DNA from: a virus
IMG/VR virus record: IMGVR_UViG_3300025769_000184
Coordinates: 1-50,295 of that record
Length of the DNA stretch: 50,295 bases
Strand: one strand, 5' to 3'
In this document: in pieces, positions 1-50,295 of the stretch
Position numbering within the stretch: the stretch's first letter is position 1
Layout: each line of letters begins with the position of its first letter
The notes under the pieces: model-generated
Databases searched by the model: none
Told to the model about the DNA's origin: nothing
The model's input: the letters and a program-made list of their open reading frames with translations, nothing else
Position numbers and translations under genes: made by a program

Positions 1-459
1 AAACTAGCTCCTGCCGCTGACGTCAAGCGAGCTGAGGAGATGATCCAACGCCTGAAAGACTGCGGCCTGTACGACAAGCGTTTTGCAGGTGGTAAGTTTC
101 AGGTTGAGTTCAATACAGACCTCGACGGTATCCCACTCAAGGGGTTCCTCGATTGTCTGCGTGACGGAGAGTTCATCGTGGACTCCAAGTCATCACGCTC
201 GATCGACAAGTTCAGGTACGACGTCAACAGCTTTAGCTACGACATCCAGGCCTACATCTACACCAAGGTGTTCGGCATCAAGGAGTACTACTGGGTCGTG
301 CAGGAGAAGGCTTACCCCTTCTTCCCTGCAGACGTCAAGTGCTCCGACGAGACCCTGTTCAAGGGTGAGATGAAGTTTCACGAAGCGATCGAGAACATCA
401 ATAACTGGCTGAACGACAGCACACCAACAGAAAAACACTATGCCGACTTTATTGTATAA
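1..459 (+). CDS. PD-(D/E)XK exonuclease, RecB/Cas4/RecE type (5' partial)
   Basis: The reading frame is open to the left edge of the window, so the true start lies upstream; the ATG at 40 is only the first internal Met. The visible part carries the core of a PD-(D/E)XK nuclease: GFLD followed ten residues later by VDSK (Asp, then the D-x-K pair), then a helix with YDIQAYIY that fits the Gln-containing motif of the RecB/exonuclease VIII group. Such phage enzymes resect DNA ends for recombination or replication. It opens the plus-strand DNA-metabolism block, two genes before a primase-helicase and next to an SSB-like protein, which fits an exonuclease role. The fold assignment is fairly secure; the precise activity is inferred. 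Confidence 0.75.
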   Translation, partial: KLAPAADVKRAEEMIQRLKDCGLYDKRFAGGKFQVEFNTDLDGIPLKGFLDCLRDGEFIVDSKSSRSIDKFRYDVNSFSYDIQAYIYTKVFGIKEYYWVVQEKAYPFFPADVKCSDETLFKGEMKFHEAIENINNWLNDSTPTEKHYADFIV

Positions 460-527
460 GACTACACGGGTACTTTGGAAATGCTTGCTTGCATTCTCAT
501 TGTACTATACCTTTACCGATATCTTTC

Positions 528-556
528 CTGTTTAATTTTTTTAATTTATTTACATC
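528..556 (+). promoter_or_regulatory. A/T-rich translation leader of the SSB-like gene
   Basis: The 97-base gap 460-556 is the longest non-coding stretch among the early genes. Its last 29 bases are almost only A and T and contain no Shine-Dalgarno-like GGAGG, which is typical of Bacteroidota translation starts. A TACCTTTA at 508-515 resembles the -7 box TAnnTTTG, but no TTTG lies at the expected distance upstream, so a promoter is possible but not shown. Confidence 0.35.
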
Positions 557-877
557 ATGAGCGATAACAGCTATGACTCCGTACTCGTAGGGTACACCGA
601 AGAACCTCGTTACTACGAGGACAACCTCTCATCTTGGTCCGTCAAACTCAAGAAGTCTGAACTTCAAGAGATGATTGACAAGTATGCAACCACCGTGAAC
701 GATCAGGGACAGGGCGGCAACGTCTACCTCAAGTTGTTCATGTCCAAGAACGGCAAGCCTTGCTGTTCGGTGTTCGATCCGAACAGCGCAGCTGCCCAAG
801 CCAAGCGTGAAGCGAAGGCTCAAGCAGCACAGGATGCCCCAGCACCTGTTGCTGAGTCAGATGACTTGCCATTCTGA
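557..877 (+). CDS. SSB-like protein with acidic DDLPF C-terminal tail
   Basis: This 106-residue protein ends in ESDDLPF, the acidic tip that bacterial single-strand-binding proteins use to recruit replication and repair partners (DDIPF in E. coli SSB). A flexible Ala/Pro/Gln-rich linker of about 25 residues precedes the tip, as in SSB. The first 75 residues are compact and basic/aromatic (for example NVYLKLFMSKNGK), but an OB fold is not obvious by eye. It lies between a nuclease and a primase-helicase, so it probably coats ssDNA and recruits replication proteins. A small accessory protein that borrows the SSB tip to bind SSB partners is an alternative. Confidence 0.6.
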   Translation: MSDNSYDSVLVGYTEEPRYYEDNLSSWSVKLKKSELQEMIDKYATTVNDQGQGGNVYLKLFMSKNGKPCCSVFDPNSAAAQAKREAKAQAAQDAPAPVAESDDLPF

Positions 878-896
878 TAGGGCACCTATCTACTAC

Positions 897-1154
897 ATGA
901 CCGCTCGTGTCGCCTTCAAGAAACGGAAGGTTGTACACGAGCGTGTTGTGTGGATAGTATCCGTCTTCGACAACCCGAATGACATCCGCAATTACGACAT
1001 CAAAACAATGACACGCCTAGAGCATGAGCTCTACGGCAAGAACGCCAAGTCGGAGAAGCAAATAATCATCAGGGAAATCCTAGACAAGAAGCTCATCTCA
1101 CATTCTACACTGACTAAAGATGAACACAAGCAACAAAATAAAGAGCAAGTGTAA
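897..1154 (+). CDS. Hypothetical early phage protein
   Basis: The ATG at 897 starts 20 bases after the SSB-like stop and gives 85 residues (MTARVAFKKRKVVHE...). The frame stays open further upstream into the SSB-like gene, but that extension would overlap its coding region. The N-terminal part looks like a small beta-rich domain, followed by a helical stretch (TRLEHELYGKN) and a charged Lys/Gln tail. It overlaps the next gene by 35 bases, so the genes are likely co-translated. The family was not recognised; only its place in the replication block is informative. Confidence 0.6.
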   Translation: MTARVAFKKRKVVHERVVWIVSVFDNPNDIRNYDIKTMTRLEHELYGKNAKSEKQIIIREILDKKLISHSTLTKDEHKQQNKEQV

Positions 1155-1482
1155 AGACCTTGAGGACCTGCTGCTAAGCAAGAACGCCAAGTATGGTGAC
1201 TCGGCCCTCGACCCTCTCAACATTTTCTCAGAAGCCAACGCTGTGTCGGGCATCAAGATGCGCATCGACGACAAGCTGAAGCGAATTAAAAACGCAGGTC
1301 TTATCGACGCGACGGAGGATACGTTGCAAGACCTCGCAGGTTATCTTATCCTCCTTATGATCGCACGAGACAATGCAAGTAACGATATTCAAAAACGTCT
1401 TCGACAAGACCAACCCCCATCACATACCACTACAACAAGCGTTGGAAAGGATTCAGACTGGGAAGTCGAGTACAGTGATTGA
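1120..1482 (+). CDS. DUF1599/Nmad1-like nucleotide-modification-associated protein
   Basis: The 120-residue protein carries the pattern SKNAKYGDSALDPLNIF, then GIKMRIDDKLKRI and EDTLQDLAGYLILL. This is the signature of the small phage family known as DUF1599 or nucleotide modification associated domain 1, which resembles all-alpha NTP pyrophosphohydrolases (MazG-like). Such proteins are thought to act on nucleotides; no activity can be read directly. The last 37 codons overlap the start of the primase-helicase in another frame. The C-terminal tail after LLMIARDN is low-complexity (Thr run), as expected for a stretch constrained by the overlapping gene. Confidence 0.75.
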   Translation: MNTSNKIKSKCKDLEDLLLSKNAKYGDSALDPLNIFSEANAVSGIKMRIDDKLKRIKNAGLIDATEDTLQDLAGYLILLMIARDNASNDIQKRLRQDQPPSHTTTTSVGKDSDWEVEYSD

Positions 1483-3178
1483 TGAGGTACGTGCAGGTAA
1501 CAAAGAGAAAAAGAAAGCGCTCCCCGTTGTATGTTTCAGCGGGGAGTTTTCGTCAAGAGCTGACGACGCGCTCTTCGAGCACTCGGGATTTGTTGTACTG
1601 GACTTTGATCACGTTGACGTTGACCAAACCAAGCGGGCTCTTGCCACGGATGATTTCATTCACTCGTGCTGGACTTCGCCTAGTGGCAACGGCGTCAAGG
1701 CCTTGGTCCACATCACGAATCCAGAGCGACACAGAGACCACTTCCGTGCAATGATCAAGTACTTCGAGCGCCAGTATGGACTGGAGCTCGATGAGTCTGG
1801 CATCAACGAGTCACGTGCCTGCTTCGAGTCGCACGACCCTGAACTCATTGTCAAGGAAGACTACAAGAAGTTCGGACACTTTAGCACAGAGTTCGCAGAG
1901 GCACAGGTCCCGAGCAACGAGGCGTACGACTACACGGACTACATGAAGTTGAACTTGGCTGCGCGTATGATTCGCAATGCATCCGACGGAGACAAGCATC
2001 GAGTCCTAGTCAACGCATCCCGACTATGCGGTGGTTACATTGCCGCAGGTAAGATGGAGCACGACGAGGTTGTGCGCATCCTGCACCGTGAGATCTGCAA
2101 GCGTGACATCGACAGCGAGGAGCATGCACTGAACACCATCCTCGACGGCATTGAGATCGGCAAGAACATGCCCATCCGTGACGTCATCGAGGAGGAGAAG
2201 TCTGCTCAACGTGAGATGCTGCTGAACGATGGCGACATGTCGTTCATCTCTTCAGACGATGAAGACTTCCGATGGATCGACGACTACTCCCAGGGCAAGG
2301 TGGAGGTCGGCCTGGACACAGGCGACCCCAAGCTCGACGAGTACTTCCGATACAAGAAGGAGTTCGTCATCGTGAACGGACACTCTAACGTGGGTAAGAC
2401 CACCACCATGTTGTACCTGATTGCCAACTCTGCAGTCAGGCACGGATGGAAGTGGGCGATTTACTCTTCAGAAAACAAAACCGCATCCGTCAAGATGTCC
2501 TTGATGCAGTTCGCCATGGACAAGAAGGTTGCGGACATGACTTATCTCGAACGTAAACAAGCATACAAATGGGTAGGAAATCACTTTACCATCATCAACA
2601 ACAATCAGATCTACACGTACGGAGACATCATTCTCTTTATGGAGAAGATTTTAAGGCAGCAGCCCTTGGACGGGATCTTCGTGGATCCGTACAACAGTCT
2701 CAAACTGGATATGAGGAACGCGAGCATCGGGGTACACGACTACCACTACGAGGCAGCGTCGGAGTTCCTGACATTCAGCAAGGCGAATGACGTAGCCGTG
2801 TGGTTGAACATGCACGCTGTCACTGAAGCTCAGAGGCGCAAGGGTCCAGACGGTTTGCCCGTTGCCCCCTACGCCGAAGACACAGAGGGTGGCGGAAAGT
2901 TCGTAAACAGAGCGGATTGCTTCCTCACGATTCACCGAAAGGTTCAATCGATGGAGCAAGACATCCGCAGGATGAGCGAGTTACATGTTCGAAAGGTGCG
3001 CGAGGTGGAGACAGGCGGTCAGCCTACTCCACTGGAGGATCCATACTGCATGCTCATGAACTTATCACACACAGGGTTCACGACACGCATTGGACAACGC
3101 GCTCTGTACAAGCCGATTACGTTTCCGAAGGAGGCTACGATGCCGATCAACCTGGACTTTGTTTCCACAAAAAGTTGA
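1373..3178 (+). CDS. Fused primase-helicase: BT4734/VirE-N-like primase plus DnaB/RecA-type ATPase
   Basis: This 601-residue replication protein has two parts. Residues 1 to about 170 match the BT4734/VirE-N type primase-like domain of Bacteroidota elements: VCFSGEFSSRADDAL, the acidic pair LDFD at 77-79, and SPSGNGVKALV, which resembles archaeo-eukaryotic primase motifs. Residues from about 300 on form a RecA/DnaB-type helicase with Walker A GHSNVGKTT (336-344) and Walker B-like GIFVDPYN. It should lay primers and unwind DNA at the phage fork. The ATG at 1373 is preferred because the family's typical N-terminus (MQVTIFKNVFDK) begins there, which forces a 110-base overlap with the preceding gene. 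No DNA polymerase is in the window. Confidence 0.88.
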   Translation: MQVTIFKNVFDKTNPHHIPLQQALERIQTGKSSTVIDEVRAGNKEKKKALPVVCFSGEFSSRADDALFEHSGFVVLDFDHVDVDQTKRALATDDFIHSCWTSPSGNGVKALVHITNPERHRDHFRAMIKYFERQYGLELDESGINESRACFESHDPELIVKEDYKKFGHFSTEFAEAQVPSNEAYDYTDYMKLNLAARMIRNASDGDKHRVLVNASRLCGGYIAAGKMEHDEVVRILHREICKRDIDSEEHALNTILDGIEIGKNMPIRDVIEEEKSAQREMLLNDGDMSFISSDDEDFRWIDDYSQGKVEVGLDTGDPKLDEYFRYKKEFVIVNGHSNVGKTTTMLYLIANSAVRHGWKWAIYSSENKTASVKMSLMQFAMDKKVADMTYLERKQAYKWVGNHFTIINNNQIYTYGDIILFMEKILRQQPLDGIFVDPYNSLKLDMRNASIGVHDYHYEAASEFLTFSKANDVAVWLNMHAVTEAQRRKGPDGLPVAPYAEDTEGGGKFVNRADCFLTIHRKVQSMEQDIRRMSELHVRKVREVETGGQPTPLEDPYCMLMNLSHTGFTTRIGQRALYKPITFPKEATMPINLDFVSTKS

Positions 3179-3209
3179 TTTTGAAAAATAGCTGAGGTAC
3201 CTTCGGTAC

Positions 3210-3671
3210 ATGAAACGTAAAAAGACAGGAACACGCAAGCGATCCAGCGCTCGCAAGAAGCAGCTGGGTCGTTATGCAAGTTCTCTTGAGAAGTACTGTG
3301 CAGATCAGCTAAAGGAATACGGGTTAGCTTTTGACTACGAAGAACACACCTTCGAGTTGATGGACCGATTCAGATTCCCCAACAAGTACTTCAAGATGAC
3401 TGCGAAAGGTAAGGAGATGACGGACCGTTCAGGGTCCGTCGTACTCCCTATCACATACAAGCCTGACTTCGTAGGCAGGGATCACGATTGGATCATTGAG
3501 ACGAAGGGTTACCTTCCCTCACACCATGACTTCCCTATGAGGTGGAAGCTTTTTCTTCGGCAATTAGTTGGAACTGACTCCAAAACGATTGTATTTTTAG
3601 CGAAGAATAGCGGTCAGGTAGACCACGCTATTCAAGAAATTCTAAAATCAATCAAGGATGGAGACATTTGA
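3210..3671 (+). CDS. PD-(D/E)XK endonuclease, phage endonuclease I/resolvase-like
   Basis: The 153-residue protein has a very basic N-terminus (MKRKKTGTRKRSS), then SLEKYCADQLKEYGLAFDYE, and a nuclease core YKPDF-x8-IIETKGY in which D, E and K form the PD-(D/E)XK active site. This layout is common in phage junction-resolving endonucleases such as T7 endonuclease I and in related phage nucleases. It likely trims or resolves branched DNA before packaging. It is preceded by a 31-base gap that contains a small hairpin touching the start codon, and it overlaps the next gene by 14 bases. The fold is well supported; the substrate is inferred. Confidence 0.75.
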   Translation: MKRKKTGTRKRSSARKKQLGRYASSLEKYCADQLKEYGLAFDYEEHTFELMDRFRFPNKYFKMTAKGKEMTDRSGSVVLPITYKPDFVGRDHDWIIETKGYLPSHHDFPMRWKLFLRQLVGTDSKTIVFLAKNSGQVDHAIQEILKSIKDGDI

Positions 3672-3876
3672 ACTAAGTCATAGGATTCATACAGCGTGCG
3701 ATCGTATCCACCAGGCTACGACAGACATGTATGAAGCCATGCACCCCGACGGTGAGCCTCACGGTGACCTACTCATTACCGAGCAGAACATCAGAGACTT
3801 CAGAGAGTGGGTCAACAATGAGATTGACCTGATTCGAGAACTCATCGGAGAGTACAGTGGCCAACATAGGCTCTAA
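3658..3876 (+). CDS. Hypothetical small acidic helical protein
   Basis: This 72-residue protein starts inside the end of the endonuclease gene (14-base overlap) and ends 20 bases inside the next gene. It is predicted mostly helical (HTACDRIHQATTDMYEAM, then FREWVNNEIDLIRELIGEY) and acidic. The family was not recognised. The tight packing between two nuclease genes suggests co-translation and possibly a regulatory or partner role, but nothing in the sequence shows it. Confidence 0.55.
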   Translation: METFELSHRIHTACDRIHQATTDMYEAMHPDGEPHGDLLITEQNIRDFREWVNNEIDLIRELIGEYSGQHRL

Positions 3877-4363
3877 ACGCAGAGCTTATTCAGGCAGTAC
3901 GGGAAGGGTAGCGGAGGTTAGGTTTGTGCGTGCCGCCAGGAGCAAAGGCTTGACCGTGACGAAGTCGTCACACACAGAGGACAGACACCATCACATCGAT
4001 TACTGGCTTGCCATGTCACCAGAGGGCAAGAAGCATGGAGTGGATGTGAAGGGGAACAACCTACCAGATGAGATCTGGGTGGAGTTCAAGAACGTTAGAG
4101 GGAATCAAGGCTGGCTGTACGGCGGTGCAACGATCATCGCATTCGACATGCCAGAGGAAGGAGGATTCTCCATTGTAGATAGGCAAGAGCTTGCCCTGTT
4201 CTGCGAGAAGCACGTAAGCGACGAGCAGGTCAGGAACAAGAAGGATGCCTACCTAAAAAGATACACTCGCAAGGATCGAGAAGATGTGATAACCCGACTG
4301 AACTTACGCGATATCAAGACGTTACAGTCTTATAGAGTGTGGGAGTATGACACGGATTATTAA
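3857..4363 (+). CDS. Putative PD-(D/E)XK nuclease-fold protein
   Basis: It starts at a GTG (3857) and has 168 residues. The first 30 residues are basic (SKRRAYSGSTGR...RAARSKG). The core reads HIDYWL, then GVDVKG and IWVEFKN, a spacing that fits a PD-(D/E)XK nuclease (Asp, then D-x-K, then a second acidic strand). It is followed by GWLYGGATIIAFDM. Proteins of this type are common in marine phages and may act as restriction-like or repair nucleases. It is the third nuclease-fold gene in the first 4.4 kb. A 42-base A/T-rich gap separates it from nrdB. The fold is plausible; the activity is unknown. Confidence 0.6.
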   Translation: MANIGSKRRAYSGSTGRVAEVRFVRAARSKGLTVTKSSHTEDRHHHIDYWLAMSPEGKKHGVDVKGNNLPDEIWVEFKNVRGNQGWLYGGATIIAFDMPEEGGFSIVDRQELALFCEKHVSDEQVRNKKDAYLKRYTRKDREDVITRLNLRDIKTLQSYRVWEYDTDY

Positions 4364-4405
4364 CTATCTTCATAGTCCTTTTTTAATCACCACTTACAGT
4401 AACCC

Positions 4406-5389
4406 ATGACTACCTCAATCTTTGACAAGAGGCTGAGCTACAAGCCCTTTGACTATTCTGAAATCACCGACCCCCTCATCAATGCGATGTGGGCAAGCCA
4501 CTGGACACACAATGAATTTAATTTTAAGTCAGACGTCCAGGACTACCATACCAGCCTGACCGAACAGGAACGCGACGTGATCAAGCGTGCTATCCTGCTC
4601 ATCTCCCAGGTAGAAGTGGCGGTGAAATCGTACTGGTCAAACATCGGCAAGCATCTGCCCAAGCCAGAGATTGCAGACATGGGTGCTGTATTTGGTGGCG
4701 TGGAAGTGATCCACTCCCGTGCCTACTCAGAGATCCTGACGAAGCTGGGGTTGGAAGAAGAGTTCACCACTCTTCTAGAGAATGAGCCTGTACTGAACCG
4801 CGTTACCTATCTGAACAAATACGTCGATCGCGTATATGAAGATGACAGGAAGCAGTTCCTCTACAGTCTCATCCTCTTCACGCTCTTCACGGAAAACGTC
4901 TCACTTTTCAGTCAGTTCTACACCATCCTTGGGTTCAACAGGTTCAAGGCCGTGCTCAAGGACACAGCCAACGTCGTGCAGTACACCTCGAAGGAGGAGA
5001 ACCTACATGCAGAAGGCGGCATGGCTTTGGTCAATCAGATCCGAGCCGAACATCCTGAGTTGTTCGACGCGGATCTTGAGACACGCATCTGGGAAGAGGC
5101 ACAAGTTGCGCTCGATGCAGAGCAGAGTCTGATCAGGTGGATATTGCAAGGCTTTGACAATGAGTTCCTTAGCGAGAGCATCCTGAACAACTACCTCAAG
5201 AACAGAGTGAACGAGAGCATGCGTCGCATCGGCTTCGCCTTCGAGTTCCCTGTGGATCCTGAGTCGCTAGGCGTTACAGAGTGGATGGACGAGGAGGTGT
5301 ATGCGTCCGCGTTGTCTGACTTCTTTCACAAGAAGCCTATCGACTACGCAAAGAGCACCAAGAGTTTCACAGCAGACGAATTATTTTAA
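4406..5389 (+). CDS. nrdB: Class I ribonucleotide reductase, beta (radical) subunit
   Basis: The 327-residue protein is the R2/NrdB subunit, which holds the di-metal site and starts the radical for NDP reduction. Visible ligands are E100 and H103 (EVIHSRAY), the radical-type Tyr Y107 four residues after the His, E163 (FTENVSLF) and E198/H201 (EENLH). The first carboxylate appears to be Glu (E70 in QVEVAV) rather than the usual Asp. It pairs with nrdA, to which it is joined by a TAATG stop-start overlap at 5387-5391. Together they raise dNTP pools during infection. Length is close to phage NrdB/NrdF; the assignment is secure. Confidence 0.95.
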   Translation: MTTSIFDKRLSYKPFDYSEITDPLINAMWASHWTHNEFNFKSDVQDYHTSLTEQERDVIKRAILLISQVEVAVKSYWSNIGKHLPKPEIADMGAVFGGVEVIHSRAYSEILTKLGLEEEFTTLLENEPVLNRVTYLNKYVDRVYEDDRKQFLYSLILFTLFTENVSLFSQFYTILGFNRFKAVLKDTANVVQYTSKEENLHAEGGMALVNQIRAEHPELFDADLETRIWEEAQVALDAEQSLIRWILQGFDNEFLSESILNNYLKNRVNESMRRIGFAFEFPVDPESLGVTEWMDEEVYASALSDFFHKKPIDYAKSTKSFTADELF

Positions 5390-7062
5390 TGTACAAAGAT
5401 TTTTACTGGGTCACAGAAGAGACCCGTCAGTTTATGGAGAAGGGTTACCTTGACCCAGGCCAGTCGGTCGAAGAGAGGGTGAAGGAGATTGCCGATCATG
5501 CGCAGTCTATCCTTGAGCGGAACGGAACGGGCAAGTGGGACAACTTCAGCGACCACTTCTACGATTGCATGAAGCGTGGGTTCTTTAGCCTAAGCACCCC
5601 CGTGTGGGTGAACTTCGGCAAGGACAAGGGCCTACCCATCTCGTGCTTCGGAACGCAGGTGCAGGACGACACCTTCGACATCTTGCGTGGTGCCGCAGAG
5701 ATCGGAGCCATGAGTAAGGTGGGAGGCGGTACTGCCACGTACTTCGGCAACCTTCGACCACGCGGAGCCAAGATCTCCAGCGGTGGCGAAACCAACGGTG
5801 CCGTGTCCATGATGGAGCTGTTCAACACCACCACCAATGTCATCTCACAAGGCAAGGTGCGACGTGGTAGCTGGGCCGCATACCTAGACGTAGAGCACCC
5901 AGACATCGAAGAGTTCTTGCAGATCCGCAGCGAGGGGCACCCCATCCAGGACGTGTCGTTTGCTGTGTGCATCAGCGACGAGTGGATGCAGTCTATGATT
6001 GATGGCGACAAGGAGAAGCGTGGCATCATGGCCAAGATCCACAAGAAGCGCAGCGAGACAGGCTACCCATACATCTTCTTCACGGACAACGTGAACAAGG
6101 CAGCGCCTGAATGGTACAAGGAAAACGACATGAAGATCAAGCACTCACAACTGTGCGCAGAGATCATGGAGTACACCGACGACACCAAGTCTTTCGTGTG
6201 TTGCCTGTCGTCCATGAACCTGCTGCACTACGACGAGTGGAAGGGATCATCGATGGAGTTCGATCCTGTATACATCCTGACATCCTTCTTGGACGCAGTG
6301 TACACTGAGTTCATCGACAAGGCGAAGGACATCCCCTTCATGGAGAAGGCCGTGCGCTTTGCCAGAGAGCACAGAAGCATCGGCATCGGAGCACTGGGGT
6401 ATCACTCCTACCTACAGAAGAACCGCATTCCATTCGAGAGCATCCAGGCTAGGCTCATCAACAAGGAGATGTTCAAGGACATCGAGCTCAAGAGCATCGA
6501 GATGAGTCACGAGTTGGCCGATGAGTTCGGCAGGTCCAAGCACTCAGGATACAGGCGCCACAGCACCCTACAGGCTGTGGCTCCTACGACATCATCGTCG
6601 TTTATCTTGGGGCAGGTGTCTCCATCTATCGAGCCACTGCAGTCCAACTACTTCACGAAGGACTTGGCCAAGGGTAAGTTCACATACAAGAACCCGTACC
6701 TCAAGGAGGTGTTGGCCGAGTACGACAAGGACGATGCGGCTACATGGAAGAGCATCATGATGAAAGGCGGTTCTGTCCAGCACCTGGACTTCCTCACGCA
6801 GGACGAGAAGGACGTGTTCAAAACGTTCGGAGAGATCTCACAGATGGAGGTTGTTCAGCAGGCTGCCGATCGTCAGAAGTACATCGACCAGGGGCAATCT
6901 CTGAACGTGATAGTATCAGATGAGGTTAGTCTGAAGGACGTGAACCAGCTTGTCATCAAGGCTTGGGAGCTGGGCATCAAGACTTTGTACTACCAGCGAG
7001 GTGTAAACAAAGCGCAGGCAGTGGGACGTGACATCCTCAACTGTGCGGTTTGCGAAGGCTAA
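5389..7062 (+). CDS. nrdA: Class I ribonucleotide reductase, alpha (catalytic) subunit, no ATP cone
   Basis: The 557-residue catalytic subunit contains the family landmarks: PISCFG (C86, first redox Cys), SQLCAEI with the thiyl Cys C256 and E258, FVCCLS (second redox Cys about 271), the radical-transfer pair TLYYQRG near 535, and a C-terminal CAVC pair that is re-reduced by thioredoxin or glutaredoxin. It is about 200 residues shorter than E. coli NrdA and starts directly in the catalytic region, so the N-terminal ATP cone for overall activity control is missing. The position of the conserved active-site Asn (N437 in E. coli) is Gln254 here. It is the last gene of the plus-strand block before a strong terminator. 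Confidence 0.95.
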   Translation: MYKDFYWVTEETRQFMEKGYLDPGQSVEERVKEIADHAQSILERNGTGKWDNFSDHFYDCMKRGFFSLSTPVWVNFGKDKGLPISCFGTQVQDDTFDILRGAAEIGAMSKVGGGTATYFGNLRPRGAKISSGGETNGAVSMMELFNTTTNVISQGKVRRGSWAAYLDVEHPDIEEFLQIRSEGHPIQDVSFAVCISDEWMQSMIDGDKEKRGIMAKIHKKRSETGYPYIFFTDNVNKAAPEWYKENDMKIKHSQLCAEIMEYTDDTKSFVCCLSSMNLLHYDEWKGSSMEFDPVYILTSFLDAVYTEFIDKAKDIPFMEKAVRFAREHRSIGIGALGYHSYLQKNRIPFESIQARLINKEMFKDIELKSIEMSHELADEFGRSKHSGYRRHSTLQAVAPTTSSSFILGQVSPSIEPLQSNYFTKDLAKGKFTYKNPYLKEVLAEYDKDDAATWKSIMMKGGSVQHLDFLTQDEKDVFKTFGEISQMEVVQQAADRQKYIDQGQSLNVIVSDEVSLKDVNQLVIKAWELGIKTLYYQRGVNKAQAVGRDILNCAVCEG

Positions 7063-7121
7063 CGTATATTCGTAGGGTTACACGGGTTTAGTTAGCTGTG
7101 GAACTTCGCTATTGGTGGAGA

Positions 7122-7147
7122 GGGGGCTTCGGCCCCCTTTCTTTTTT
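7122..7147 (+). terminator. Rho-independent terminator of the early/RNR block
   Basis: A perfect GGGGGC-TTCG-GCCCCC hairpin (7122-7137) is followed by TTTCTTTTTT (7138-7147). It lies 59 bases after the nrdA stop and ends on the stop codon of the convergent thioredoxin-like gene. The T-tract shows that it works for plus-strand transcription; the minus strand lacks a T-tract here. Confidence 0.93.
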
Positions 7148-7511
7148 AGAAGTCGCTCATCAAGGCTTCATCAATAGCCTCTTGCACTTCATCGGCAGTA
7201 GTCTCCATCGTCATCATGATGTTGGCCTGGAACCTGGTCATCTCTTGTCCGTCATTGAACACCACGATGGTGGGGACGACCACGATCTTGTGTTGCTTCT
7301 GAAGGTCTGGAGAAGATACAATGTCGACGCGAGCCGTCTCGCAGTCGTTGAGACTTTCGATCCAGGGCACGCTGTTCTGTGCGTTGAAGCTCGCGTTGAA
7401 CTCAACGACACACAGGCCTGACTTGCACACCGTCTCATCCTCTACAGCCCCCGCAAAGGTGGCCGCCAAGAGCAGAGCAAATGGTGCAGATAGGGTTGAT
7501 ATTAGATTCAT
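7146..7511 (-). CDS. Exported thioredoxin-fold protein lacking the CxxC active site
   Basis: The 121-residue protein begins with a Sec signal peptide (hydrophobic stretch to about residue 22, ending AGA). The mature part follows a thioredoxin fold: VVEFNASF where thioredoxins have a W-C-x-x-C loop, then a central strand RVDIVSS, and VVPTIVVFNDGQE with the cis-proline loop. The catalytic cysteines are absent; the Cys residues left (about 29, 34, 57) are elsewhere. It is probably periplasmic and may bind or hold a substrate rather than reduce disulfides. It is the last gene of the minus-strand operon that runs from the holin through the T9SS cargo and barrel genes. Function unknown. Confidence 0.7.
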   Translation of the reverse strand: MNLISTLSAPFALLLAATFAGAVEDETVCKSGLCVVEFNASFNAQNSVPWIESLNDCETARVDIVSSPDLQKQHKIVVVPTIVVFNDGQEMTRFQANIMMTMETTADEVQEAIDEALMSDF

Positions 7512-7517
7512 TCTTCA

Positions 7518-7802
7518 TCATCTTAGTTTGTCTATTTTCTCCTCGATCCTCTTGATGTCTTCCTTGATTTCAGCTACGTCATCTTGCGTTGTCATGATTG
7601 TCTGACGGACCAGCTGGTCTTTCATGTCAAACTCCATGCGCGAGATCACGGGTTCGGGTGGGGCAGGCAACTCCTTTGCCTCTGCAATATCTGCTTGCAA
7701 AGCAAACCACATGGCTACGATTGTGCCAATACCCGCAGCTAGCATACCTATAGTTTTTAAGTCTAGCGTAATCTTAGTGTCCTCCCCAATCTGCTGAGCC
7801 AT
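7518..7802 (-). CDS. Small membrane protein with C-terminal coiled coil
   Basis: The 94-residue protein has one clear membrane segment (about residues 16-35, IGMLAAGIGTIVAMWF) and a charged C-terminal helix with heptad spacing (VAEIKEDIKRIEEKIDKLR). The arrangement resembles inner-membrane spanins or accessory holins of phages, and its place just after the outer-membrane barrel gene and close to a holin supports a role in lysis or envelope remodelling. No lipoprotein partner is visible. The start is one base past the barrel stop, so it is surely in the same operon. A generic phage membrane protein of unknown role remains possible. Confidence 0.6.
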   Translation of the reverse strand: MAQQIGEDTKITLDLKTIGMLAAGIGTIVAMWFALQADIAEAKELPAPPEPVISRMEFDMKDQLVRQTIMTTQDDVAEIKEDIKRIEEKIDKLR

Positions 7803-7803
7803 A

Positions 7804-8838
7804 TCAGATAATTACATAGTTGATTCCCAGAGAGAAGTCATGCCATGACCTGTCCCAGTACTTGTGATACTTTCCCTCTGCGAATACCCCGAAGCTTTTG
7901 TTAAAACGTTTTCCAAAGATAAGGCCTCCAGAATAATCCATCCACTGATCACTGTTCACGAACCTGTGGTAAGAGTACTCCCCGTCGGTGTCCAGGTGAT
8001 ACGGGATAACGTTGGCCCATGTATGTACCCAGAAGTTCTTGGTGAAGTGGTAGTAGTCGAACCCAAGTACCACAGAATGAACCCATTGGTTGGGCAATTC
8101 ACTTCTCTTCTCCGCTACATAGTTCTCAAGAAACTCAGGAACAACGACCTGTTCCCATACGTCATAACTATTTGCCACGAGCTCACCGTCTGGAGAAAAA
8201 AACTCACCCGTATTTACATTGATGTTGTATCCTTCTTGCAGTGCCAGTGAAGTAAAGTGAAGTTGATTGTTGTCAAGCAGCCACTCATTTAGAGGGTCGT
8301 ATCCGTATGGCTCAGACAGTCTCTGCATGACGCCAGCGTTCAGGGACAGCTTCCCCAGCTTGACTCTTGCTCGCTGTGATGCTTCGAAGTATCTCACGTC
8401 TGCGAATCCATCCTGCAGGAACTCCACCTTGCCGATCCACTTGTCAGCCACGTATCTCAGGAAGTAGTCTTGGTCTAGGTAGTTGACACCCTGCTGTCTC
8501 CTGTAGTCACCCTCGAACAGGAACTCAAAGCCGCTCACCTTTCCAATGGTGGCGGCGTCTCCGTATGACTTCTCCGTTCCGTTGTAGAATGTGTTGGCTC
8601 TGTTCTCGTATCCAAAGCGTGCGATCTTGCGAACCCCTGCAGTAAACGAGTAGTCGAACGGAGTCTCAACAACGTCTGTCTCCAATCCGTTTGCAACAGA
8701 GAACACCTCTCGATCTGACAAAGAGTTTCCCCCACTGAAGGCGGTGTAGAAAGTTGCGAACTTAAATGCTTTCTTCAGTGACTGACCAGAGACGCTGAGG
8801 CTCAGCATCATCAGGATTATGGATGTAATATATCTCAT
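7804..8838 (-). CDS. Phage-encoded outer-membrane beta-barrel protein
   Basis: The 344-residue protein has a Sec signal peptide (MRYITSIILMMLSLSVSGQ, cut probable before the Gln). The rest is rich in aromatic residues and in alternating hydrophobic/polar strands such as FWVHTWANVIPYH, GLIFGKRF and GVFAEGKYH, and ends in the typical last-strand pattern FSLGINYVII. This is the look of a Bacteroidota outer-membrane barrel. Its ATG overlaps the stop of the T9SS cargo gene by 4 bases (ATGA), so the two are made together. It might anchor or process the cargo, block superinfection by masking a receptor, or weaken the outer membrane for lysis. None of these is shown directly. Confidence 0.75.
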   Translation of the reverse strand: MRYITSIILMMLSLSVSGQSLKKAFKFATFYTAFSGGNSLSDREVFSVANGLETDVVETPFDYSFTAGVRKIARFGYENRANTFYNGTEKSYGDAATIGKVSGFEFLFEGDYRRQQGVNYLDQDYFLRYVADKWIGKVEFLQDGFADVRYFEASQRARVKLGKLSLNAGVMQRLSEPYGYDPLNEWLLDNNQLHFTSLALQEGYNINVNTGEFFSPDGELVANSYDVWEQVVVPEFLENYVAEKRSELPNQWVHSVVLGFDYYHFTKNFWVHTWANVIPYHLDTDGEYSYHRFVNSDQWMDYSGGLIFGKRFNKSFGVFAEGKYHKYWDRSWHDFSLGINYVII

Positions 8839-10976
8839 TGCTTGATGATTCGTTCTACACTAATCCTTCCCTTGTAATTTACAACAACCTCATAAACCCC
8901 GTTAGGAAGCGATTTAAGATCGATATGCCCCGATGTAGTGCCAGATACTACGATCTGACCAGAGGCGCTGTAAACGTCTGCAAATGCTCCGACAGGTGCC
9001 TGGAAGTTGATGACACCTCTAGTGGGGTTGGGCCATAACTGAATGTGATATAGCCCATAGCTCTCCACGCTAGTCACACCCTGGCTGCAGTACTCGTACA
9101 TCTGGATACATACCTCATCCCATCCTACTTCGCAGCAGTAAGGGTCAACCTCGATCACCCACGAGTAGCAGAAGTCGTTGGCCCAGTATGGTTCCCCTGG
9201 GCCAGTGATACATCCAGCATCGTACAAGCATTCATCGCTTGTCATGTTGGCATCGGGGTTGTAGTTGTGCGCATCAATGTCCATGCATCCAGAAACTGCG
9301 GGGATGCAGGAGTCCTCTAGCTCAGTGTTGGCATCTTCGTCATAGTTGATTGCATCTGGGTCCATGCAACCGTAGATGTAGGGGATGCAGCTGTTGTTCT
9401 CCGTGTTCGCCTGCTCGTTGTAGTTGAACATCGTAGGGTCAGTGCATCCAAACACAACCTCCTCGCATTCAGCTGGATCGGTAGCCACCTCGTTGTAGTT
9501 GAAGGCGGTGGGGTCTTGACATCCGACGACTTCGAGTTCGTTACATACACCGTCCCCATCTGTATCGTTGATGCACTCGTTGTCGCATCCGTAGTACTCG
9601 ATAGGGAACGTGCAGTCACCGTCTACGTTTGCCTCTGGGTTGTAGTCGCACGCGAAGCTGAGCGTGCATCCCACGATGGCAGGCTCGCAGAAGTCTCCGC
9701 AGACAGGCACCCCTTCGTACTTAAACGGGAACTTCTTGATAGCATCTGACCACGGGTTGGTTCCGCCCTCTACGAATACACCATTAGGTCCGTCGAAGTA
9801 GAACCCGCATTGATTGGCTGTAGTCTCTGCGTTGCCTTGCGTAAAGAACATGACGTTGACTGCCTCTCCAGAATACAAGGGGATCTGAATCTCCTTCTCA
9901 AACTCATCGGCAGGATACATGGTGAAAGGCCCCCAGGTCTCGTCACCTTGCTGAACTCCAAGCCAGCTTCCGAACCATCCATCACCTGCTCCGTCCGTAA
10001 GTGTCAGAGTAAAGTCACAGTTGTCCTCTGTCTCCAGTGTGTTGGCATTCTCGTTAAAGTTAATTGACTGAGAATCAGTACATCCTAAGATAACTTCTGT
10101 CTGGCAACTGCCGTCGTCAATCACAGCGATGGGGTCATACTCAGTAAACCACGGGTCGGTGCAGCCTTGAGGAATGGGAGGAAGGCATGGCTCTACGACA
10201 ATGATGTCGCTACCAATGCTCTCGTACTGAGTGGTGTCGCCAACGTAGAACAGCTCGTCACCGCAAAGGTTGGCCACCAGTAGGTTACCATCGACACCGC
10301 CGTAGCAGCTGCCGCACATGCCGTCACCGAAGGCGTCGTATACGTTCACCTTGAACTCCGACCCCACAGGTAGACATACCGTCTCCACAATGGGAGCCCC
10401 TACAATAGAATAGCCTGACCCCTCTGCAACCACCTCACCGTCTGGGAACGTCATCAGATCCCAGCTGATCTCAGCTGCATAAGTATCAGGCGTAACTGTA
10501 ACAAGGATGTTACTGTACTCTTCTTCGCATTGTACAGGTGGGAAGTCGCAAGGTGCAGGAGCGTTGGCCCATGGGTGGTAGTTGATGGCACCCGACTGCA
10601 TGCAACCAAAGATAGGCGGTGGGCAAGCCAGCACTTCGAATGGAATGGTTTGCTCTGACGTACTGAAGTCGTATACCGTAGTGTCTAGGGCGCAAGTGTT
10701 TACAGAAAACCATCCCTCACCATAGCCACAGCAAATGCCGTCACCGAAGGAGTCGTAGATGGTGAAGGTGTAATCGCCTAACGGCAGGGGAAGGAACGCC
10801 TCGACGTAGGGGTACTCTCCTTGCAGAGGAGCGGACCCTGCAACGATTGCGTTGCTTGAGTCCCGCACCAACCACGTAGTCTCTTCCCCGTATGCGTCGC
10901 CTTGGATCGCAATAGACACCCATCCCTGCTGCGCTGTTGCAAACAGCGGCAAGAACATCAACAGTAAGGCTCTCAT
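8835..10976 (-). CDS. T9SS cargo protein with Cys-rich repeats and type A sorting domain
   Basis: This 713-residue secreted protein has a Sec signal peptide (1 to about 15, ATA-Q). Modules of the type YDSFGDGICCGYGEG occur at about 74-88 and 214-227, with a third variant at about 328-336. Eight Cys-bounded repeats of the type GCTDPTxFNYNxxAN...C begin near residues 124, 271, 298, 436, 485, 510, 536 and 563. A DTDGDGVCNE calcium-site-like stretch lies at about 471-480. The last 75 residues (WPNPTRGVINFQ ... YSASGQ ... LPNGVYEVVV) form a type A T9SS C-terminal sorting domain. Such proteins are carried through the T9SS and fixed on or released from the surface of Bacteroidota. It overlaps both holin and barrel genes by 4 bases. 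In host genomes such proteins are adhesive or enzymatic; here no enzyme domain is seen. Confidence 0.88.
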   Translation of the reverse strand: MRALLLMFLPLFATAQQGWVSIAIQGDAYGEETTWLVRDSSNAIVAGSAPLQGEYPYVEAFLPLPLGDYTFTIYDSFGDGICCGYGEGWFSVNTCALDTTVYDFSTSEQTIPFEVLACPPPIFGCMQSGAINYHPWANAPAPCDFPPVQCEEEYSNILVTVTPDTYAAEISWDLMTFPDGEVVAEGSGYSIVGAPIVETVCLPVGSEFKVNVYDAFGDGMCGSCYGGVDGNLLVANLCGDELFYVGDTTQYESIGSDIIVVEPCLPPIPQGCTDPWFTEYDPIAVIDDGSCQTEVILGCTDSQSINFNENANTLETEDNCDFTLTLTDGAGDGWFGSWLGVQQGDETWGPFTMYPADEFEKEIQIPLYSGEAVNVMFFTQGNAETTANQCGFYFDGPNGVFVEGGTNPWSDAIKKFPFKYEGVPVCGDFCEPAIVGCTLSFACDYNPEANVDGDCTFPIEYYGCDNECINDTDGDGVCNELEVVGCQDPTAFNYNEVATDPAECEEVVFGCTDPTMFNYNEQANTENNSCIPYIYGCMDPDAINYDEDANTELEDSCIPAVSGCMDIDAHNYNPDANMTSDECLYDAGCITGPGEPYWANDFCYSWVIEVDPYCCEVGWDEVCIQMYEYCSQGVTSVESYGLYHIQLWPNPTRGVINFQAPVGAFADVYSASGQIVVSGTTSGHIDLKSLPNGVYEVVVNYKGRISVERIIKQ
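9228..9671 (-). repeat. Five of the eight Cys-bounded GC(T/M)DP...NYN repeats in the T9SS cargo
   Basis: Residues 436-583 of the cargo hold five repeats of about 25 residues, each reading G-C-x-D-x-x-A/M-x-N-Y-N/D-x-x-A-N ... C. The last four are almost contiguous (starts at 485, 510, 536, 563); a calcium-site-like insert separates the first. Three older copies lie near 124, 271 and 298. The array is typical of surface proteins of marine Flavobacteriia. Confidence 0.85.
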
Positions 10977-11410
10977 TTCTTTGCCTTCTCGATAGTTCTT
11001 CCTGCGAAGTATGCACCAAACGCAGTCAACATGAGGATTTCAAGCAGGGACACGTAGCTATCCTTTACATTGAACGGTAGATTATCAAGGGAGTCAAACA
11101 CCATGGTGAGCATGAACATTGCCATCAGGCAGATCAACGTCACGGGTCTGATGAGCTTTGCAAGCTTCACATCACTACCCATATCAGCCTCCCATCTGCG
11201 CGTGACCGCATCCTGATACTGAAGTTCAGCATCCACAACTGCGTCTGCATCTTCATTCTTAACCTCTGGCTCTTTGTGAAGCAGGTTCTTTACGATGCCG
11301 AGCGCTCCTTTATCAGGGAGCAGCTCGCCTACCACACCCAATACTGCAGGTGCCTTGTCCGCCATCCACTTACCGAGGTTGGTGTCTTTGATTTTTTGTT
11401 GTTCTTTCAT
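10973..11410 (-). CDS. Holin, three-TM (GTA_holin_3TM-like)
   Basis: The 145-residue protein has an amphipathic N-terminus (VLGVVGELLP), then RRWEADMGSDVKLAKLIRP, a run of hydrophobic residues (VTLICLMAMFMLTMVFD) and a last hydrophobic segment (LLEILMLTAFGAYFAGRTIEK). The W-x-x-D-x-x-SD-x-x-x-KL-x-RP pattern followed by two membrane segments fits the three-TM holin family found in gene transfer agents and many phages. It should open the inner membrane at the time of lysis. It overlaps the giant virion gene upstream and the T9SS cargo downstream, each by ATGA. No endolysin gene is visible next to it. Confidence 0.82.
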   Translation of the reverse strand: MKEQQKIKDTNLGKWMADKAPAVLGVVGELLPDKGALGIVKNLLHKEPEVKNEDADAVVDAELQYQDAVTRRWEADMGSDVKLAKLIRPVTLICLMAMFMLTMVFDSLDNLPFNVKDSYVSLLEILMLTAFGAYFAGRTIEKAKK

Positions 11411-14400
11411 TCTCTTCCTAGTGCTTGCCTCACTGTCATCTCTGGGATGAGACCATGAGGTCTTGGGTTAATGTATTGTCCTCTAAGTTCATAGTATCTG
11501 GCGTTGAAGTATACGAGAGTCTTCTTCTCTTCCTCTTCGAGCAGATACAAAACGTTGTTCTTTTTGATGTAGTCCACGTCGGACTGTCTGAGATTACGAC
11601 GTGCCTCTCTAATCTGAGACAACATGTCTGTCGTATTCTTGAGCGTCTCCTCCAGAGCCTGGACCCCTGTAAAGTCCACGCCATCCACATCGACATCCTC
11701 ACCCTTGGCGTACGCCTTGGCCTGTGCCATGTGCTGTTCGACATCGAGTCGGTTCTGATCGAACATGTCGTAGTCGTAGAACCTTGACGCCTCACCCAGA
11801 ATGATCTTCGCAAACGGGATCTCGTTGCGTCGGATGATGGGCTTCTCTGTCTCGACCAGTGCCTGCAGGAATCCTACGTTGTCGTCCGTCTCGTTGATGG
11901 CGTTCCTCACGATAGCGCCTCCTGTCACGGACAGGTCGACCACGTCACCCGCAAACTTACCCGCACCACCGAGGAGAGATAGCATCAAATAATAGTATGG
12001 GTCTGGGTTGAAGTCACCCTTGCCCGAGATATACTCCTTACCTCCTGTCATTTCGTTGAGGTACTTGTTCATCTCCACAATAAACTCGGGGGCTCTGAAC
12101 GAGAGCGTGTAGTCTGGCACTTCCGTCCCGAACGGGTATTGCTCCTGGTACACCTTGCCTCCGAAGTATGTGGAGTTGAAGGCCACCTCCGTGGCAGGCT
12201 TCAGGAACGTAGGCATCATCGTAGATACGCCAGCCTGGATCAGGTTGTCACCCTGCCCGAAAGAGATCGGAGAGAACGAAGACTGCGCAGACAAGGCGAG
12301 GAACATAGCCCCATCGTCAATGTCGCGCACACCCAACGCCAGCTCCGCAGCAATCATGCCTGTGTTGTTGAACAGGTTCATGCCGTACGGGAGCGGGATC
12401 GTGATGTAGTCCTTCGGACCAGTCATGATGATCTGGTTGCGCTGCTTCTTGTAGTCGGCGATCTCTTTCTTGTACCACAATTCATCGTCGTCGTCTCTCG
12501 CAGACACGAGGATGTTGAGAGCGGTCTGCATGAACGAGAACATGGTTACGCCGATACCCAGCTTCTGAGCTGACGTGATTCTAGACCTGGATGGCTGCTG
12601 AGGAACCGCTTCCTTGAGCGTTCCAAACGATCTGGTGAATCTAGCCGAACCCTGCACCGCTGCGTTGAAGAACAGGAACCATGCGTTGATGGACGGGGTA
12701 AGCTCTCCACTCTTGTTGAAGTTTACCGTGATGTTCTTCGACAACTGTGCAGCTCTCTGTGGCGTAGCCCCTGCCTTGCGTGCTTCGATGTACGCAGAGA
12801 GTCTGATTGCATTCTCGAATGCCTCGTTGACTCCCTCTACGTACTCACCCACGGCACCGAGAGACTTGCTCCAGATCTTGGCGATGGCCTCACCAGCTCT
12901 TGACTTGCCGACTGTCTTGTCGTTGAGGTCTGACACCACCTTGTTGAGCGTGTCGGAGTAGGACCATCCAGTCCTACCTCCTGCCTTCTTCCACTCCTCC
13001 ATGTACGCGATGAGCTCGGCATCCATCGGGAGGCCGTGCGCGTCTGCGAGAAGCGCCTTCAAGCTGGACATTGTGGTGCGCATCAGCGCTTTGTTGAACT
13101 CCTTGGTAGTCAACCCCATGCCAGACATGATGCCTCCCTCTCTGTCGATCTCTGCGGCAGCGTTGTATACCGCTGACTGGAGATCTCGCAAGAAGTTGGG
13201 GATGAAAAACGCAGGGTTCCACACGGTGTATGAGTTACGCAGGAAGCCCACGTACTTGGCAGCTTGCTTCGATGTGAAGTCAAGCTTCTCCAATGTCATA
13301 CCGTTCAGGGCTCTGGCGTAGTCCTTGTTCTTGAATCTGATGAAGTGTTGGACACCGTTGATTCTCAGTGGCACGGTGTCCTCTCTTGCGAACATGGCCT
13401 CGTCACTGAGCTTGACACCCATGGAAACGAGCCTGCTGTCTGGACCGTGGACACTCCACACGGCGGAGTTCGGATTGCCCTTGACCAAGTTATAGAGAGA
13501 CAACATGGCCTGGTCCTTACGTGCTTTCTGCACGGTGGCCGCTGCCTGCATGACTACGTTACCGAAGATGTTGACTCCAGTCTGCGTGCTACGACCCTTG
13601 GCTTTGCGTACCGACGGGCCGTAGATGGCCATGCCCGCACCACCCGAAGGGTATGCCGATGTAGACGCATCCATCTGATCCTCTGCCAGTCCGTTGAGTG
13701 GGACGTAGTACTTGAATCTCTTAGCCCATTCGTCGACAACCTTTCTGGTTTCGAGACCACCCTCGACCATGTACTTTCGGGTGAAGGCGATCATGTCGTA
13801 CACTTTGGAGGCTACGGCTCTCATCTCTGGAGAGTCGAGTCTGTCCAAGATATCCTGTGCCTCCTGGTCCGACATGCCCGACCCCTCGGTAATGCTTGCG
13901 TCTCTGGTCTGGATGAATGCATTGCGCTCCGCAGCGTGACGGGCGTATAGAAAGTCTGACAGATCCTCAGCTGAAATGTCGTATGCCTTGACCAAGCCGT
14001 TGATCTCATCGACCATGCCTTCGATCTGTTCAAGATCGTTTCGGACCAGACCGTAGAACAGGTCCATCGCCATCTCGAAGTCTTGAGACTGAATAACCTT
14101 GTTCCCCTTGAACACCTCGACGTCCTGCTGTAAGAGCATGACGTCTGAGTATTTGTCTTGCAATCTCATTGCAAGTCTCTGAAGCACAGCGCCATACGGA
14201 GTGGCAGTAGAGGCGGTCCACTTATCCCGACCCTGAACATACGCCCTGCCCAAGAGTCTTCTGGACTCAAGCTTGGCACCCTCCTTCTTCTTCACGCCAA
14301 CTGCGATGTCCCCAGCAAATGGCTGAAGACCAATAAGCCCCGTGGTCTTTTGCCTTGCTTCGACTTCACCACTTGCCTTCTCCGTGATTGTGTTTGAGGG

Positions 14401-17400
14401 GATCGCTCTCTCGAAGACGACGGGGATGACCTGTCCTCCGTCTACGTACGTTCCTGTGGTGTAGGCCATGCCGCTCCTGAAGTTGGTCCACTTCTTCTTG
14501 CCAGTCGGCAAGTTGGCGACCTCATCAACACTCTCAAACCACTGCACTTTTTCTCTCTCTCCCTTCGGGACAAACGACGCAGAGAAGATGTCTCCTGCCT
14601 GCCCTTTCTTCAATGCAGGGTCGTTAACTGCATCGAGGAACTGTTGCCTTCCTACGAACCCTTTCTGAGACCCAAGCCCACCCTTGGTTTGAAACACTTT
14701 GTCGAGCACACTTCCTCGGATAGCAAACCCGAGGCGCCCCCTCTTGTTTTGAAGCCTCTTGAGTACATCGATGACCGCCTCCTTCTGAGCTTTGGCATCT
14801 AAGGCGGTATCAATCTGCATGACATTGTCCTGAATCGTAATGCCTGGAGTCGTGCTGTTGATGCCGAGGAATCCTCTGAGTGTATATCCAAACTTGTTGG
14901 ACATCTTCACCACCTCACTCATGTACTCCTCCGAGTTCTCTACTGCGTTGGGAATGTACTTGCTGAACTCTGAAGTAGACGCCTGATTGTTAAACAGAGC
15001 GTTCAACATCTTGACAGCCTGAGCGACGCGAGGATCGGTGGCTTCCATGCCGCTGATGTAGTCAATCGTAATCTGCATAGCGATGTTAAACACTGCAGGG
15101 TTACCCAAGCTGTTCTCCTCGTTAAGCAAAGCGAACAGTGCCATGTAGTGCTTCTCGTCTGACTCTCTCGTGTAGTTGGCCAGCTCCATGGCGGACTGAG
15201 GGTTGGTGTTAGTGTGCAGTATAGGCACGCCCAATGCGTTGGCCCTTGCCGCACCGAGCGGACCGCCTGCAAGTTGAAACTCAGCAACCGTCTTCTTACC
15301 GTCGACCTCAATCTCAAGCGATACAGTACCAAAGCGTGTCCAGTCCAGGTTGTGTACACTGACCTGAACATCTTCTGATCTCACACCCTGAGCCTCAAAG
15401 AATGCAGGGAGGTCTGCGTAAATAAACTTACCGACTCCTCCTCTGCCTGCGGCTTTCTTGCCGAGCTTTCTAAGCTCAAGTCCTTTCGGTGCGTCTGGCC
15501 CGAGGTCCATGATACCCTTCTCGCCCTGCAGTCCCTCGTCGAGGAGAGCCAGCTTGTCAAGAGCTGACTCCATCTCGACGGCTGTGAGCAGAGAGAAGCT
15601 GCTGTACCTCATGTTCCTACCCTCCGACCCCATCGGGAAGAACTCCCATGGTCTCATGCCGTGACGCTCTGCACCTTCTGCAAGCTGCGTGAGCAGCTCT
15701 CTTCTAGAAGGCACTGTCTCGCCAGCTCTGTTGAAGATGTCCTGGTTGTCCTTAGGGTACAACCACTTTGGTACGTTTGGTCTGAACCTAGAGTCCAGGT
15801 CGGTCACTGGGTTCAGTGCGTATGCCTTCGCGTTTCTCAAGCCTGCACGCAATACAATCACTTGATCATCCTCAGACAATGAGTAGAACTCGTCTTGAAC
15901 GTATGGTCCGTTGGGTAGGAATGCAGCCCAGTTAGATACAGTAGCAAGGTTAGACGCCCTGTGAATGTCTTGGATCTTTCTTCTCGCACTTACCATCTCT
16001 GCAGTCAGGGCCGATCTCTTGCTCGCAGAAGCCACTTGGTTGGAGATCTCTTTCTGTACCCAGGTTCTAGGCTGTGGTACTGACATAACCTTTAAGTCTC
16101 CAGTTGCTCTGTCGATTACAGGCTTTGGTGACTTGACGTTAAACGACCTCCCGTCCTTGACGTAAGTCACGTTCATCATACGCTCTGGAGAAACGCCATT
16201 ACCAGTGAGCTTGGCGTACAGATTTCTGTAGTGGTTGTAGTCCTTGACCGTTGTCGTGACCTGTCTCGATCTTGTGTAGAACGAACCTTTCGCCGAGTAT
16301 GTTTGAACTACTTCCTTGTAGTGGATCTCCGTGTTCTCCAGGTAGGTAAACTTTTTACCGAGGTTCCTTGACTCCATCGCGTTCTGGTTCTCGCCTTCTT
16401 GCGTTGGGTCGAACTGATTCTCTGGAATGTTTTCGGCTTCCTCTTGAAGTCTGTCGTGCTCGGCCTGCGCCTCGAAGTCCGCCTTGCTGAACCGTCCGAA
16501 GTCTCCAGTCTTGGCCAACTCTCTTGCGTGATTTTGGATCACGGCAAGAGCGTCTACGTCGTTTACACTCAGCCCCCGCTTTGTGAATCCAAAGAAATTT
16601 TGAGAACTACCCAGGACTCTGGTAACCTCGCCTCCGAGATTGATGTAACCAAACGCTACAGCCTGCATGTAGTTGTTGATGATCTCTTTCTCCAGAGAGG
16701 CTTGATCGTAGTCTTTGTAGTTGTCGCGTACTGCTTGGATTAGATTAGCTACCCCTCTCTCTGTCTGAGCCAGGTTCTCAATAGCTGCAAGTAACTCTCC
16801 TCTCCTTGCACCGTCATTCACTAAGTCTCTAAACTTAAAGTGACCGATCTCGTGGAGGAGTTGCTGAGAAACGTCAAGTTCTGTAGAACTTTCGTCGATC
16901 ACGATATGAACCTCATCTTGAACGCCATTATCTCTCTGCTCTTGAGAGGCTTCGAGATAGGCTGCATCCCCCTTTACATTGACAGACTTACTAAATGAAT
17001 CTCTGTCTTTGTGAATGACAACACGCACCTGACCTTTAGATTCTTTTGCGTACTCGATAGCCCTGTCCACAATGGTGGCTTTGTCTGTACCGAGCTCTGC
17101 GATTTGCTCTTCGGTAAGGCCGCCGATAAGCTCCCCCTCTTGATCCGTGAACAGAACAAATCCGTTTTGCGCGCTCTCCGTAACAGAATCCAGAGTACCC
17201 TTGTTAGGATCTGATATGAGTCTACCTGTAAGCCTTGAGTAACCTAGATTCGCAGTCTCTTGAATGACTCTTTTTCTGAATCGGTTGTCTTTCTGTGCTT
17301 CCCTGAACTCTGCCTTCTCCTTATCTGACAGCTTGCCGTACTGAGCGTCAAGACGAGAACCGTATCCCTTTGCAAGCTTGCCGTCTGCAGTTCTAGCTGC

Positions 17401-20209
17401 ACCGTTCTCATCGATGGTGATGCCTCGCTCGTCAAATGACAACACCCAGTCATAAAACTTGTCAGCGTTGTCACGCTCCATCAGTTCTGCAAGGATGTCA
17501 AACCTTCCTTCGTCGAACAACTTGGCGTACACACCAGAAAGATCCTCTCTATTCTGAAGCTCCGAAGTAACTAGACCTTTGATTTGATCCATTACCTCTT
17601 GCTCCTCCTTGTTTAGGTCGAGCTCGGAAACATCCTCCCCTCTCTCCAGAGCGGCCTTCATGTCTGCAGTCAAGTCAACCTGTCTCTGCTTGAGCAGATC
17701 TGACAGCTTAGTCTGTGCTTCTCTAAGAGCTTTTGTTTTCGCAGCGTTGCCCATGCCAGACATCTGACCAGACTTGACAAGAGACTGGTGGAATGCAGCG
17801 CGTGCTCTAGCTCCGAATGCGTCAGAGATCTTCGCTTTCTCTAGTCCAAGCTGAGTGGCGGCGATGGCGTCCTGCACGAGGGCGCCTCCGCCACCAAGAT
17901 AGAGCGTAGAGTACATGCCGATCTTGCCGTCGTGATGCATGATATCGAGCATCTGCTCTCCGTCAATGCGCTCCCCAAGAGCTATACGATCTGCGATATA
18001 TCCCAAACCACCAGTGGTTCCTTCAGCTACGTACTCACCTGCCGCGTTGACACCCATGTATGCAGACCTACCTAACAGCCAGTCTCCGATTGCCTCAGTA
18101 GACGTTCTGTTTCTTACGCCTGTAAACTTGCCTCTATTGAACACGGCTCTGTACCTGTCGTACGCACCCCTTGAGAACGCCTGGGCACCTGCCTTAGTCC
18201 CTACACTGTTGATGATTCTGCCTCCGCTGGCAAGAAGGTAGAACTGAGCCGCCTCACCTGCACCTTCTGTCGCACCCTTGACCTGAGCGTACATCTTTCT
18301 TTGAGTCTCCGACATGTCGTCGAACCTCGGGTCCATGTAGGTGTCGTAGTACGACCGTGCAGACACAAGGCTGTGAGTCCATGCGCCGTTGACTGCCGCA
18401 CCGACGGCGGCATTACCACCCGTAAGAACGGTGGCACCAAGACCTAGGGCTTGGCCAGACAGAGACTGAGGCAAAGATCTGATAGCAGGCGCGTGGAATG
18501 TTTCAAATTCCACGTCGCTCTTGATCTCGCTTTGCAGTCTGTTGAACTTGTTCATCAACTCGCTGCTGCTCAGCAATGCGTTGTCTCCAAACTTATCTAC
18601 GAGCTCCGCACCAGATGCGTACTTCGTTCTCTGATCTTGGAGCTCCTGGATTTTCTCGTCTTTCGCAACGTCTCTAAGCCTGAGCTGTCTCTCCCTCTCT
18701 TCTCTCTGCTCCTGCGTATATACTGCTGGTGTAAATGCAGGACCCATTGAAGATACTCCAGCAACCTCGAAGCCTCCCGTAGCCGTTGCAAGGGCGTCGA
18801 GGCTCTTGTCGAAGTCGATCAATCCCTGCTTGAAGGCAATCTTCTTGTCGGTAAACCTCTTGTTTCTTTCGCCTACCGCACTGTCCATGTCGAGCAGCAG
18901 CTTCACGGAGTCTTCTCCGAAGTAAGATGCGGCAAGAGCAGACTGCTCGTCGGTCATGAGATCCTCCATTACCTTGAGCTCCATGTACTTCTCGTACTCT
19001 ACATACTCTTGCTCTGGATACAGAGACTTGAACTCCTCCTCAGAGATCATAATGTTCTCTCTGACATTCTTTGCTAGCTTGTCCATCCAGACCGTAAGTC
19101 TGGCGTCATTGAGTTGCCTTTCGGAGTATGGTGTTTGATTCTTCACCATGTTCTCCTTCATGTCCTTGTAGGCGTCGTCGATCTCAGCCATCAATTCTCT
19201 CCTCTCAGCGACAGTCATGTCCCTGAGGCCCTTCGCTCTTTTGATTCCGAACCCGTCCATGAGGTCGTTCACCGCAGAAGAAAGCTGCTGTGTGGTGCGA
19301 CCCACGGAGTTGCGAAGAGCCATGGCGTTTTCGATCTTCTCGACATTGAGTGCCACCATCTTCATGGCTTCAGGGTCCAACGTCTCCTTCATCCACTTCT
19401 CTCCGAGAGCTGTAGGCACCACCTCCGTCTTGGCCTGGTCCACCAGGTAGCCTGCCTGGTCGATGCCCCTGACGATGTCATCGGTCATGACCTTCTCGAA
19501 GTACGGGAGTGACTTGCCCTCCTTGTCAGGAGCCATAGAGAACAACAAGTCGGTCCCTCTGATAGCACCGACTTGGGTTTTGTTCATCCCTGGAAGATTG
19601 AACTGGTAATCCTCTGCGTCCTGCAGTTCGACCTTGTCCAGTGCGTAGACGTCAGAGTCTTTTTTGACGAAAGAGAATGCGTCGTTTAGGCTGGATGGTG
19701 TGGCCACCCGCATGAGCGCACTTGAGTACTCCTGTCTGTACTTGTTCTGCTCGTCGATGGACTTCTTGTACGAGTCGAATGATTCACTGTATGGATTCTG
19801 TACATCCATAGTGAACGCATCGTTTGCTGCGCTGAGTTCTTCCTGACTCTGGAAGCCACCCTCTGGTGTGGCGGCCAGCATGTACTGATCGTATGCGTCC
19901 TGCATACTCTCGTACTGATTGTTGAACGTGGATAGAATCTCTGGCATCTCCACGTCCTGGGGCATCGTGTACCCCAACCCCTCCATCTGCTCCTGCACAT
20001 TTGCAGGGAGGAGGGAGAAATCAAGAGTGGGCTGAATACCCGAGCCTGTAGGTGCGTCTTGAGGTAGTGGCGTATACGCCGACGAACCCAGCTGAGAAGC
20101 TGAGTCCGAGCTTGAAAGAACGGGGACTCCTGGGAATACTCCGTCCTCTAAAAAAAAAAGAATCCTCCTCGGGTTCGATCCCGTTTAGAAAGTCAAGATT
20201 GTCAGACAT
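11407..20209 (-). CDS. Giant polyvalent internal virion/ejection protein with zincin motif; 5' frameshift at T10
   Basis: The main frame (11407-19998, from a GTG) gives 2863 residues. The true N-terminus probably lies at ATG 20209 (MSDNLDFLNGIEPEED), in another frame joined at a T10 run (20150-20159). With nine Ts the two fuse into one protein of 2933 residues. Visible parts, in main-frame numbering: a long helical N-terminal half, a Gly/Ala-rich membrane-active stretch near 515-540, a zinc metalloprotease motif LLHEIGHFKF at about 1047-1056, and a C-terminal region with FLYARHAAERN (about 2018) and VNFNKSGELTPSINAWFLFFN (about 2400-2420), then a hydrophobic segment near 2480. The last part matches large polyvalent protein domains (LPD38-like) of podovirus ejection proteins. 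It is likely packed in the capsid and injected with the DNA. It is followed directly by the holin. Confidence 0.82.
20150..20159 (-). other. T10 homopolymer at the frame break of the giant virion gene
   Basis: On the minus strand the run reads GATTC-T10-AGAGG. From ATG 20209 the frame runs through it and stops at 20021 after 62 codons. In the main frame no ATG lies upstream of the break, only a TAA. Removing one T joins both frames exactly, with a sensible N-terminus (EEDSFFLEDGVFPG). It is either a length error in this run or a site of polymerase slippage. Confidence 0.8.
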
Positions 20210-20223
20210 CTAAATGCTTTTTA

Positions 20224-20231
20224 CAAATATA
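20224..20231 (-). promoter_or_regulatory. TATATTTG box upstream of the giant virion gene
   Basis: An exact TATATTTG (minus strand) lies 14 bases before ATG 20209, between this gene and the stop of the preceding virion gene at 20237. It matches the Bacteroidota -7 element TAnnTTTG. Its presence here supports 20209, not the GTG at 19998, as the start of the giant gene. No TTTG is evident at -33. Confidence 0.5.
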
Positions 20232-20236
20232 ATAAA

Positions 20237-21814
20237 TTATTGAGGCATCGACGCGGCGATCTGCGCCTGCTCGTCGTTGAATGCCTCAAGAATATCCATA
20301 CCCTTGGCCGCTGCCTGAACCGTGTCGTCGATTCTATATCCCTTGATGTATGCAAGCTTGGCCAAGATGGACATGTATTCTGGATTGCGCACATTCCTGC
20401 CGTCCTTCATGAGTGTCGGTGCAACCATGATGTTTGAAGTACGCTTCTTGCGGCTGATCTTAGCCGCGTCTGTGGAAAGCCCCAAGGCGATGAGGTTTGC
20501 CCTACGTGCCTGAAGCTCTGGGTCGTTGGCAAGTTCGTCTCCAGTCAACTCGAAGTACATCTCGGCATCGACAAACAGGTTTTTCTGCGTATCCAGGGCG
20601 ACGGACAGCACCTTGTACTGGTCGCTGACCTCGTTGTATCTAGGATCGTCTGCGGTCTGCGGGACGTAGCTCCTCTTGATCATCATGCTGGAACCGCCTG
20701 CGCTTGTAGACGGGACGAGCATGTTTGTAATCCCCTCTGCCACAGGCTGGCCTGTAGAGCCTGGCCCCATCTCACCGTAGAATGCGTAGTTGCTGGGGTT
20801 AAATGTAGAGAACGAAGGCATAGGCTTGATCTTAGTTCCAGACTCGTCGCTCTTAGCCTGCAGGTTACCGACAAGGAACCTCATCGTTTCGTCTACATAC
20901 TCCCTGACATGGATAGGAGCTGCGCCCTCTTGAAGGGACGCAGCGTCTTCCTGGATGGCGGCCTGTGCAGCATTGCCGTAATTCTCGTTGAATACGTTCA
21001 ATGCCGTGGCCTGTACCGATGGGTTCTGCATGGCCGTGGCCGTGACCCACTTGCTGAGCTGCTGCACCTTCTGATCGTAGCTGGTGCTCTCGTCTTTCTT
21101 GAGTCTGGTGGCGGCTGAAGCGAACTCCTTGGAGAACTTTCCAGGCAAGAGGTTGGCGTACGGTGCTGCCGTAGGAGAGAAGAACTCCTGAGACCCACGG
21201 GTAGGAGACATAGAGGCAAGACCAAACAGGTCCTTGCCGTCCTGACCTTTGAGGCGGTTTCCGTTGATGTCCGTGTAGTAGGCGTAGGTGTCTCCGTTCG
21301 CGTCAATCCTGATAGATTCTGGGTCGATGCCCGACATCTCCCACATCATGGCCTTCTGATTGAAGGTGTCCATGCTGTCCTTCAACTCCAACTCGTTGTT
21401 GGTCCACTGCTTGGTCCCCGTAACCCAGCCCTCCAGGTTGGATCTGGAAGTATTCACGTTATCTGCGTGATTCTTGAGGGTGGAGTGCAGTGTCTTCAGA
21501 CCGTTGATGTCCTCGGCAAACTCTGCCGTATTGCCTCCCGTGTAGTAGTAGTTGTTGATCCTACTCTTCACCCAGTCCATCTTGTTCCCGAACGTCTGCT
21601 TGTCGATCTCTGACAGGTCTGCCACGTCGAACCCAAGCGTCTCCTTCTGCTGCTTTTCAAGCTGCTTCTGACGGTCCTTTGCAAGATTAAACTCCATCGC
21701 CGCGCGTTGACGGCGCTGCTGATTGACGATTTCGATCTGCTGATCAATCGCATCAGAGAAGCTTACAGGGCCTAGCTGAGGCTTGAGGTGGTCGTAGTAC
21801 TTTTCCTTTGCCAT
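20237..21814 (-). CDS. Putative internal virion protein
   Basis: The 525-residue protein begins with a charged coiled-coil region (about 25-60, QQIEIVNQQRRQRAAMEFNLAKD) and continues as a mixed, Ala/Gln-rich protein with no recognised enzyme motif. It sits in a TAATG-linked series between a Gln-rich virion protein and the giant ejection protein, the place where podoviruses keep internal core or ejection proteins. It probably helps build the inner core or the channel for DNA delivery. The family was not identified by name; the call rests on context and composition. Confidence 0.6.
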   Translation of the reverse strand: MAKEKYYDHLKPQLGPVSFSDAIDQQIEIVNQQRRQRAAMEFNLAKDRQKQLEKQQKETLGFDVADLSEIDKQTFGNKMDWVKSRINNYYYTGGNTAEFAEDINGLKTLHSTLKNHADNVNTSRSNLEGWVTGTKQWTNNELELKDSMDTFNQKAMMWEMSGIDPESIRIDANGDTYAYYTDINGNRLKGQDGKDLFGLASMSPTRGSQEFFSPTAAPYANLLPGKFSKEFASAATRLKKDESTSYDQKVQQLSKWVTATAMQNPSVQATALNVFNENYGNAAQAAIQEDAASLQEGAAPIHVREYVDETMRFLVGNLQAKSDESGTKIKPMPSFSTFNPSNYAFYGEMGPGSTGQPVAEGITNMLVPSTSAGGSSMMIKRSYVPQTADDPRYNEVSDQYKVLSVALDTQKNLFVDAEMYFELTGDELANDPELQARRANLIALGLSTDAAKISRKKRTSNIMVAPTLMKDGRNVRNPEYMSILAKLAYIKGYRIDDTVQAAAKGMDILEAFNDEQAQIAASMPQ

Positions 21815-22755
21815 TATGCTGCGTAATCGTCGTCAAACTGTGGCTCGTCCAAGAATCTAGCGGCCTCGTAAAGTGCCAACAGCTGATCGTATGTAGGGTC
21901 GTCTCTGTCTACGTTGTCGTACGCCTCTTCCAGACCATCCGCCTGCTCGGGGTTGAGCACGAACTCACCTCCCGTCTGGCGGATGCCAGTGTCCACCAAA
22001 CCACCCTCTGTCTGGGCCATGAGAACCATGTCGTTGGTGTCGTGATCGAACTCTCCTGGAGTCTTCTGCACCTTCATGCCTTCCTCGGCCTGGAAGATAT
22101 TGGCACCCAGGTTCTGGAAGAAACCTGCGCCCTCTCCTGCAGCGGTGGGGTCGTAGTTCGTAATGAACTTACCCACGCCCTTGCCGATGTTTGAGGTTCC
22201 AGCCTGTGCGAGTTGCTGCCCCATAAGTGACTCTCTCTGAGCTGCTTCGAGTTGCTGCTGCGCAAGGTCCATCTCCGTACCCAGGGCCTGTTGTTGCTGA
22301 GCGTATTCGTTGAAGGCGTCCTGCTGACCGAACTGCATACCCTGCTGAAAGGCTTGTTGTCCCTGAGCCTGATTCTGCTGCTGCTCTCTGGTCTGGGCCT
22401 CGGCCTGCATGCGTGCTACTGTGGCGGGATCTGCGCCAGCTTCGATGGCTGTCTTCGCAGCTGCCAGCTCCTCCGAGGGATCTGGCTGAAACTGTTGACC
22501 CAGGATTGCCGCGTTCCTGGTGGCCGCCGCAAGAACCTCGTCGCTCATCATGCTCGGAGCAGTGAGCTGGCCCATGCGAGACTGGATGTCATCTACGTTG
22601 GCGCCGAGCTCCTCGATCTGCTGTTCGGCCCCACGCTGCATGCCGCGACCTCGCAAAAGATCCACAACCCCAGCACCCGTACTCACCAGACCCTGACTCC
22701 TCTGCGTCTGTGGGCTCTGGATAGACGCCAAGTACTTTAAATACTGCTCGTTCAT
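21814..22755 (-). CDS. Gln-rich internal virion protein with GGEFVLNPEQ motif
   Basis: The 313-residue protein has a long Gln/Ala-rich helical middle (about residues 115-195) and a conserved C-terminal pattern: KVQKTPGEFDHDTNDMVL, then DTGIRQTGGEFVLNPEQADGL. The 'TPGEF.H..N...L ... GGE-x-V-x-N-P-x-Q' pattern recurs in structural proteins of many Bacteroidota phages near the tail/ejection genes. The stop overlaps the next start (TAATG at 21814). It is probably an internal or tail-associated protein. The exact location in the particle is inferred. Confidence 0.62.
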   Translation of the reverse strand: MNEQYLKYLASIQSPQTQRSQGLVSTGAGVVDLLRGRGMQRGAEQQIEELGANVDDIQSRMGQLTAPSMMSDEVLAAATRNAAILGQQFQPDPSEELAAAKTAIEAGADPATVARMQAEAQTREQQQNQAQGQQAFQQGMQFGQQDAFNEYAQQQQALGTEMDLAQQQLEAAQRESLMGQQLAQAGTSNIGKGVGKFITNYDPTAAGEGAGFFQNLGANIFQAEEGMKVQKTPGEFDHDTNDMVLMAQTEGGLVDTGIRQTGGEFVLNPEQADGLEEAYDNVDRDDPTYDQLLALYEAARFLDEPQFDDDYAA

Positions 22756-22759
22756 ACTA

Positions 22760-22767
22760 CAAATTTA
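22760..22767 (-). promoter_or_regulatory. TAAATTTG box just before the Gln-rich virion gene
   Basis: TAAATTTG fits TAnnTTTG and lies 4 bases before ATG 22755; its first three bases are the stop codon of the preceding gene. If used as a -7 box it would give a nearly leaderless mRNA. Weak alone; it counts mainly because six exact TATATTTG boxes sit in like positions. Confidence 0.3.
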
Positions 22768-23628
22768 GTTATTTTGACCCAAACTGTGGTCAAGGTTTGT
22801 GTTGTGGTGGTCCACGTTGATCGCAAACAACTCAAAGTCCACAGGATTTGCAGTTACTTTGATCTTGAGGTAGTCCCCACGAAGCGGTCTCCCAGATGAC
22901 AGGTCGATGGCGTATAGCTGCACCTCCCGCTGGCCGTTGAGTTCGATCGCGGGTGGTGTTTCTTCAGAAGTAAACTTCTGTACTTGAAGCCTCCCGTCAT
23001 AATTCATGCAAAAGATAGCGAATCCAGCAACATTGCCGTCCAGGAATGATTGATATCCTCCCTGAGATGTGCCATACTGTGGATTCTTTCTAAGCACCGC
23101 CAGTTCTTTATCTGCCTTCGTAAACACAAGCGGACCGTTTACGATCTGAGAAGATACGGTTTTAAGATTCATGCCCTCTCCTCTCTGGATCGCCTCCACC
23201 GTAAAGTCCTCGGCGCTGATGCTGCCGATGTGAACTAATCTTGAGTTGCGCAGGTCCGAAGTCCTGGGCACCTCTGCGTAGAAGTCGTTCTCTTTTTTTG
23301 TGAACACAGACGTCGCAGCCCCTTCGTCTATCGTTTCGAAGTCCATGCGCCAGCTGGCGTCCACTGGAGTCTCCAGCGATACCGCCTCGAAGTTCTTTGT
23401 TGCCGACGGATTGTTGTTGGACACCACCTCGAACTCGGTGTTGTAGCTGGTTCCGTAGAATTTATTGCGATTGGTATTGTCGACGTCGTGTCTCCATGCT
23501 CTCTTGTCGTGGCCCAGATCGCTCGTGGGTAAAGACACGAGCTGCTGGTCCACATGAAAGTAAGCGTTAGGCTCGAAGCTATATCTCGATGTCCATCTGT
23601 TTGACGTTGTAGAAAATGCTATCGTCAT
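22765..23628 (-). CDS. Tail-associated protein downstream of the stabilisation protein
   Basis: The 287-residue protein starts with RWTSRYSFEPNAYFHVDQQLVSL, the kind of sequence found at the C-terminal end of large tail stabilisation proteins of crAss-like phages. The rest is beta-rich (EVVSNNNPSATKNFEAVSLETP, LKIKVTANPVDFELFAINV) with no catalytic motif. It overlaps the 2088-residue stabilisation gene by 4 bases (ATGA). It is probably a piece of the same tail structure made as a separate chain. The assignment is by likeness and position. Confidence 0.6.
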   Translation of the reverse strand: MTIAFSTTSNRWTSRYSFEPNAYFHVDQQLVSLPTSDLGHDKRAWRHDVDNTNRNKFYGTSYNTEFEVVSNNNPSATKNFEAVSLETPVDASWRMDFETIDEGAATSVFTKKENDFYAEVPRTSDLRNSRLVHIGSISAEDFTVEAIQRGEGMNLKTVSSQIVNGPLVFTKADKELAVLRKNPQYGTSQGGYQSFLDGNVAGFAIFCMNYDGRLQVQKFTSEETPPAIELNGQREVQLYAIDLSSGRPLRGDYLKIKVTANPVDFELFAINVDHHNTNLDHSLGQNN

Positions 23629-26600
23629 GGTTGTTCGTTGATGTATTCACTTAGCCAGTCGTCGTAACGAGGCCAAGCGGCGGGCCAGGGTGGTTGTAAT
23701 CCGTCCTGCGACACCCAGCTGATTTTGCTGTAGTCGATGTTGGGGCACGTGAACGAAGCTATCTGACCGCCATTGATGGCTTCCACCAAGGCGTTTCGAA
23801 TATCGGCAATAGCTTGTGCCGCCTCCTGCTCTGAGAGTGATTCAAAAGTTGCGAGATTGGGGAAGTATTCGTAAACGGCTTGACCTCTGTCTTGCCACCA
23901 GATTAGAAGGTCAAATAAGAGTTCAAGCTCGCTGTAGGTCTCCTGGGAAATAGTTCCTCCTGCATCAAAATATGACGGAGGCAGAAGCTGCCAAAGGCCA
24001 ATCTCGGGATGACAGATGGGCCAGTTGACGCTCTCTCCGAGTACCTCTATTGTAACAGGCAATTCACCGATGTTGTTGTACTCGTTCTCTGTCTCCACGT
24101 CTCCCAGGATTGAAACAGTACCGAACATATCTTGCTGATACTCATCGTGTAGTGGCGACAGCGCGTTTGTCCTGAACTGAGATCCCGCTTCTGCAGACAC
24201 AGAGATGGTTGAGTTCCATGAAGCAAGAACATCTCCTACAAATAAATCATTATAAGTTTGAAGATCGTCTGGAGAGTTGATGTCGATCGGGAACTGGATA
24301 GGCACGACCTCTTCATAAACATCTCCATCTTCGAAGTCTGCCTGCCCGTTTACGCCAGATCTGTAGATATTCACATCAAGCTCTAGCTTAGGCGAAGAAG
24401 TATTAGGAAGTGAAAGAAAGATCGGAGCAGGTGTATTGCTAAACACATTGGTCAGCGGGCCACCGCTTACAGACTCAACAAAATTGCTCCCTTTCCAAGA
24501 GAATAGACTGTCTGGATTGTCTACCTGAGGCCCGAATATAGACTCAGCCTTTTGATCGTCCGCTTCGCTTGTGGTGACGAAACCGTCAAATTCTGGGGTG
24601 GCCAGGGTTACATCGTATCTGTCTATCGCCTTTGCTGAGAGATGAGGGTTCTCAACTCTAATCACGAGATTGCCGAGAAGATATCCAGACGTAGTGTTCT
24701 TTGTCTTGAACGTAGAAAAATCCTCTGCAACGGTTCCGTCTCTGTACACCATCTTCCAAGATGCCTCATCCAAATCTAATGAAGGCTGCCAGAAGAACCT
24801 GACAGAGTGAACCGCTTCGACTTCCTGGTCTGGTTCGAAGAACTCATCAGTCGGGTCCTCGAATGCGGTGATGTCTACGATCTCTCCTCCAGAAGTCACA
24901 TCAACTGTAGACGCTACAAATCCCTCATCGACATCTTCCGAAGGCAGTACCCCAGAGATTACGGTAGATTCATCAACAATGGAAAGCAAGTACTCTTTCT
25001 TTTGAGGGTCGTAGCCTCCGATGATTCTCTTGCCCTGACTCACCGCATTGGCCAACTCCTCTCTAAAGAATCCAGCCATGCCAGCGTCGGAGATGACGTT
25101 CACCCCATTGGCGGGGTGAACCTTGTACACCTTGCCGACAGACTTGTTTACGAAGTAGGCGGTTGTGTCTACGTTGACCACGGACGACGGGTCTCCGTCA
25201 CATCCTGCATCTCCTGCATAGTATCTGGGCGTGCCCAAGAACTTGCTAGAGGCGATAAGACTCTGAGATCCAGCCACATCTGAGATAAGGGTCCTGTCTA
25301 CTGGAATGTGACCGCACTTGTTGTTCTGAACAAAGAACAACGAGTCTTGATGGTTGCACAGGTAGTGGATAGGGCCTGCCTTAAAGTCGATCTCCATGTC
25401 CGAGGGGATCGTCCTGTTAAAGGACGAGTACCCGACCTTGCTCGATTCGACTACATCTCTGTCTGAGTGAATCAAACTAGCCTCCCTGTTCGATTCCCTT
25501 GCGTCCGTTTTTACAATGTTAGGTCTGCCTATGGACACAGCCCTTGAAGGGAACAAATCTGTAGCCGCCTCCGACTCTAGGTAGTAGCTCTTGAAGTTTG
25601 CCTCTGGAGCCACGACCTCTTCGTCGTTGTCTACAGGTGTCAAGAGGTCCACAAACCCTTCGCCTCCCTGAGACTCCCTAAGGTTTACGGCGTGCCTTCT
25701 AAAGAACACATCTCCCTGAGTCAACAGCACCTCTGCATTGGCGTGAGTCAAAACGCTTTGACCTTCTGTCGGTACGCTTACAATAGGATACGCAGCCCCC
25801 ACCTCGTAGTACAGCCTAGCGTCTTCGTCCACCTCTTTCTTCGGAGAGTAGATTTCAAAGATGCAGTTGCTTCCCCAGTTGTCGTTGCCTTGCTCCACAT
25901 CCTGCAGCCTAAATCCTTGAGCGTCGATATTGTTTTTCAACACCAAGAACAGACCTTTCTGAGCCTCTGTTACTACGGTGTCACCCGCGTCGTCAGTCTC
26001 TGCAAATGGGTTGGATGCGGTGTCGTCAAACTGCGTCACCCCCGTAACCTCAAACTCTATATTGTTGGGGTACACCCTGCTGATGTTTGCCCCATCCATG
26101 CTGGTCATGTATGACAGCACTCGGAGCCTATCACCTGGGGTGAATGAATACATCACAGGTGTTCCGTCCTCACCCTTGGCTCCAAACGAATTGCTGTACG
26201 AGATAGGATGTCCTTGCAGGTAGTTCAACGAGACGTAGATCTCGCTGGAGTTGCCTCCTTCGTAGTCCGCGTTGGCCACGAATGCACCACCTGCATTGTA
26301 CTGGATAAACCTGTCAATACTGGTGTTCTTGCTGTACGCAAACTTATACGTCTTGGCCCACGGTGGTGGCGTATGAGTAATGTTTGACGCCTTGATGAAG
26401 GCAGCTCCCTTCGTGTTCGGTCCAGTTCTTCCGCCGAGTGTCTCCACGTACACGGACCCCACTGGATTTACATATCCGTGGCGTCCTCTTTCATCGTAGT
26501 AGATGATTCCAAAGTCGTGAGAGGCTCCGCTCTTAAATGACGTACCTCCAACAAACGTTGATGGCTCGTAGTTTGTAACGGCGTTCGACAGCTCACAATG

Positions 26601-29600
26601 AGAGTGAAGTCTCTCAAAGTCTACAGAGTTAAAGCCAGTCCCGAATGGGTCCTGCTCAATCTCTCCGCTAGTCAAGCCACCCTCCCCGTCGAATCCACCC
26701 GTTCCTGGTATAACGATAGGATACGGATATGACACCTGGTGGTCGGAATAATCTCCGTTTGTGGGTTCGGCGTTCAGATCGCTGGCCGCCATCCCTCCTG
26801 CTACAATCAAGGGGTCCGATTCAACAGAAGCGTTGTTCGAGTATTTGGTCCAGCTAGAGTACCAGATCTGAGGGCACGTTGTAATCGGTGTCCACGAATC
26901 AGAAATGGTTGTGCCTGAAGGGTTTACGTAAGCAGAACTTGCGTTCTCTGCAGAGGCGGTTAGATTGTTTAGCACAATCTTACCCGTGTAGTACGGACCC
27001 ATGAGAACTGTTGTGTGCCTATACCCCAGGTCGTCGATAGGATCTGAGTCAATGATGCCCAAGTCCTCTGCGACATTGTCGTTTGCGATAAGCAACAAAC
27101 CTCTTTGCTGCCCCATAACGTCTCCAGTCTCGTCTACACCACAGTACGCCTGCGCAGAAGACAAACCATCCTGATCGCCCCCTGGATACTCTGCAACCTT
27201 GGAGATTGCGTCTTGGTCGTAACCCACGAAGACTTGTCCCGCGATGGTGCCGTATCTGTCAGCCCCCACAAAATCGTAAGCATCTCCCTCAGAACCGACT
27301 CCTCCTGGACCTCCCTCTCCATCCATCAAGGAGTATCTAAAGTTTTGAGCAGACCCCGTGGAGTCGGCTGCAAATCTCAACAGGTTTCTTTCTCCATCAT
27401 CGTCTACACCAACCTCTAAAAATCCAAAGCACGCTTCCATGACGGGCTTGGATGAATGGACTGTTGTGAAAGCGCTAGTGTCTTCATCGACTTCATAACC
27501 CTTGCTAAACACCGACGAGAAGTTTCTAAACACACCACCTCCCGTAGTACCCACTGGCACCTCAAGGAACACTCTGCTGGAAACCCTCAAGTTGTTTTGC
27601 CAGATTGAGTTGAAGTTAGCCTGAAACGATGGGCTATTCAAAGTGTCTTTAGAGATGGCCCACCATGGAGATTTAGGATCGAGATCTCTGACGCATGTCA
27701 TCACACCGTCACTATCGTCGACCACGACCTTAGAGATGCAGATTCTGAACCTCTTGGGTGCGCTCCTCTCTAGGTAGAATCTAACGGTAGCCTTGTTTAC
27801 AATAAACGCACAAGAGGGAGGCTTGTCTTGAAGCTTATCAGAAATGCTTTGACTGTTGTTGAAGAGGACACCAGCCCCACAGATAAGATTACCCAGCCCA
27901 CTGTTGACTGGGATGGAGGTGTAGTCCTCCAATCCCAGGCTAATCTCGTGATCGTGAGTCCTCTTGACTTCGAGAACCTCGACAAGATCATCACTAAATC
28001 CATATTCACTCGCAACCTCTTCGATAGTCAAGCCCTCAAGGAGTCCGTTGATTACAGAAACGATGAGCTGACCACCTCCACCCTCAATGGTTTCAAGGAC
28101 TCTGAACGAAGTCTTGAAGATCAATGTACCACCCTGAAGCACGAGTGGATTGCCCGCGCTAGTCCCGTATACAATCGGTCTGTTTTGATTGGCATCCAAG
28201 GAGTACTCCCCCAAGTCGCCTTGATCCAATACGTTTCTCCAGTATGTAAGGTCTTCGGTAGGGCTGTTGCTTCCAGTCCCCCCGCCCCCAACACCTCTGT
28301 TGAAGCCAAAGTAGTTTTCGTTAAACTTTTGCAAGAACTTACCTCCCGCGTGTTCCTCGCTCTGGTAGTTCTGATCCTGGAAAAACGCTGGCGATTGATC
28401 AACGACACCCTCGGTCTTGTATCCTGTTAGATTTTTAGACTGATCCCCCACATGCCTAGACTGGTGATAGGAAGAAAAATCAAACCCACTTGACCCGCCA
28501 CTTGGTGTGATGTTGGAAACGTCATACAGGTGAAAGTTGTTGTCTGGGGAGAACTTTAACGATACAGAGATCTGAGTGTTTGCAGAAATCTGATCTGCAA
28601 ATTGATCTGAATCGATCTTAAATCCGATGGTCTTGTTTCGTTGAGCGCTTGGGACAAGGCCGTCGGGGTCTACCATCTCGATGGATGGTGACACGTCTAC
28701 GGTATACTCAAGAATCTCTGCGGGCCTGTCTGTATACACTGGCTCCAACTCAACGCCCTTACAGTCTACGTTGTCGAACCCCTCTACATAGTTCCCGTAC
28801 ACGAGTCGGCTTGAAACCACTGTCTGGGACTCTGCCCGTCTGGGCAAGTTGTCGAAGGTCTTGTCCGTAGTTTGCTTGGACACACCGCCTGGCACCCTGT
28901 CGTTCAGGAAGTCGAACGTGATGTCGTTTCCTGGATCGACGTTTGGGATCTCGTCGATCTCAATGAAGTTGGCTCCGTTCCCGTATCGTGCAAGCAGTCT
29001 GACGCTTTCGACTTCTACGTTCTGCCTTGGGATGGTCAGCACACACTTGTTGTGTGCCAGGATGTTGTCCTTGTTGGCAGCTCCTCTGTTGACAATGGAC
29101 GGAGGAAACGCAATATCAGAGTACGGAGAGATGGCACTCTCCAACCCGTCCTTGTAGATGTTCTGATATGCAAACTGAAAGCCAGGAGAGGCTGCAAAGT
29201 TGTTTACACTCAGAGACTCATCGTTGACAAAAGTGAAAGTCACCTTGCCGAGCGGGACACGAGGGCAGGCGTTAATCTGGTCTCTTCTAGGTTGGCGATC
29301 CTCGCTAGAGAAACCATCTGTAAAGTACGCCCTATAAACGTTGACCTTCCTGGGTTCGTTCTTGTTGTCCGTGAAGTACAACAAGACGTCTTTCTCTGGG
29401 CCGTTTTGGTCGTACTCCCTGAATGTGCTGGTGTTCGTGTAGACCACATCACCCTTCACGAAACCCTTGGACGGAAAGGCGAAGTCATTAGACACGATAA
29501 TTCTTCTGAGCTTACCTGGCGTAGGCGTGTCGAAGCCCGTGATGTTTCCATCATCATCTCTCACCTTGCTCGGGAGTACTCCTCTGTGGTCGTAGGCAAA

Positions 29601-29891
29601 CACCCCGTGATTACCACGACCCTCTCCCACCATGAAGAAGTACACAATGCCAGTGTTCTGGTCTACGGTCGATCCCAGACAATACCAACTTCCTTGGTCA
29701 CCGTCAAGAGATAGCTCGTCACTTGCAAACGCAATAGGTGAATTACCCTTGATGGACTTGATTACACCTGCAGACTCTGAGTCCAGATCACCGTCCACGT
29801 ACACATTGAGCGCGTCGACAAAGCTGGTCTTTTGAACCAGCTTTTCGTCGGTGCTCTTATCTAGAAACCTAGGGGTAAGCTTATCGATCAT
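23625..29891 (-). CDS. Very large tail stabilisation (tail tube/nozzle) protein, crAss-like
   Basis: This 2088-residue protein has an N-terminal part typical of the crAss-like stabilisation protein: DALNVYVDGDLDSESAG, LLYFTDNKNEPRKVNVY, FQFAYQNIYKDGLESAISPYSD and SSRLVYGNYVEGFDN. Such proteins correspond to the P22 gp10 / T7 gp12 class that closes and extends the tail below the adaptor. The middle and C-terminal parts are long beta-rich stretches that may form the tail body or host-contact domains. It is linked by TAATG to the adaptor-like gene upstream and by ATGA to a further tail gene. It is the second largest gene of the window. Confidence 0.82.
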   Translation of the reverse strand: MIDKLTPRFLDKSTDEKLVQKTSFVDALNVYVDGDLDSESAGVIKSIKGNSPIAFASDELSLDGDQGSWYCLGSTVDQNTGIVYFFMVGEGRGNHGVFAYDHRGVLPSKVRDDDGNITGFDTPTPGKLRRIIVSNDFAFPSKGFVKGDVVYTNTSTFREYDQNGPEKDVLLYFTDNKNEPRKVNVYRAYFTDGFSSEDRQPRRDQINACPRVPLGKVTFTFVNDESLSVNNFAASPGFQFAYQNIYKDGLESAISPYSDIAFPPSIVNRGAANKDNILAHNKCVLTIPRQNVEVESVRLLARYGNGANFIEIDEIPNVDPGNDITFDFLNDRVPGGVSKQTTDKTFDNLPRRAESQTVVSSRLVYGNYVEGFDNVDCKGVELEPVYTDRPAEILEYTVDVSPSIEMVDPDGLVPSAQRNKTIGFKIDSDQFADQISANTQISVSLKFSPDNNFHLYDVSNITPSGGSSGFDFSSYHQSRHVGDQSKNLTGYKTEGVVDQSPAFFQDQNYQSEEHAGGKFLQKFNENYFGFNRGVGGGGTGSNSPTEDLTYWRNVLDQGDLGEYSLDANQNRPIVYGTSAGNPLVLQGGTLIFKTSFRVLETIEGGGGQLIVSVINGLLEGLTIEEVASEYGFSDDLVEVLEVKRTHDHEISLGLEDYTSIPVNSGLGNLICGAGVLFNNSQSISDKLQDKPPSCAFIVNKATVRFYLERSAPKRFRICISKVVVDDSDGVMTCVRDLDPKSPWWAISKDTLNSPSFQANFNSIWQNNLRVSSRVFLEVPVGTTGGGVFRNFSSVFSKGYEVDEDTSAFTTVHSSKPVMEACFGFLEVGVDDDGERNLLRFAADSTGSAQNFRYSLMDGEGGPGGVGSEGDAYDFVGADRYGTIAGQVFVGYDQDAISKVAEYPGGDQDGLSSAQAYCGVDETGDVMGQQRGLLLIANDNVAEDLGIIDSDPIDDLGYRHTTVLMGPYYTGKIVLNNLTASAENASSAYVNPSGTTISDSWTPITTCPQIWYSSWTKYSNNASVESDPLIVAGGMAASDLNAEPTNGDYSDHQVSYPYPIVIPGTGGFDGEGGLTSGEIEQDPFGTGFNSVDFERLHSHCELSNAVTNYEPSTFVGGTSFKSGASHDFGIIYYDERGRHGYVNPVGSVYVETLGGRTGPNTKGAAFIKASNITHTPPPWAKTYKFAYSKNTSIDRFIQYNAGGAFVANADYEGGNSSEIYVSLNYLQGHPISYSNSFGAKGEDGTPVMYSFTPGDRLRVLSYMTSMDGANISRVYPNNIEFEVTGVTQFDDTASNPFAETDDAGDTVVTEAQKGLFLVLKNNIDAQGFRLQDVEQGNDNWGSNCIFEIYSPKKEVDEDARLYYEVGAAYPIVSVPTEGQSVLTHANAEVLLTQGDVFFRRHAVNLRESQGGEGFVDLLTPVDNDEEVVAPEANFKSYYLESEAATDLFPSRAVSIGRPNIVKTDARESNREASLIHSDRDVVESSKVGYSSFNRTIPSDMEIDFKAGPIHYLCNHQDSLFFVQNNKCGHIPVDRTLISDVAGSQSLIASSKFLGTPRYYAGDAGCDGDPSSVVNVDTTAYFVNKSVGKVYKVHPANGVNVISDAGMAGFFREELANAVSQGKRIIGGYDPQKKEYLLSIVDESTVISGVLPSEDVDEGFVASTVDVTSGGEIVDITAFEDPTDEFFEPDQEVEAVHSVRFFWQPSLDLDEASWKMVYRDGTVAEDFSTFKTKNTTSGYLLGNLVIRVENPHLSAKAIDRYDVTLATPEFDGFVTTSEADDQKAESIFGPQVDNPDSLFSWKGSNFVESVSGGPLTNVFSNTPAPIFLSLPNTSSPKLELDVNIYRSGVNGQADFEDGDVYEEVVPIQFPIDINSPDDLQTYNDLFVGDVLASWNSTISVSAEAGSQFRTNALSPLHDEYQQDMFGTVSILGDVETENEYNNIGELPVTIEVLGESVNWPICHPEIGLWQLLPPSYFDAGGTISQETYSELELLFDLLIWWQDRGQAVYEYFPNLATFESLSEQEAAQAIADIRNALVEAINGGQIASFTCPNIDYSKISWVSQDGLQPPWPAAWPRYDDWLSEYINEQP

Positions 29892-30715
29892 TAGTATTTA
29901 GGTGCCTGCCTGAAGTTCTTACGAATTGTCTTGATTGCCTCATCCTTGGTGAAGGTGCTGAGACGTGCATTCGCCTTCCGACGTTCGTTGTAGTATTCTG
30001 CACGCGCTCTCGACTTCTCATTTGCAGGTACGCTAGCTTTTCTCTCGACGAGCTTGTAGTAGATGTAGGATCTGAGGGCTTCCTCTGCGTAGACGTGGAC
30101 CTCTGGGTCTGTGGACCTGGCCTCGTCTGCGATGTACTCCATGACGACCTCGCTGGCGTTGGTGTGCAACTCCACCTCGACCCTGTTGTCTTGAAGGTTG
30201 AGGCGGTAGTGTCCTGCAGCCTGCGCTCCACCGAATCCGTAGAGTCTACCCGTACCACCTTGGAACGTGTAGTTGTCGAACACGAAGCTGTCGTCTGGGT
30301 TCTTTGGTGTAGATCCTGTAGCAGTCTTGCTGGCCTCCACGTCGTCCACGAGGTTGGCGTCGATGTTAAGCGGTCCTTTCGCACTCTCCGTCTCAGCCCC
30401 TGTGGTCACCTTCTTGCTGGAGTAGTTGATGTTGTTGTTCTGCACCAGTGATCTGATGATGCCGTCCTCGTCCACAATCCCTATCTTCGAGAAGTCCACG
30501 AAGTCATCGGGTAGGGCGACCGTATCGTTGCTTGTATCGATGGCCAGCTTGAGAGACTTGATCTTCTTGCCCAGGTCGAACCCGATCTCACGAATGCCAC
30601 GCAGGGCGAAGTTTCTAATCGCCACGTCCGATGCATTGCTTACGTAGTCATCACCGTCAAGGGTGATGATGAAGTCCCTGATGATCTGACTCAGCTTTAC
30701 TTTGTTCATACTCAT
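29891..30715 (-). CDS. Neck/adaptor protein (tail tubular A-like)
   Basis: The 274-residue protein has an N-terminal helical part (IIRDFIITLDGDDYVSNASDVAIRNFALRGIREIGFD...), a beta part containing LPDDFVDFSKIGIVDEDG, and a helical C-terminus with EEALRSYIYYKLVERK and AEYYNERRKANARL. This build is seen in adaptor or ring proteins of podoviruses (P22 gp4, T7 gp11 and crAss-like ring proteins). It should join the portal to the tail. Both neighbours are joined by TAATG overlaps, which fits a fixed ratio of neck components. The family class is likely; which ring it forms is not known. Confidence 0.68.
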   Translation of the reverse strand: MSMNKVKLSQIIRDFIITLDGDDYVSNASDVAIRNFALRGIREIGFDLGKKIKSLKLAIDTSNDTVALPDDFVDFSKIGIVDEDGIIRSLVQNNNINYSSKKVTTGAETESAKGPLNIDANLVDDVEASKTATGSTPKNPDDSFVFDNYTFQGGTGRLYGFGGAQAAGHYRLNLQDNRVEVELHTNASEVVMEYIADEARSTDPEVHVYAEEALRSYIYYKLVERKASVPANEKSRARAEYYNERRKANARLSTFTKDEAIKTIRKNFRQAPKY

Positions 30716-31452
30716 TACTCAGCTGATTCTTTGCGAGCCCCGTATCCCTGGAGGTTCTGGTCTCTAAGTCTAACTCCGAGAAGCTCACACATCTCGGCAA
30801 TAATCTCTGGCACGTACTCGTCTGGGATCATAAAGTCGTACGATGTTGCGGGGTCTACAGCTGAGCTGTTAGGAATGAAGTTGATCGATGGTCGGAACGA
30901 CGGCCTTTTATCCGTAGTTCCGTACGCATAAGAAGTGGGAAGGCTGTAGTAAGTAAGTGTTGTAGACCTGATGGTATCTGGGAACACCTCAATGTCTTCA
31001 GAGATCAAGGCTACGGGAAACTCCTGGGTAGGCGTAGAAAGATTGCTGCCCAAGATCATGTTCATCTTCTCGACATCGTACACGATCTCACACGGAGTCC
31101 TGTTCGTATCAAACTTCCTTACGAGTGCATTCACCCTCAATGAGATGATCTTGCTTAGGTCGCTAGGCTTACCGAATCTATTTGTAGAGCCCTGCTTCTT
31201 TGTAAGCTGCACGTCTCTCACGTAGATGGAGACGTCCTCGGATGTGAACTTACGTGCAGACTTGTCTCTGCCCGCGTCCATCCCCTGACGGATGAGCCCC
31301 TGCGCCTTCGTGAAGTCATCGAAGAGCTCGTTGTATACGTTCATCTGCGCGATGTGGGCAAATGAATTGAAGACAGCAGGTGTGATGAAGCCTTTCTGCT
31401 CCTTGTTGCTGATGTCCTTCAGTGCCTCGTATACCTTTAATACACTTGCCAT
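30715..31452 (-). CDS. Ring/neck protein, crAss-like
   Basis: The start was moved to ATG 31452 (MASVLKVYEALKDISN), because the longer frame would begin inside the terminator and promoter box. The protein then has 245 residues. It carries KEQKGFITPAVFNSFAHIAQMNVY near the N-terminus, a pattern common in ring proteins of Bacteroidota podoviruses, and ends in a helical region with IPDEYVPEIIAEMCELLG. It is the first gene after a terminator and a TATATTTG box, so it probably starts a neck-tail transcript. A ring role in the neck is inferred from family likeness and gene order. Confidence 0.65.
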   Translation of the reverse strand: MASVLKVYEALKDISNKEQKGFITPAVFNSFAHIAQMNVYNELFDDFTKAQGLIRQGMDAGRDKSARKFTSEDVSIYVRDVQLTKKQGSTNRFGKPSDLSKIISLRVNALVRKFDTNRTPCEIVYDVEKMNMILGSNLSTPTQEFPVALISEDIEVFPDTIRSTTLTYYSLPTSYAYGTTDKRPSFRPSINFIPNSSAVDPATSYDFMIPDEYVPEIIAEMCELLGVRLRDQNLQGYGARKESAE

Positions 31453-31456
31453 GAGA

Positions 31457-31464
31457 CAAATATA
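31457..31464 (-). promoter_or_regulatory. TATATTTG box between terminator and ring-protein start
   Basis: An exact TATATTTG follows the T-tract of the minus-strand terminator after one base and stands 4 bases before ATG 31452. The order terminator, box, start codon is what is expected for the head of a new transcript. The short distance to the ATG would make the mRNA leaderless or almost so. Confidence 0.55.
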
Positions 31465-31496
31465 CAAAAAAGAAAAGCCGCCCTTTCAGGCGGCTT
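31465..31496 (-). terminator. Rho-independent terminator after the DUF-like head gene
   Basis: On the minus strand AAGCCGCC-TGAAAG-GGCGGCTT (31496 to 31475) is followed by TTCTTTTTT. It starts 5 bases past the stop of the gene at 31501-32325 and ends at the TATATTTG box of the ring-protein gene. Confidence 0.9.
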
Positions 31497-31500
31497 CTCG

Positions 31501-32325
31501 TTAGGCGAGCTTGTCTAGTCTACTCTCGATATCTGATAGGACTGGAGCCCCTTTCTCCGTGAGGCAGAACCTCACCATGACGTCCATGGATTCTTGACCC
31601 GCTGGTACCGATACGATCAGGGAGTTTGAATCAAACCAGTACACCCCGTCCTTCTTCAGGTTGATGATTTGGTAGTCACCTGCCTGCTGGATGGTCGCAC
31701 GTGTCGTGACCTGTGGCGAATCAAAGGCTTCGATAAACTCCTGGGTCTTCGACTTGGCGATGTTCAAGAGGTTGTATCGAATCTCCGTCGTAGGCTTGTT
31801 GATGTTCACTTTGAAATACAGAGCGATAGGGAGCAGTTCTGTAATGTCCTTATCCCGAACCATACCGATGGCTTCGCTAAGCGCAAATTCGCGCTTCAGT
31901 GCAGTCTCAGCGTCCTTCTTCTTGTTGACCTCTCGGAAGACTGAACCACCGTTGGTCATGTTCATAGGATGCAACTCCATGAACTTGCGCAGGTTCGGCT
32001 TCTCCTTCGGCACGAAAAGCTTGCCTTCTCGGAATGCGACGGTCTGCTTCACGGCGTTGTCACTCTGCTCGTCGGCCCAGATGCTGGGTTCGTTAGGACA
32101 GTAGCGCATCTCACGCACGGTGTCGTTCTCCTCGTCGTAGACGGTGATGCCTTTCTGTGGGAGCATGAATACGATGCCCGCACGTCGCGGGATCTCAAAC
32201 TCCACGGTTCTGTTATCCTCCTCCTTGCGCTTGAGTACGCGCTTCTTGGGGGCTGTCGGTGCTGCAGTTGCTGCAGCTGCCTGGGCTTTGGGGCGCCCAG
32301 GAGCCCTTTTGGTTTGTTGTGCCAT
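31501..32325 (-). CDS. Conserved crAss-like structural-module protein of unknown role, AT-hook-like N-terminus
   Basis: The 274-residue protein has a basic, Ala/Pro-rich N-terminus with APGRPKA, which resembles an AT-hook (Gly-Arg-Pro core), followed by KKRVLKRKEE. The body contains MRYCPNEPSIWADEQSDNAV and LFVPKEKPNLRKFMELHPMN, a combination seen in a conserved protein of the crAss-like structural module. It lies between a LamG-like capsid-region gene and the neck genes. The basic tail may contact packaged DNA. No enzymatic motif was found; the virion location is an inference. Confidence 0.6.
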   Translation of the reverse strand: MAQQTKRAPGRPKAQAAAATAAPTAPKKRVLKRKEEDNRTVEFEIPRRAGIVFMLPQKGITVYDEENDTVREMRYCPNEPSIWADEQSDNAVKQTVAFREGKLFVPKEKPNLRKFMELHPMNMTNGGSVFREVNKKKDAETALKREFALSEAIGMVRDKDITELLPIALYFKVNINKPTTEIRYNLLNIAKSKTQEFIEAFDSPQVTTRATIQQAGDYQIINLKKDGVYWFDSNSLIVSVPAGQESMDVMVRFCLTEKGAPVLSDIESRLDKLA

Positions 32326-32329
32326 TTAA

Positions 32330-33574
32330 TTAAAAATTATATAGGTTAAATAAATCTTGTGCAAGTTGTGCAGCAGAGTCGACCCCGACGTCCTTTTCGA
32401 TCACCCCGAACCTGGCGATGCTGGACTTATTGAAGTGATTTGTGGCCAAGTCCTTTGCGGTTCCGAGTCTTTCGATCTTTAGCCGACCAGACGTTTCATC
32501 TTTCAGGGGCTTGATCGCTCCAATCACACCCCCGCTTTCAAATCCTGAGTGATAGAACATCCTGCCTTCGCTGTCTCTGCGCACAATCAGAACGTGACAG
32601 CTATCTGCATCAGTAGCGCCGACCTTGTACTTTCTAGGAAAGTCAACGCTAGAGCTGGTGGACGCAGGAACACCAGTCTGTCCAGAATGCCTGGCCTGGA
32701 ATGTGTTTAGGGTTTGAAGAGGCCCTCCTTTAATGTCGGTTCCGTCTTCAAACAGAACTCCATTCGGACCAAGTGTCTCTCCTGCTGCATCCCCGTACGC
32801 CACAAGCAAATATTGATTGTACAGCGTTGCAGTGTACTGCGTATCGAACACCATGTACAGGGTGTAGTCTCCGTCCACGTTGATGGCGGGGACTATGAAG
32901 TGCTCACCCTCCACAAAGAACGCAGCCTTTGTCCTAAGCCCTCTCTGCGCTACGGATGGGTCTGTACATGCAGGGGTCCCTACGTTGGAAGAGATGTCGT
33001 ACGTCGCCCCACCGCTGCCTGCATTGTCCCAAGAGTTGATCGTGTGCGTATCTGAAACGCTTGCAAGCCCCTCGTGGTTGTAGTCCACGAGAGGCTGGTT
33101 CACGCCGAAGTCAATACCTGCAATAAGAGCACTGTCCTCTGCGTCTCTGTTCGCCTTGGTGCTGGTGTCGCCCGTCTGCATATTGATCGGACGGCGGTGG
33201 ATCACAGGGGAGACGGTATCCAGCGCGGCTTGTGCCAGAGTAGACTTCCCGTCGACCACATCAAACCGCATCACGTTGGAGGCGGTCTTCTCACTGGTCA
33301 TGAACTTGATCATGGATTCTACAAGATCGAACTCTCCGCCCTCCTCGCATCCGATAAATACGTAGGACTTCTCAAGAGACTCTCCGTCTCTGAGGTTTAC
33401 TTCTTCGTAGATCGACACGTTGTTGAATACAACCTTGACCTTCCCGAGCTCTGAAGAAATGTAAGACACGCTGTCCGTGGGGACCGCGAGTAGACTCAGG
33501 CCAATACCTGAGTCCGAGGCGGTTACGCTGAATGCACTCACCTCTTCCTTTCTAAACAGGAAGTACTTCTTCAT
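32330..33574 (-). CDS. Structural protein with LamG/concanavalin-like C-terminal domain
   Basis: The start is set at ATG 33574 (MKKYFLFRKEEVSAFSV), because the longer frame runs back through a terminator. The 414-residue product has a small N-terminal domain of about 110 residues and then a domain with DGDYTLYMVFDTQY, HVLIVRRDSEGRMFYHSG and IARFGVIEKDVG, ending QDLFNLYNF. This order and ending match lectin-like jelly-roll (LamG type) domains. It is placed among capsid and neck genes, so it may be a head fibre or surface decoration that binds sugars. It begins a new transcript after terminator 33601-33628. Confidence 0.6.
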   Translation of the reverse strand: MKKYFLFRKEEVSAFSVTASDSGIGLSLLAVPTDSVSYISSELGKVKVVFNNVSIYEEVNLRDGESLEKSYVFIGCEEGGEFDLVESMIKFMTSEKTASNVMRFDVVDGKSTLAQAALDTVSPVIHRRPINMQTGDTSTKANRDAEDSALIAGIDFGVNQPLVDYNHEGLASVSDTHTINSWDNAGSGGATYDISSNVGTPACTDPSVAQRGLRTKAAFFVEGEHFIVPAINVDGDYTLYMVFDTQYTATLYNQYLLVAYGDAAGETLGPNGVLFEDGTDIKGGPLQTLNTFQARHSGQTGVPASTSSSVDFPRKYKVGATDADSCHVLIVRRDSEGRMFYHSGFESGGVIGAIKPLKDETSGRLKIERLGTAKDLATNHFNKSSIARFGVIEKDVGVDSAAQLAQDLFNLYNF

Positions 33575-33590
33575 TGCAATAAAGTTACCG

Positions 33591-33598
33591 CAAATATA
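33591..33598 (-). promoter_or_regulatory. TATATTTG box upstream of the LamG-like gene
   Basis: An exact TATATTTG lies two bases after the T-tract of a minus-strand terminator and 16 bases before ATG 33574. It matches the Bacteroidota -7 element; no clear TTTG stands at -33, where the terminator hairpin lies. Confidence 0.55.
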
Positions 33599-33600
33599 GC

Positions 33601-33628
33601 AAAAAGAAAAAGGCTCCCGAAGGAGCCC
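33601..33628 (-). terminator. Rho-independent UUCG terminator
   Basis: On the minus strand GGCTCC-TTCG-GGAGCC (33627-33612) is followed by TTTTTCTTTTT. It lies 22 bases past the stop of the gene at 33650 and separates it from the LamG-like gene. Confidence 0.92.
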
Positions 33629-33649
33629 TTTCTGTTGAGTCAAGACATC

Positions 33650-34522
33650 TTACAATGCATCTTCTTTTGCTCCGAAAAGTCTAATCAAAATTTGACCACC
33701 AGTGTAATCTCCGTCTGGGGACGTGCCCGTATGGATCAAATGAAGGTACTTTCCGTCAAGTGCTTGATTTACATCAAAAGAAACAGACTTACCAGCAGTG
33801 TCTGCAGTAAGAGCAGTACCAACCGTAGTCAGACCTGATCCCTCTCCCTCTCCCTTGGACTCACTGTCGTGTCTAGCCAACTCTATCACATCGTCTCCTC
33901 CAGTAAGCGGCTTGATGCAAATCATTTCGCCTCGATAGATCACTCCGTTTTTGGCCTTGTTTACAAGAGTGATCCTGCAGTCTGTTCCATTCTCTTCTCC
34001 AATGACTTGGTCACCCACAGCGCTAGAGTGCAGAGGCCCATCTGTAAAGTCAATAAGAATCGTAGTAACTACTTCAGAGTTGTAATTACCAATACGACCA
34101 GATGTTGTGATGTCGGCTCCTGAGCTATTGATGTTGTCTGAAATTGCAGTAACTTTTTTTGAGAAAACAATTTGAGAGTGAGCTGCAAATTCAACACCTG
34201 TCATCTGCTTGACGTCAGGGTGAATTGTTTCCTCAGTAAAATCATCAGCGATTGTTATTACTGCATTGTTAGAGAAGTTAATCTCATTAACAATGTGCTC
34301 CATCAAATCTCTTGGGTTGCTGCCAGATGTCCTCAAAAGAGTTAGATCCAAAGTATCAGTCTCAACAGACTCCTTGAAAAACATTCTCAAGTTAGACGCC
34401 GTAGTAGTTTCCATCCCCGCAAAAGTTGACACAGGTACTGTGACTGCATTTTGCTGACTGCCTCCACCTTCAGAATCCCCTTCGTCAGGGTTGAAGTGTA
34501 AAAATTTCTTATTAGGATCCAT
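33650..34522 (-). CDS. Putative virion structural protein
   Basis: The 290-residue protein is beta-rich and acidic. A disordered N-terminus (NPDEGDSEGGGSQQN) is followed by a region with PRDLMEHIVNEINFSNNAVITIADD and, after SESKGEGEGSG, a C-terminal domain ending IRLFGAKEDAL. The motif 'D-x-x-E/D-x-x-V/A-N-x-I' is shared with the neighbouring 109-residue protein (QDVIDAVANAIRTS), which suggests related domains. It lies between the capsid gene region and the LamG-like gene, 2 bases after its neighbour. No family name is assigned; virion location is inferred from context. Confidence 0.55.
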   Translation of the reverse strand: MDPNKKFLHFNPDEGDSEGGGSQQNAVTVPVSTFAGMETTTASNLRMFFKESVETDTLDLTLLRTSGSNPRDLMEHIVNEINFSNNAVITIADDFTEETIHPDVKQMTGVEFAAHSQIVFSKKVTAISDNINSSGADITTSGRIGNYNSEVVTTILIDFTDGPLHSSAVGDQVIGEENGTDCRITLVNKAKNGVIYRGEMICIKPLTGGDDVIELARHDSESKGEGEGSGLTTVGTALTADTAGKSVSFDVNQALDGKYLHLIHTGTSPDGDYTGGQILIRLFGAKEDAL

Positions 34523-34524
34523 AA

Positions 34525-34854
34525 TTACTGAATAGAAAGATCACCAGGAAGTTCAATATTAAGAAGATCGGTGTGAATAAACTCTTTACTTAGAGTATCA
34601 GCCACAACAATAAAAGGCTTTTTGCTCGTCCTAATCGCATTAGCAACGGCGTCTATAACATCTTGAGCCTTATTCCTTGTGGTTGACGCCTTTAAGGTGA
34701 CTTCGGCTCCTATTCCGTCACCAGTGTCTTTAAACTCAAAAGTGACACCGTCGCTTTCTGTGTCTATTTTCATAGCACGAAGCAATGAAACAGGCATGCA
34801 GATACAATCCCGACCGTCGGATTCGGCATCTGCGAAATATAAAAATTTTAACAT
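34525..34854 (-). CDS. Hypothetical structural-region protein, related to its neighbour
   Basis: The 109-residue protein begins MLKFLYFADAESDGRDCICMP and contains TRNKAQDVIDAVANAIRTSKKPFIVVAD, similar in pattern to the middle of the 290-residue protein that follows. It may be a small duplicate of that domain. The leader contains a 6-bp hairpin (TGAGGA-GTA-TCCTCA at 34874-34888) and an A-rich run before the ATG. It sits after a terminator and before the 290-residue gene with a 2-base gap. Function unknown. Confidence 0.5.
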   Translation of the reverse strand: MLKFLYFADAESDGRDCICMPVSLLRAMKIDTESDGVTFEFKDTGDGIGAEVTLKASTTRNKAQDVIDAVANAIRTSKKPFIVVADTLSKEFIHTDLLNIELPGDLSIQ

Positions 34855-34902
34855 CGTAGTTATTTTTTATAGCTGAGGAGTATCCTCACCTAACTGTTAA
34901 TG

Positions 34903-34933
34903 TAAAAGAGAAAACGGGGCCGAAGCCCCTTTT
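34903..34933 (-). terminator. Rho-independent UUCG terminator after the 157-residue structural gene
   Basis: On the minus strand GGGGC-TTCG-GCCCC (34929-34916), flanked by AAAA and GTTTT that extend the stem, is followed by CTCTTTT. It begins a few bases past the stop at 34936. Confidence 0.9.
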
Positions 34934-34935
34934 CG

Positions 34936-35409
34936 TTAAATCAGATGAGTAAACTCAAAGTTTACCTCTACGTTAGAGTTTTCAGTAACCGCGTGGTCGC
35001 TGTGCAAGAACGTCAAGTACACAGTCCTATCTACATCTGTGTACCCTAAGGCAGCAGCAGGAGTAGTATGAGTTGTGCTTTCAAAATTAGTATCAGCATC
35101 AAGGTTTCCTTGTCCTCCGTTCAATAGATACACTGTATTTTCAGGAATAGAAGTTCCGCTATCAAGAAAGCCATCTACCTGGGTTCCAAGTTGGGCGCCA
35201 CTACTGGTTGATCCAATCTCCCAGCCGACCTGACTAGAAGCTCCATGCGTGGAGGTGTTTGTAAACCTTACGATAATCTCTCTCAACAAAGTTCCAGCAG
35301 GCTGAGTGACTTCAATAATAGCTCCATCGGCATCTTGAGTAAATACGTCTGTTGCAGTAACTCTCTTGGCAGCCGTTACAGCTCCTGACCCGTGTTTATA
35401 TGTAGGCAT
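34936..35409 (-). CDS. Putative virion protein downstream of the capsid gene
   Basis: The 157-residue protein is beta-rich and Thr/Ser-rich (QPAGTLLREIIVRFTNTST, TVYLTFLHSD, NVEVNFEFTHLI), without Cys and without catalytic motifs. It is a single-gene unit enclosed by two UUCG terminators, right after the major capsid gene. Such compact beta proteins next to the capsid gene are often decoration or minor capsid proteins. The family was not recognised. Confidence 0.5.
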   Translation of the reverse strand: MPTYKHGSGAVTAAKRVTATDVFTQDADGAIIEVTQPAGTLLREIIVRFTNTSTHGASSQVGWEIGSTSSGAQLGTQVDGFLDSGTSIPENTVYLLNGGQGNLDADTNFESTTHTTPAAALGYTDVDRTVYLTFLHSDHAVTENSNVEVNFEFTHLI

Positions 35410-35432
35410 AATAGAAAGTATTATGAAGCTAA

Positions 35433-35455
35433 GGGGAAGGGCCGAAGCCCCTCCC
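35433..35455 (-). terminator. UUCG hairpin after the major capsid gene (weak T-tract)
   Basis: On the minus strand GGGAGGGGC-TTCG-GCCCTTCCC forms a nine-pair stem with one G-T pair. Only CTTAGCTTC follows, so the T-tract is poor. It may cause partial termination or protect the 3' end of the abundant capsid mRNA. Confidence 0.65.
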
Positions 35456-35474
35456 TTTCACTTCAGGTTAATTA

Positions 35475-36920
35475 TTATCCCTTGATGACCACGTGCTGGT
35501 TTGCAGCACGGACGCAAAGGGCGATTTCGGATCTGTAGTGGAACACAGCCTGGTCTGTACCGAGGTCGCCGTTGTTGTTGTGACCCAACACGCCGCCACC
35601 AGTCACCCAGTGCTCCATTTCACGAGAATATCCGTTAGCCTCCTTGTAGTGCATAGAGAGCGCAGGAACAGAAGCACCGCTGCGGGCGTCGTTCACAGTT
35701 CTCAAAGGCACCATAGCACCCTGGATAACTCCGTTGTCAACAGCACCCAACAAGGTTGGATCGTTCAACAACTTCCAGTCGTGCTTGTGGAAGGTGTAGC
35801 CACCGCGAGTGAAGCTCTTGAAGCCCAACTGCACGGCCATGTCTGCAGAGTTCTGGAATGCACCGAACTGACCTGGGAGACCCGCAGTCACACCAGTAGC
35901 GATACCAGATGCCAACATGTCGTCGATGGCCAAGTCCTGCTTTCTGTTGACGTACATGGCGTACTCGGAAGGAGCGCCCTGCTTGTCCAACTCCAGGATC
36001 AAGTCATCGAACTCAGAGAAGCTGTCCATGGGGTTAGCTCCTGCGTTCTGCATCACGATACCTCTGTCCTCGACGGCGGAGAAGTAACCCTCAGAGCCTG
36101 CTCTTGCGCCAGTGAGATCTGTAGCCTCGGAAGAGCTACGCTTCTCACCGAAGAGCATCATCAACTCACGCTTGTCTTCGAAACGAGCACGTGCCTCTTT
36201 CTCACCGTACATGAACCATCTGTAGTCTCCGCCACCCAAGTTCACGTAACCGATGTTGGTAGCCTGAGATCCGTTGACCTCGTAGCGATCCTTTACGATC
36301 ATATATGGGTTGGTGTAGCGGACCATACCTGGGTCGGTGAATGCGTGAGGCTGTTCAGTACCCTGTGCGTACAAGTTTCCGAGAACAACGAAAGTACAGT
36401 TGCCTGCACCTGCAGTGATGTCAACCGCGTCGGTGTGACTTCCGTCGAGCTTGACCAAAGTCACGTTACTGTTGGTACCATCAGATGCAAGTCCACCAGC
36501 CTGAACGATGAAACGAGCACCAGTCTTTGCCTCCATAACGACGTCGTTCACCTGAACATTAGTCTTGAAGGTGGCATCGGAGACGGCGAAACCGTCGGTG
36601 TCATCAGACTGGGCAGTGTCTGCCGCGATGGTGAATGATCTGTGGCGACGGCCTTCTTCCCACCAGTCGACCTGGTCTGAAGAACCACCGCTGTTGATGG
36701 CGCCTGTCAACTTCAAGAATCCAGTGATACCCTGATCACCGTAGGTCTTGACGAGGTCTGGCATGACGTCCTCCTTCGTTGCCTTAACGAGGTCGTCAAT
36801 AGTAGTATAGCTCTCAGGAGAGGCTTTAAAAGCACGGCTGAGATTTTTTCTTTCAACCACCACATTTGGTGAGCTCAAAGTAGGGTCGAGGGTTGGCTGT
36901 CCTGATTTAATGTTAGCCAT
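35475..36920 (-). CDS. Major capsid protein, crAss-like HK97 fold
   Basis: The 481-residue protein contains GGGDYRWFMYGEKEARARFEDK and MMLFGEKRSS in the middle, and GFKSFTRGGYTFHKHDWKLLND with VPLRTVNDARSG towards the C-terminus, patterns seen in major capsid proteins of crAss-like phages. It has the expected length and follows the scaffold gene by 13 bases. It forms the icosahedral shell. A domain of about residues 100-180 (TFKTNVQVNDVVMEAKTGARF ... TDAVDITAGAG) looks like an inserted beta domain. A hairpin after its stop may stabilise the message. Confidence 0.85.
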   Translation of the reverse strand: MANIKSGQPTLDPTLSSPNVVVERKNLSRAFKASPESYTTIDDLVKATKEDVMPDLVKTYGDQGITGFLKLTGAINSGGSSDQVDWWEEGRRHRSFTIAADTAQSDDTDGFAVSDATFKTNVQVNDVVMEAKTGARFIVQAGGLASDGTNSNVTLVKLDGSHTDAVDITAGAGNCTFVVLGNLYAQGTEQPHAFTDPGMVRYTNPYMIVKDRYEVNGSQATNIGYVNLGGGDYRWFMYGEKEARARFEDKRELMMLFGEKRSSSEATDLTGARAGSEGYFSAVEDRGIVMQNAGANPMDSFSEFDDLILELDKQGAPSEYAMYVNRKQDLAIDDMLASGIATGVTAGLPGQFGAFQNSADMAVQLGFKSFTRGGYTFHKHDWKLLNDPTLLGAVDNGVIQGAMVPLRTVNDARSGASVPALSMHYKEANGYSREMEHWVTGGGVLGHNNNGDLGTDQAVFHYRSEIALCVRAANQHVVIKG

Positions 36921-36933
36921 AGTTTCTTAGTTT

Positions 36934-38031
36934 TTAGATTTTAAAAGTTAATCCTGAGGATGAGTTTCTCAGGAGGTTTCTCACCTGATCGGAGAGAGGA
37001 TTGTTTTGTTCTTGACCTGTCTGTTTTGGCGCGGCGGTAGAAACATTCGCAGCCTTGTCGACGAGACCTCGCTGACCGTCACCCAACCCCTGTTGATACG
37101 CAGAGCGTACAATGGCGTCGATGTTCTGTGTCACGGCGATGTGAGTCGACAGAGCGTCGTAGTTCCAGTTGCCTTCGCCGTCCACGAACGGGTCGAAGAA
37201 GTTTTCAATGTTGGCGTTGGATGCCTTCACGCGATTCTTAGTGGCGTCGTCGAAGCCAAAGGTGAAGCTCTTGTCACCGCCCAGGTCGAACTCCAACCCA
37301 GTCATCTGATCTACTTCTTTTGACATCGTGCTGATCCACTGATCATCAACGATAGGATCCATGTCCATGTCTTGCTCTTGGGCAGGTGCGGTGTAGCGAT
37401 CTCTCAAATCGGAGATTGCAGCGCGTGCCTTTTGAGCATCGACCTTCAGTCGCAGTTGCGACATCTGGATGGTGTTGGCGTCATTAGCCTTGTCATCCAT
37501 TGGGTAACTGTTCTGTACGAGAAGATTGATCTCGCTAGAGGAGAGGTTAGGGTACTCAGATGCCAGATTGACTCTCACTGCTGTGAGGTCGTCCATACCT
37601 GATGGATCCAGCGACTGATATCTAAACCAATCTTCAGGACCGCGTCCCGTCGTTTCGACGAACTCTGCGATCTTAGCGACTCTCTCATCTAGAGCAGTCT
37701 GTTGTTGAGCTCCCTGGAGTTGATCAAATGATTCGATCTGCATGCCGAGCCTTTCGCTGGCGTAGTTCAGAACGGCTGATTCGATGTCCTCCTGAGAGTA
37801 CTCAGGTTGTTCTTGTTGTGGTTCGGCCTGTGGTTCTGGCTGAACTTCTGGTTGTGGCTCAGGTTGAGCCGCGTCTGGGGCTTCGTATGTAGCGGGCTCT
37901 GGGGCCTGCTCCTCCTGAACAGGCTGAGACTCCTGTTGGGGAGTCTCTTCCTGTACTTGCTCAGACGCGATCATGGCGTCTGGCGAGTCGAAGACTTCAA
38001 AGCCTGCGACGGGTGAGTTGTTATCTTCCAT
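36934..38031 (-). CDS. Scaffolding protein
   Basis: The 365-residue protein has a strongly acidic N-terminal third made of Glu, Gln and Pro (about residues 25-80, QPEPQPEVQPEPQAEPQQE), then helical regions (ESAVLNYASERLGMQIESFDQL) and a short C-terminal NNPLSDQVRNLLRNSS helix. Position directly upstream of the major capsid gene, acidic Pro/Gln-rich composition and length fit a capsid assembly scaffold. It should guide prohead assembly and leave before or during packaging. No protease gene is visible next to it. The leader before the ATG is A/T only (AATTAAAATATA). Confidence 0.75.
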   Translation of the reverse strand: MEDNNSPVAGFEVFDSPDAMIASEQVQEETPQQESQPVQEEQAPEPATYEAPDAAQPEPQPEVQPEPQAEPQQEQPEYSQEDIESAVLNYASERLGMQIESFDQLQGAQQQTALDERVAKIAEFVETTGRGPEDWFRYQSLDPSGMDDLTAVRVNLASEYPNLSSSEINLLVQNSYPMDDKANDANTIQMSQLRLKVDAQKARAAISDLRDRYTAPAQEQDMDMDPIVDDQWISTMSKEVDQMTGLEFDLGGDKSFTFGFDDATKNRVKASNANIENFFDPFVDGEGNWNYDALSTHIAVTQNIDAIVRSAYQQGLGDGQRGLVDKAANVSTAAPKQTGQEQNNPLSDQVRNLLRNSSSGLTFKI

Positions 38032-38050
38032 TATATTTTAATTGATTTGT

Positions 38051-38380
38051 TTACTTCGCTGGGCCGTGGTAGGCCAAGACCTTTCCAGATGCCAAGGTGA
38101 TGGCATCGAAACGACCATAGATGGTCATACCTTTTGGAAAGACTGTGGTCGACGCGACCTGATCACCAGTGCCGTCGAAGTCATCTGCACTGTCGGTACC
38201 GAAGTACTTGGTGTTGTCCTCTGCTTCGAGCTTGGTGAACTTGGTGTCCTCAAGGCACGTAACAGCAACGTACACCATCCCTGTAGGAGGTGTACATGCT
38301 GTATTGCTGTCGATGTGCGTGCTTCCGAGTTGACCGAAAGCAGCCTGAGAGGACATTCCTTGGTTTGCTAATGTTGCCAT
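38051..38380 (-). CDS. Small head-region structural protein
   Basis: The 109-residue protein begins MATLANQGMSSQAAFGQLGS and contains MVYVAVTCLEDTKFTKLEAED and VFPKGMTIYGRFDAITLASGKVLAYHG. The 'fpkG-x-tiyGr-x-x-x-itLasGkviay' ending is a recurrent pattern in small virion proteins of Bacteroidota phages. It lies between two beta-sandwich-like genes and the scaffold. A decoration or head-fibre role is likely but not shown. Confidence 0.6.
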   Translation of the reverse strand: MATLANQGMSSQAAFGQLGSTHIDSNTACTPPTGMVYVAVTCLEDTKFTKLEAEDNTKYFGTDSADDFDGTGDQVASTTVFPKGMTIYGRFDAITLASGKVLAYHGPAK

Positions 38381-38390
38381 GTCTTATGTA

Positions 38391-38798
38391 TTAGGAACCT
38401 CCGTATGGGTTGTCTGAATCATCGTTGCCGAACACACCGTACTCGATCAACGAGTCGACTCTTGTGCCGTACACCTCGTACTTCTTGTCTGGAGCGACTG
38501 GGATAAACGCAAATTCACCTCCGCCAATCTTGGCTACGAGACCAGTGTCGGTGTCATTGTGAATGTATACATAGTTCTCCAGATCCTCCTCCAGGTTTTT
38601 GATGTAGAGGTAGGCTCTGTCTTCGCACTGATTGGCGATGTAGATAGCGAGGTCGTTCGTGTCCGCAGCAGTACCCTTCACCTTCGCACGAATCAAGCTA
38701 CCTGAATCGACATTGATGCCACCAGATACAGATAAGTTCAAAGGCGACGTAAGCACGTCGCTGCTCGCGAGAGTAAGTGATACTGTTACGTTAGCCAT
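38391..38798 (-). CDS. Beta-rich head protein, paralogue A
   Basis: The 135-residue protein begins MANVTVSLTLASSDVLTSPLNLSVSGGINVDSGS, which closely parallels the start of the gene before it (MATTTASITLSSSDLTGDALSLSSTATLTKAGSA). Both continue with a 'YIKN-x-x-E/S-...-V/I-x-I' strand region and end with a short acidic beta part. It seems to be one of two tandem copies and may form part of a head fibre or decoration. The ATG overlaps the stop of the preceding copy (TAATG at 38798). Confidence 0.55.
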   Translation of the reverse strand: MANVTVSLTLASSDVLTSPLNLSVSGGINVDSGSLIRAKVKGTAADTNDLAIYIANQCEDRAYLYIKNLEEDLENYVYIHNDTDTGLVAKIGGGEFAFIPVAPDKKYEVYGTRVDSLIEYGVFGNDDSDNPYGGS

Positions 38799-39199
38799 TA
38801 AGCTTCGTAGATAACGAGGTACTCGACGGTCATGTTGACATCAGAAGTGTCGATGTCAATGTCGTTGTTTCCATCGTAAGGAATCAACATCCAGTCTCCT
38901 CCGTACAGTCTGCCAAGAGAAACGTTAGAGCCGCCAAGTTCGATCGTGATAAACTCAGAATTGCTAGTAGAGGTGTTCTTGATGTACACCTTGTGAGCCT
39001 TGTCTGCAGTGTAGTCTGCAGCAGCGACGAGGTTGTAAGCAGTCTGTGCTCCAGCAAAGAACTTTCGAGCAACGCCAGTAGTCTGATCCAGGCCAGTAGC
39101 GCTACCAGCCTTAGTCAAGGTTGCGGTAGAGCTCAGGGACAATGCGTCTCCCGTGAGATCAGAGCTAGAAAGCGTAATTGATGCAGTGGTTGTAGCCAT
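38798..39199 (-). CDS. Beta-rich head protein, paralogue B
   Basis: The 133-residue partner of the preceding entry contains ARKFFAGAQTAYNLVAAADYTADKAHKVYIKNTST and GGDWMLIPYDGNNDIDI, and is rich in Ser/Thr. It is preceded by a 33-base leader with a TATATTTG box 21 bases before its ATG and a stretch of CAAACAAAAA, so it likely heads the transcript for the head genes down to the capsid gene. Function is inferred only from position and composition. Confidence 0.55.
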   Translation of the reverse strand: MATTTASITLSSSDLTGDALSLSSTATLTKAGSATGLDQTTGVARKFFAGAQTAYNLVAAADYTADKAHKVYIKNTSTSNSEFITIELGGSNVSLGRLYGGDWMLIPYDGNNDIDIDTSDVNMTVEYLVIYEA

Positions 39200-39220
39200 T
39201 TTTGTTTGTTGTTATTTCTG

Positions 39221-39228
39221 CAAATATA
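39221..39228 (-). promoter_or_regulatory. TATATTTG box upstream of the head gene cluster
   Basis: An exact TATATTTG lies between the stop at 39233 and ATG 39199, leaving a 21-base A-rich leader. Of all the boxes this spacing is the most like a normal promoter with a short 5' UTR. Confidence 0.55.
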
Positions 39229-39232
39229 GTAA

Positions 39233-39496
39233 TTATCTGTAACGCGCAGTTTTACGCGCGATAGACTTGGGTTGTTTTACGAACTGCTTCTTGCTCTTAG
39301 CCTTTGCTTTGTTTGTCGCAGATTTTTCTCCCGCACTCAACGCACTCCACGCAGCCTTAGGAAGATACCGCTTCTTGCCCTTGGACTTAACCTCCTTGGA
39401 CTTTCCTTTCTTCTTGTTTGCGTGGGTTCCAGACGTCATCCATTCTTGACCCGTCCAGTTCTTGAGCGACTGCTGTGACTTCTTGAGCTTTGGCAT
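39233..39496 (-). CDS. Small Lys-rich basic protein (YLPKAAW type)
   Basis: The 87-residue protein is about one third Lys/Arg. It contains SLKNWTGQEWMTS, RYLPKAAWSALSAGEKSATNKAK and a basic tail (ARKTARYR). The 'RYLP-x-x-A-x-x-x-L-x-x-x-E/Y-x-A-T-x-x-K' pattern recurs in small virus-encoded proteins (DUF5872-like). Such proteins are thought to be packed with DNA or bound to nucleic acids. It is the last of four short basic genes linked by short stop-start overlaps, between fibre and head genes. Confidence 0.6.
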   Translation of the reverse strand: MPKLKKSQQSLKNWTGQEWMTSGTHANKKKGKSKEVKSKGKKRYLPKAAWSALSAGEKSATNKAKAKSKKQFVKQPKSIARKTARYR

Positions 39497-39690
39497 TAGT
39501 TTTTATATCCTCCGCCTGCGGCCTTGTAAGCCTTGGCTACCATCTGTGCTTTGCGTGCAGACCACTGACCTGGTCTGCCGCCCTTCGATCCAGCTTTGAT
39601 TCTGTTGAAGATTCTCTTGCGCATACCTGGCTTGGTGTAATTACCTGCCTCGTTTACGCGGCTCTTGCTTTTCTTGTTGAGTTTAGGCAT
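39496..39690 (-). CDS. Small basic protein (AGNYTKP / GGRPGQWSARKAQ type)
   Basis: The 64-residue protein reads KKSKSRVNEAGNYTKPGMRKRIFNRIKAGSKGGRPGQWSARK... and ends YKAAGGGYKN, a sequence type that is widespread and well conserved in Bacteroidota and other phages but not characterised. It is strongly basic and likely binds nucleic acid or the inner capsid. Its stop and the next start share TAATG at 39496. Confidence 0.65.
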   Translation of the reverse strand: MPKLNKKSKSRVNEAGNYTKPGMRKRIFNRIKAGSKGGRPGQWSARKAQMVAKAYKAAGGGYKN

Positions 39691-39871
39691 GATTTACGAG
39701 TTTGAACTTTGCACTCTTGACTGCACCTGGATGCGGTTTGTAATCTCCCTTCATGAGGAAGTATCTACCACGCTCCTCCATCCAATGGTAGCCCGAAGGA
39801 GGCGGTACATCCATGGCCTTGGAGCTGACCTTCAACTTGCCCCCTTTGTTGTATTTGACTACGCTTGGCAT
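39683..39871 (-). CDS. Small basic hypothetical protein
   Basis: The 62-residue protein starts at ATG 39871 (MPSVVKYNKGGKLKVSSKAMD), chosen over an upstream GTG because the ATG forms a TAATG overlap with the preceding gene. It contains PPPSGYHWMEERGRYFLMKGDYKPHPGAVKSAKF. It has a basic N-terminus and no Cys. Short, well conserved in pattern, unknown function. Confidence 0.55.
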   Translation of the reverse strand: MPSVVKYNKGGKLKVSSKAMDVPPPSGYHWMEERGRYFLMKGDYKPHPGAVKSAKFKLVNHA

Positions 39872-40164
39872 TACCACTTTACTTTATTAGCCCAGTAAGC
39901 TGCGCTGGTCTTCCCCTTAGCGATGTTCTTTCTGTGGCGTGCCTTGAACGACTTGCGCTTGGCCTTCATGCGTGCAGACTCACCCGCCTTGGGCTTACCT
40001 GCGGTGGACGCCCCACGTTCACCGAAGCGGATGATCTTGACTCTACCGCCGTCGCGTACCGCTACGATGTGTGACTTCTTCCCGCTTGAAGATCTCTTAG
40101 GTTTGTTCAGTCCGCTAAGACCAAATCTTTTCAGTTTCTTTTTATCGCTTTCGTTAAGTGCCAT
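39871..40164 (-). CDS. Small basic protein with KSFKARHRKNIAKGK motif
   Basis: The 97-residue protein has HIVAVRDGGRVKIIRFGERGASTAGKPK, followed by SARMKAKRKSFKARHRKNI and SAAYWANKVKW. This is a common small phage protein of unknown function. It is highly basic and heads the four-gene basic cluster. A TATATTTG box lies 4 bases upstream of its ATG, so the cluster may be transcribed on its own. Confidence 0.65.
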   Translation of the reverse strand: MALNESDKKKLKRFGLSGLNKPKRSSSGKKSHIVAVRDGGRVKIIRFGERGASTAGKPKAGESARMKAKRKSFKARHRKNIAKGKTSAAYWANKVKW

Positions 40165-40168
40165 ATTG

Positions 40169-40176
40169 CAAATATA
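40169..40176 (-). promoter_or_regulatory. TATATTTG box upstream of the small basic gene cluster
   Basis: An exact TATATTTG lies in the 24-base gap between the fibre gene stop (40189) and ATG 40164, 4 bases before the ATG. As with the boxes near 31452 and 44514, use as a -7 element would leave almost no leader. Confidence 0.5.
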
Positions 40177-40188
40177 AACAGCTAGGCT

Positions 40189-41706
40189 TTATGGGTTCTG
40201 CTGGTGTTCTGTGCTGCTGGAGCCAAGGTCTGCAGATGTATCGAACTCAACAATAGTTGTCACATACCAGTATGTGGTACTGGACAAATCGGCAGAAGCG
40301 TTAAGACCTATCGTACATAAGTCTCCAGCCTCGAAGTGCTGAGCGTTGTCGAACACGAAATGGAAAGTATGATGGTCGTCAGTATCAGTGACAGCCAAAG
40401 TCTCATTCTCCTCTTGCGTAAAGCTGCCTGGGGCAAAGATATTAGTTCCAGTGGGCGCGGTGTAGACTCTTACCGTAAGGTCTCCGCTTCCTGAAAGAGT
40501 TGCAGGACGAATAGACACTGAAACAATTCTTCCGTCGTATGGCATAAGCATGGCAGCCTCTTCCTGATAGATTGTGGTCTGCTCGTTAATGTCTTTCCAT
40601 GGCAAATAGTGATAGGAAGTCCCAATGTCATCTAAGAACGACATTGAGTGTACCTGCCTAAATGTTGTACTACTGCCTCCGCCTGCAGCCGCAAAAGACA
40701 GGTTTCCTGATCCGTCTGTTTTTAAGAACTGACCAGCACTTCCATCGGCAGTGGGCAGAATAAAGACAGTGTCAGAGGTCAGGGTAGTGGCACCTCTCAA
40801 AGCAACAAAGTTGTCTCCTGCGTCGTCGTAGAAAGATACCGTGCCTCTGGTAGTTCCTGCGTCTTTAATCTGAGTTACTCCAGTAAGCGTGTCGTTGACA
40901 CCATCCAAGGCATCAGTAAACGAGAGGGTTCCTGATCCGTTGGTCTTCAGTACTTGACCGTCGCTACCATCAGCGGCAGGGAGAGTGAAGGTCAGATCAG
41001 ATGCTAGAGATATAGGAGCCTGAAGCGCAACGAAGTTGTCATCTGGCAAAATATCACCTTCGTACAACTTAATTATTCCAACCCCCACAGAACCAGTTCC
41101 TCTAGTTCTGATTTCGTCAGCCTGCAAAACAATTTTGCCTGTACCATGAGGATCAATAACAATGTCTCCATTAGAAGCAGATACAATCTTGTTCCCGTTG
41201 ACATCAAGGTCCCCTCCAAGCTGAGGCGTTGTGTCGTCTACAACGTCACCTGAGGGTATGGTTGGAGCCCCTGAAAGGTCTGAGTATGCCCCGCTAGTAG
41301 CTACTGCAGCGAGAGAAGGCTTACCAGAAAGATCTGAGTAAGCTCCACTTGTTGCAACAGTAGCCAAACTTGGAGTCCCCGTTACATCCGAATAAGCAAC
41401 AGCCCCCCAGGAAGTGTCGTAGTCAGTTCCAGAGTCCTTGATCAGAACCTGATTCGCAGTACCTCCAGTAGGAACACCCTGACCATCTGCACCGTCTGCA
41501 CCGTCAACGCCATTATTACCAGGAACGCCTTGGATTCCCTGGGGGCCAGTGTCTCCCTTGGGTCCCTTCTGAAGAATAGACACAGAAGAAGATGCAGGGG
41601 GTGTGACCGAAACGCTCGTACTCTCCGTGGTAAACGATGCCTGGGTAGTACCAGACACAGTAACCGTAAGAGAGTTACCGCTCGTGGTATTTACCGTAAT
41701 CGCCAT
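40189..41706 (-). CDS. Fibre protein with collagen-like stalk
   Basis: The 505-residue protein has an N-terminal beta domain (1 to about 45), ten Gly-X-Y triplets (residues 48-77, GPKGDTGPQGIQG...GADGQG), three short repeats (YSDVTGTPSLATVATSGA type, about 98-148), two related modules of about 45 residues (DNFVAL ... LPAADGS..G..LKTNGSGTLSF, near 225 and 300), and a beta-rich C-terminal head of about 155 residues (from about 350). The build is that of a trimeric phage fibre: anchor, stalk, shaft and receptor-contacting tip. It is co-translated with a 146-residue partner (TAATG at 41706), and lies in the head gene region, so it may be a head or neck fibre. Confidence 0.75.
   Translation of the reverse strand: MAITVNTTSGNSLTVTVSGTTQASFTTESTSVSVTPPASSSVSILQKGPKGDTGPQGIQGVPGNNGVDGADGADGQGVPTGGTANQVLIKDSGTDYDTSWGAVAYSDVTGTPSLATVATSGAYSDLSGKPSLAAVATSGAYSDLSGAPTIPSGDVVDDTTPQLGGDLDVNGNKIVSASNGDIVIDPHGTGKIVLQADEIRTRGTGSVGVGIIKLYEGDILPDDNFVALQAPISLASDLTFTLPAADGSDGQVLKTNGSGTLSFTDALDGVNDTLTGVTQIKDAGTTRGTVSFYDDAGDNFVALRGATTLTSDTVFILPTADGSAGQFLKTDGSGNLSFAAAGGGSSTTFRQVHSMSFLDDIGTSYHYLPWKDINEQTTIYQEEAAMLMPYDGRIVSVSIRPATLSGSGDLTVRVYTAPTGTNIFAPGSFTQEENETLAVTDTDDHHTFHFVFDNAQHFEAGDLCTIGLNASADLSSTTYWYVTTIVEFDTSADLGSSSTEHQQNP
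41476..41565 (-). repeat. Ten collagen-like Gly-X-Y triplets in the fibre protein
   Basis: Residues 48-77 are ten uninterrupted Gly-X-Y triplets, enough for a short triple helix. The stretch joins the N-terminal anchor to the repeated shaft. Confidence 0.85.
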
Positions 41707-42146
41707 TAAAGAGTCGGATTGGAGATGTCGTCGTTGACAGTGAACTGTCCTTCAAGAATTGTAGTGGCTACGCTGTTCACAGTCTGCTGAATGTCGTACA
41801 CGTAGTTGCCAGCTTCGATAAGCTGCATGGCCTCGCTCGTTGCAGTGAACGTGGCGTTGCCGTCATCGTCCACCGTAACGGTGAAGTTCGTGGCAACCTC
41901 GACCCTGTCGGCATTCACCTTTGTCGCAGACCTGCCCTGGTCCGTCGTACCCATGATGAGCTCCCTATCGGAACCGTCTGGAAGTGGGTCCCCCTTCACT
42001 TGCATCAAGAACGTGTATCCGCTGGTGCTGAGCGTGATGGCTGTGCCAGCCGAATCCTTGATCAACAAGCCAAGGCTAAATGTATCTCCGCGCTTGCACG
42101 TGATGTCAAGCCTTTCGGAGATATCTAGGTTTACTTTATTGGCCAT
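41706..42146 (-). CDS. Fibre base/anchor beta-sandwich protein (BppU-N-like)
   Basis: The 146-residue protein contains ERLDITCKRGDTFSLGLLIKDSAGTAITL, then TFLMQVKGDP, and AGNYVYDIQQTVNSVATTILEGQFTVNDDIS. This is the pattern of phage beta-sandwich anchors related to the N-terminal domain of baseplate upper proteins. It overlaps the portal gene by 11 bases and is TAATG-coupled to the collagen-like fibre gene, so it likely fixes that fibre to the particle. The role is inferred from the pair. Confidence 0.6.
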   Translation of the reverse strand: MANKVNLDISERLDITCKRGDTFSLGLLIKDSAGTAITLSTSGYTFLMQVKGDPLPDGSDRELIMGTTDQGRSATKVNADRVEVATNFTVTVDDDGNATFTATSEAMQLIEAGNYVYDIQQTVNSVATTILEGQFTVNDDISNPTL

Positions 42147-44514
42147 CTTCTTCTAGTTGTTCTTGTTGTTGAGTTTGCTGCTGGGTGAGTCTTTCGTTCT
42201 TGCCATCCTCCTTCATCACCTCCAGCTTTTCCTTAAAGTTCTGATCGTCTTCACGGAAACCAAGTGTGGCCTGTGCTTTGATCATCTCGATCTCCTTACG
42301 CATCTCGTGCTCCATCTGCATGAGCTGCATGTCGAGCTGACCTTTGAGTTGGATTTCCTGCTGCTTGAGCTGAGACTCCATCTGGATCTCCTGCTGTTTT
42401 GCCTGTGATGCAGCGGCAGCAGCTTGTTGAGCCTGCTGCGCCTGCACTTGAGAATTCTGTGCAGCCATCTCTTGTTGCTGCTTCATTCGCTTCTTGCGGC
42501 GAAGGACGAGCAGCCTCTCTGCCTGGTTCACATCCTTCAGTGTGCGAACAGCGATGGCGTCTTCAAGATCGATCTGACCCTGCTGAATGGACACCTGGAT
42601 GTTCTGCTCCAGGTACTCCTTGTCCTTGTCCTCCATCTCTTTGACGACCTGCACCCCGAAATTGTACATGGCCAAATCTCTGAATGAATCAAGGACCGAC
42701 ATGTTGGTCTCTCCGATAGCGTTGGCGTAGATCCTGAACAGCACGGACTCGGATGGGATGATCTGAATGCACTTGACGATATCCTGACACACCTTCTTGT
42801 ACATCATCATCGATGCGTTGGTGATGTCGTGGATTGCATTGTTGCCCTGGACGATGGCGTTCTGCTGAACCCCGACGAGCATATCACCCTTCGGTGTAGT
42901 CCCGTCCATAGATTCGTTGATGCCAGACGTATCTCTGATCAACTGCAGGTAGTGGTTGTACAGAGCCACCAACTCTTGAATGTTCCTGATGGCATTGCCG
43001 ATTTCCCGTACTGGAGGATTCTGGAATCCACCCTCTGGGTTCTTGCTCCTGTAGTAGAAGACACCAGTCTGCTCGTAGATGTCGTGGATCTCCAGTGGCT
43101 CAAGCTCACCGCCCTTTCCAAGCTGGACGTTCTCCAACCCTTCGATGTCGATGATCAATCCATCAGGCTTGGCCTTGGCGACCGCCTGCTGGATCTTCAA
43201 GTGAGTGAGCTGAAGCATGTCCGCAAACCCTGTGCAGCTGTCCACCATGGATTTGGGGACCATGCGCAGCATGTTTGTGGCTACGGGAGAGTAAGACAAC
43301 GTCACACGGCTGAGGTCGTGTACGTTCTTCGGCATGTTTTGCTTCTTGCCGTACCCGTAGATGGTCTCGGTACCGACGATGAACGAACCACCGTAAACGC
43401 AAGAAACCTCCATCTTGTGAGGCTTTCTTTCGAACACGGTGCCAGCTCTCTCCTTGTAGGAGTCGCCCTTGTAGTAGAATCCAGTGTTACCGAATCGGTT
43501 CTCCTTCTCCTCGAAGTAGATGCAATCGACGCCGATGAACTCGAAGTCCATCACCTCCACCATGTACTCGTCGTATCCGTAAATGGTACGCATGTACCTG
43601 TCGTCGTAGTGTGACGAATTAAACCTAGATGCGTCGTTGGAATACTTGTCCTTGACCTTGTTTGCGATCTGCTTGTAGTCCTCCTCTGTAAGATCGTCTC
43701 CCGCCAACCGCTTCAGCTCCTGAATGGGGATGCGCTTGATGTGACCAGCGTACACCATATCCCCGAAGTTAGGGTCCTCCGTGTAGCTGTGGACGAAGGT
43801 GGCGGGGTCGACGTACTCCACGTCGATTCCCTTGTTGGGATCGTTCTGCCTCTTCACGACAGCCATACCCAAGGACACGAGGTCGAGTACAGCTCTGCGG
43901 AATGTGGAGTCATTGAAGTTCGCCCAAGACAAAGTCATCGCAGTGGCAAGCTGTGCGGCCACCTCTGCGTCCGTCTTGATATTCGTGTCCATGAACATCT
44001 CAGCCTCCTCCAAAGATTCTGGGATGTCGTCTGGGTCCATGTCGAGCACTGCGCCCGTCTGCTCCTTCAACTGCTGCAACTCCTTCCGTGCCTCCACCTG
44101 CATGCGGATGCGGTCCTTCTTCTTGTTTTTCTCGGAGGAAGAGACAGGGTCGATGGACTCCAGGTTCGGATAGGGGTCCCTTGACAAGATTTTGTTAGCG
44201 ACGATCTTGACAAACTTGGGGAGGATCGGTACGGGAGTGTAGTCGAGATTAAGCAAACTACCGTCCCCGTCCATGGGGTTGAGTGAGCTTAGAAGTTTTT
44301 TGTAGATTGTAGTATCTTGCGTACCGTTCGCGTAGTCTCTGTTGCGACTGAAGATCTTGTTTCTTCTACCGTAGAGAGAGTGGGTGTCTGTAGACTGCCC
44401 CCACTGGGAGTAGATGGCCATGGCATATTGGAGGCCATAGGACTTTTCCCTCTTCGCCTCTGCAGCAGCTAGAGGATCTGGAAAACCCTTCTTCTTATTG
44501 TTGTCGCTATACAT
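42136..44514 (-). CDS. Portal protein, crAss-like, with Gln-rich C-terminal tail
   Basis: The ATG at 44514 (MYSDNNKKKGFPDPL) is preferred over a GTG two codons upstream. The 792-residue protein matches crAss-like portals: AMAIYSQWGQSTDTHSLYGRR, RDYANGTQDTTIYKKLLSS, SLLNLDYTPVPILPKFVKIVANKI. A central region (RIPIQELKRLAGDDLT, SYSPVATNMLRMVPKSMVDS) is followed by RDTSGINESMDGTTPKGDMLVGVQQ. The last 120 residues are a long Gln-rich helix (AAASQAKQQEIQMESQLKQQEI...). It forms the dodecameric gate for DNA. It follows the terminase by 18 bases that include a TATATTTG box. Confidence 0.88.
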   Translation of the reverse strand: MYSDNNKKKGFPDPLAAAEAKREKSYGLQYAMAIYSQWGQSTDTHSLYGRRNKIFSRNRDYANGTQDTTIYKKLLSSLNPMDGDGSLLNLDYTPVPILPKFVKIVANKILSRDPYPNLESIDPVSSSEKNKKKDRIRMQVEARKELQQLKEQTGAVLDMDPDDIPESLEEAEMFMDTNIKTDAEVAAQLATAMTLSWANFNDSTFRRAVLDLVSLGMAVVKRQNDPNKGIDVEYVDPATFVHSYTEDPNFGDMVYAGHIKRIPIQELKRLAGDDLTEEDYKQIANKVKDKYSNDASRFNSSHYDDRYMRTIYGYDEYMVEVMDFEFIGVDCIYFEEKENRFGNTGFYYKGDSYKERAGTVFERKPHKMEVSCVYGGSFIVGTETIYGYGKKQNMPKNVHDLSRVTLSYSPVATNMLRMVPKSMVDSCTGFADMLQLTHLKIQQAVAKAKPDGLIIDIEGLENVQLGKGGELEPLEIHDIYEQTGVFYYRSKNPEGGFQNPPVREIGNAIRNIQELVALYNHYLQLIRDTSGINESMDGTTPKGDMLVGVQQNAIVQGNNAIHDITNASMMMYKKVCQDIVKCIQIIPSESVLFRIYANAIGETNMSVLDSFRDLAMYNFGVQVVKEMEDKDKEYLEQNIQVSIQQGQIDLEDAIAVRTLKDVNQAERLLVLRRKKRMKQQQEMAAQNSQVQAQQAQQAAAAASQAKQQEIQMESQLKQQEIQLKGQLDMQLMQMEHEMRKEIEMIKAQATLGFREDDQNFKEKLEVMKEDGKNERLTQQQTQQQEQLEEDGQ

Positions 44515-44519
44515 TGGCA

Positions 44520-44527
44520 CAAATATA
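44520..44527 (-). promoter_or_regulatory. TATATTTG box upstream of the portal gene
   Basis: An exact TATATTTG lies in the gap between the terminase stop (44533) and ATG 44514, five bases before the ATG. It supports the ATG rather than the overlapping GTG at 44520 as the portal start. Confidence 0.5.
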
Positions 44528-44532
44528 ACAAA

Positions 44533-46629
44533 TCAGCCCATTGTCTTGTAGCGACGGAAAAACTGACGCTCTGTAAAGTCCGTACGCTCAACGGGTTTCG
44601 ACTTCTGCGAAGCCAGGAGTGCGAGACCAGAACTAATCGTCAAGTCAAACTTGGTTCGATCGTTAATCTTAAAGCCGATCCAATCCTCCAGAGTCCTGTT
44701 GAAATACATCTTCCCGTACTCACCTGTATTGTTATTCATACCTACGTGATCGTGGATGTACTGCTCGATGGACTGAGCATGAGACTGGATTACATCCTGA
44801 GAGTTGGACGGGATACCCTTTGTCTTCACATTCACCTTTGCGTTAGCAGACATCAAGTGCTTCGGTCTGTCCATCAGGTATCCATCGTAACCTCTTGATT
44901 CAAAGTACCTTACAATACCATACTTGTTGTTCTCTACCAGCAACGGATACCCGTAGAAGAACGCAGCCATGAGCACGTCCTCGTAGAAGATCTTAGCCAA
45001 GTCTGGACGTGAAGCGTACTCCACGACAAACATGTTTGATGGATTCTCGATATGAAACTTGTTGTACAGATGCAGGGCTCCCTTCGAGCCCCTGCCATCC
45101 ACTGTGGCATCCAGGTCGTACGAGTCAACCCCACCACATCCACGATCGACGAACGGGGCGACAAGCTTGCCACCATCCATCCTCCTCACATTTCGCTGCT
45201 CCTGCGGGGGCATCCACGCCACGCGGAATCTCCCGTTGACGTCTGGAGAAAACACGACAGTCTTGTCCTTCTCCTTCCAGATGAAGTTGCCCTTGACAAC
45301 AGGGTTGGGGAACAGCTCGTCGTTGTACTCGACCTGCTGATAGATCTTACCTACGTTGAATATGCTCCCGTCGATGCTGTCACGGAACGCCTCATCCGTG
45401 GTGAACGGGAACTGCCTGGTTACCTCGTTGAGTTCCGAAGGATCGCCCTTAAGACTTTCTCTTTCATTTTTGAGATAGGTCTTCGCACCGATAAGAACAG
45501 CGTCGCCGTCAAGCCCATCCACAGGCTCAGCAGGATCATCAACAATGGGTCTACCGTGAACATCAAAAAATCCCTCTAAAGATTGGTGCGAAGGTATGAA
45601 CAATCTGTACAATCCAGATCTGGTTCTACCATTCGCGTTTCGTTGATTGGGGTCGGAGTCTGCCCAAAGGTCTTTGTACTCCTTGCCTCCCTTGTCCATT
45701 GGATTTACAGTAGAACCCACCAGAGCCTTTCCCACAATCTTGCGACCCACGATAAGACACGTACGCTGAATCCTCCAAGCGTCACGAATATCCGTAGGCT
45801 TCTCCCACTTCCCCGCCTCATCCAGATATAGTATGTGTAGCTTCTCTCCGTCGTATGCGTTGTTGGTAGTGTTCTTCCAGTTGATTACCGTATTAAGAGC
45901 CTCGCCCGTCTGCGAACTCTTATTCTTCTTCGTGATTCTCTTAGAGGGCTCGCGAAAAGCCAGCTCCATGCGCGGATTGGTCGTTCCATCTTGAATGGGT
46001 TTAAAGAAGAAGGGGTAGTGCCTAAACATGTAGACCACCTTCTTCATGAATATATTTTCTTGAGCGTCCTTACCAGTCTTGGACTGGATGCCAAGGAGCT
46101 TGTCCTTGACCTGTGTCGCTTCATCTAGAAGTACAGACGAGCAGATGTTCGTGTACCCGCTTCGTCTGCACTTAGTGTAGAGCTGACCGATACATCGGTC
46201 GTCCGCCTCACACGCAGCCAAATGTAAGAAAATATCTCTTTGGAACAAAAGGAAGCTCGGATAGCCTATATCCATCCGAGTCCATTGGAGCATCATGTAG
46301 TGCCTGCCCGTAATATATGTAGGCTCACCGTCGTTAAAAAACCAAAAGCCCTCACGCCTACGGCGAAACTCCTCCTCGATATACGGACGAAACTTCTGTC
46401 GGAACTCCCTTGGCATTTCCGCCCACTCATCCATAGACTTAATCCGAGACAACTCCTTGGGCATAGAAACCCTTTTCCACAACTGCATGTGGTTTGGAAG
46501 TCCATGTCCTTCAATCTCCTCTTCGGGAGGCTGAGCGGGAAGTGCAATGTGTAGCCCACCGATCGAAAGACTTTCACCTTTCGTACCGTTGGGGCAAATT
46601 GCGATAATGTCCTCAGCATCAGTAGACAC
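44533..46629 (-). CDS. Terminase large subunit (TerL), crAss-like
   Basis: The best start is a GTG at 46629 (STDAEDIIAICPNGTKGES), which overlaps the zinc-ribbon gene by 11 bases and gives 698 residues. The frame further upstream runs through the tRNA and is not coding. Visible parts are GEPTYITGRHYMMLQW (adenine-binding region), a P-loop-like KCRRSGYTNI that lacks the usual Lys, Walker B LHILYLDEAGKWE with its catalytic Glu, and a C-terminal nuclease region with GGVDSYDLDA and LLVENNKYGI. It pumps DNA through the portal and cuts concatemers. No small terminase subunit is certain; one of the small upstream genes may serve. Confidence 0.88.
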   Translation of the reverse strand: MSTDAEDIIAICPNGTKGESLSIGGLHIALPAQPPEEEIEGHGLPNHMQLWKRVSMPKELSRIKSMDEWAEMPREFRQKFRPYIEEEFRRRREGFWFFNDGEPTYITGRHYMMLQWTRMDIGYPSFLLFQRDIFLHLAACEADDRCIGQLYTKCRRSGYTNICSSVLLDEATQVKDKLLGIQSKTGKDAQENIFMKKVVYMFRHYPFFFKPIQDGTTNPRMELAFREPSKRITKKNKSSQTGEALNTVINWKNTTNNAYDGEKLHILYLDEAGKWEKPTDIRDAWRIQRTCLIVGRKIVGKALVGSTVNPMDKGGKEYKDLWADSDPNQRNANGRTRSGLYRLFIPSHQSLEGFFDVHGRPIVDDPAEPVDGLDGDAVLIGAKTYLKNERESLKGDPSELNEVTRQFPFTTDEAFRDSIDGSIFNVGKIYQQVEYNDELFPNPVVKGNFIWKEKDKTVVFSPDVNGRFRVAWMPPQEQRNVRRMDGGKLVAPFVDRGCGGVDSYDLDATVDGRGSKGALHLYNKFHIENPSNMFVVEYASRPDLAKIFYEDVLMAAFFYGYPLLVENNKYGIVRYFESRGYDGYLMDRPKHLMSANAKVNVKTKGIPSNSQDVIQSHAQSIEQYIHDHVGMNNNTGEYGKMYFNRTLEDWIGFKINDRTKFDLTISSGLALLASQKSKPVERTDFTERQFFRRYKTMG

Positions 46630-46804
46630 GACCGTGGCTGTCTCGCTTAAACGATGGCACTCCAGTCTTTGGGTTCTTGATCTCCATGTACTTACCGCAT
46701 GGACACTTGATGTCATGGTAAGCCCCGTCCTCTCCGAACTTGATGGAGACTCCCGTCTTAGATTCTTCGTGCTTCTCCTTGCATCCGCAAATGTAATCTG
46801 CCAT
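46619..46804 (-). CDS. Small zinc-ribbon-like protein
   Basis: The start is set at ATG 46804 (MADYICGCKEKHEE); the longer frame would run into the tRNA. The 61-residue protein has two Cys pairs (CGC at 6-8 and CPC at about 37-39) that could bind one zinc ion, and the tail KTGVPSFKRDSHGRVY. It overlaps terL by 11 bases. Small zinc-ribbon proteins are common next to terminase genes in phages; the role is unknown. Confidence 0.6.
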   Translation of the reverse strand: MADYICGCKEKHEESKTGVSIKFGEDGAYHDIKCPCGKYMEIKNPKTGVPSFKRDSHGRVY

Positions 46805-46822
46805 AGTAGTTGATTTAATTTG

Positions 46823-46896
46823 TACACCCGCAGGGACTCGAACCCCGAACCTGCGCATTAGAAGTGCGCTGCTCTATCCCGTTGAGCTACAGGTGC
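46823..46896 (-). tRNA. tRNA-Arg(UCU)
   Basis: The minus strand folds into a full cloverleaf. The acceptor stem GCACCTG/CGGGTGT has two G-U pairs, the D-arm is GCTC/GAGC, and the anticodon arm is GCGCA-CTTCTAA-TGCGC with anticodon TCT. The T-arm is CGGGG-TTCGAGT-CCCTG and the discriminator is A. The encoded 3' end is not CCA. It reads AGA and AGG, codons that are frequent in the late genes of this phage. It lies between a 57-residue gene and the zinc-ribbon gene. Confidence 0.94.
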
Positions 46897-46902
46897 ATTC
46901 TA

Positions 46903-47076
46903 TTACTCTTCGTTCCAGGAATCCTCCCAGAAGTAATGATGTCCGTCGTTTCCGTTCTGGCCGATGATGTTCATCCTCCTGTCAAGGTACACCTCATCCT
47001 GCCACCAAGGGAATTTATTTTGAGAATTTTTCTGCGAATCCCCCTGAGTAGTCTTTGGCTTCTTCGATTCCTCCAT
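46903..47076 (-). CDS. Small Trp-rich hypothetical protein (57 residues)
   Basis: An ATG at 47076 opens a 57-codon frame ending with TAA at 46903: a basic, Gln/Asn-rich first half (MEESKKPKTTQGDSQKN) and an aromatic second half (KFPWWQDEVYLDRRMNIIG, then HHYFWEDSWNEE). It overlaps the end of the preceding gene by 62 bases in another frame and ends 6 bases before the tRNA. The aromatic, acidic ending looks like a real protein rather than chance. Function unknown. Confidence 0.5.
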   Translation of the reverse strand: MEESKKPKTTQGDSQKNSQNKFPWWQDEVYLDRRMNIIGQNGNDGHHYFWEDSWNEE

Positions 47077-47305
47077 GGTCTTTTAGGTCTTTAATCATTT
47101 GTTCTAGACGCTGGCGCTCGACCAGCAACTCCTTGCAATCCGTGGCTGTCTGCTTGATAGACTGGAGCTCGGCTTTTCGAGCCGCGCCTCCAGCCTCTGG
47201 GTCTACAGGCTTCCTGACTTCATCGATCATGTTGTTGATGGCAACCTCCATGCTCGACATCAGCCTCTGTGCAGCTTCAATCGTTGTGAATTTCTTGCGT
47301 GACAA
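47015..47305 (-). CDS. Small helical protein, possible terminase small-subunit candidate
   Basis: The frame begins at a TTG (47305) inside the end of the gene before it; the next Met is at 47260. The product of up to 96 residues is almost wholly helical, with a likely coiled coil (AELQSIKQTATDCKELLVERQRLEQMIKDLK). Its place two genes before terL and its coiled coil would suit a small terminase subunit, but no DNA-binding motif is visible, so this is speculative. Confidence 0.5.
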   Translation of the reverse strand: MSRKKFTTIEAAQRLMSSMEVAINNMIDEVRKPVDPEAGGAARKAELQSIKQTATDCKELLVERQRLEQMIKDLKDHGGIEEAKDYSGGFAEKFSK

Positions 47306-47546
47306 AGTTTACGTATTGAGGTGTCTTCTCGCCCATGTAGGCTCCGACAATGTTGTACTCAATGAACTCCACCGCGTCGTCATACTCCATCCCTTCTGCG
47401 ATAAGTATTTCGATCATCTTGTTGATGTCGTACACGGCTACGACGTTGGCCCCGTAGGTGCAGCCTACCAGGGCCTCGTCGAATCCATCGGCGGTGAGGC
47501 ATTCCTCCTCCTCCAGGATCTCCATAAGGTGCTCTCTGTCAATCAT
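47277..47546 (-). CDS. Conserved small phage protein (EYDDAVEFIEYN type)
   Basis: The 89-residue acidic protein contains DEALVGCTYGANVVAVYDINKMIEILI and GMEYDDAVEFIEYNIVGAYMGEKTP. The 'D-D/E-A-V-E-F-x-x-x-N-x-x-G-A-x-x-G-E-K-T-P' pattern is frequent in phage proteins of unknown function. It is ATGA-linked to the GroES-like gene before it and overlaps the next gene by 29 bases. Confidence 0.65.
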   Translation of the reverse strand: MIDREHLMEILEEEECLTADGFDEALVGCTYGANVVAVYDINKMIEILIAEGMEYDDAVEFIEYNIVGAYMGEKTPQYVNFVTQEIHND

Positions 47547-48130
47547 GCCTCTACGTATAAAAGATCCTCTACCCTGGTGCGGTAGTATTCCTTGCCGTCG
47601 ATCTTGATTCGGTAATCTCTGTTCTCCTTAAAACCCACGACATCGCCTACCTCTACTCCGATGTCATTCAGTTCCTCGGACTCGAACGCAACCCTGCCCT
47701 TGGTGGGGAGCTTCTCCGTCAACTGCACCATCTCGATCAGATCGTTCGGGAACTCCTCCTCTTCTACAGGTTCGAGCAACGACCAGCCGAAAAGCGGTTT
47801 GATCTCATCCGTGTCTTGGTCCTTATATGCAATGGCCTGATTGCTCAGCGCCTCCTCGCTGCACTTTACGATGTAGTGCTTGTCGTCCCCCGTAAGAACC
47901 TGACCGCCCTGCATGACAACGAGGTGATGAAAGTAAAGAGTGTCTCCTGGGCGTACTCCCGTATCAATCTTAAATGGTGAACAGACGACAGGGCCTTCAG
48001 TGACTCGGTTCTCGAATTCCCCGTTCTCGTTGTATTTATGATCGATGTAAAGCTCTAGGCCGCTGTCGGTCACGAGGGTGTCGTTGATGAGCTTCTCTAG
48101 CTCAACAACAAAATAGTTGTAGGTGCGCAT
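47543..48130 (-). CDS. Two-lobed GroES-like co-chaperonin
   Basis: The 195-residue protein seems to hold two GroES-type lobes. The first (about 5-105) has EGPVVCSPFKIDTGVRPGDTLYFHHLVV, with the 'V-x-x-G-D-x-V/L-x-F' core of co-chaperonins. The second (about 112-195) begins FGWSLLEPVEEEEF, like the GroES start, and ends with KGRVAFESEELNDIGVEVGDVVGFKE and YRIKIDGKEYYRTRVEDLLYVE, close to the classical ending of GroES. Phage co-chaperonins (T4 gp31) cap host GroEL and help fold the capsid protein. It is followed by a 4-base overlap gene and lies in the same operon as the terminase. The GroES likeness is clear in the second lobe, weaker in the first. Confidence 0.7.
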   Translation of the reverse strand: MRTYNYFVVELEKLINDTLVTDSGLELYIDHKYNENGEFENRVTEGPVVCSPFKIDTGVRPGDTLYFHHLVVMQGGQVLTGDDKHYIVKCSEEALSNQAIAYKDQDTDEIKPLFGWSLLEPVEEEEFPNDLIEMVQLTEKLPTKGRVAFESEELNDIGVEVGDVVGFKENRDYRIKIDGKEYYRTRVEDLLYVEA

Positions 48131-48133
48131 GAA

Positions 48134-48370
48134 TTAAAAGTTACAGTCGTATTCAATGATGCAGGGCATGTCGTCTACAGATTTCCATAGAACCTGCCCG
48201 TCATCTGTCTGTAAATATACGAGGTATCTTTTTTTACTGTACCTGAATAGGTGCTCGTCGTCCAACACGATTGCCGACACATTGCCCGTGCCTGCCTTCA
48301 TCCCGACGTAGTACGCCATGGCATCCTTTGGATCTCTGCCGATGACAATCTTTCTAATAAGTCCGTCCAT
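48134..48370 (-). CDS. Conserved hypothetical protein next to the GroES-like gene
   Basis: The 78-residue protein reads MDGLIRKIVIGRDPKDAMAYYVG, then IVLDDEHLFRYSKKRYLVYL, and ends CIIEYDCNF. This is a recurrent small protein of Bacteroidota phages of unknown function. It lies 3 bases upstream of the GroES-like gene and is TAATG-coupled to the gene before it, so the three are made together. Confidence 0.6.
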   Translation of the reverse strand: MDGLIRKIVIGRDPKDAMAYYVGMKAGTGNVSAIVLDDEHLFRYSKKRYLVYLQTDDGQVLWKSVDDMPCIIEYDCNF

Positions 48371-48660
48371 TAGTTTAATGAAATACCGAGACCGTTGAGT
48401 AGATCGTCGAGGTCTCCCCCGATGTCCTTCTGCTCTTTCCAGGTCTCTTTAATAAAATCGATTATAGTGTCTAGTTCTTCTTCGGAATCCAGAGAATACC
48501 CATACATTGTCTTCATCGTAGACTTAGTGTCAGTGTATGGTTCTAGAACACCGACTACAAAGATAGACATTAACTGATCTCTCATTTCGTACTTGTCGAT
48601 GATCTCGTCGATCTCCATAAGTTTTTGCTGAATCTCCATGAGGAAGTCGTCTTGCTTCAT
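48370..48660 (-). CDS. Hypothetical acidic helical protein, first gene of the block
   Basis: The 96-residue acidic protein is mainly helical (MEIQQKLMEIDEIIDKYEMRDQLM) with a middle YTDTKSTMKTMYGYSLDSEEEL and an acidic C-terminus. It is the first minus-strand gene after the divergent regulator; only 15 bases separate the two start codons. Family not recognised. Confidence 0.6.
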   Translation of the reverse strand: MKQDDFLMEIQQKLMEIDEIIDKYEMRDQLMSIFVVGVLEPYTDTKSTMKTMYGYSLDSEEELDTIIDFIKETWKEQKDIGGDLDDLLNGLGISLN

Positions 48661-48675
48661 ATCTTGTAGTTTATT

Positions 48676-49098
48676 ATGCCGAGGAGTAAAGTATCATCCA
48701 AGAAGATGTTCCGCGACTTTGCTAAGCAAGATAAGAAGTATCTGCGTAGGAACAATCTCAAGAGACTCAAACAGGTGAGACAGAGGGTACAGTCGGAATG
48801 GGAAATCTCATTCTCCGACCTGGAGTTCTTGCTCTGGGGGTACGACCTTCAGTTCTTCACGATAGATTATGCCGCCCAGGACCTGGGTGCCAACAAGACG
48901 AATCTATCGAACAGGGTCATCTATCCGCTGCAGAGGAAGAAGTATCTGTACAAGCACTTCGACAAGCTCACCCCATCCGACACGTACGAGGATCACCTCT
49001 TCAGAGACGAGACCAAGTACAACTACCGAGTACGCTACGCCCTCACACAGAGGGCTAGGCTACTCGTACAGAAGTTCTACAGAGAGCTAGAGGGTTGA
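48676..49098 (+). CDS. Putative winged-helix DNA-binding regulator
   Basis: The 140-residue basic protein (MPRSKVSSKKMFRDFAKQDKKYLRRN) contains SDLEFLLWGYDLQFFTIDYAAQDL, followed by NKTNLSNRVIYPLQRKKYLYKHF and YALTQRARLLVQKFYREL. A helix, a turn, a recognition-like helix and a strand pair resemble MarR-type winged helices (xxLxxxGLI... ALTxxGR). It is the only plus-strand gene in a 43-kb minus-strand region, divergent from 48660 with a 15-base gap and abutting the next stop tail to tail. It may control late genes on either side. The fold is tentative. Confidence 0.55.
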   Translation: MPRSKVSSKKMFRDFAKQDKKYLRRNNLKRLKQVRQRVQSEWEISFSDLEFLLWGYDLQFFTIDYAAQDLGANKTNLSNRVIYPLQRKKYLYKHFDKLTPSDTYEDHLFRDETKYNYRVRYALTQRARLLVQKFYRELEG

Positions 49099-49476
49099 TC
49101 AGAGCAGAGAGTCCACTTCAATCCTTGCGCAGTTGGGGCTCTCGAATGAACCACCATCTCTGCTGACCCTGGACTGGAAGTCAACAATTATCTGAACATC
49201 TCTTGAGTGATTCGCACTCAAAGTAGAAACCTCTGTGAGGGCACAGTTGTTGGCTTCGAAAGAACCACCGTCCCTAACTACCCTCAAACCAAAGTCCCTG
49301 ACAATGTTTCTGTCAAGGAAGTCGTCGTCCAGGTTGTCAAACGCGCTTGTAAGGCAGCTAGGATTATCTGTGCTACCCCCGTCTCTCTCTACCCTCAGCT
49401 TGAAGTTCGAGAGCGCCAAGGCCTCGATAGAGAACGCAGAGGAGCTAGATAGAATAGATGTACCTAGTCCTAGCAT
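49099..49476 (-). CDS. Triple-repeat appendage protein (RVxRDGGS type)
   Basis: The 125-residue protein has three repeats of 37-38 residues starting near 25, 62 and 100, each with F-x-x-R-V-x-R-D-G-G-S and a Cys nine residues after the GGS. Similar DGG/Cys repeats occur in virion appendage proteins of marine phages. It is TAATG-linked to the gene before it and ends exactly where the convergent regulator ends (TGATCA, two stop codons back to back). All six Arg codons in the repeat cores are AGA or AGG. Confidence 0.6.
   Translation of the reverse strand: MLGLGTSILSSSSAFSIEALALSNFKLRVERDGGSTDNPSCLTSAFDNLDDDFLDRNIVRDFGLRVVRDGGSFEANNCALTEVSTLSANHSRDVQIIVDFQSRVSRDGGSFESPNCARIEVDSLL
49117..49404 (-). 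repeat. Three in-gene repeats of 37-38 residues
   Basis: Repeat cores read FKLRVERDGGS, FGLRVVRDGGS and FQSRVSRDGGS, each followed by a Cys (SCLT, NCAL, NCAR). The third copy is cut short by the stop. DNA identity between copies is only partial, so they are old. Confidence 0.75.
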
Positions 49477-49838
49477 TACTCTTCTTCTGAAGCGTAGAGA
49501 TCAGGCTGCTGCACTTTGCACTCCTTGATGAACTCCTCTTCTGCTGCGGAGTTGCCGAAGGAGTGGACGCCAGGGTAGACACACCAGATCATCTGGTTGT
49601 CCCAGCTTGGATCTGGATCTCCATTCCAGAGAACATCGACGTGCCAGCTAGAAGAGAATACAGGTGCAGTGACTTCATTGTCGTCTGCATCATACACCCC
49701 TTTTTTGGTTACGATGTTGCCAAGGACTACGATGCTGTGGGGGTGAGAAGGGTGCCCTTCTTCATCCACCCCCAGGGCCTTGATCTTCGTTGTGGCGGCA
49801 GACTTGCTGCCGAACTCGTACTTTCTAAATTTTCTCAT
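49476..49838 (-). CDS. Conserved phage structural-type protein
   Basis: The 120-residue protein reads MRKFRKYEFGSKSAATTKIKALGVDEEG, then HPHSIVVLGNIVTKKGVYDADDNEVTAP and SSSWHVDVLWNGD, and ends in an acidic tail. The pattern 'V-L-G-x-I-V ... G-x-Y-D ... W/Y-H-V-D-V-L/M-W' is common in marine phage structural regions. It lies between a LamG-like protein and the repeat protein, so an appendage role is likely. Function unknown. Confidence 0.6.
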   Translation of the reverse strand: MRKFRKYEFGSKSAATTKIKALGVDEEGHPSHPHSIVVLGNIVTKKGVYDADDNEVTAPVFSSSWHVDVLWNGDPDPSWDNQMIWCVYPGVHSFGNSAAEEEFIKECKVQQPDLYASEEE

Positions 49839-49842
49839 TGTC

Positions 49843-50295
49843 TTACGATGTCAGGTCGATACACTCTTGATCGGTGAGCACTCTGTCCCAGGCGGCGATT
49901 TGCTTGACTCTGATGGGAGTTGACTCGCCGTCCAGGAGGATCCTATTCCATCTTTCCATATTCGTGTTCACGTCATCCTTTACTTCAACGCCGTCGTGGA
50001 AGACCTTGATCCTGCCGCTTCCCCAATCTCTTGTGATGCAAAACTTTGGTGCGGTGCCTGTATGCTCAATGCCTGAGGGGACAAACAACCCATCTTTGTC
50101 TTGGAACACTGTGGTAAGTCTCTGCTGGTTGGTGGCTGATCTGTAGATTCTCAAGCTACCGAGGTTGCCAGCGGCGCTAATCGTGATGGTGCTGCCTCCG
50201 TAATCTCTAGGTATGTCTCTGTTTTCTGCAAGCTCGACAAACCAAGTGACATTCTCACCAACCATGTAGTCTGCAAGATCGAGGTTGCCATTATT
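49843..50295 (-). CDS. LamG/concanavalin-like virion protein (5' partial)
   Basis: The frame is open to the right edge of the window (NNGNLDLADYMVGENVTWFVEL), so the N-terminus is missing. The visible 150 residues contain GSLRIYRSATNQQ, SGRIKVFHDGVEVKDD, RWNRILLDG and the end IKQIAAWDRVLTDQECIDL, the classic final strand and helix of LamG-type jelly rolls (A-x-W-x-R-x-L-T/S). It likely is a sugar-binding fibre or tail tip part. It ends 4 bases before the next gene. Confidence 0.7.
   Translation of the reverse strand, partial: NNGNLDLADYMVGENVTWFVELAENRDIPRDYGGSTITISAAGNLGSLRIYRSATNQQRLTTVFQDKDGLFVPSGIEHTGTAPKFCITRDWGSGRIKVFHDGVEVKDDVNTNMERWNRILLDGESTPIRVKQIAAWDRVLTDQECIDLTS

Follow-up and report, generated by a model that had tools for sequence, protein, structure and literature searches.

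TATATTTG boxes as probable late promoters, about half of them predicted to give leaderless mRNAs, in a clade of uncultured phages

A short box, TATATTTG, that recurs ahead of the virion genes of an uncultured phage probably marks its late promoters, which would be of the host TAnnTTTG type, one per transcription unit, and leaderless in about half of the cases. The DNA analysed, hereafter the window, is a virus record of 50,295 nucleotides (IMGVR_UViG_3300025769_000184) and represents 50 kb of a genome that would measure about 62–65 kb; near-complete relatives measure about 59–67 kb. From 7.1 kb onward, its minus strand carries the genes for the portal (phrog_6547), the major capsid protein (phrog_13704), the terminase and other virion proteins, and it is from this gene content and from the strand that late timing is deduced. 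Among named phages, its relatives are the elemo group of Flavobacterium phages and Cellulophaga phages such as phi38:1; identity is about 30% for the portal and for the capsid. A host search of 84,980 genomes with the major capsid alignment and the phage NrdB gave no match. Two Persicobacter chromids, used as a Bacteroidota stand-in, had no excess of TAnnTTTG ahead of their genes and were uninformative as a comparison.

An exact-match scan of the window detected six copies of TATATTTG, all on the minus strand and none on the plus strand, starting at 20224, 31457, 33591, 39221, 40169 and 44520, as listed in a preliminary description of this DNA. The mean number expected by chance was 0.58 for both strands together, and none of 100 dinucleotide shuffles reached six. 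All six copies are intergenic and separated from the next ATG by 14, 4, 16, 21, 4 and 5 nt, respectively, which agrees with the placement at gene boundaries, 4–21 nt ahead of start codons, initially reported. The seventh, near-copy box of that description, TAAATTTG, was also found, on the minus strand at 22760–22767 and 4 nt before the ATG of a 313-aa gene. It is a possible weaker leaderless promoter, with one usable relative for comparison.

The box at 44520–44527 lies 5 nt ahead of the portal gene (42136–44514), the mRNA of which is predicted to be leaderless. The same prediction applies to the boxes at 40169–40176 and 31457–31464, each 4 nt from an ATG, that of a gene for a 97-aa basic protein (39871–40164) and that of a 245-aa late gene (30715–31452), respectively. 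A short leader is predicted behind the box at 39221–39228, 21 nt from the ATG of a 133-aa gene (38798–39199). This gene opens a cluster that continues with genes of 135 and 109 aa, a scaffold-like gene of 365 aa and the major capsid gene, none of which has a box of its own. The two remaining boxes precede a 414-aa late gene (box 33591–33598, gene 32330–33574, distance 16 nt) and a giant late gene of about 2,900 aa (box 20224–20231, gene 11407–20209, distance 14 nt), whose frame is broken at a ten-T run near its start; a 2,878-aa gene in the relative G002 also has the box ahead of it. All these boxes and genes are on the minus strand. Two boxes had been described as following terminator T-tracts, and those at 31457 and 33591 do lie directly behind strong hairpins with T tracts, the minus-strand intrinsic terminators at 31472–31499 (−21.9 kcal/mol, z −3.3) and 33607–33632 (−16.8 kcal/mol, z −3.1).

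Conservation of the box was analysed in 122 related loci, retrieved by means of the capsid and portal genes and oriented by their late strand; the sequences are metagenomic, and gene starts were called mechanically, with ATG only. TATATTTG was the most over-represented 8-mer of the late strand, with 428 copies versus 38.6 expected, whereas the opposite strand had 15. In a survey of orthologues, any upstream TAnnTTTG was counted, leaving the two free bases open. The box was present ahead of all 45 portal orthologues, 40 of 42 orthologues of the 245-aa gene (34 of them at exactly 4 nt) and 54 of 58 orthologues of the 133-aa gene (mostly 15–22 nt from the ATG), in every case with TATA. It also preceded 35 of 41 orthologues of the 414-aa gene (31 TATATTTG and four TATTTTTG; 15 at 4 nt) and 20 of 26 orthologues of the 97-aa gene (13 TATATTTG). 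No TAnnTTTG was found upstream of the 17 major capsid orthologues or the 58 scaffold orthologues, and other intra-operon genes were likewise without box.

Among 16 near-complete genomes of the clade, 110 of the 129 late-strand boxes were intergenic, although intergenic DNA makes up 8.1% of the sequence (p = 4e-99). The motif is therefore not equally common inside genes, where 19 boxes were found; this was the test set in advance. Chance or a compositional artefact is contradicted by the shuffles, the clade-wide enrichment, the orthologue conservation and the intergenic bias, and since the box is conserved across the clade we consider this reading refuted, its residual probability being negligible. 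The clade is a widespread marine one, throughout which enrichment, orthologue conservation and the distance classes described below support a role of the boxes as late promoters.

Distances were taken to the first ATG at the head of a frame of at least 40 codons. Of 237 non-redundant boxes, 95 had a distance of 3–7 nt (exactly 4 nt in 76) and 108 one of at least 12 nt; 34 had no ATG within reach, and at no site did the distance fall between 8 and 11 nt. The two classes recurred among the boxes of 80 loci fetched with another gene, the contigs of which partly overlap the first set. In spacing samples, among the matches listed, the ATG was a genuine gene start at 4 nt in 52 of 122 cases, versus 10 of 119 at 8 nt. 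The classes also differed in the base preceding the ATG, a pyrimidine in 87 of the 95 close sites (92%) versus 30 of 98 distant ones (Fisher p = 4e-19), with mostly A in the distant class. At leadered sites, A occupied offsets 4–5 after the box in 64–65%.

Mapping in F. johnsoniae placed transcription starts 4–5 nt after the −7 element TAHHTTTG (PMC6847099). Applied to the phage boxes, this rule predicts that mRNAs of the close class begin at the AUG and that those of the distant class mostly have leaders of about 10–17 nt; the empty zone would correspond to leaders of about 3–7 nt. As expected, the pyrimidine before the ATG in the close class fits a transcription start, and the A in the distant class fits a translation context. 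Leaderless mRNAs are thus predicted for 95 of the 203 assignable sites, about 47%. Values published for Bacteroidota are far lower: 5′ UTRs shorter than 10 nt make up 3.7% in B. thetaiotaomicron (PMC7366714), leaderless transcripts account for 5.5% in F. psychrophilum (PMC9723704), and leaders of at most 10 nt for 13% in F. johnsoniae (PMC6847099). What is uncommon in the hosts is therefore predicted at nearly half of the assignable sites of the phage clade. The proposal that boxes very near the ATG are leaderless promoters, made for a few boxes of one phage, is supported across the clade by the distance classes, the mRNA ends being sequence-based predictions.

Apart from the box itself, few shared elements were detected. 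In line with the initial description, none of the six boxes of the window has a −33 TTTG. Among sites without terminator, TTTG was found at spacing 19 in one of 171 and at spacings 20 or 21 in none; for sites with or without terminators, neither a −33 TTTG at plausible spacings nor any other upstream motif or activator site was found. The sole extensions of the box were a T at the fourth base upstream (68%) and a pyrimidine–purine step directly after it. A terminator-like hairpin lay directly upstream of 66 of the 237 boxes, versus eight in shuffles and five in downstream controls. The missing −33 element had been called unusual, and this part of the description was not upheld: in F. johnsoniae there is little −33 signal genome-wide, and it is much less evident than AT-rich stretches (PMC6847099). 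Its absence is therefore indecisive, and the argument that it proves a modified polymerase was dropped. E. coli-type sigma-70 promoters, sought in positions 30001–46000, were not above chance. A T7-like RNA polymerase gave no match, but neither did the control of that search, so this counts as no evidence.

On the early strand of the clade genomes the enriched box was a different one, TATCTTTG. The ratio of TATA to TATC was 102:6 ahead of late-strand genes, versus 2:10 ahead of early-strand genes (p = 4e-9). Three outgroup phages, Cellulophaga phi38:1, Flavobacterium phage elemoE and ctfjg026, resemble the clade in having TAnnTTTG before late genes, in phi38:1 behind a terminator, but they use TATCTTTG more often, with leaders of mostly 15–30 nt and almost no sites at 4–5 nt. 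In phi38:1, two of the boxes are at 49566 and 59117. In the unrelated phages L241, L265, L291 and L293, TATATTTG occurs 4–5 nt before the ATG, at several sites with TTTG 19 nt upstream. A late TATA box at leaderless distance is thus typical of the clade, because it is rarer in the outgroups, and not unique to it, because unrelated phages share it. In unrelated phages that carry sigma factors, box-to-ATG distances were broad (11–43 nt, few at 4–5), so that a phage sigma alone does not accompany leaderless sites.

We propose that the boxes are −7 elements of the TAnnTTTG type and that the primary sigma holoenzyme of Bacteroidota reads them. Each box would open a separate late transcription unit, often right behind the terminator of the preceding one, and transcription would begin 4–5 nt past the box. 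Where the ATG lies at that distance the mRNA would begin at AUG; otherwise it would have a leader of about 10–17 nt. Such a promoter would have no −33 element, the box being extended by T-rich upstream sequence (T at −4) and by the pyrimidine–purine that follows. It would resemble the known sigma-ABfr promoters (−33 TTTG / −7 TAnnTTTG) in that the box fits TAHHTTTG, the consensus published for F. johnsoniae, as well as in its T/A-rich upstream sequence and in the purine at the expected start 4–5 nt downstream. It would differ from them by the lack of a −33 element, by free positions that are almost always TA, and by predicted leaderless mRNAs at about 47% of assignable boxes, versus 3.7–13% of published transcripts with short leaders. 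A plain host enzyme also leaves unexplained the bias for TATA at late and TATC at early genes and the silence of the boxes early in infection, and this counts against the proposal.

Late promoters of phage T4 consist of the box TATAAATA, read through gp55. The boxes described here are likewise single, short and AT-rich, lack a −35/−33 element and are confined to late genes, and a T4-like reading by a phage-modified polymerase, as initially suggested, is possible, though rather unlikely. The modifying factor would be a phage sigma where present, the winged-helix protein described below or an unrecognised small protein, and would enable RNA polymerase to work from a −7 box alone, with a strict TA spacer, and restrict this use to late infection. 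Such a factor would account for the late spacer being nearly always TA (45 of 45 at the portal gene) when the host sigma accepts A, C or T in either place (PMC6847099), for the use of TATCTTTG by early promoters of the same genomes, and for the lack of both a −33 element and an upstream activator site. However, unlike the T4 box, TATATTTG itself matches the −7 consensus of the host, and unrelated phages pair it with a normal −33 TTTG.

The search for a phage sigma factor, recommended as a check, gave a divided answer. With Pfam Sigma70_r2, the window (50 kb of the genome) had no match, and no gp55-like factor was identified in it, although a highly divergent protein of that kind would escape the search. 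Among 31 relatives, five had full-length sigma factors, and none was detectable in the 26 others, which have the same boxes; T4-type use, with a dedicated sigma in every phage, is therefore not what was found. In the four genomes that were read, it is the early strand that carries the sigma gene. Where read, the proteins are 289–297 aa long, begin with MRQLKIT and have regions 2 and 4 without region 1.1; their closest HMMs are primary-type RpoD/SigA models, with scores below the curated cut-offs. In three of four, the helix that aligns with the −35 reader has S-S-E-R or T-A-E-R, versus T-R-E-R in solved SigA chains, from which one may speculate that −33 recognition is altered. The best-placed core candidate for the early–late switch is a winged-helix protein of 140 aa (48676–49098, plus strand), encoded on the early strand within the late block. 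It was detected in 30 of the 31 relatives, and the three outgroups gave no hit. Like the different box of the early promoters, the sigma factors of five relatives and the presence of this core candidate regulator speak for a late-specific component of some kind. Its AlphaFold model, of moderate confidence, had the MarR-family MepR as best Foldseek match, and a weak Pfam PadR hit was below cut-off. A fuller version, in which a factor-altered polymerase reads TATATTTG as a one-element late promoter (strict TA, no −33, one base from the early TATCTTTG), about half of the late units including portal are leaderless, and some members have acquired a copy of a primary-type sigma, we regard as doubtful.

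The fixed 4-nt gap to the ATG at many genes, in hosts without Shine-Dalgarno sequences (PMC6847099), could also suggest a translation signal in the mRNA instead of a promoter. Half of the boxes are, however, at least 12 nt from the ATG, with none at 8–11 nt, many lie directly behind terminators, and the intra-operon major capsid and scaffold genes have none; this reading is highly improbable, and promoters of the host type are still what the boxes probably represent.

In the literature searched, no paper paired TATATTTG with a Bacteroidota phage. Although leaderless mRNAs are reported to be rare in Bacteroidota, essential virion genes of this clade appear to be expressed from them, and the spacing of the boxes, exact to the base, makes a sharp prediction of where the mRNAs start. 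If the prediction is true, the clade would be a natural source of strong leaderless promoters in a phylum without Shine-Dalgarno signals, and transcription starts of uncultured phages could be located from sequence alone. The boxes would also offer an entry point to the early-to-late switch of Bacteroidota phages, in which TATC genes give way to TATA genes.

The probable late promoter −7 box, TATATTTG, is also present in multiple copies in four unrelated contigs of about 42% GC (L241, L265, L291 and L293), where it lies 4–5 nt upstream of the ATG; at several of these sites, a TTTG is found 19 nt upstream of the box. Primary-type sigma factors starting with MRQLKIT are encoded by six records of the window's clade (L633–L638), and also by dozens of other viral contigs (L639–L711), many of which exceed 100 kb.

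Inspection of the giant late gene (11407–20209, minus strand) revealed that its frame is broken about 16 codons from the start by a run of ten T (20150–20159, minus strand), the sole homopolymer of at least 8 nt in the window. The break may reflect either an assembly slip or programmed slippage.

Elsewhere on the minus strand, a tRNA-Arg (TCT) gene (46822–46896) adjoins the terminase gene on its upstream side, and overlaps the terminase open frame in its GTG-started form. In a 195-aa late protein (47543–48130, minus strand), the C-terminal end contains a GroES (Cpn10) domain; both GroES and GroEL occur in relatives, Cellulophaga phage phi38:1 among them. Two more strong hairpins, with UUCG-type loops (34916–34929 and 35420–35474, minus strand), stand on either side of the gene following the major capsid gene, and TATATTTG is absent behind both.

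In early-strand leaders of genomes G001, G002, G017, G019 and others, CAAACTTCAA is often present a short way upstream of the ATG, and GGTTCGA-type partial inverted repeats lie downstream of some TATCTTTG promoters. Both are possible leader or operator elements.
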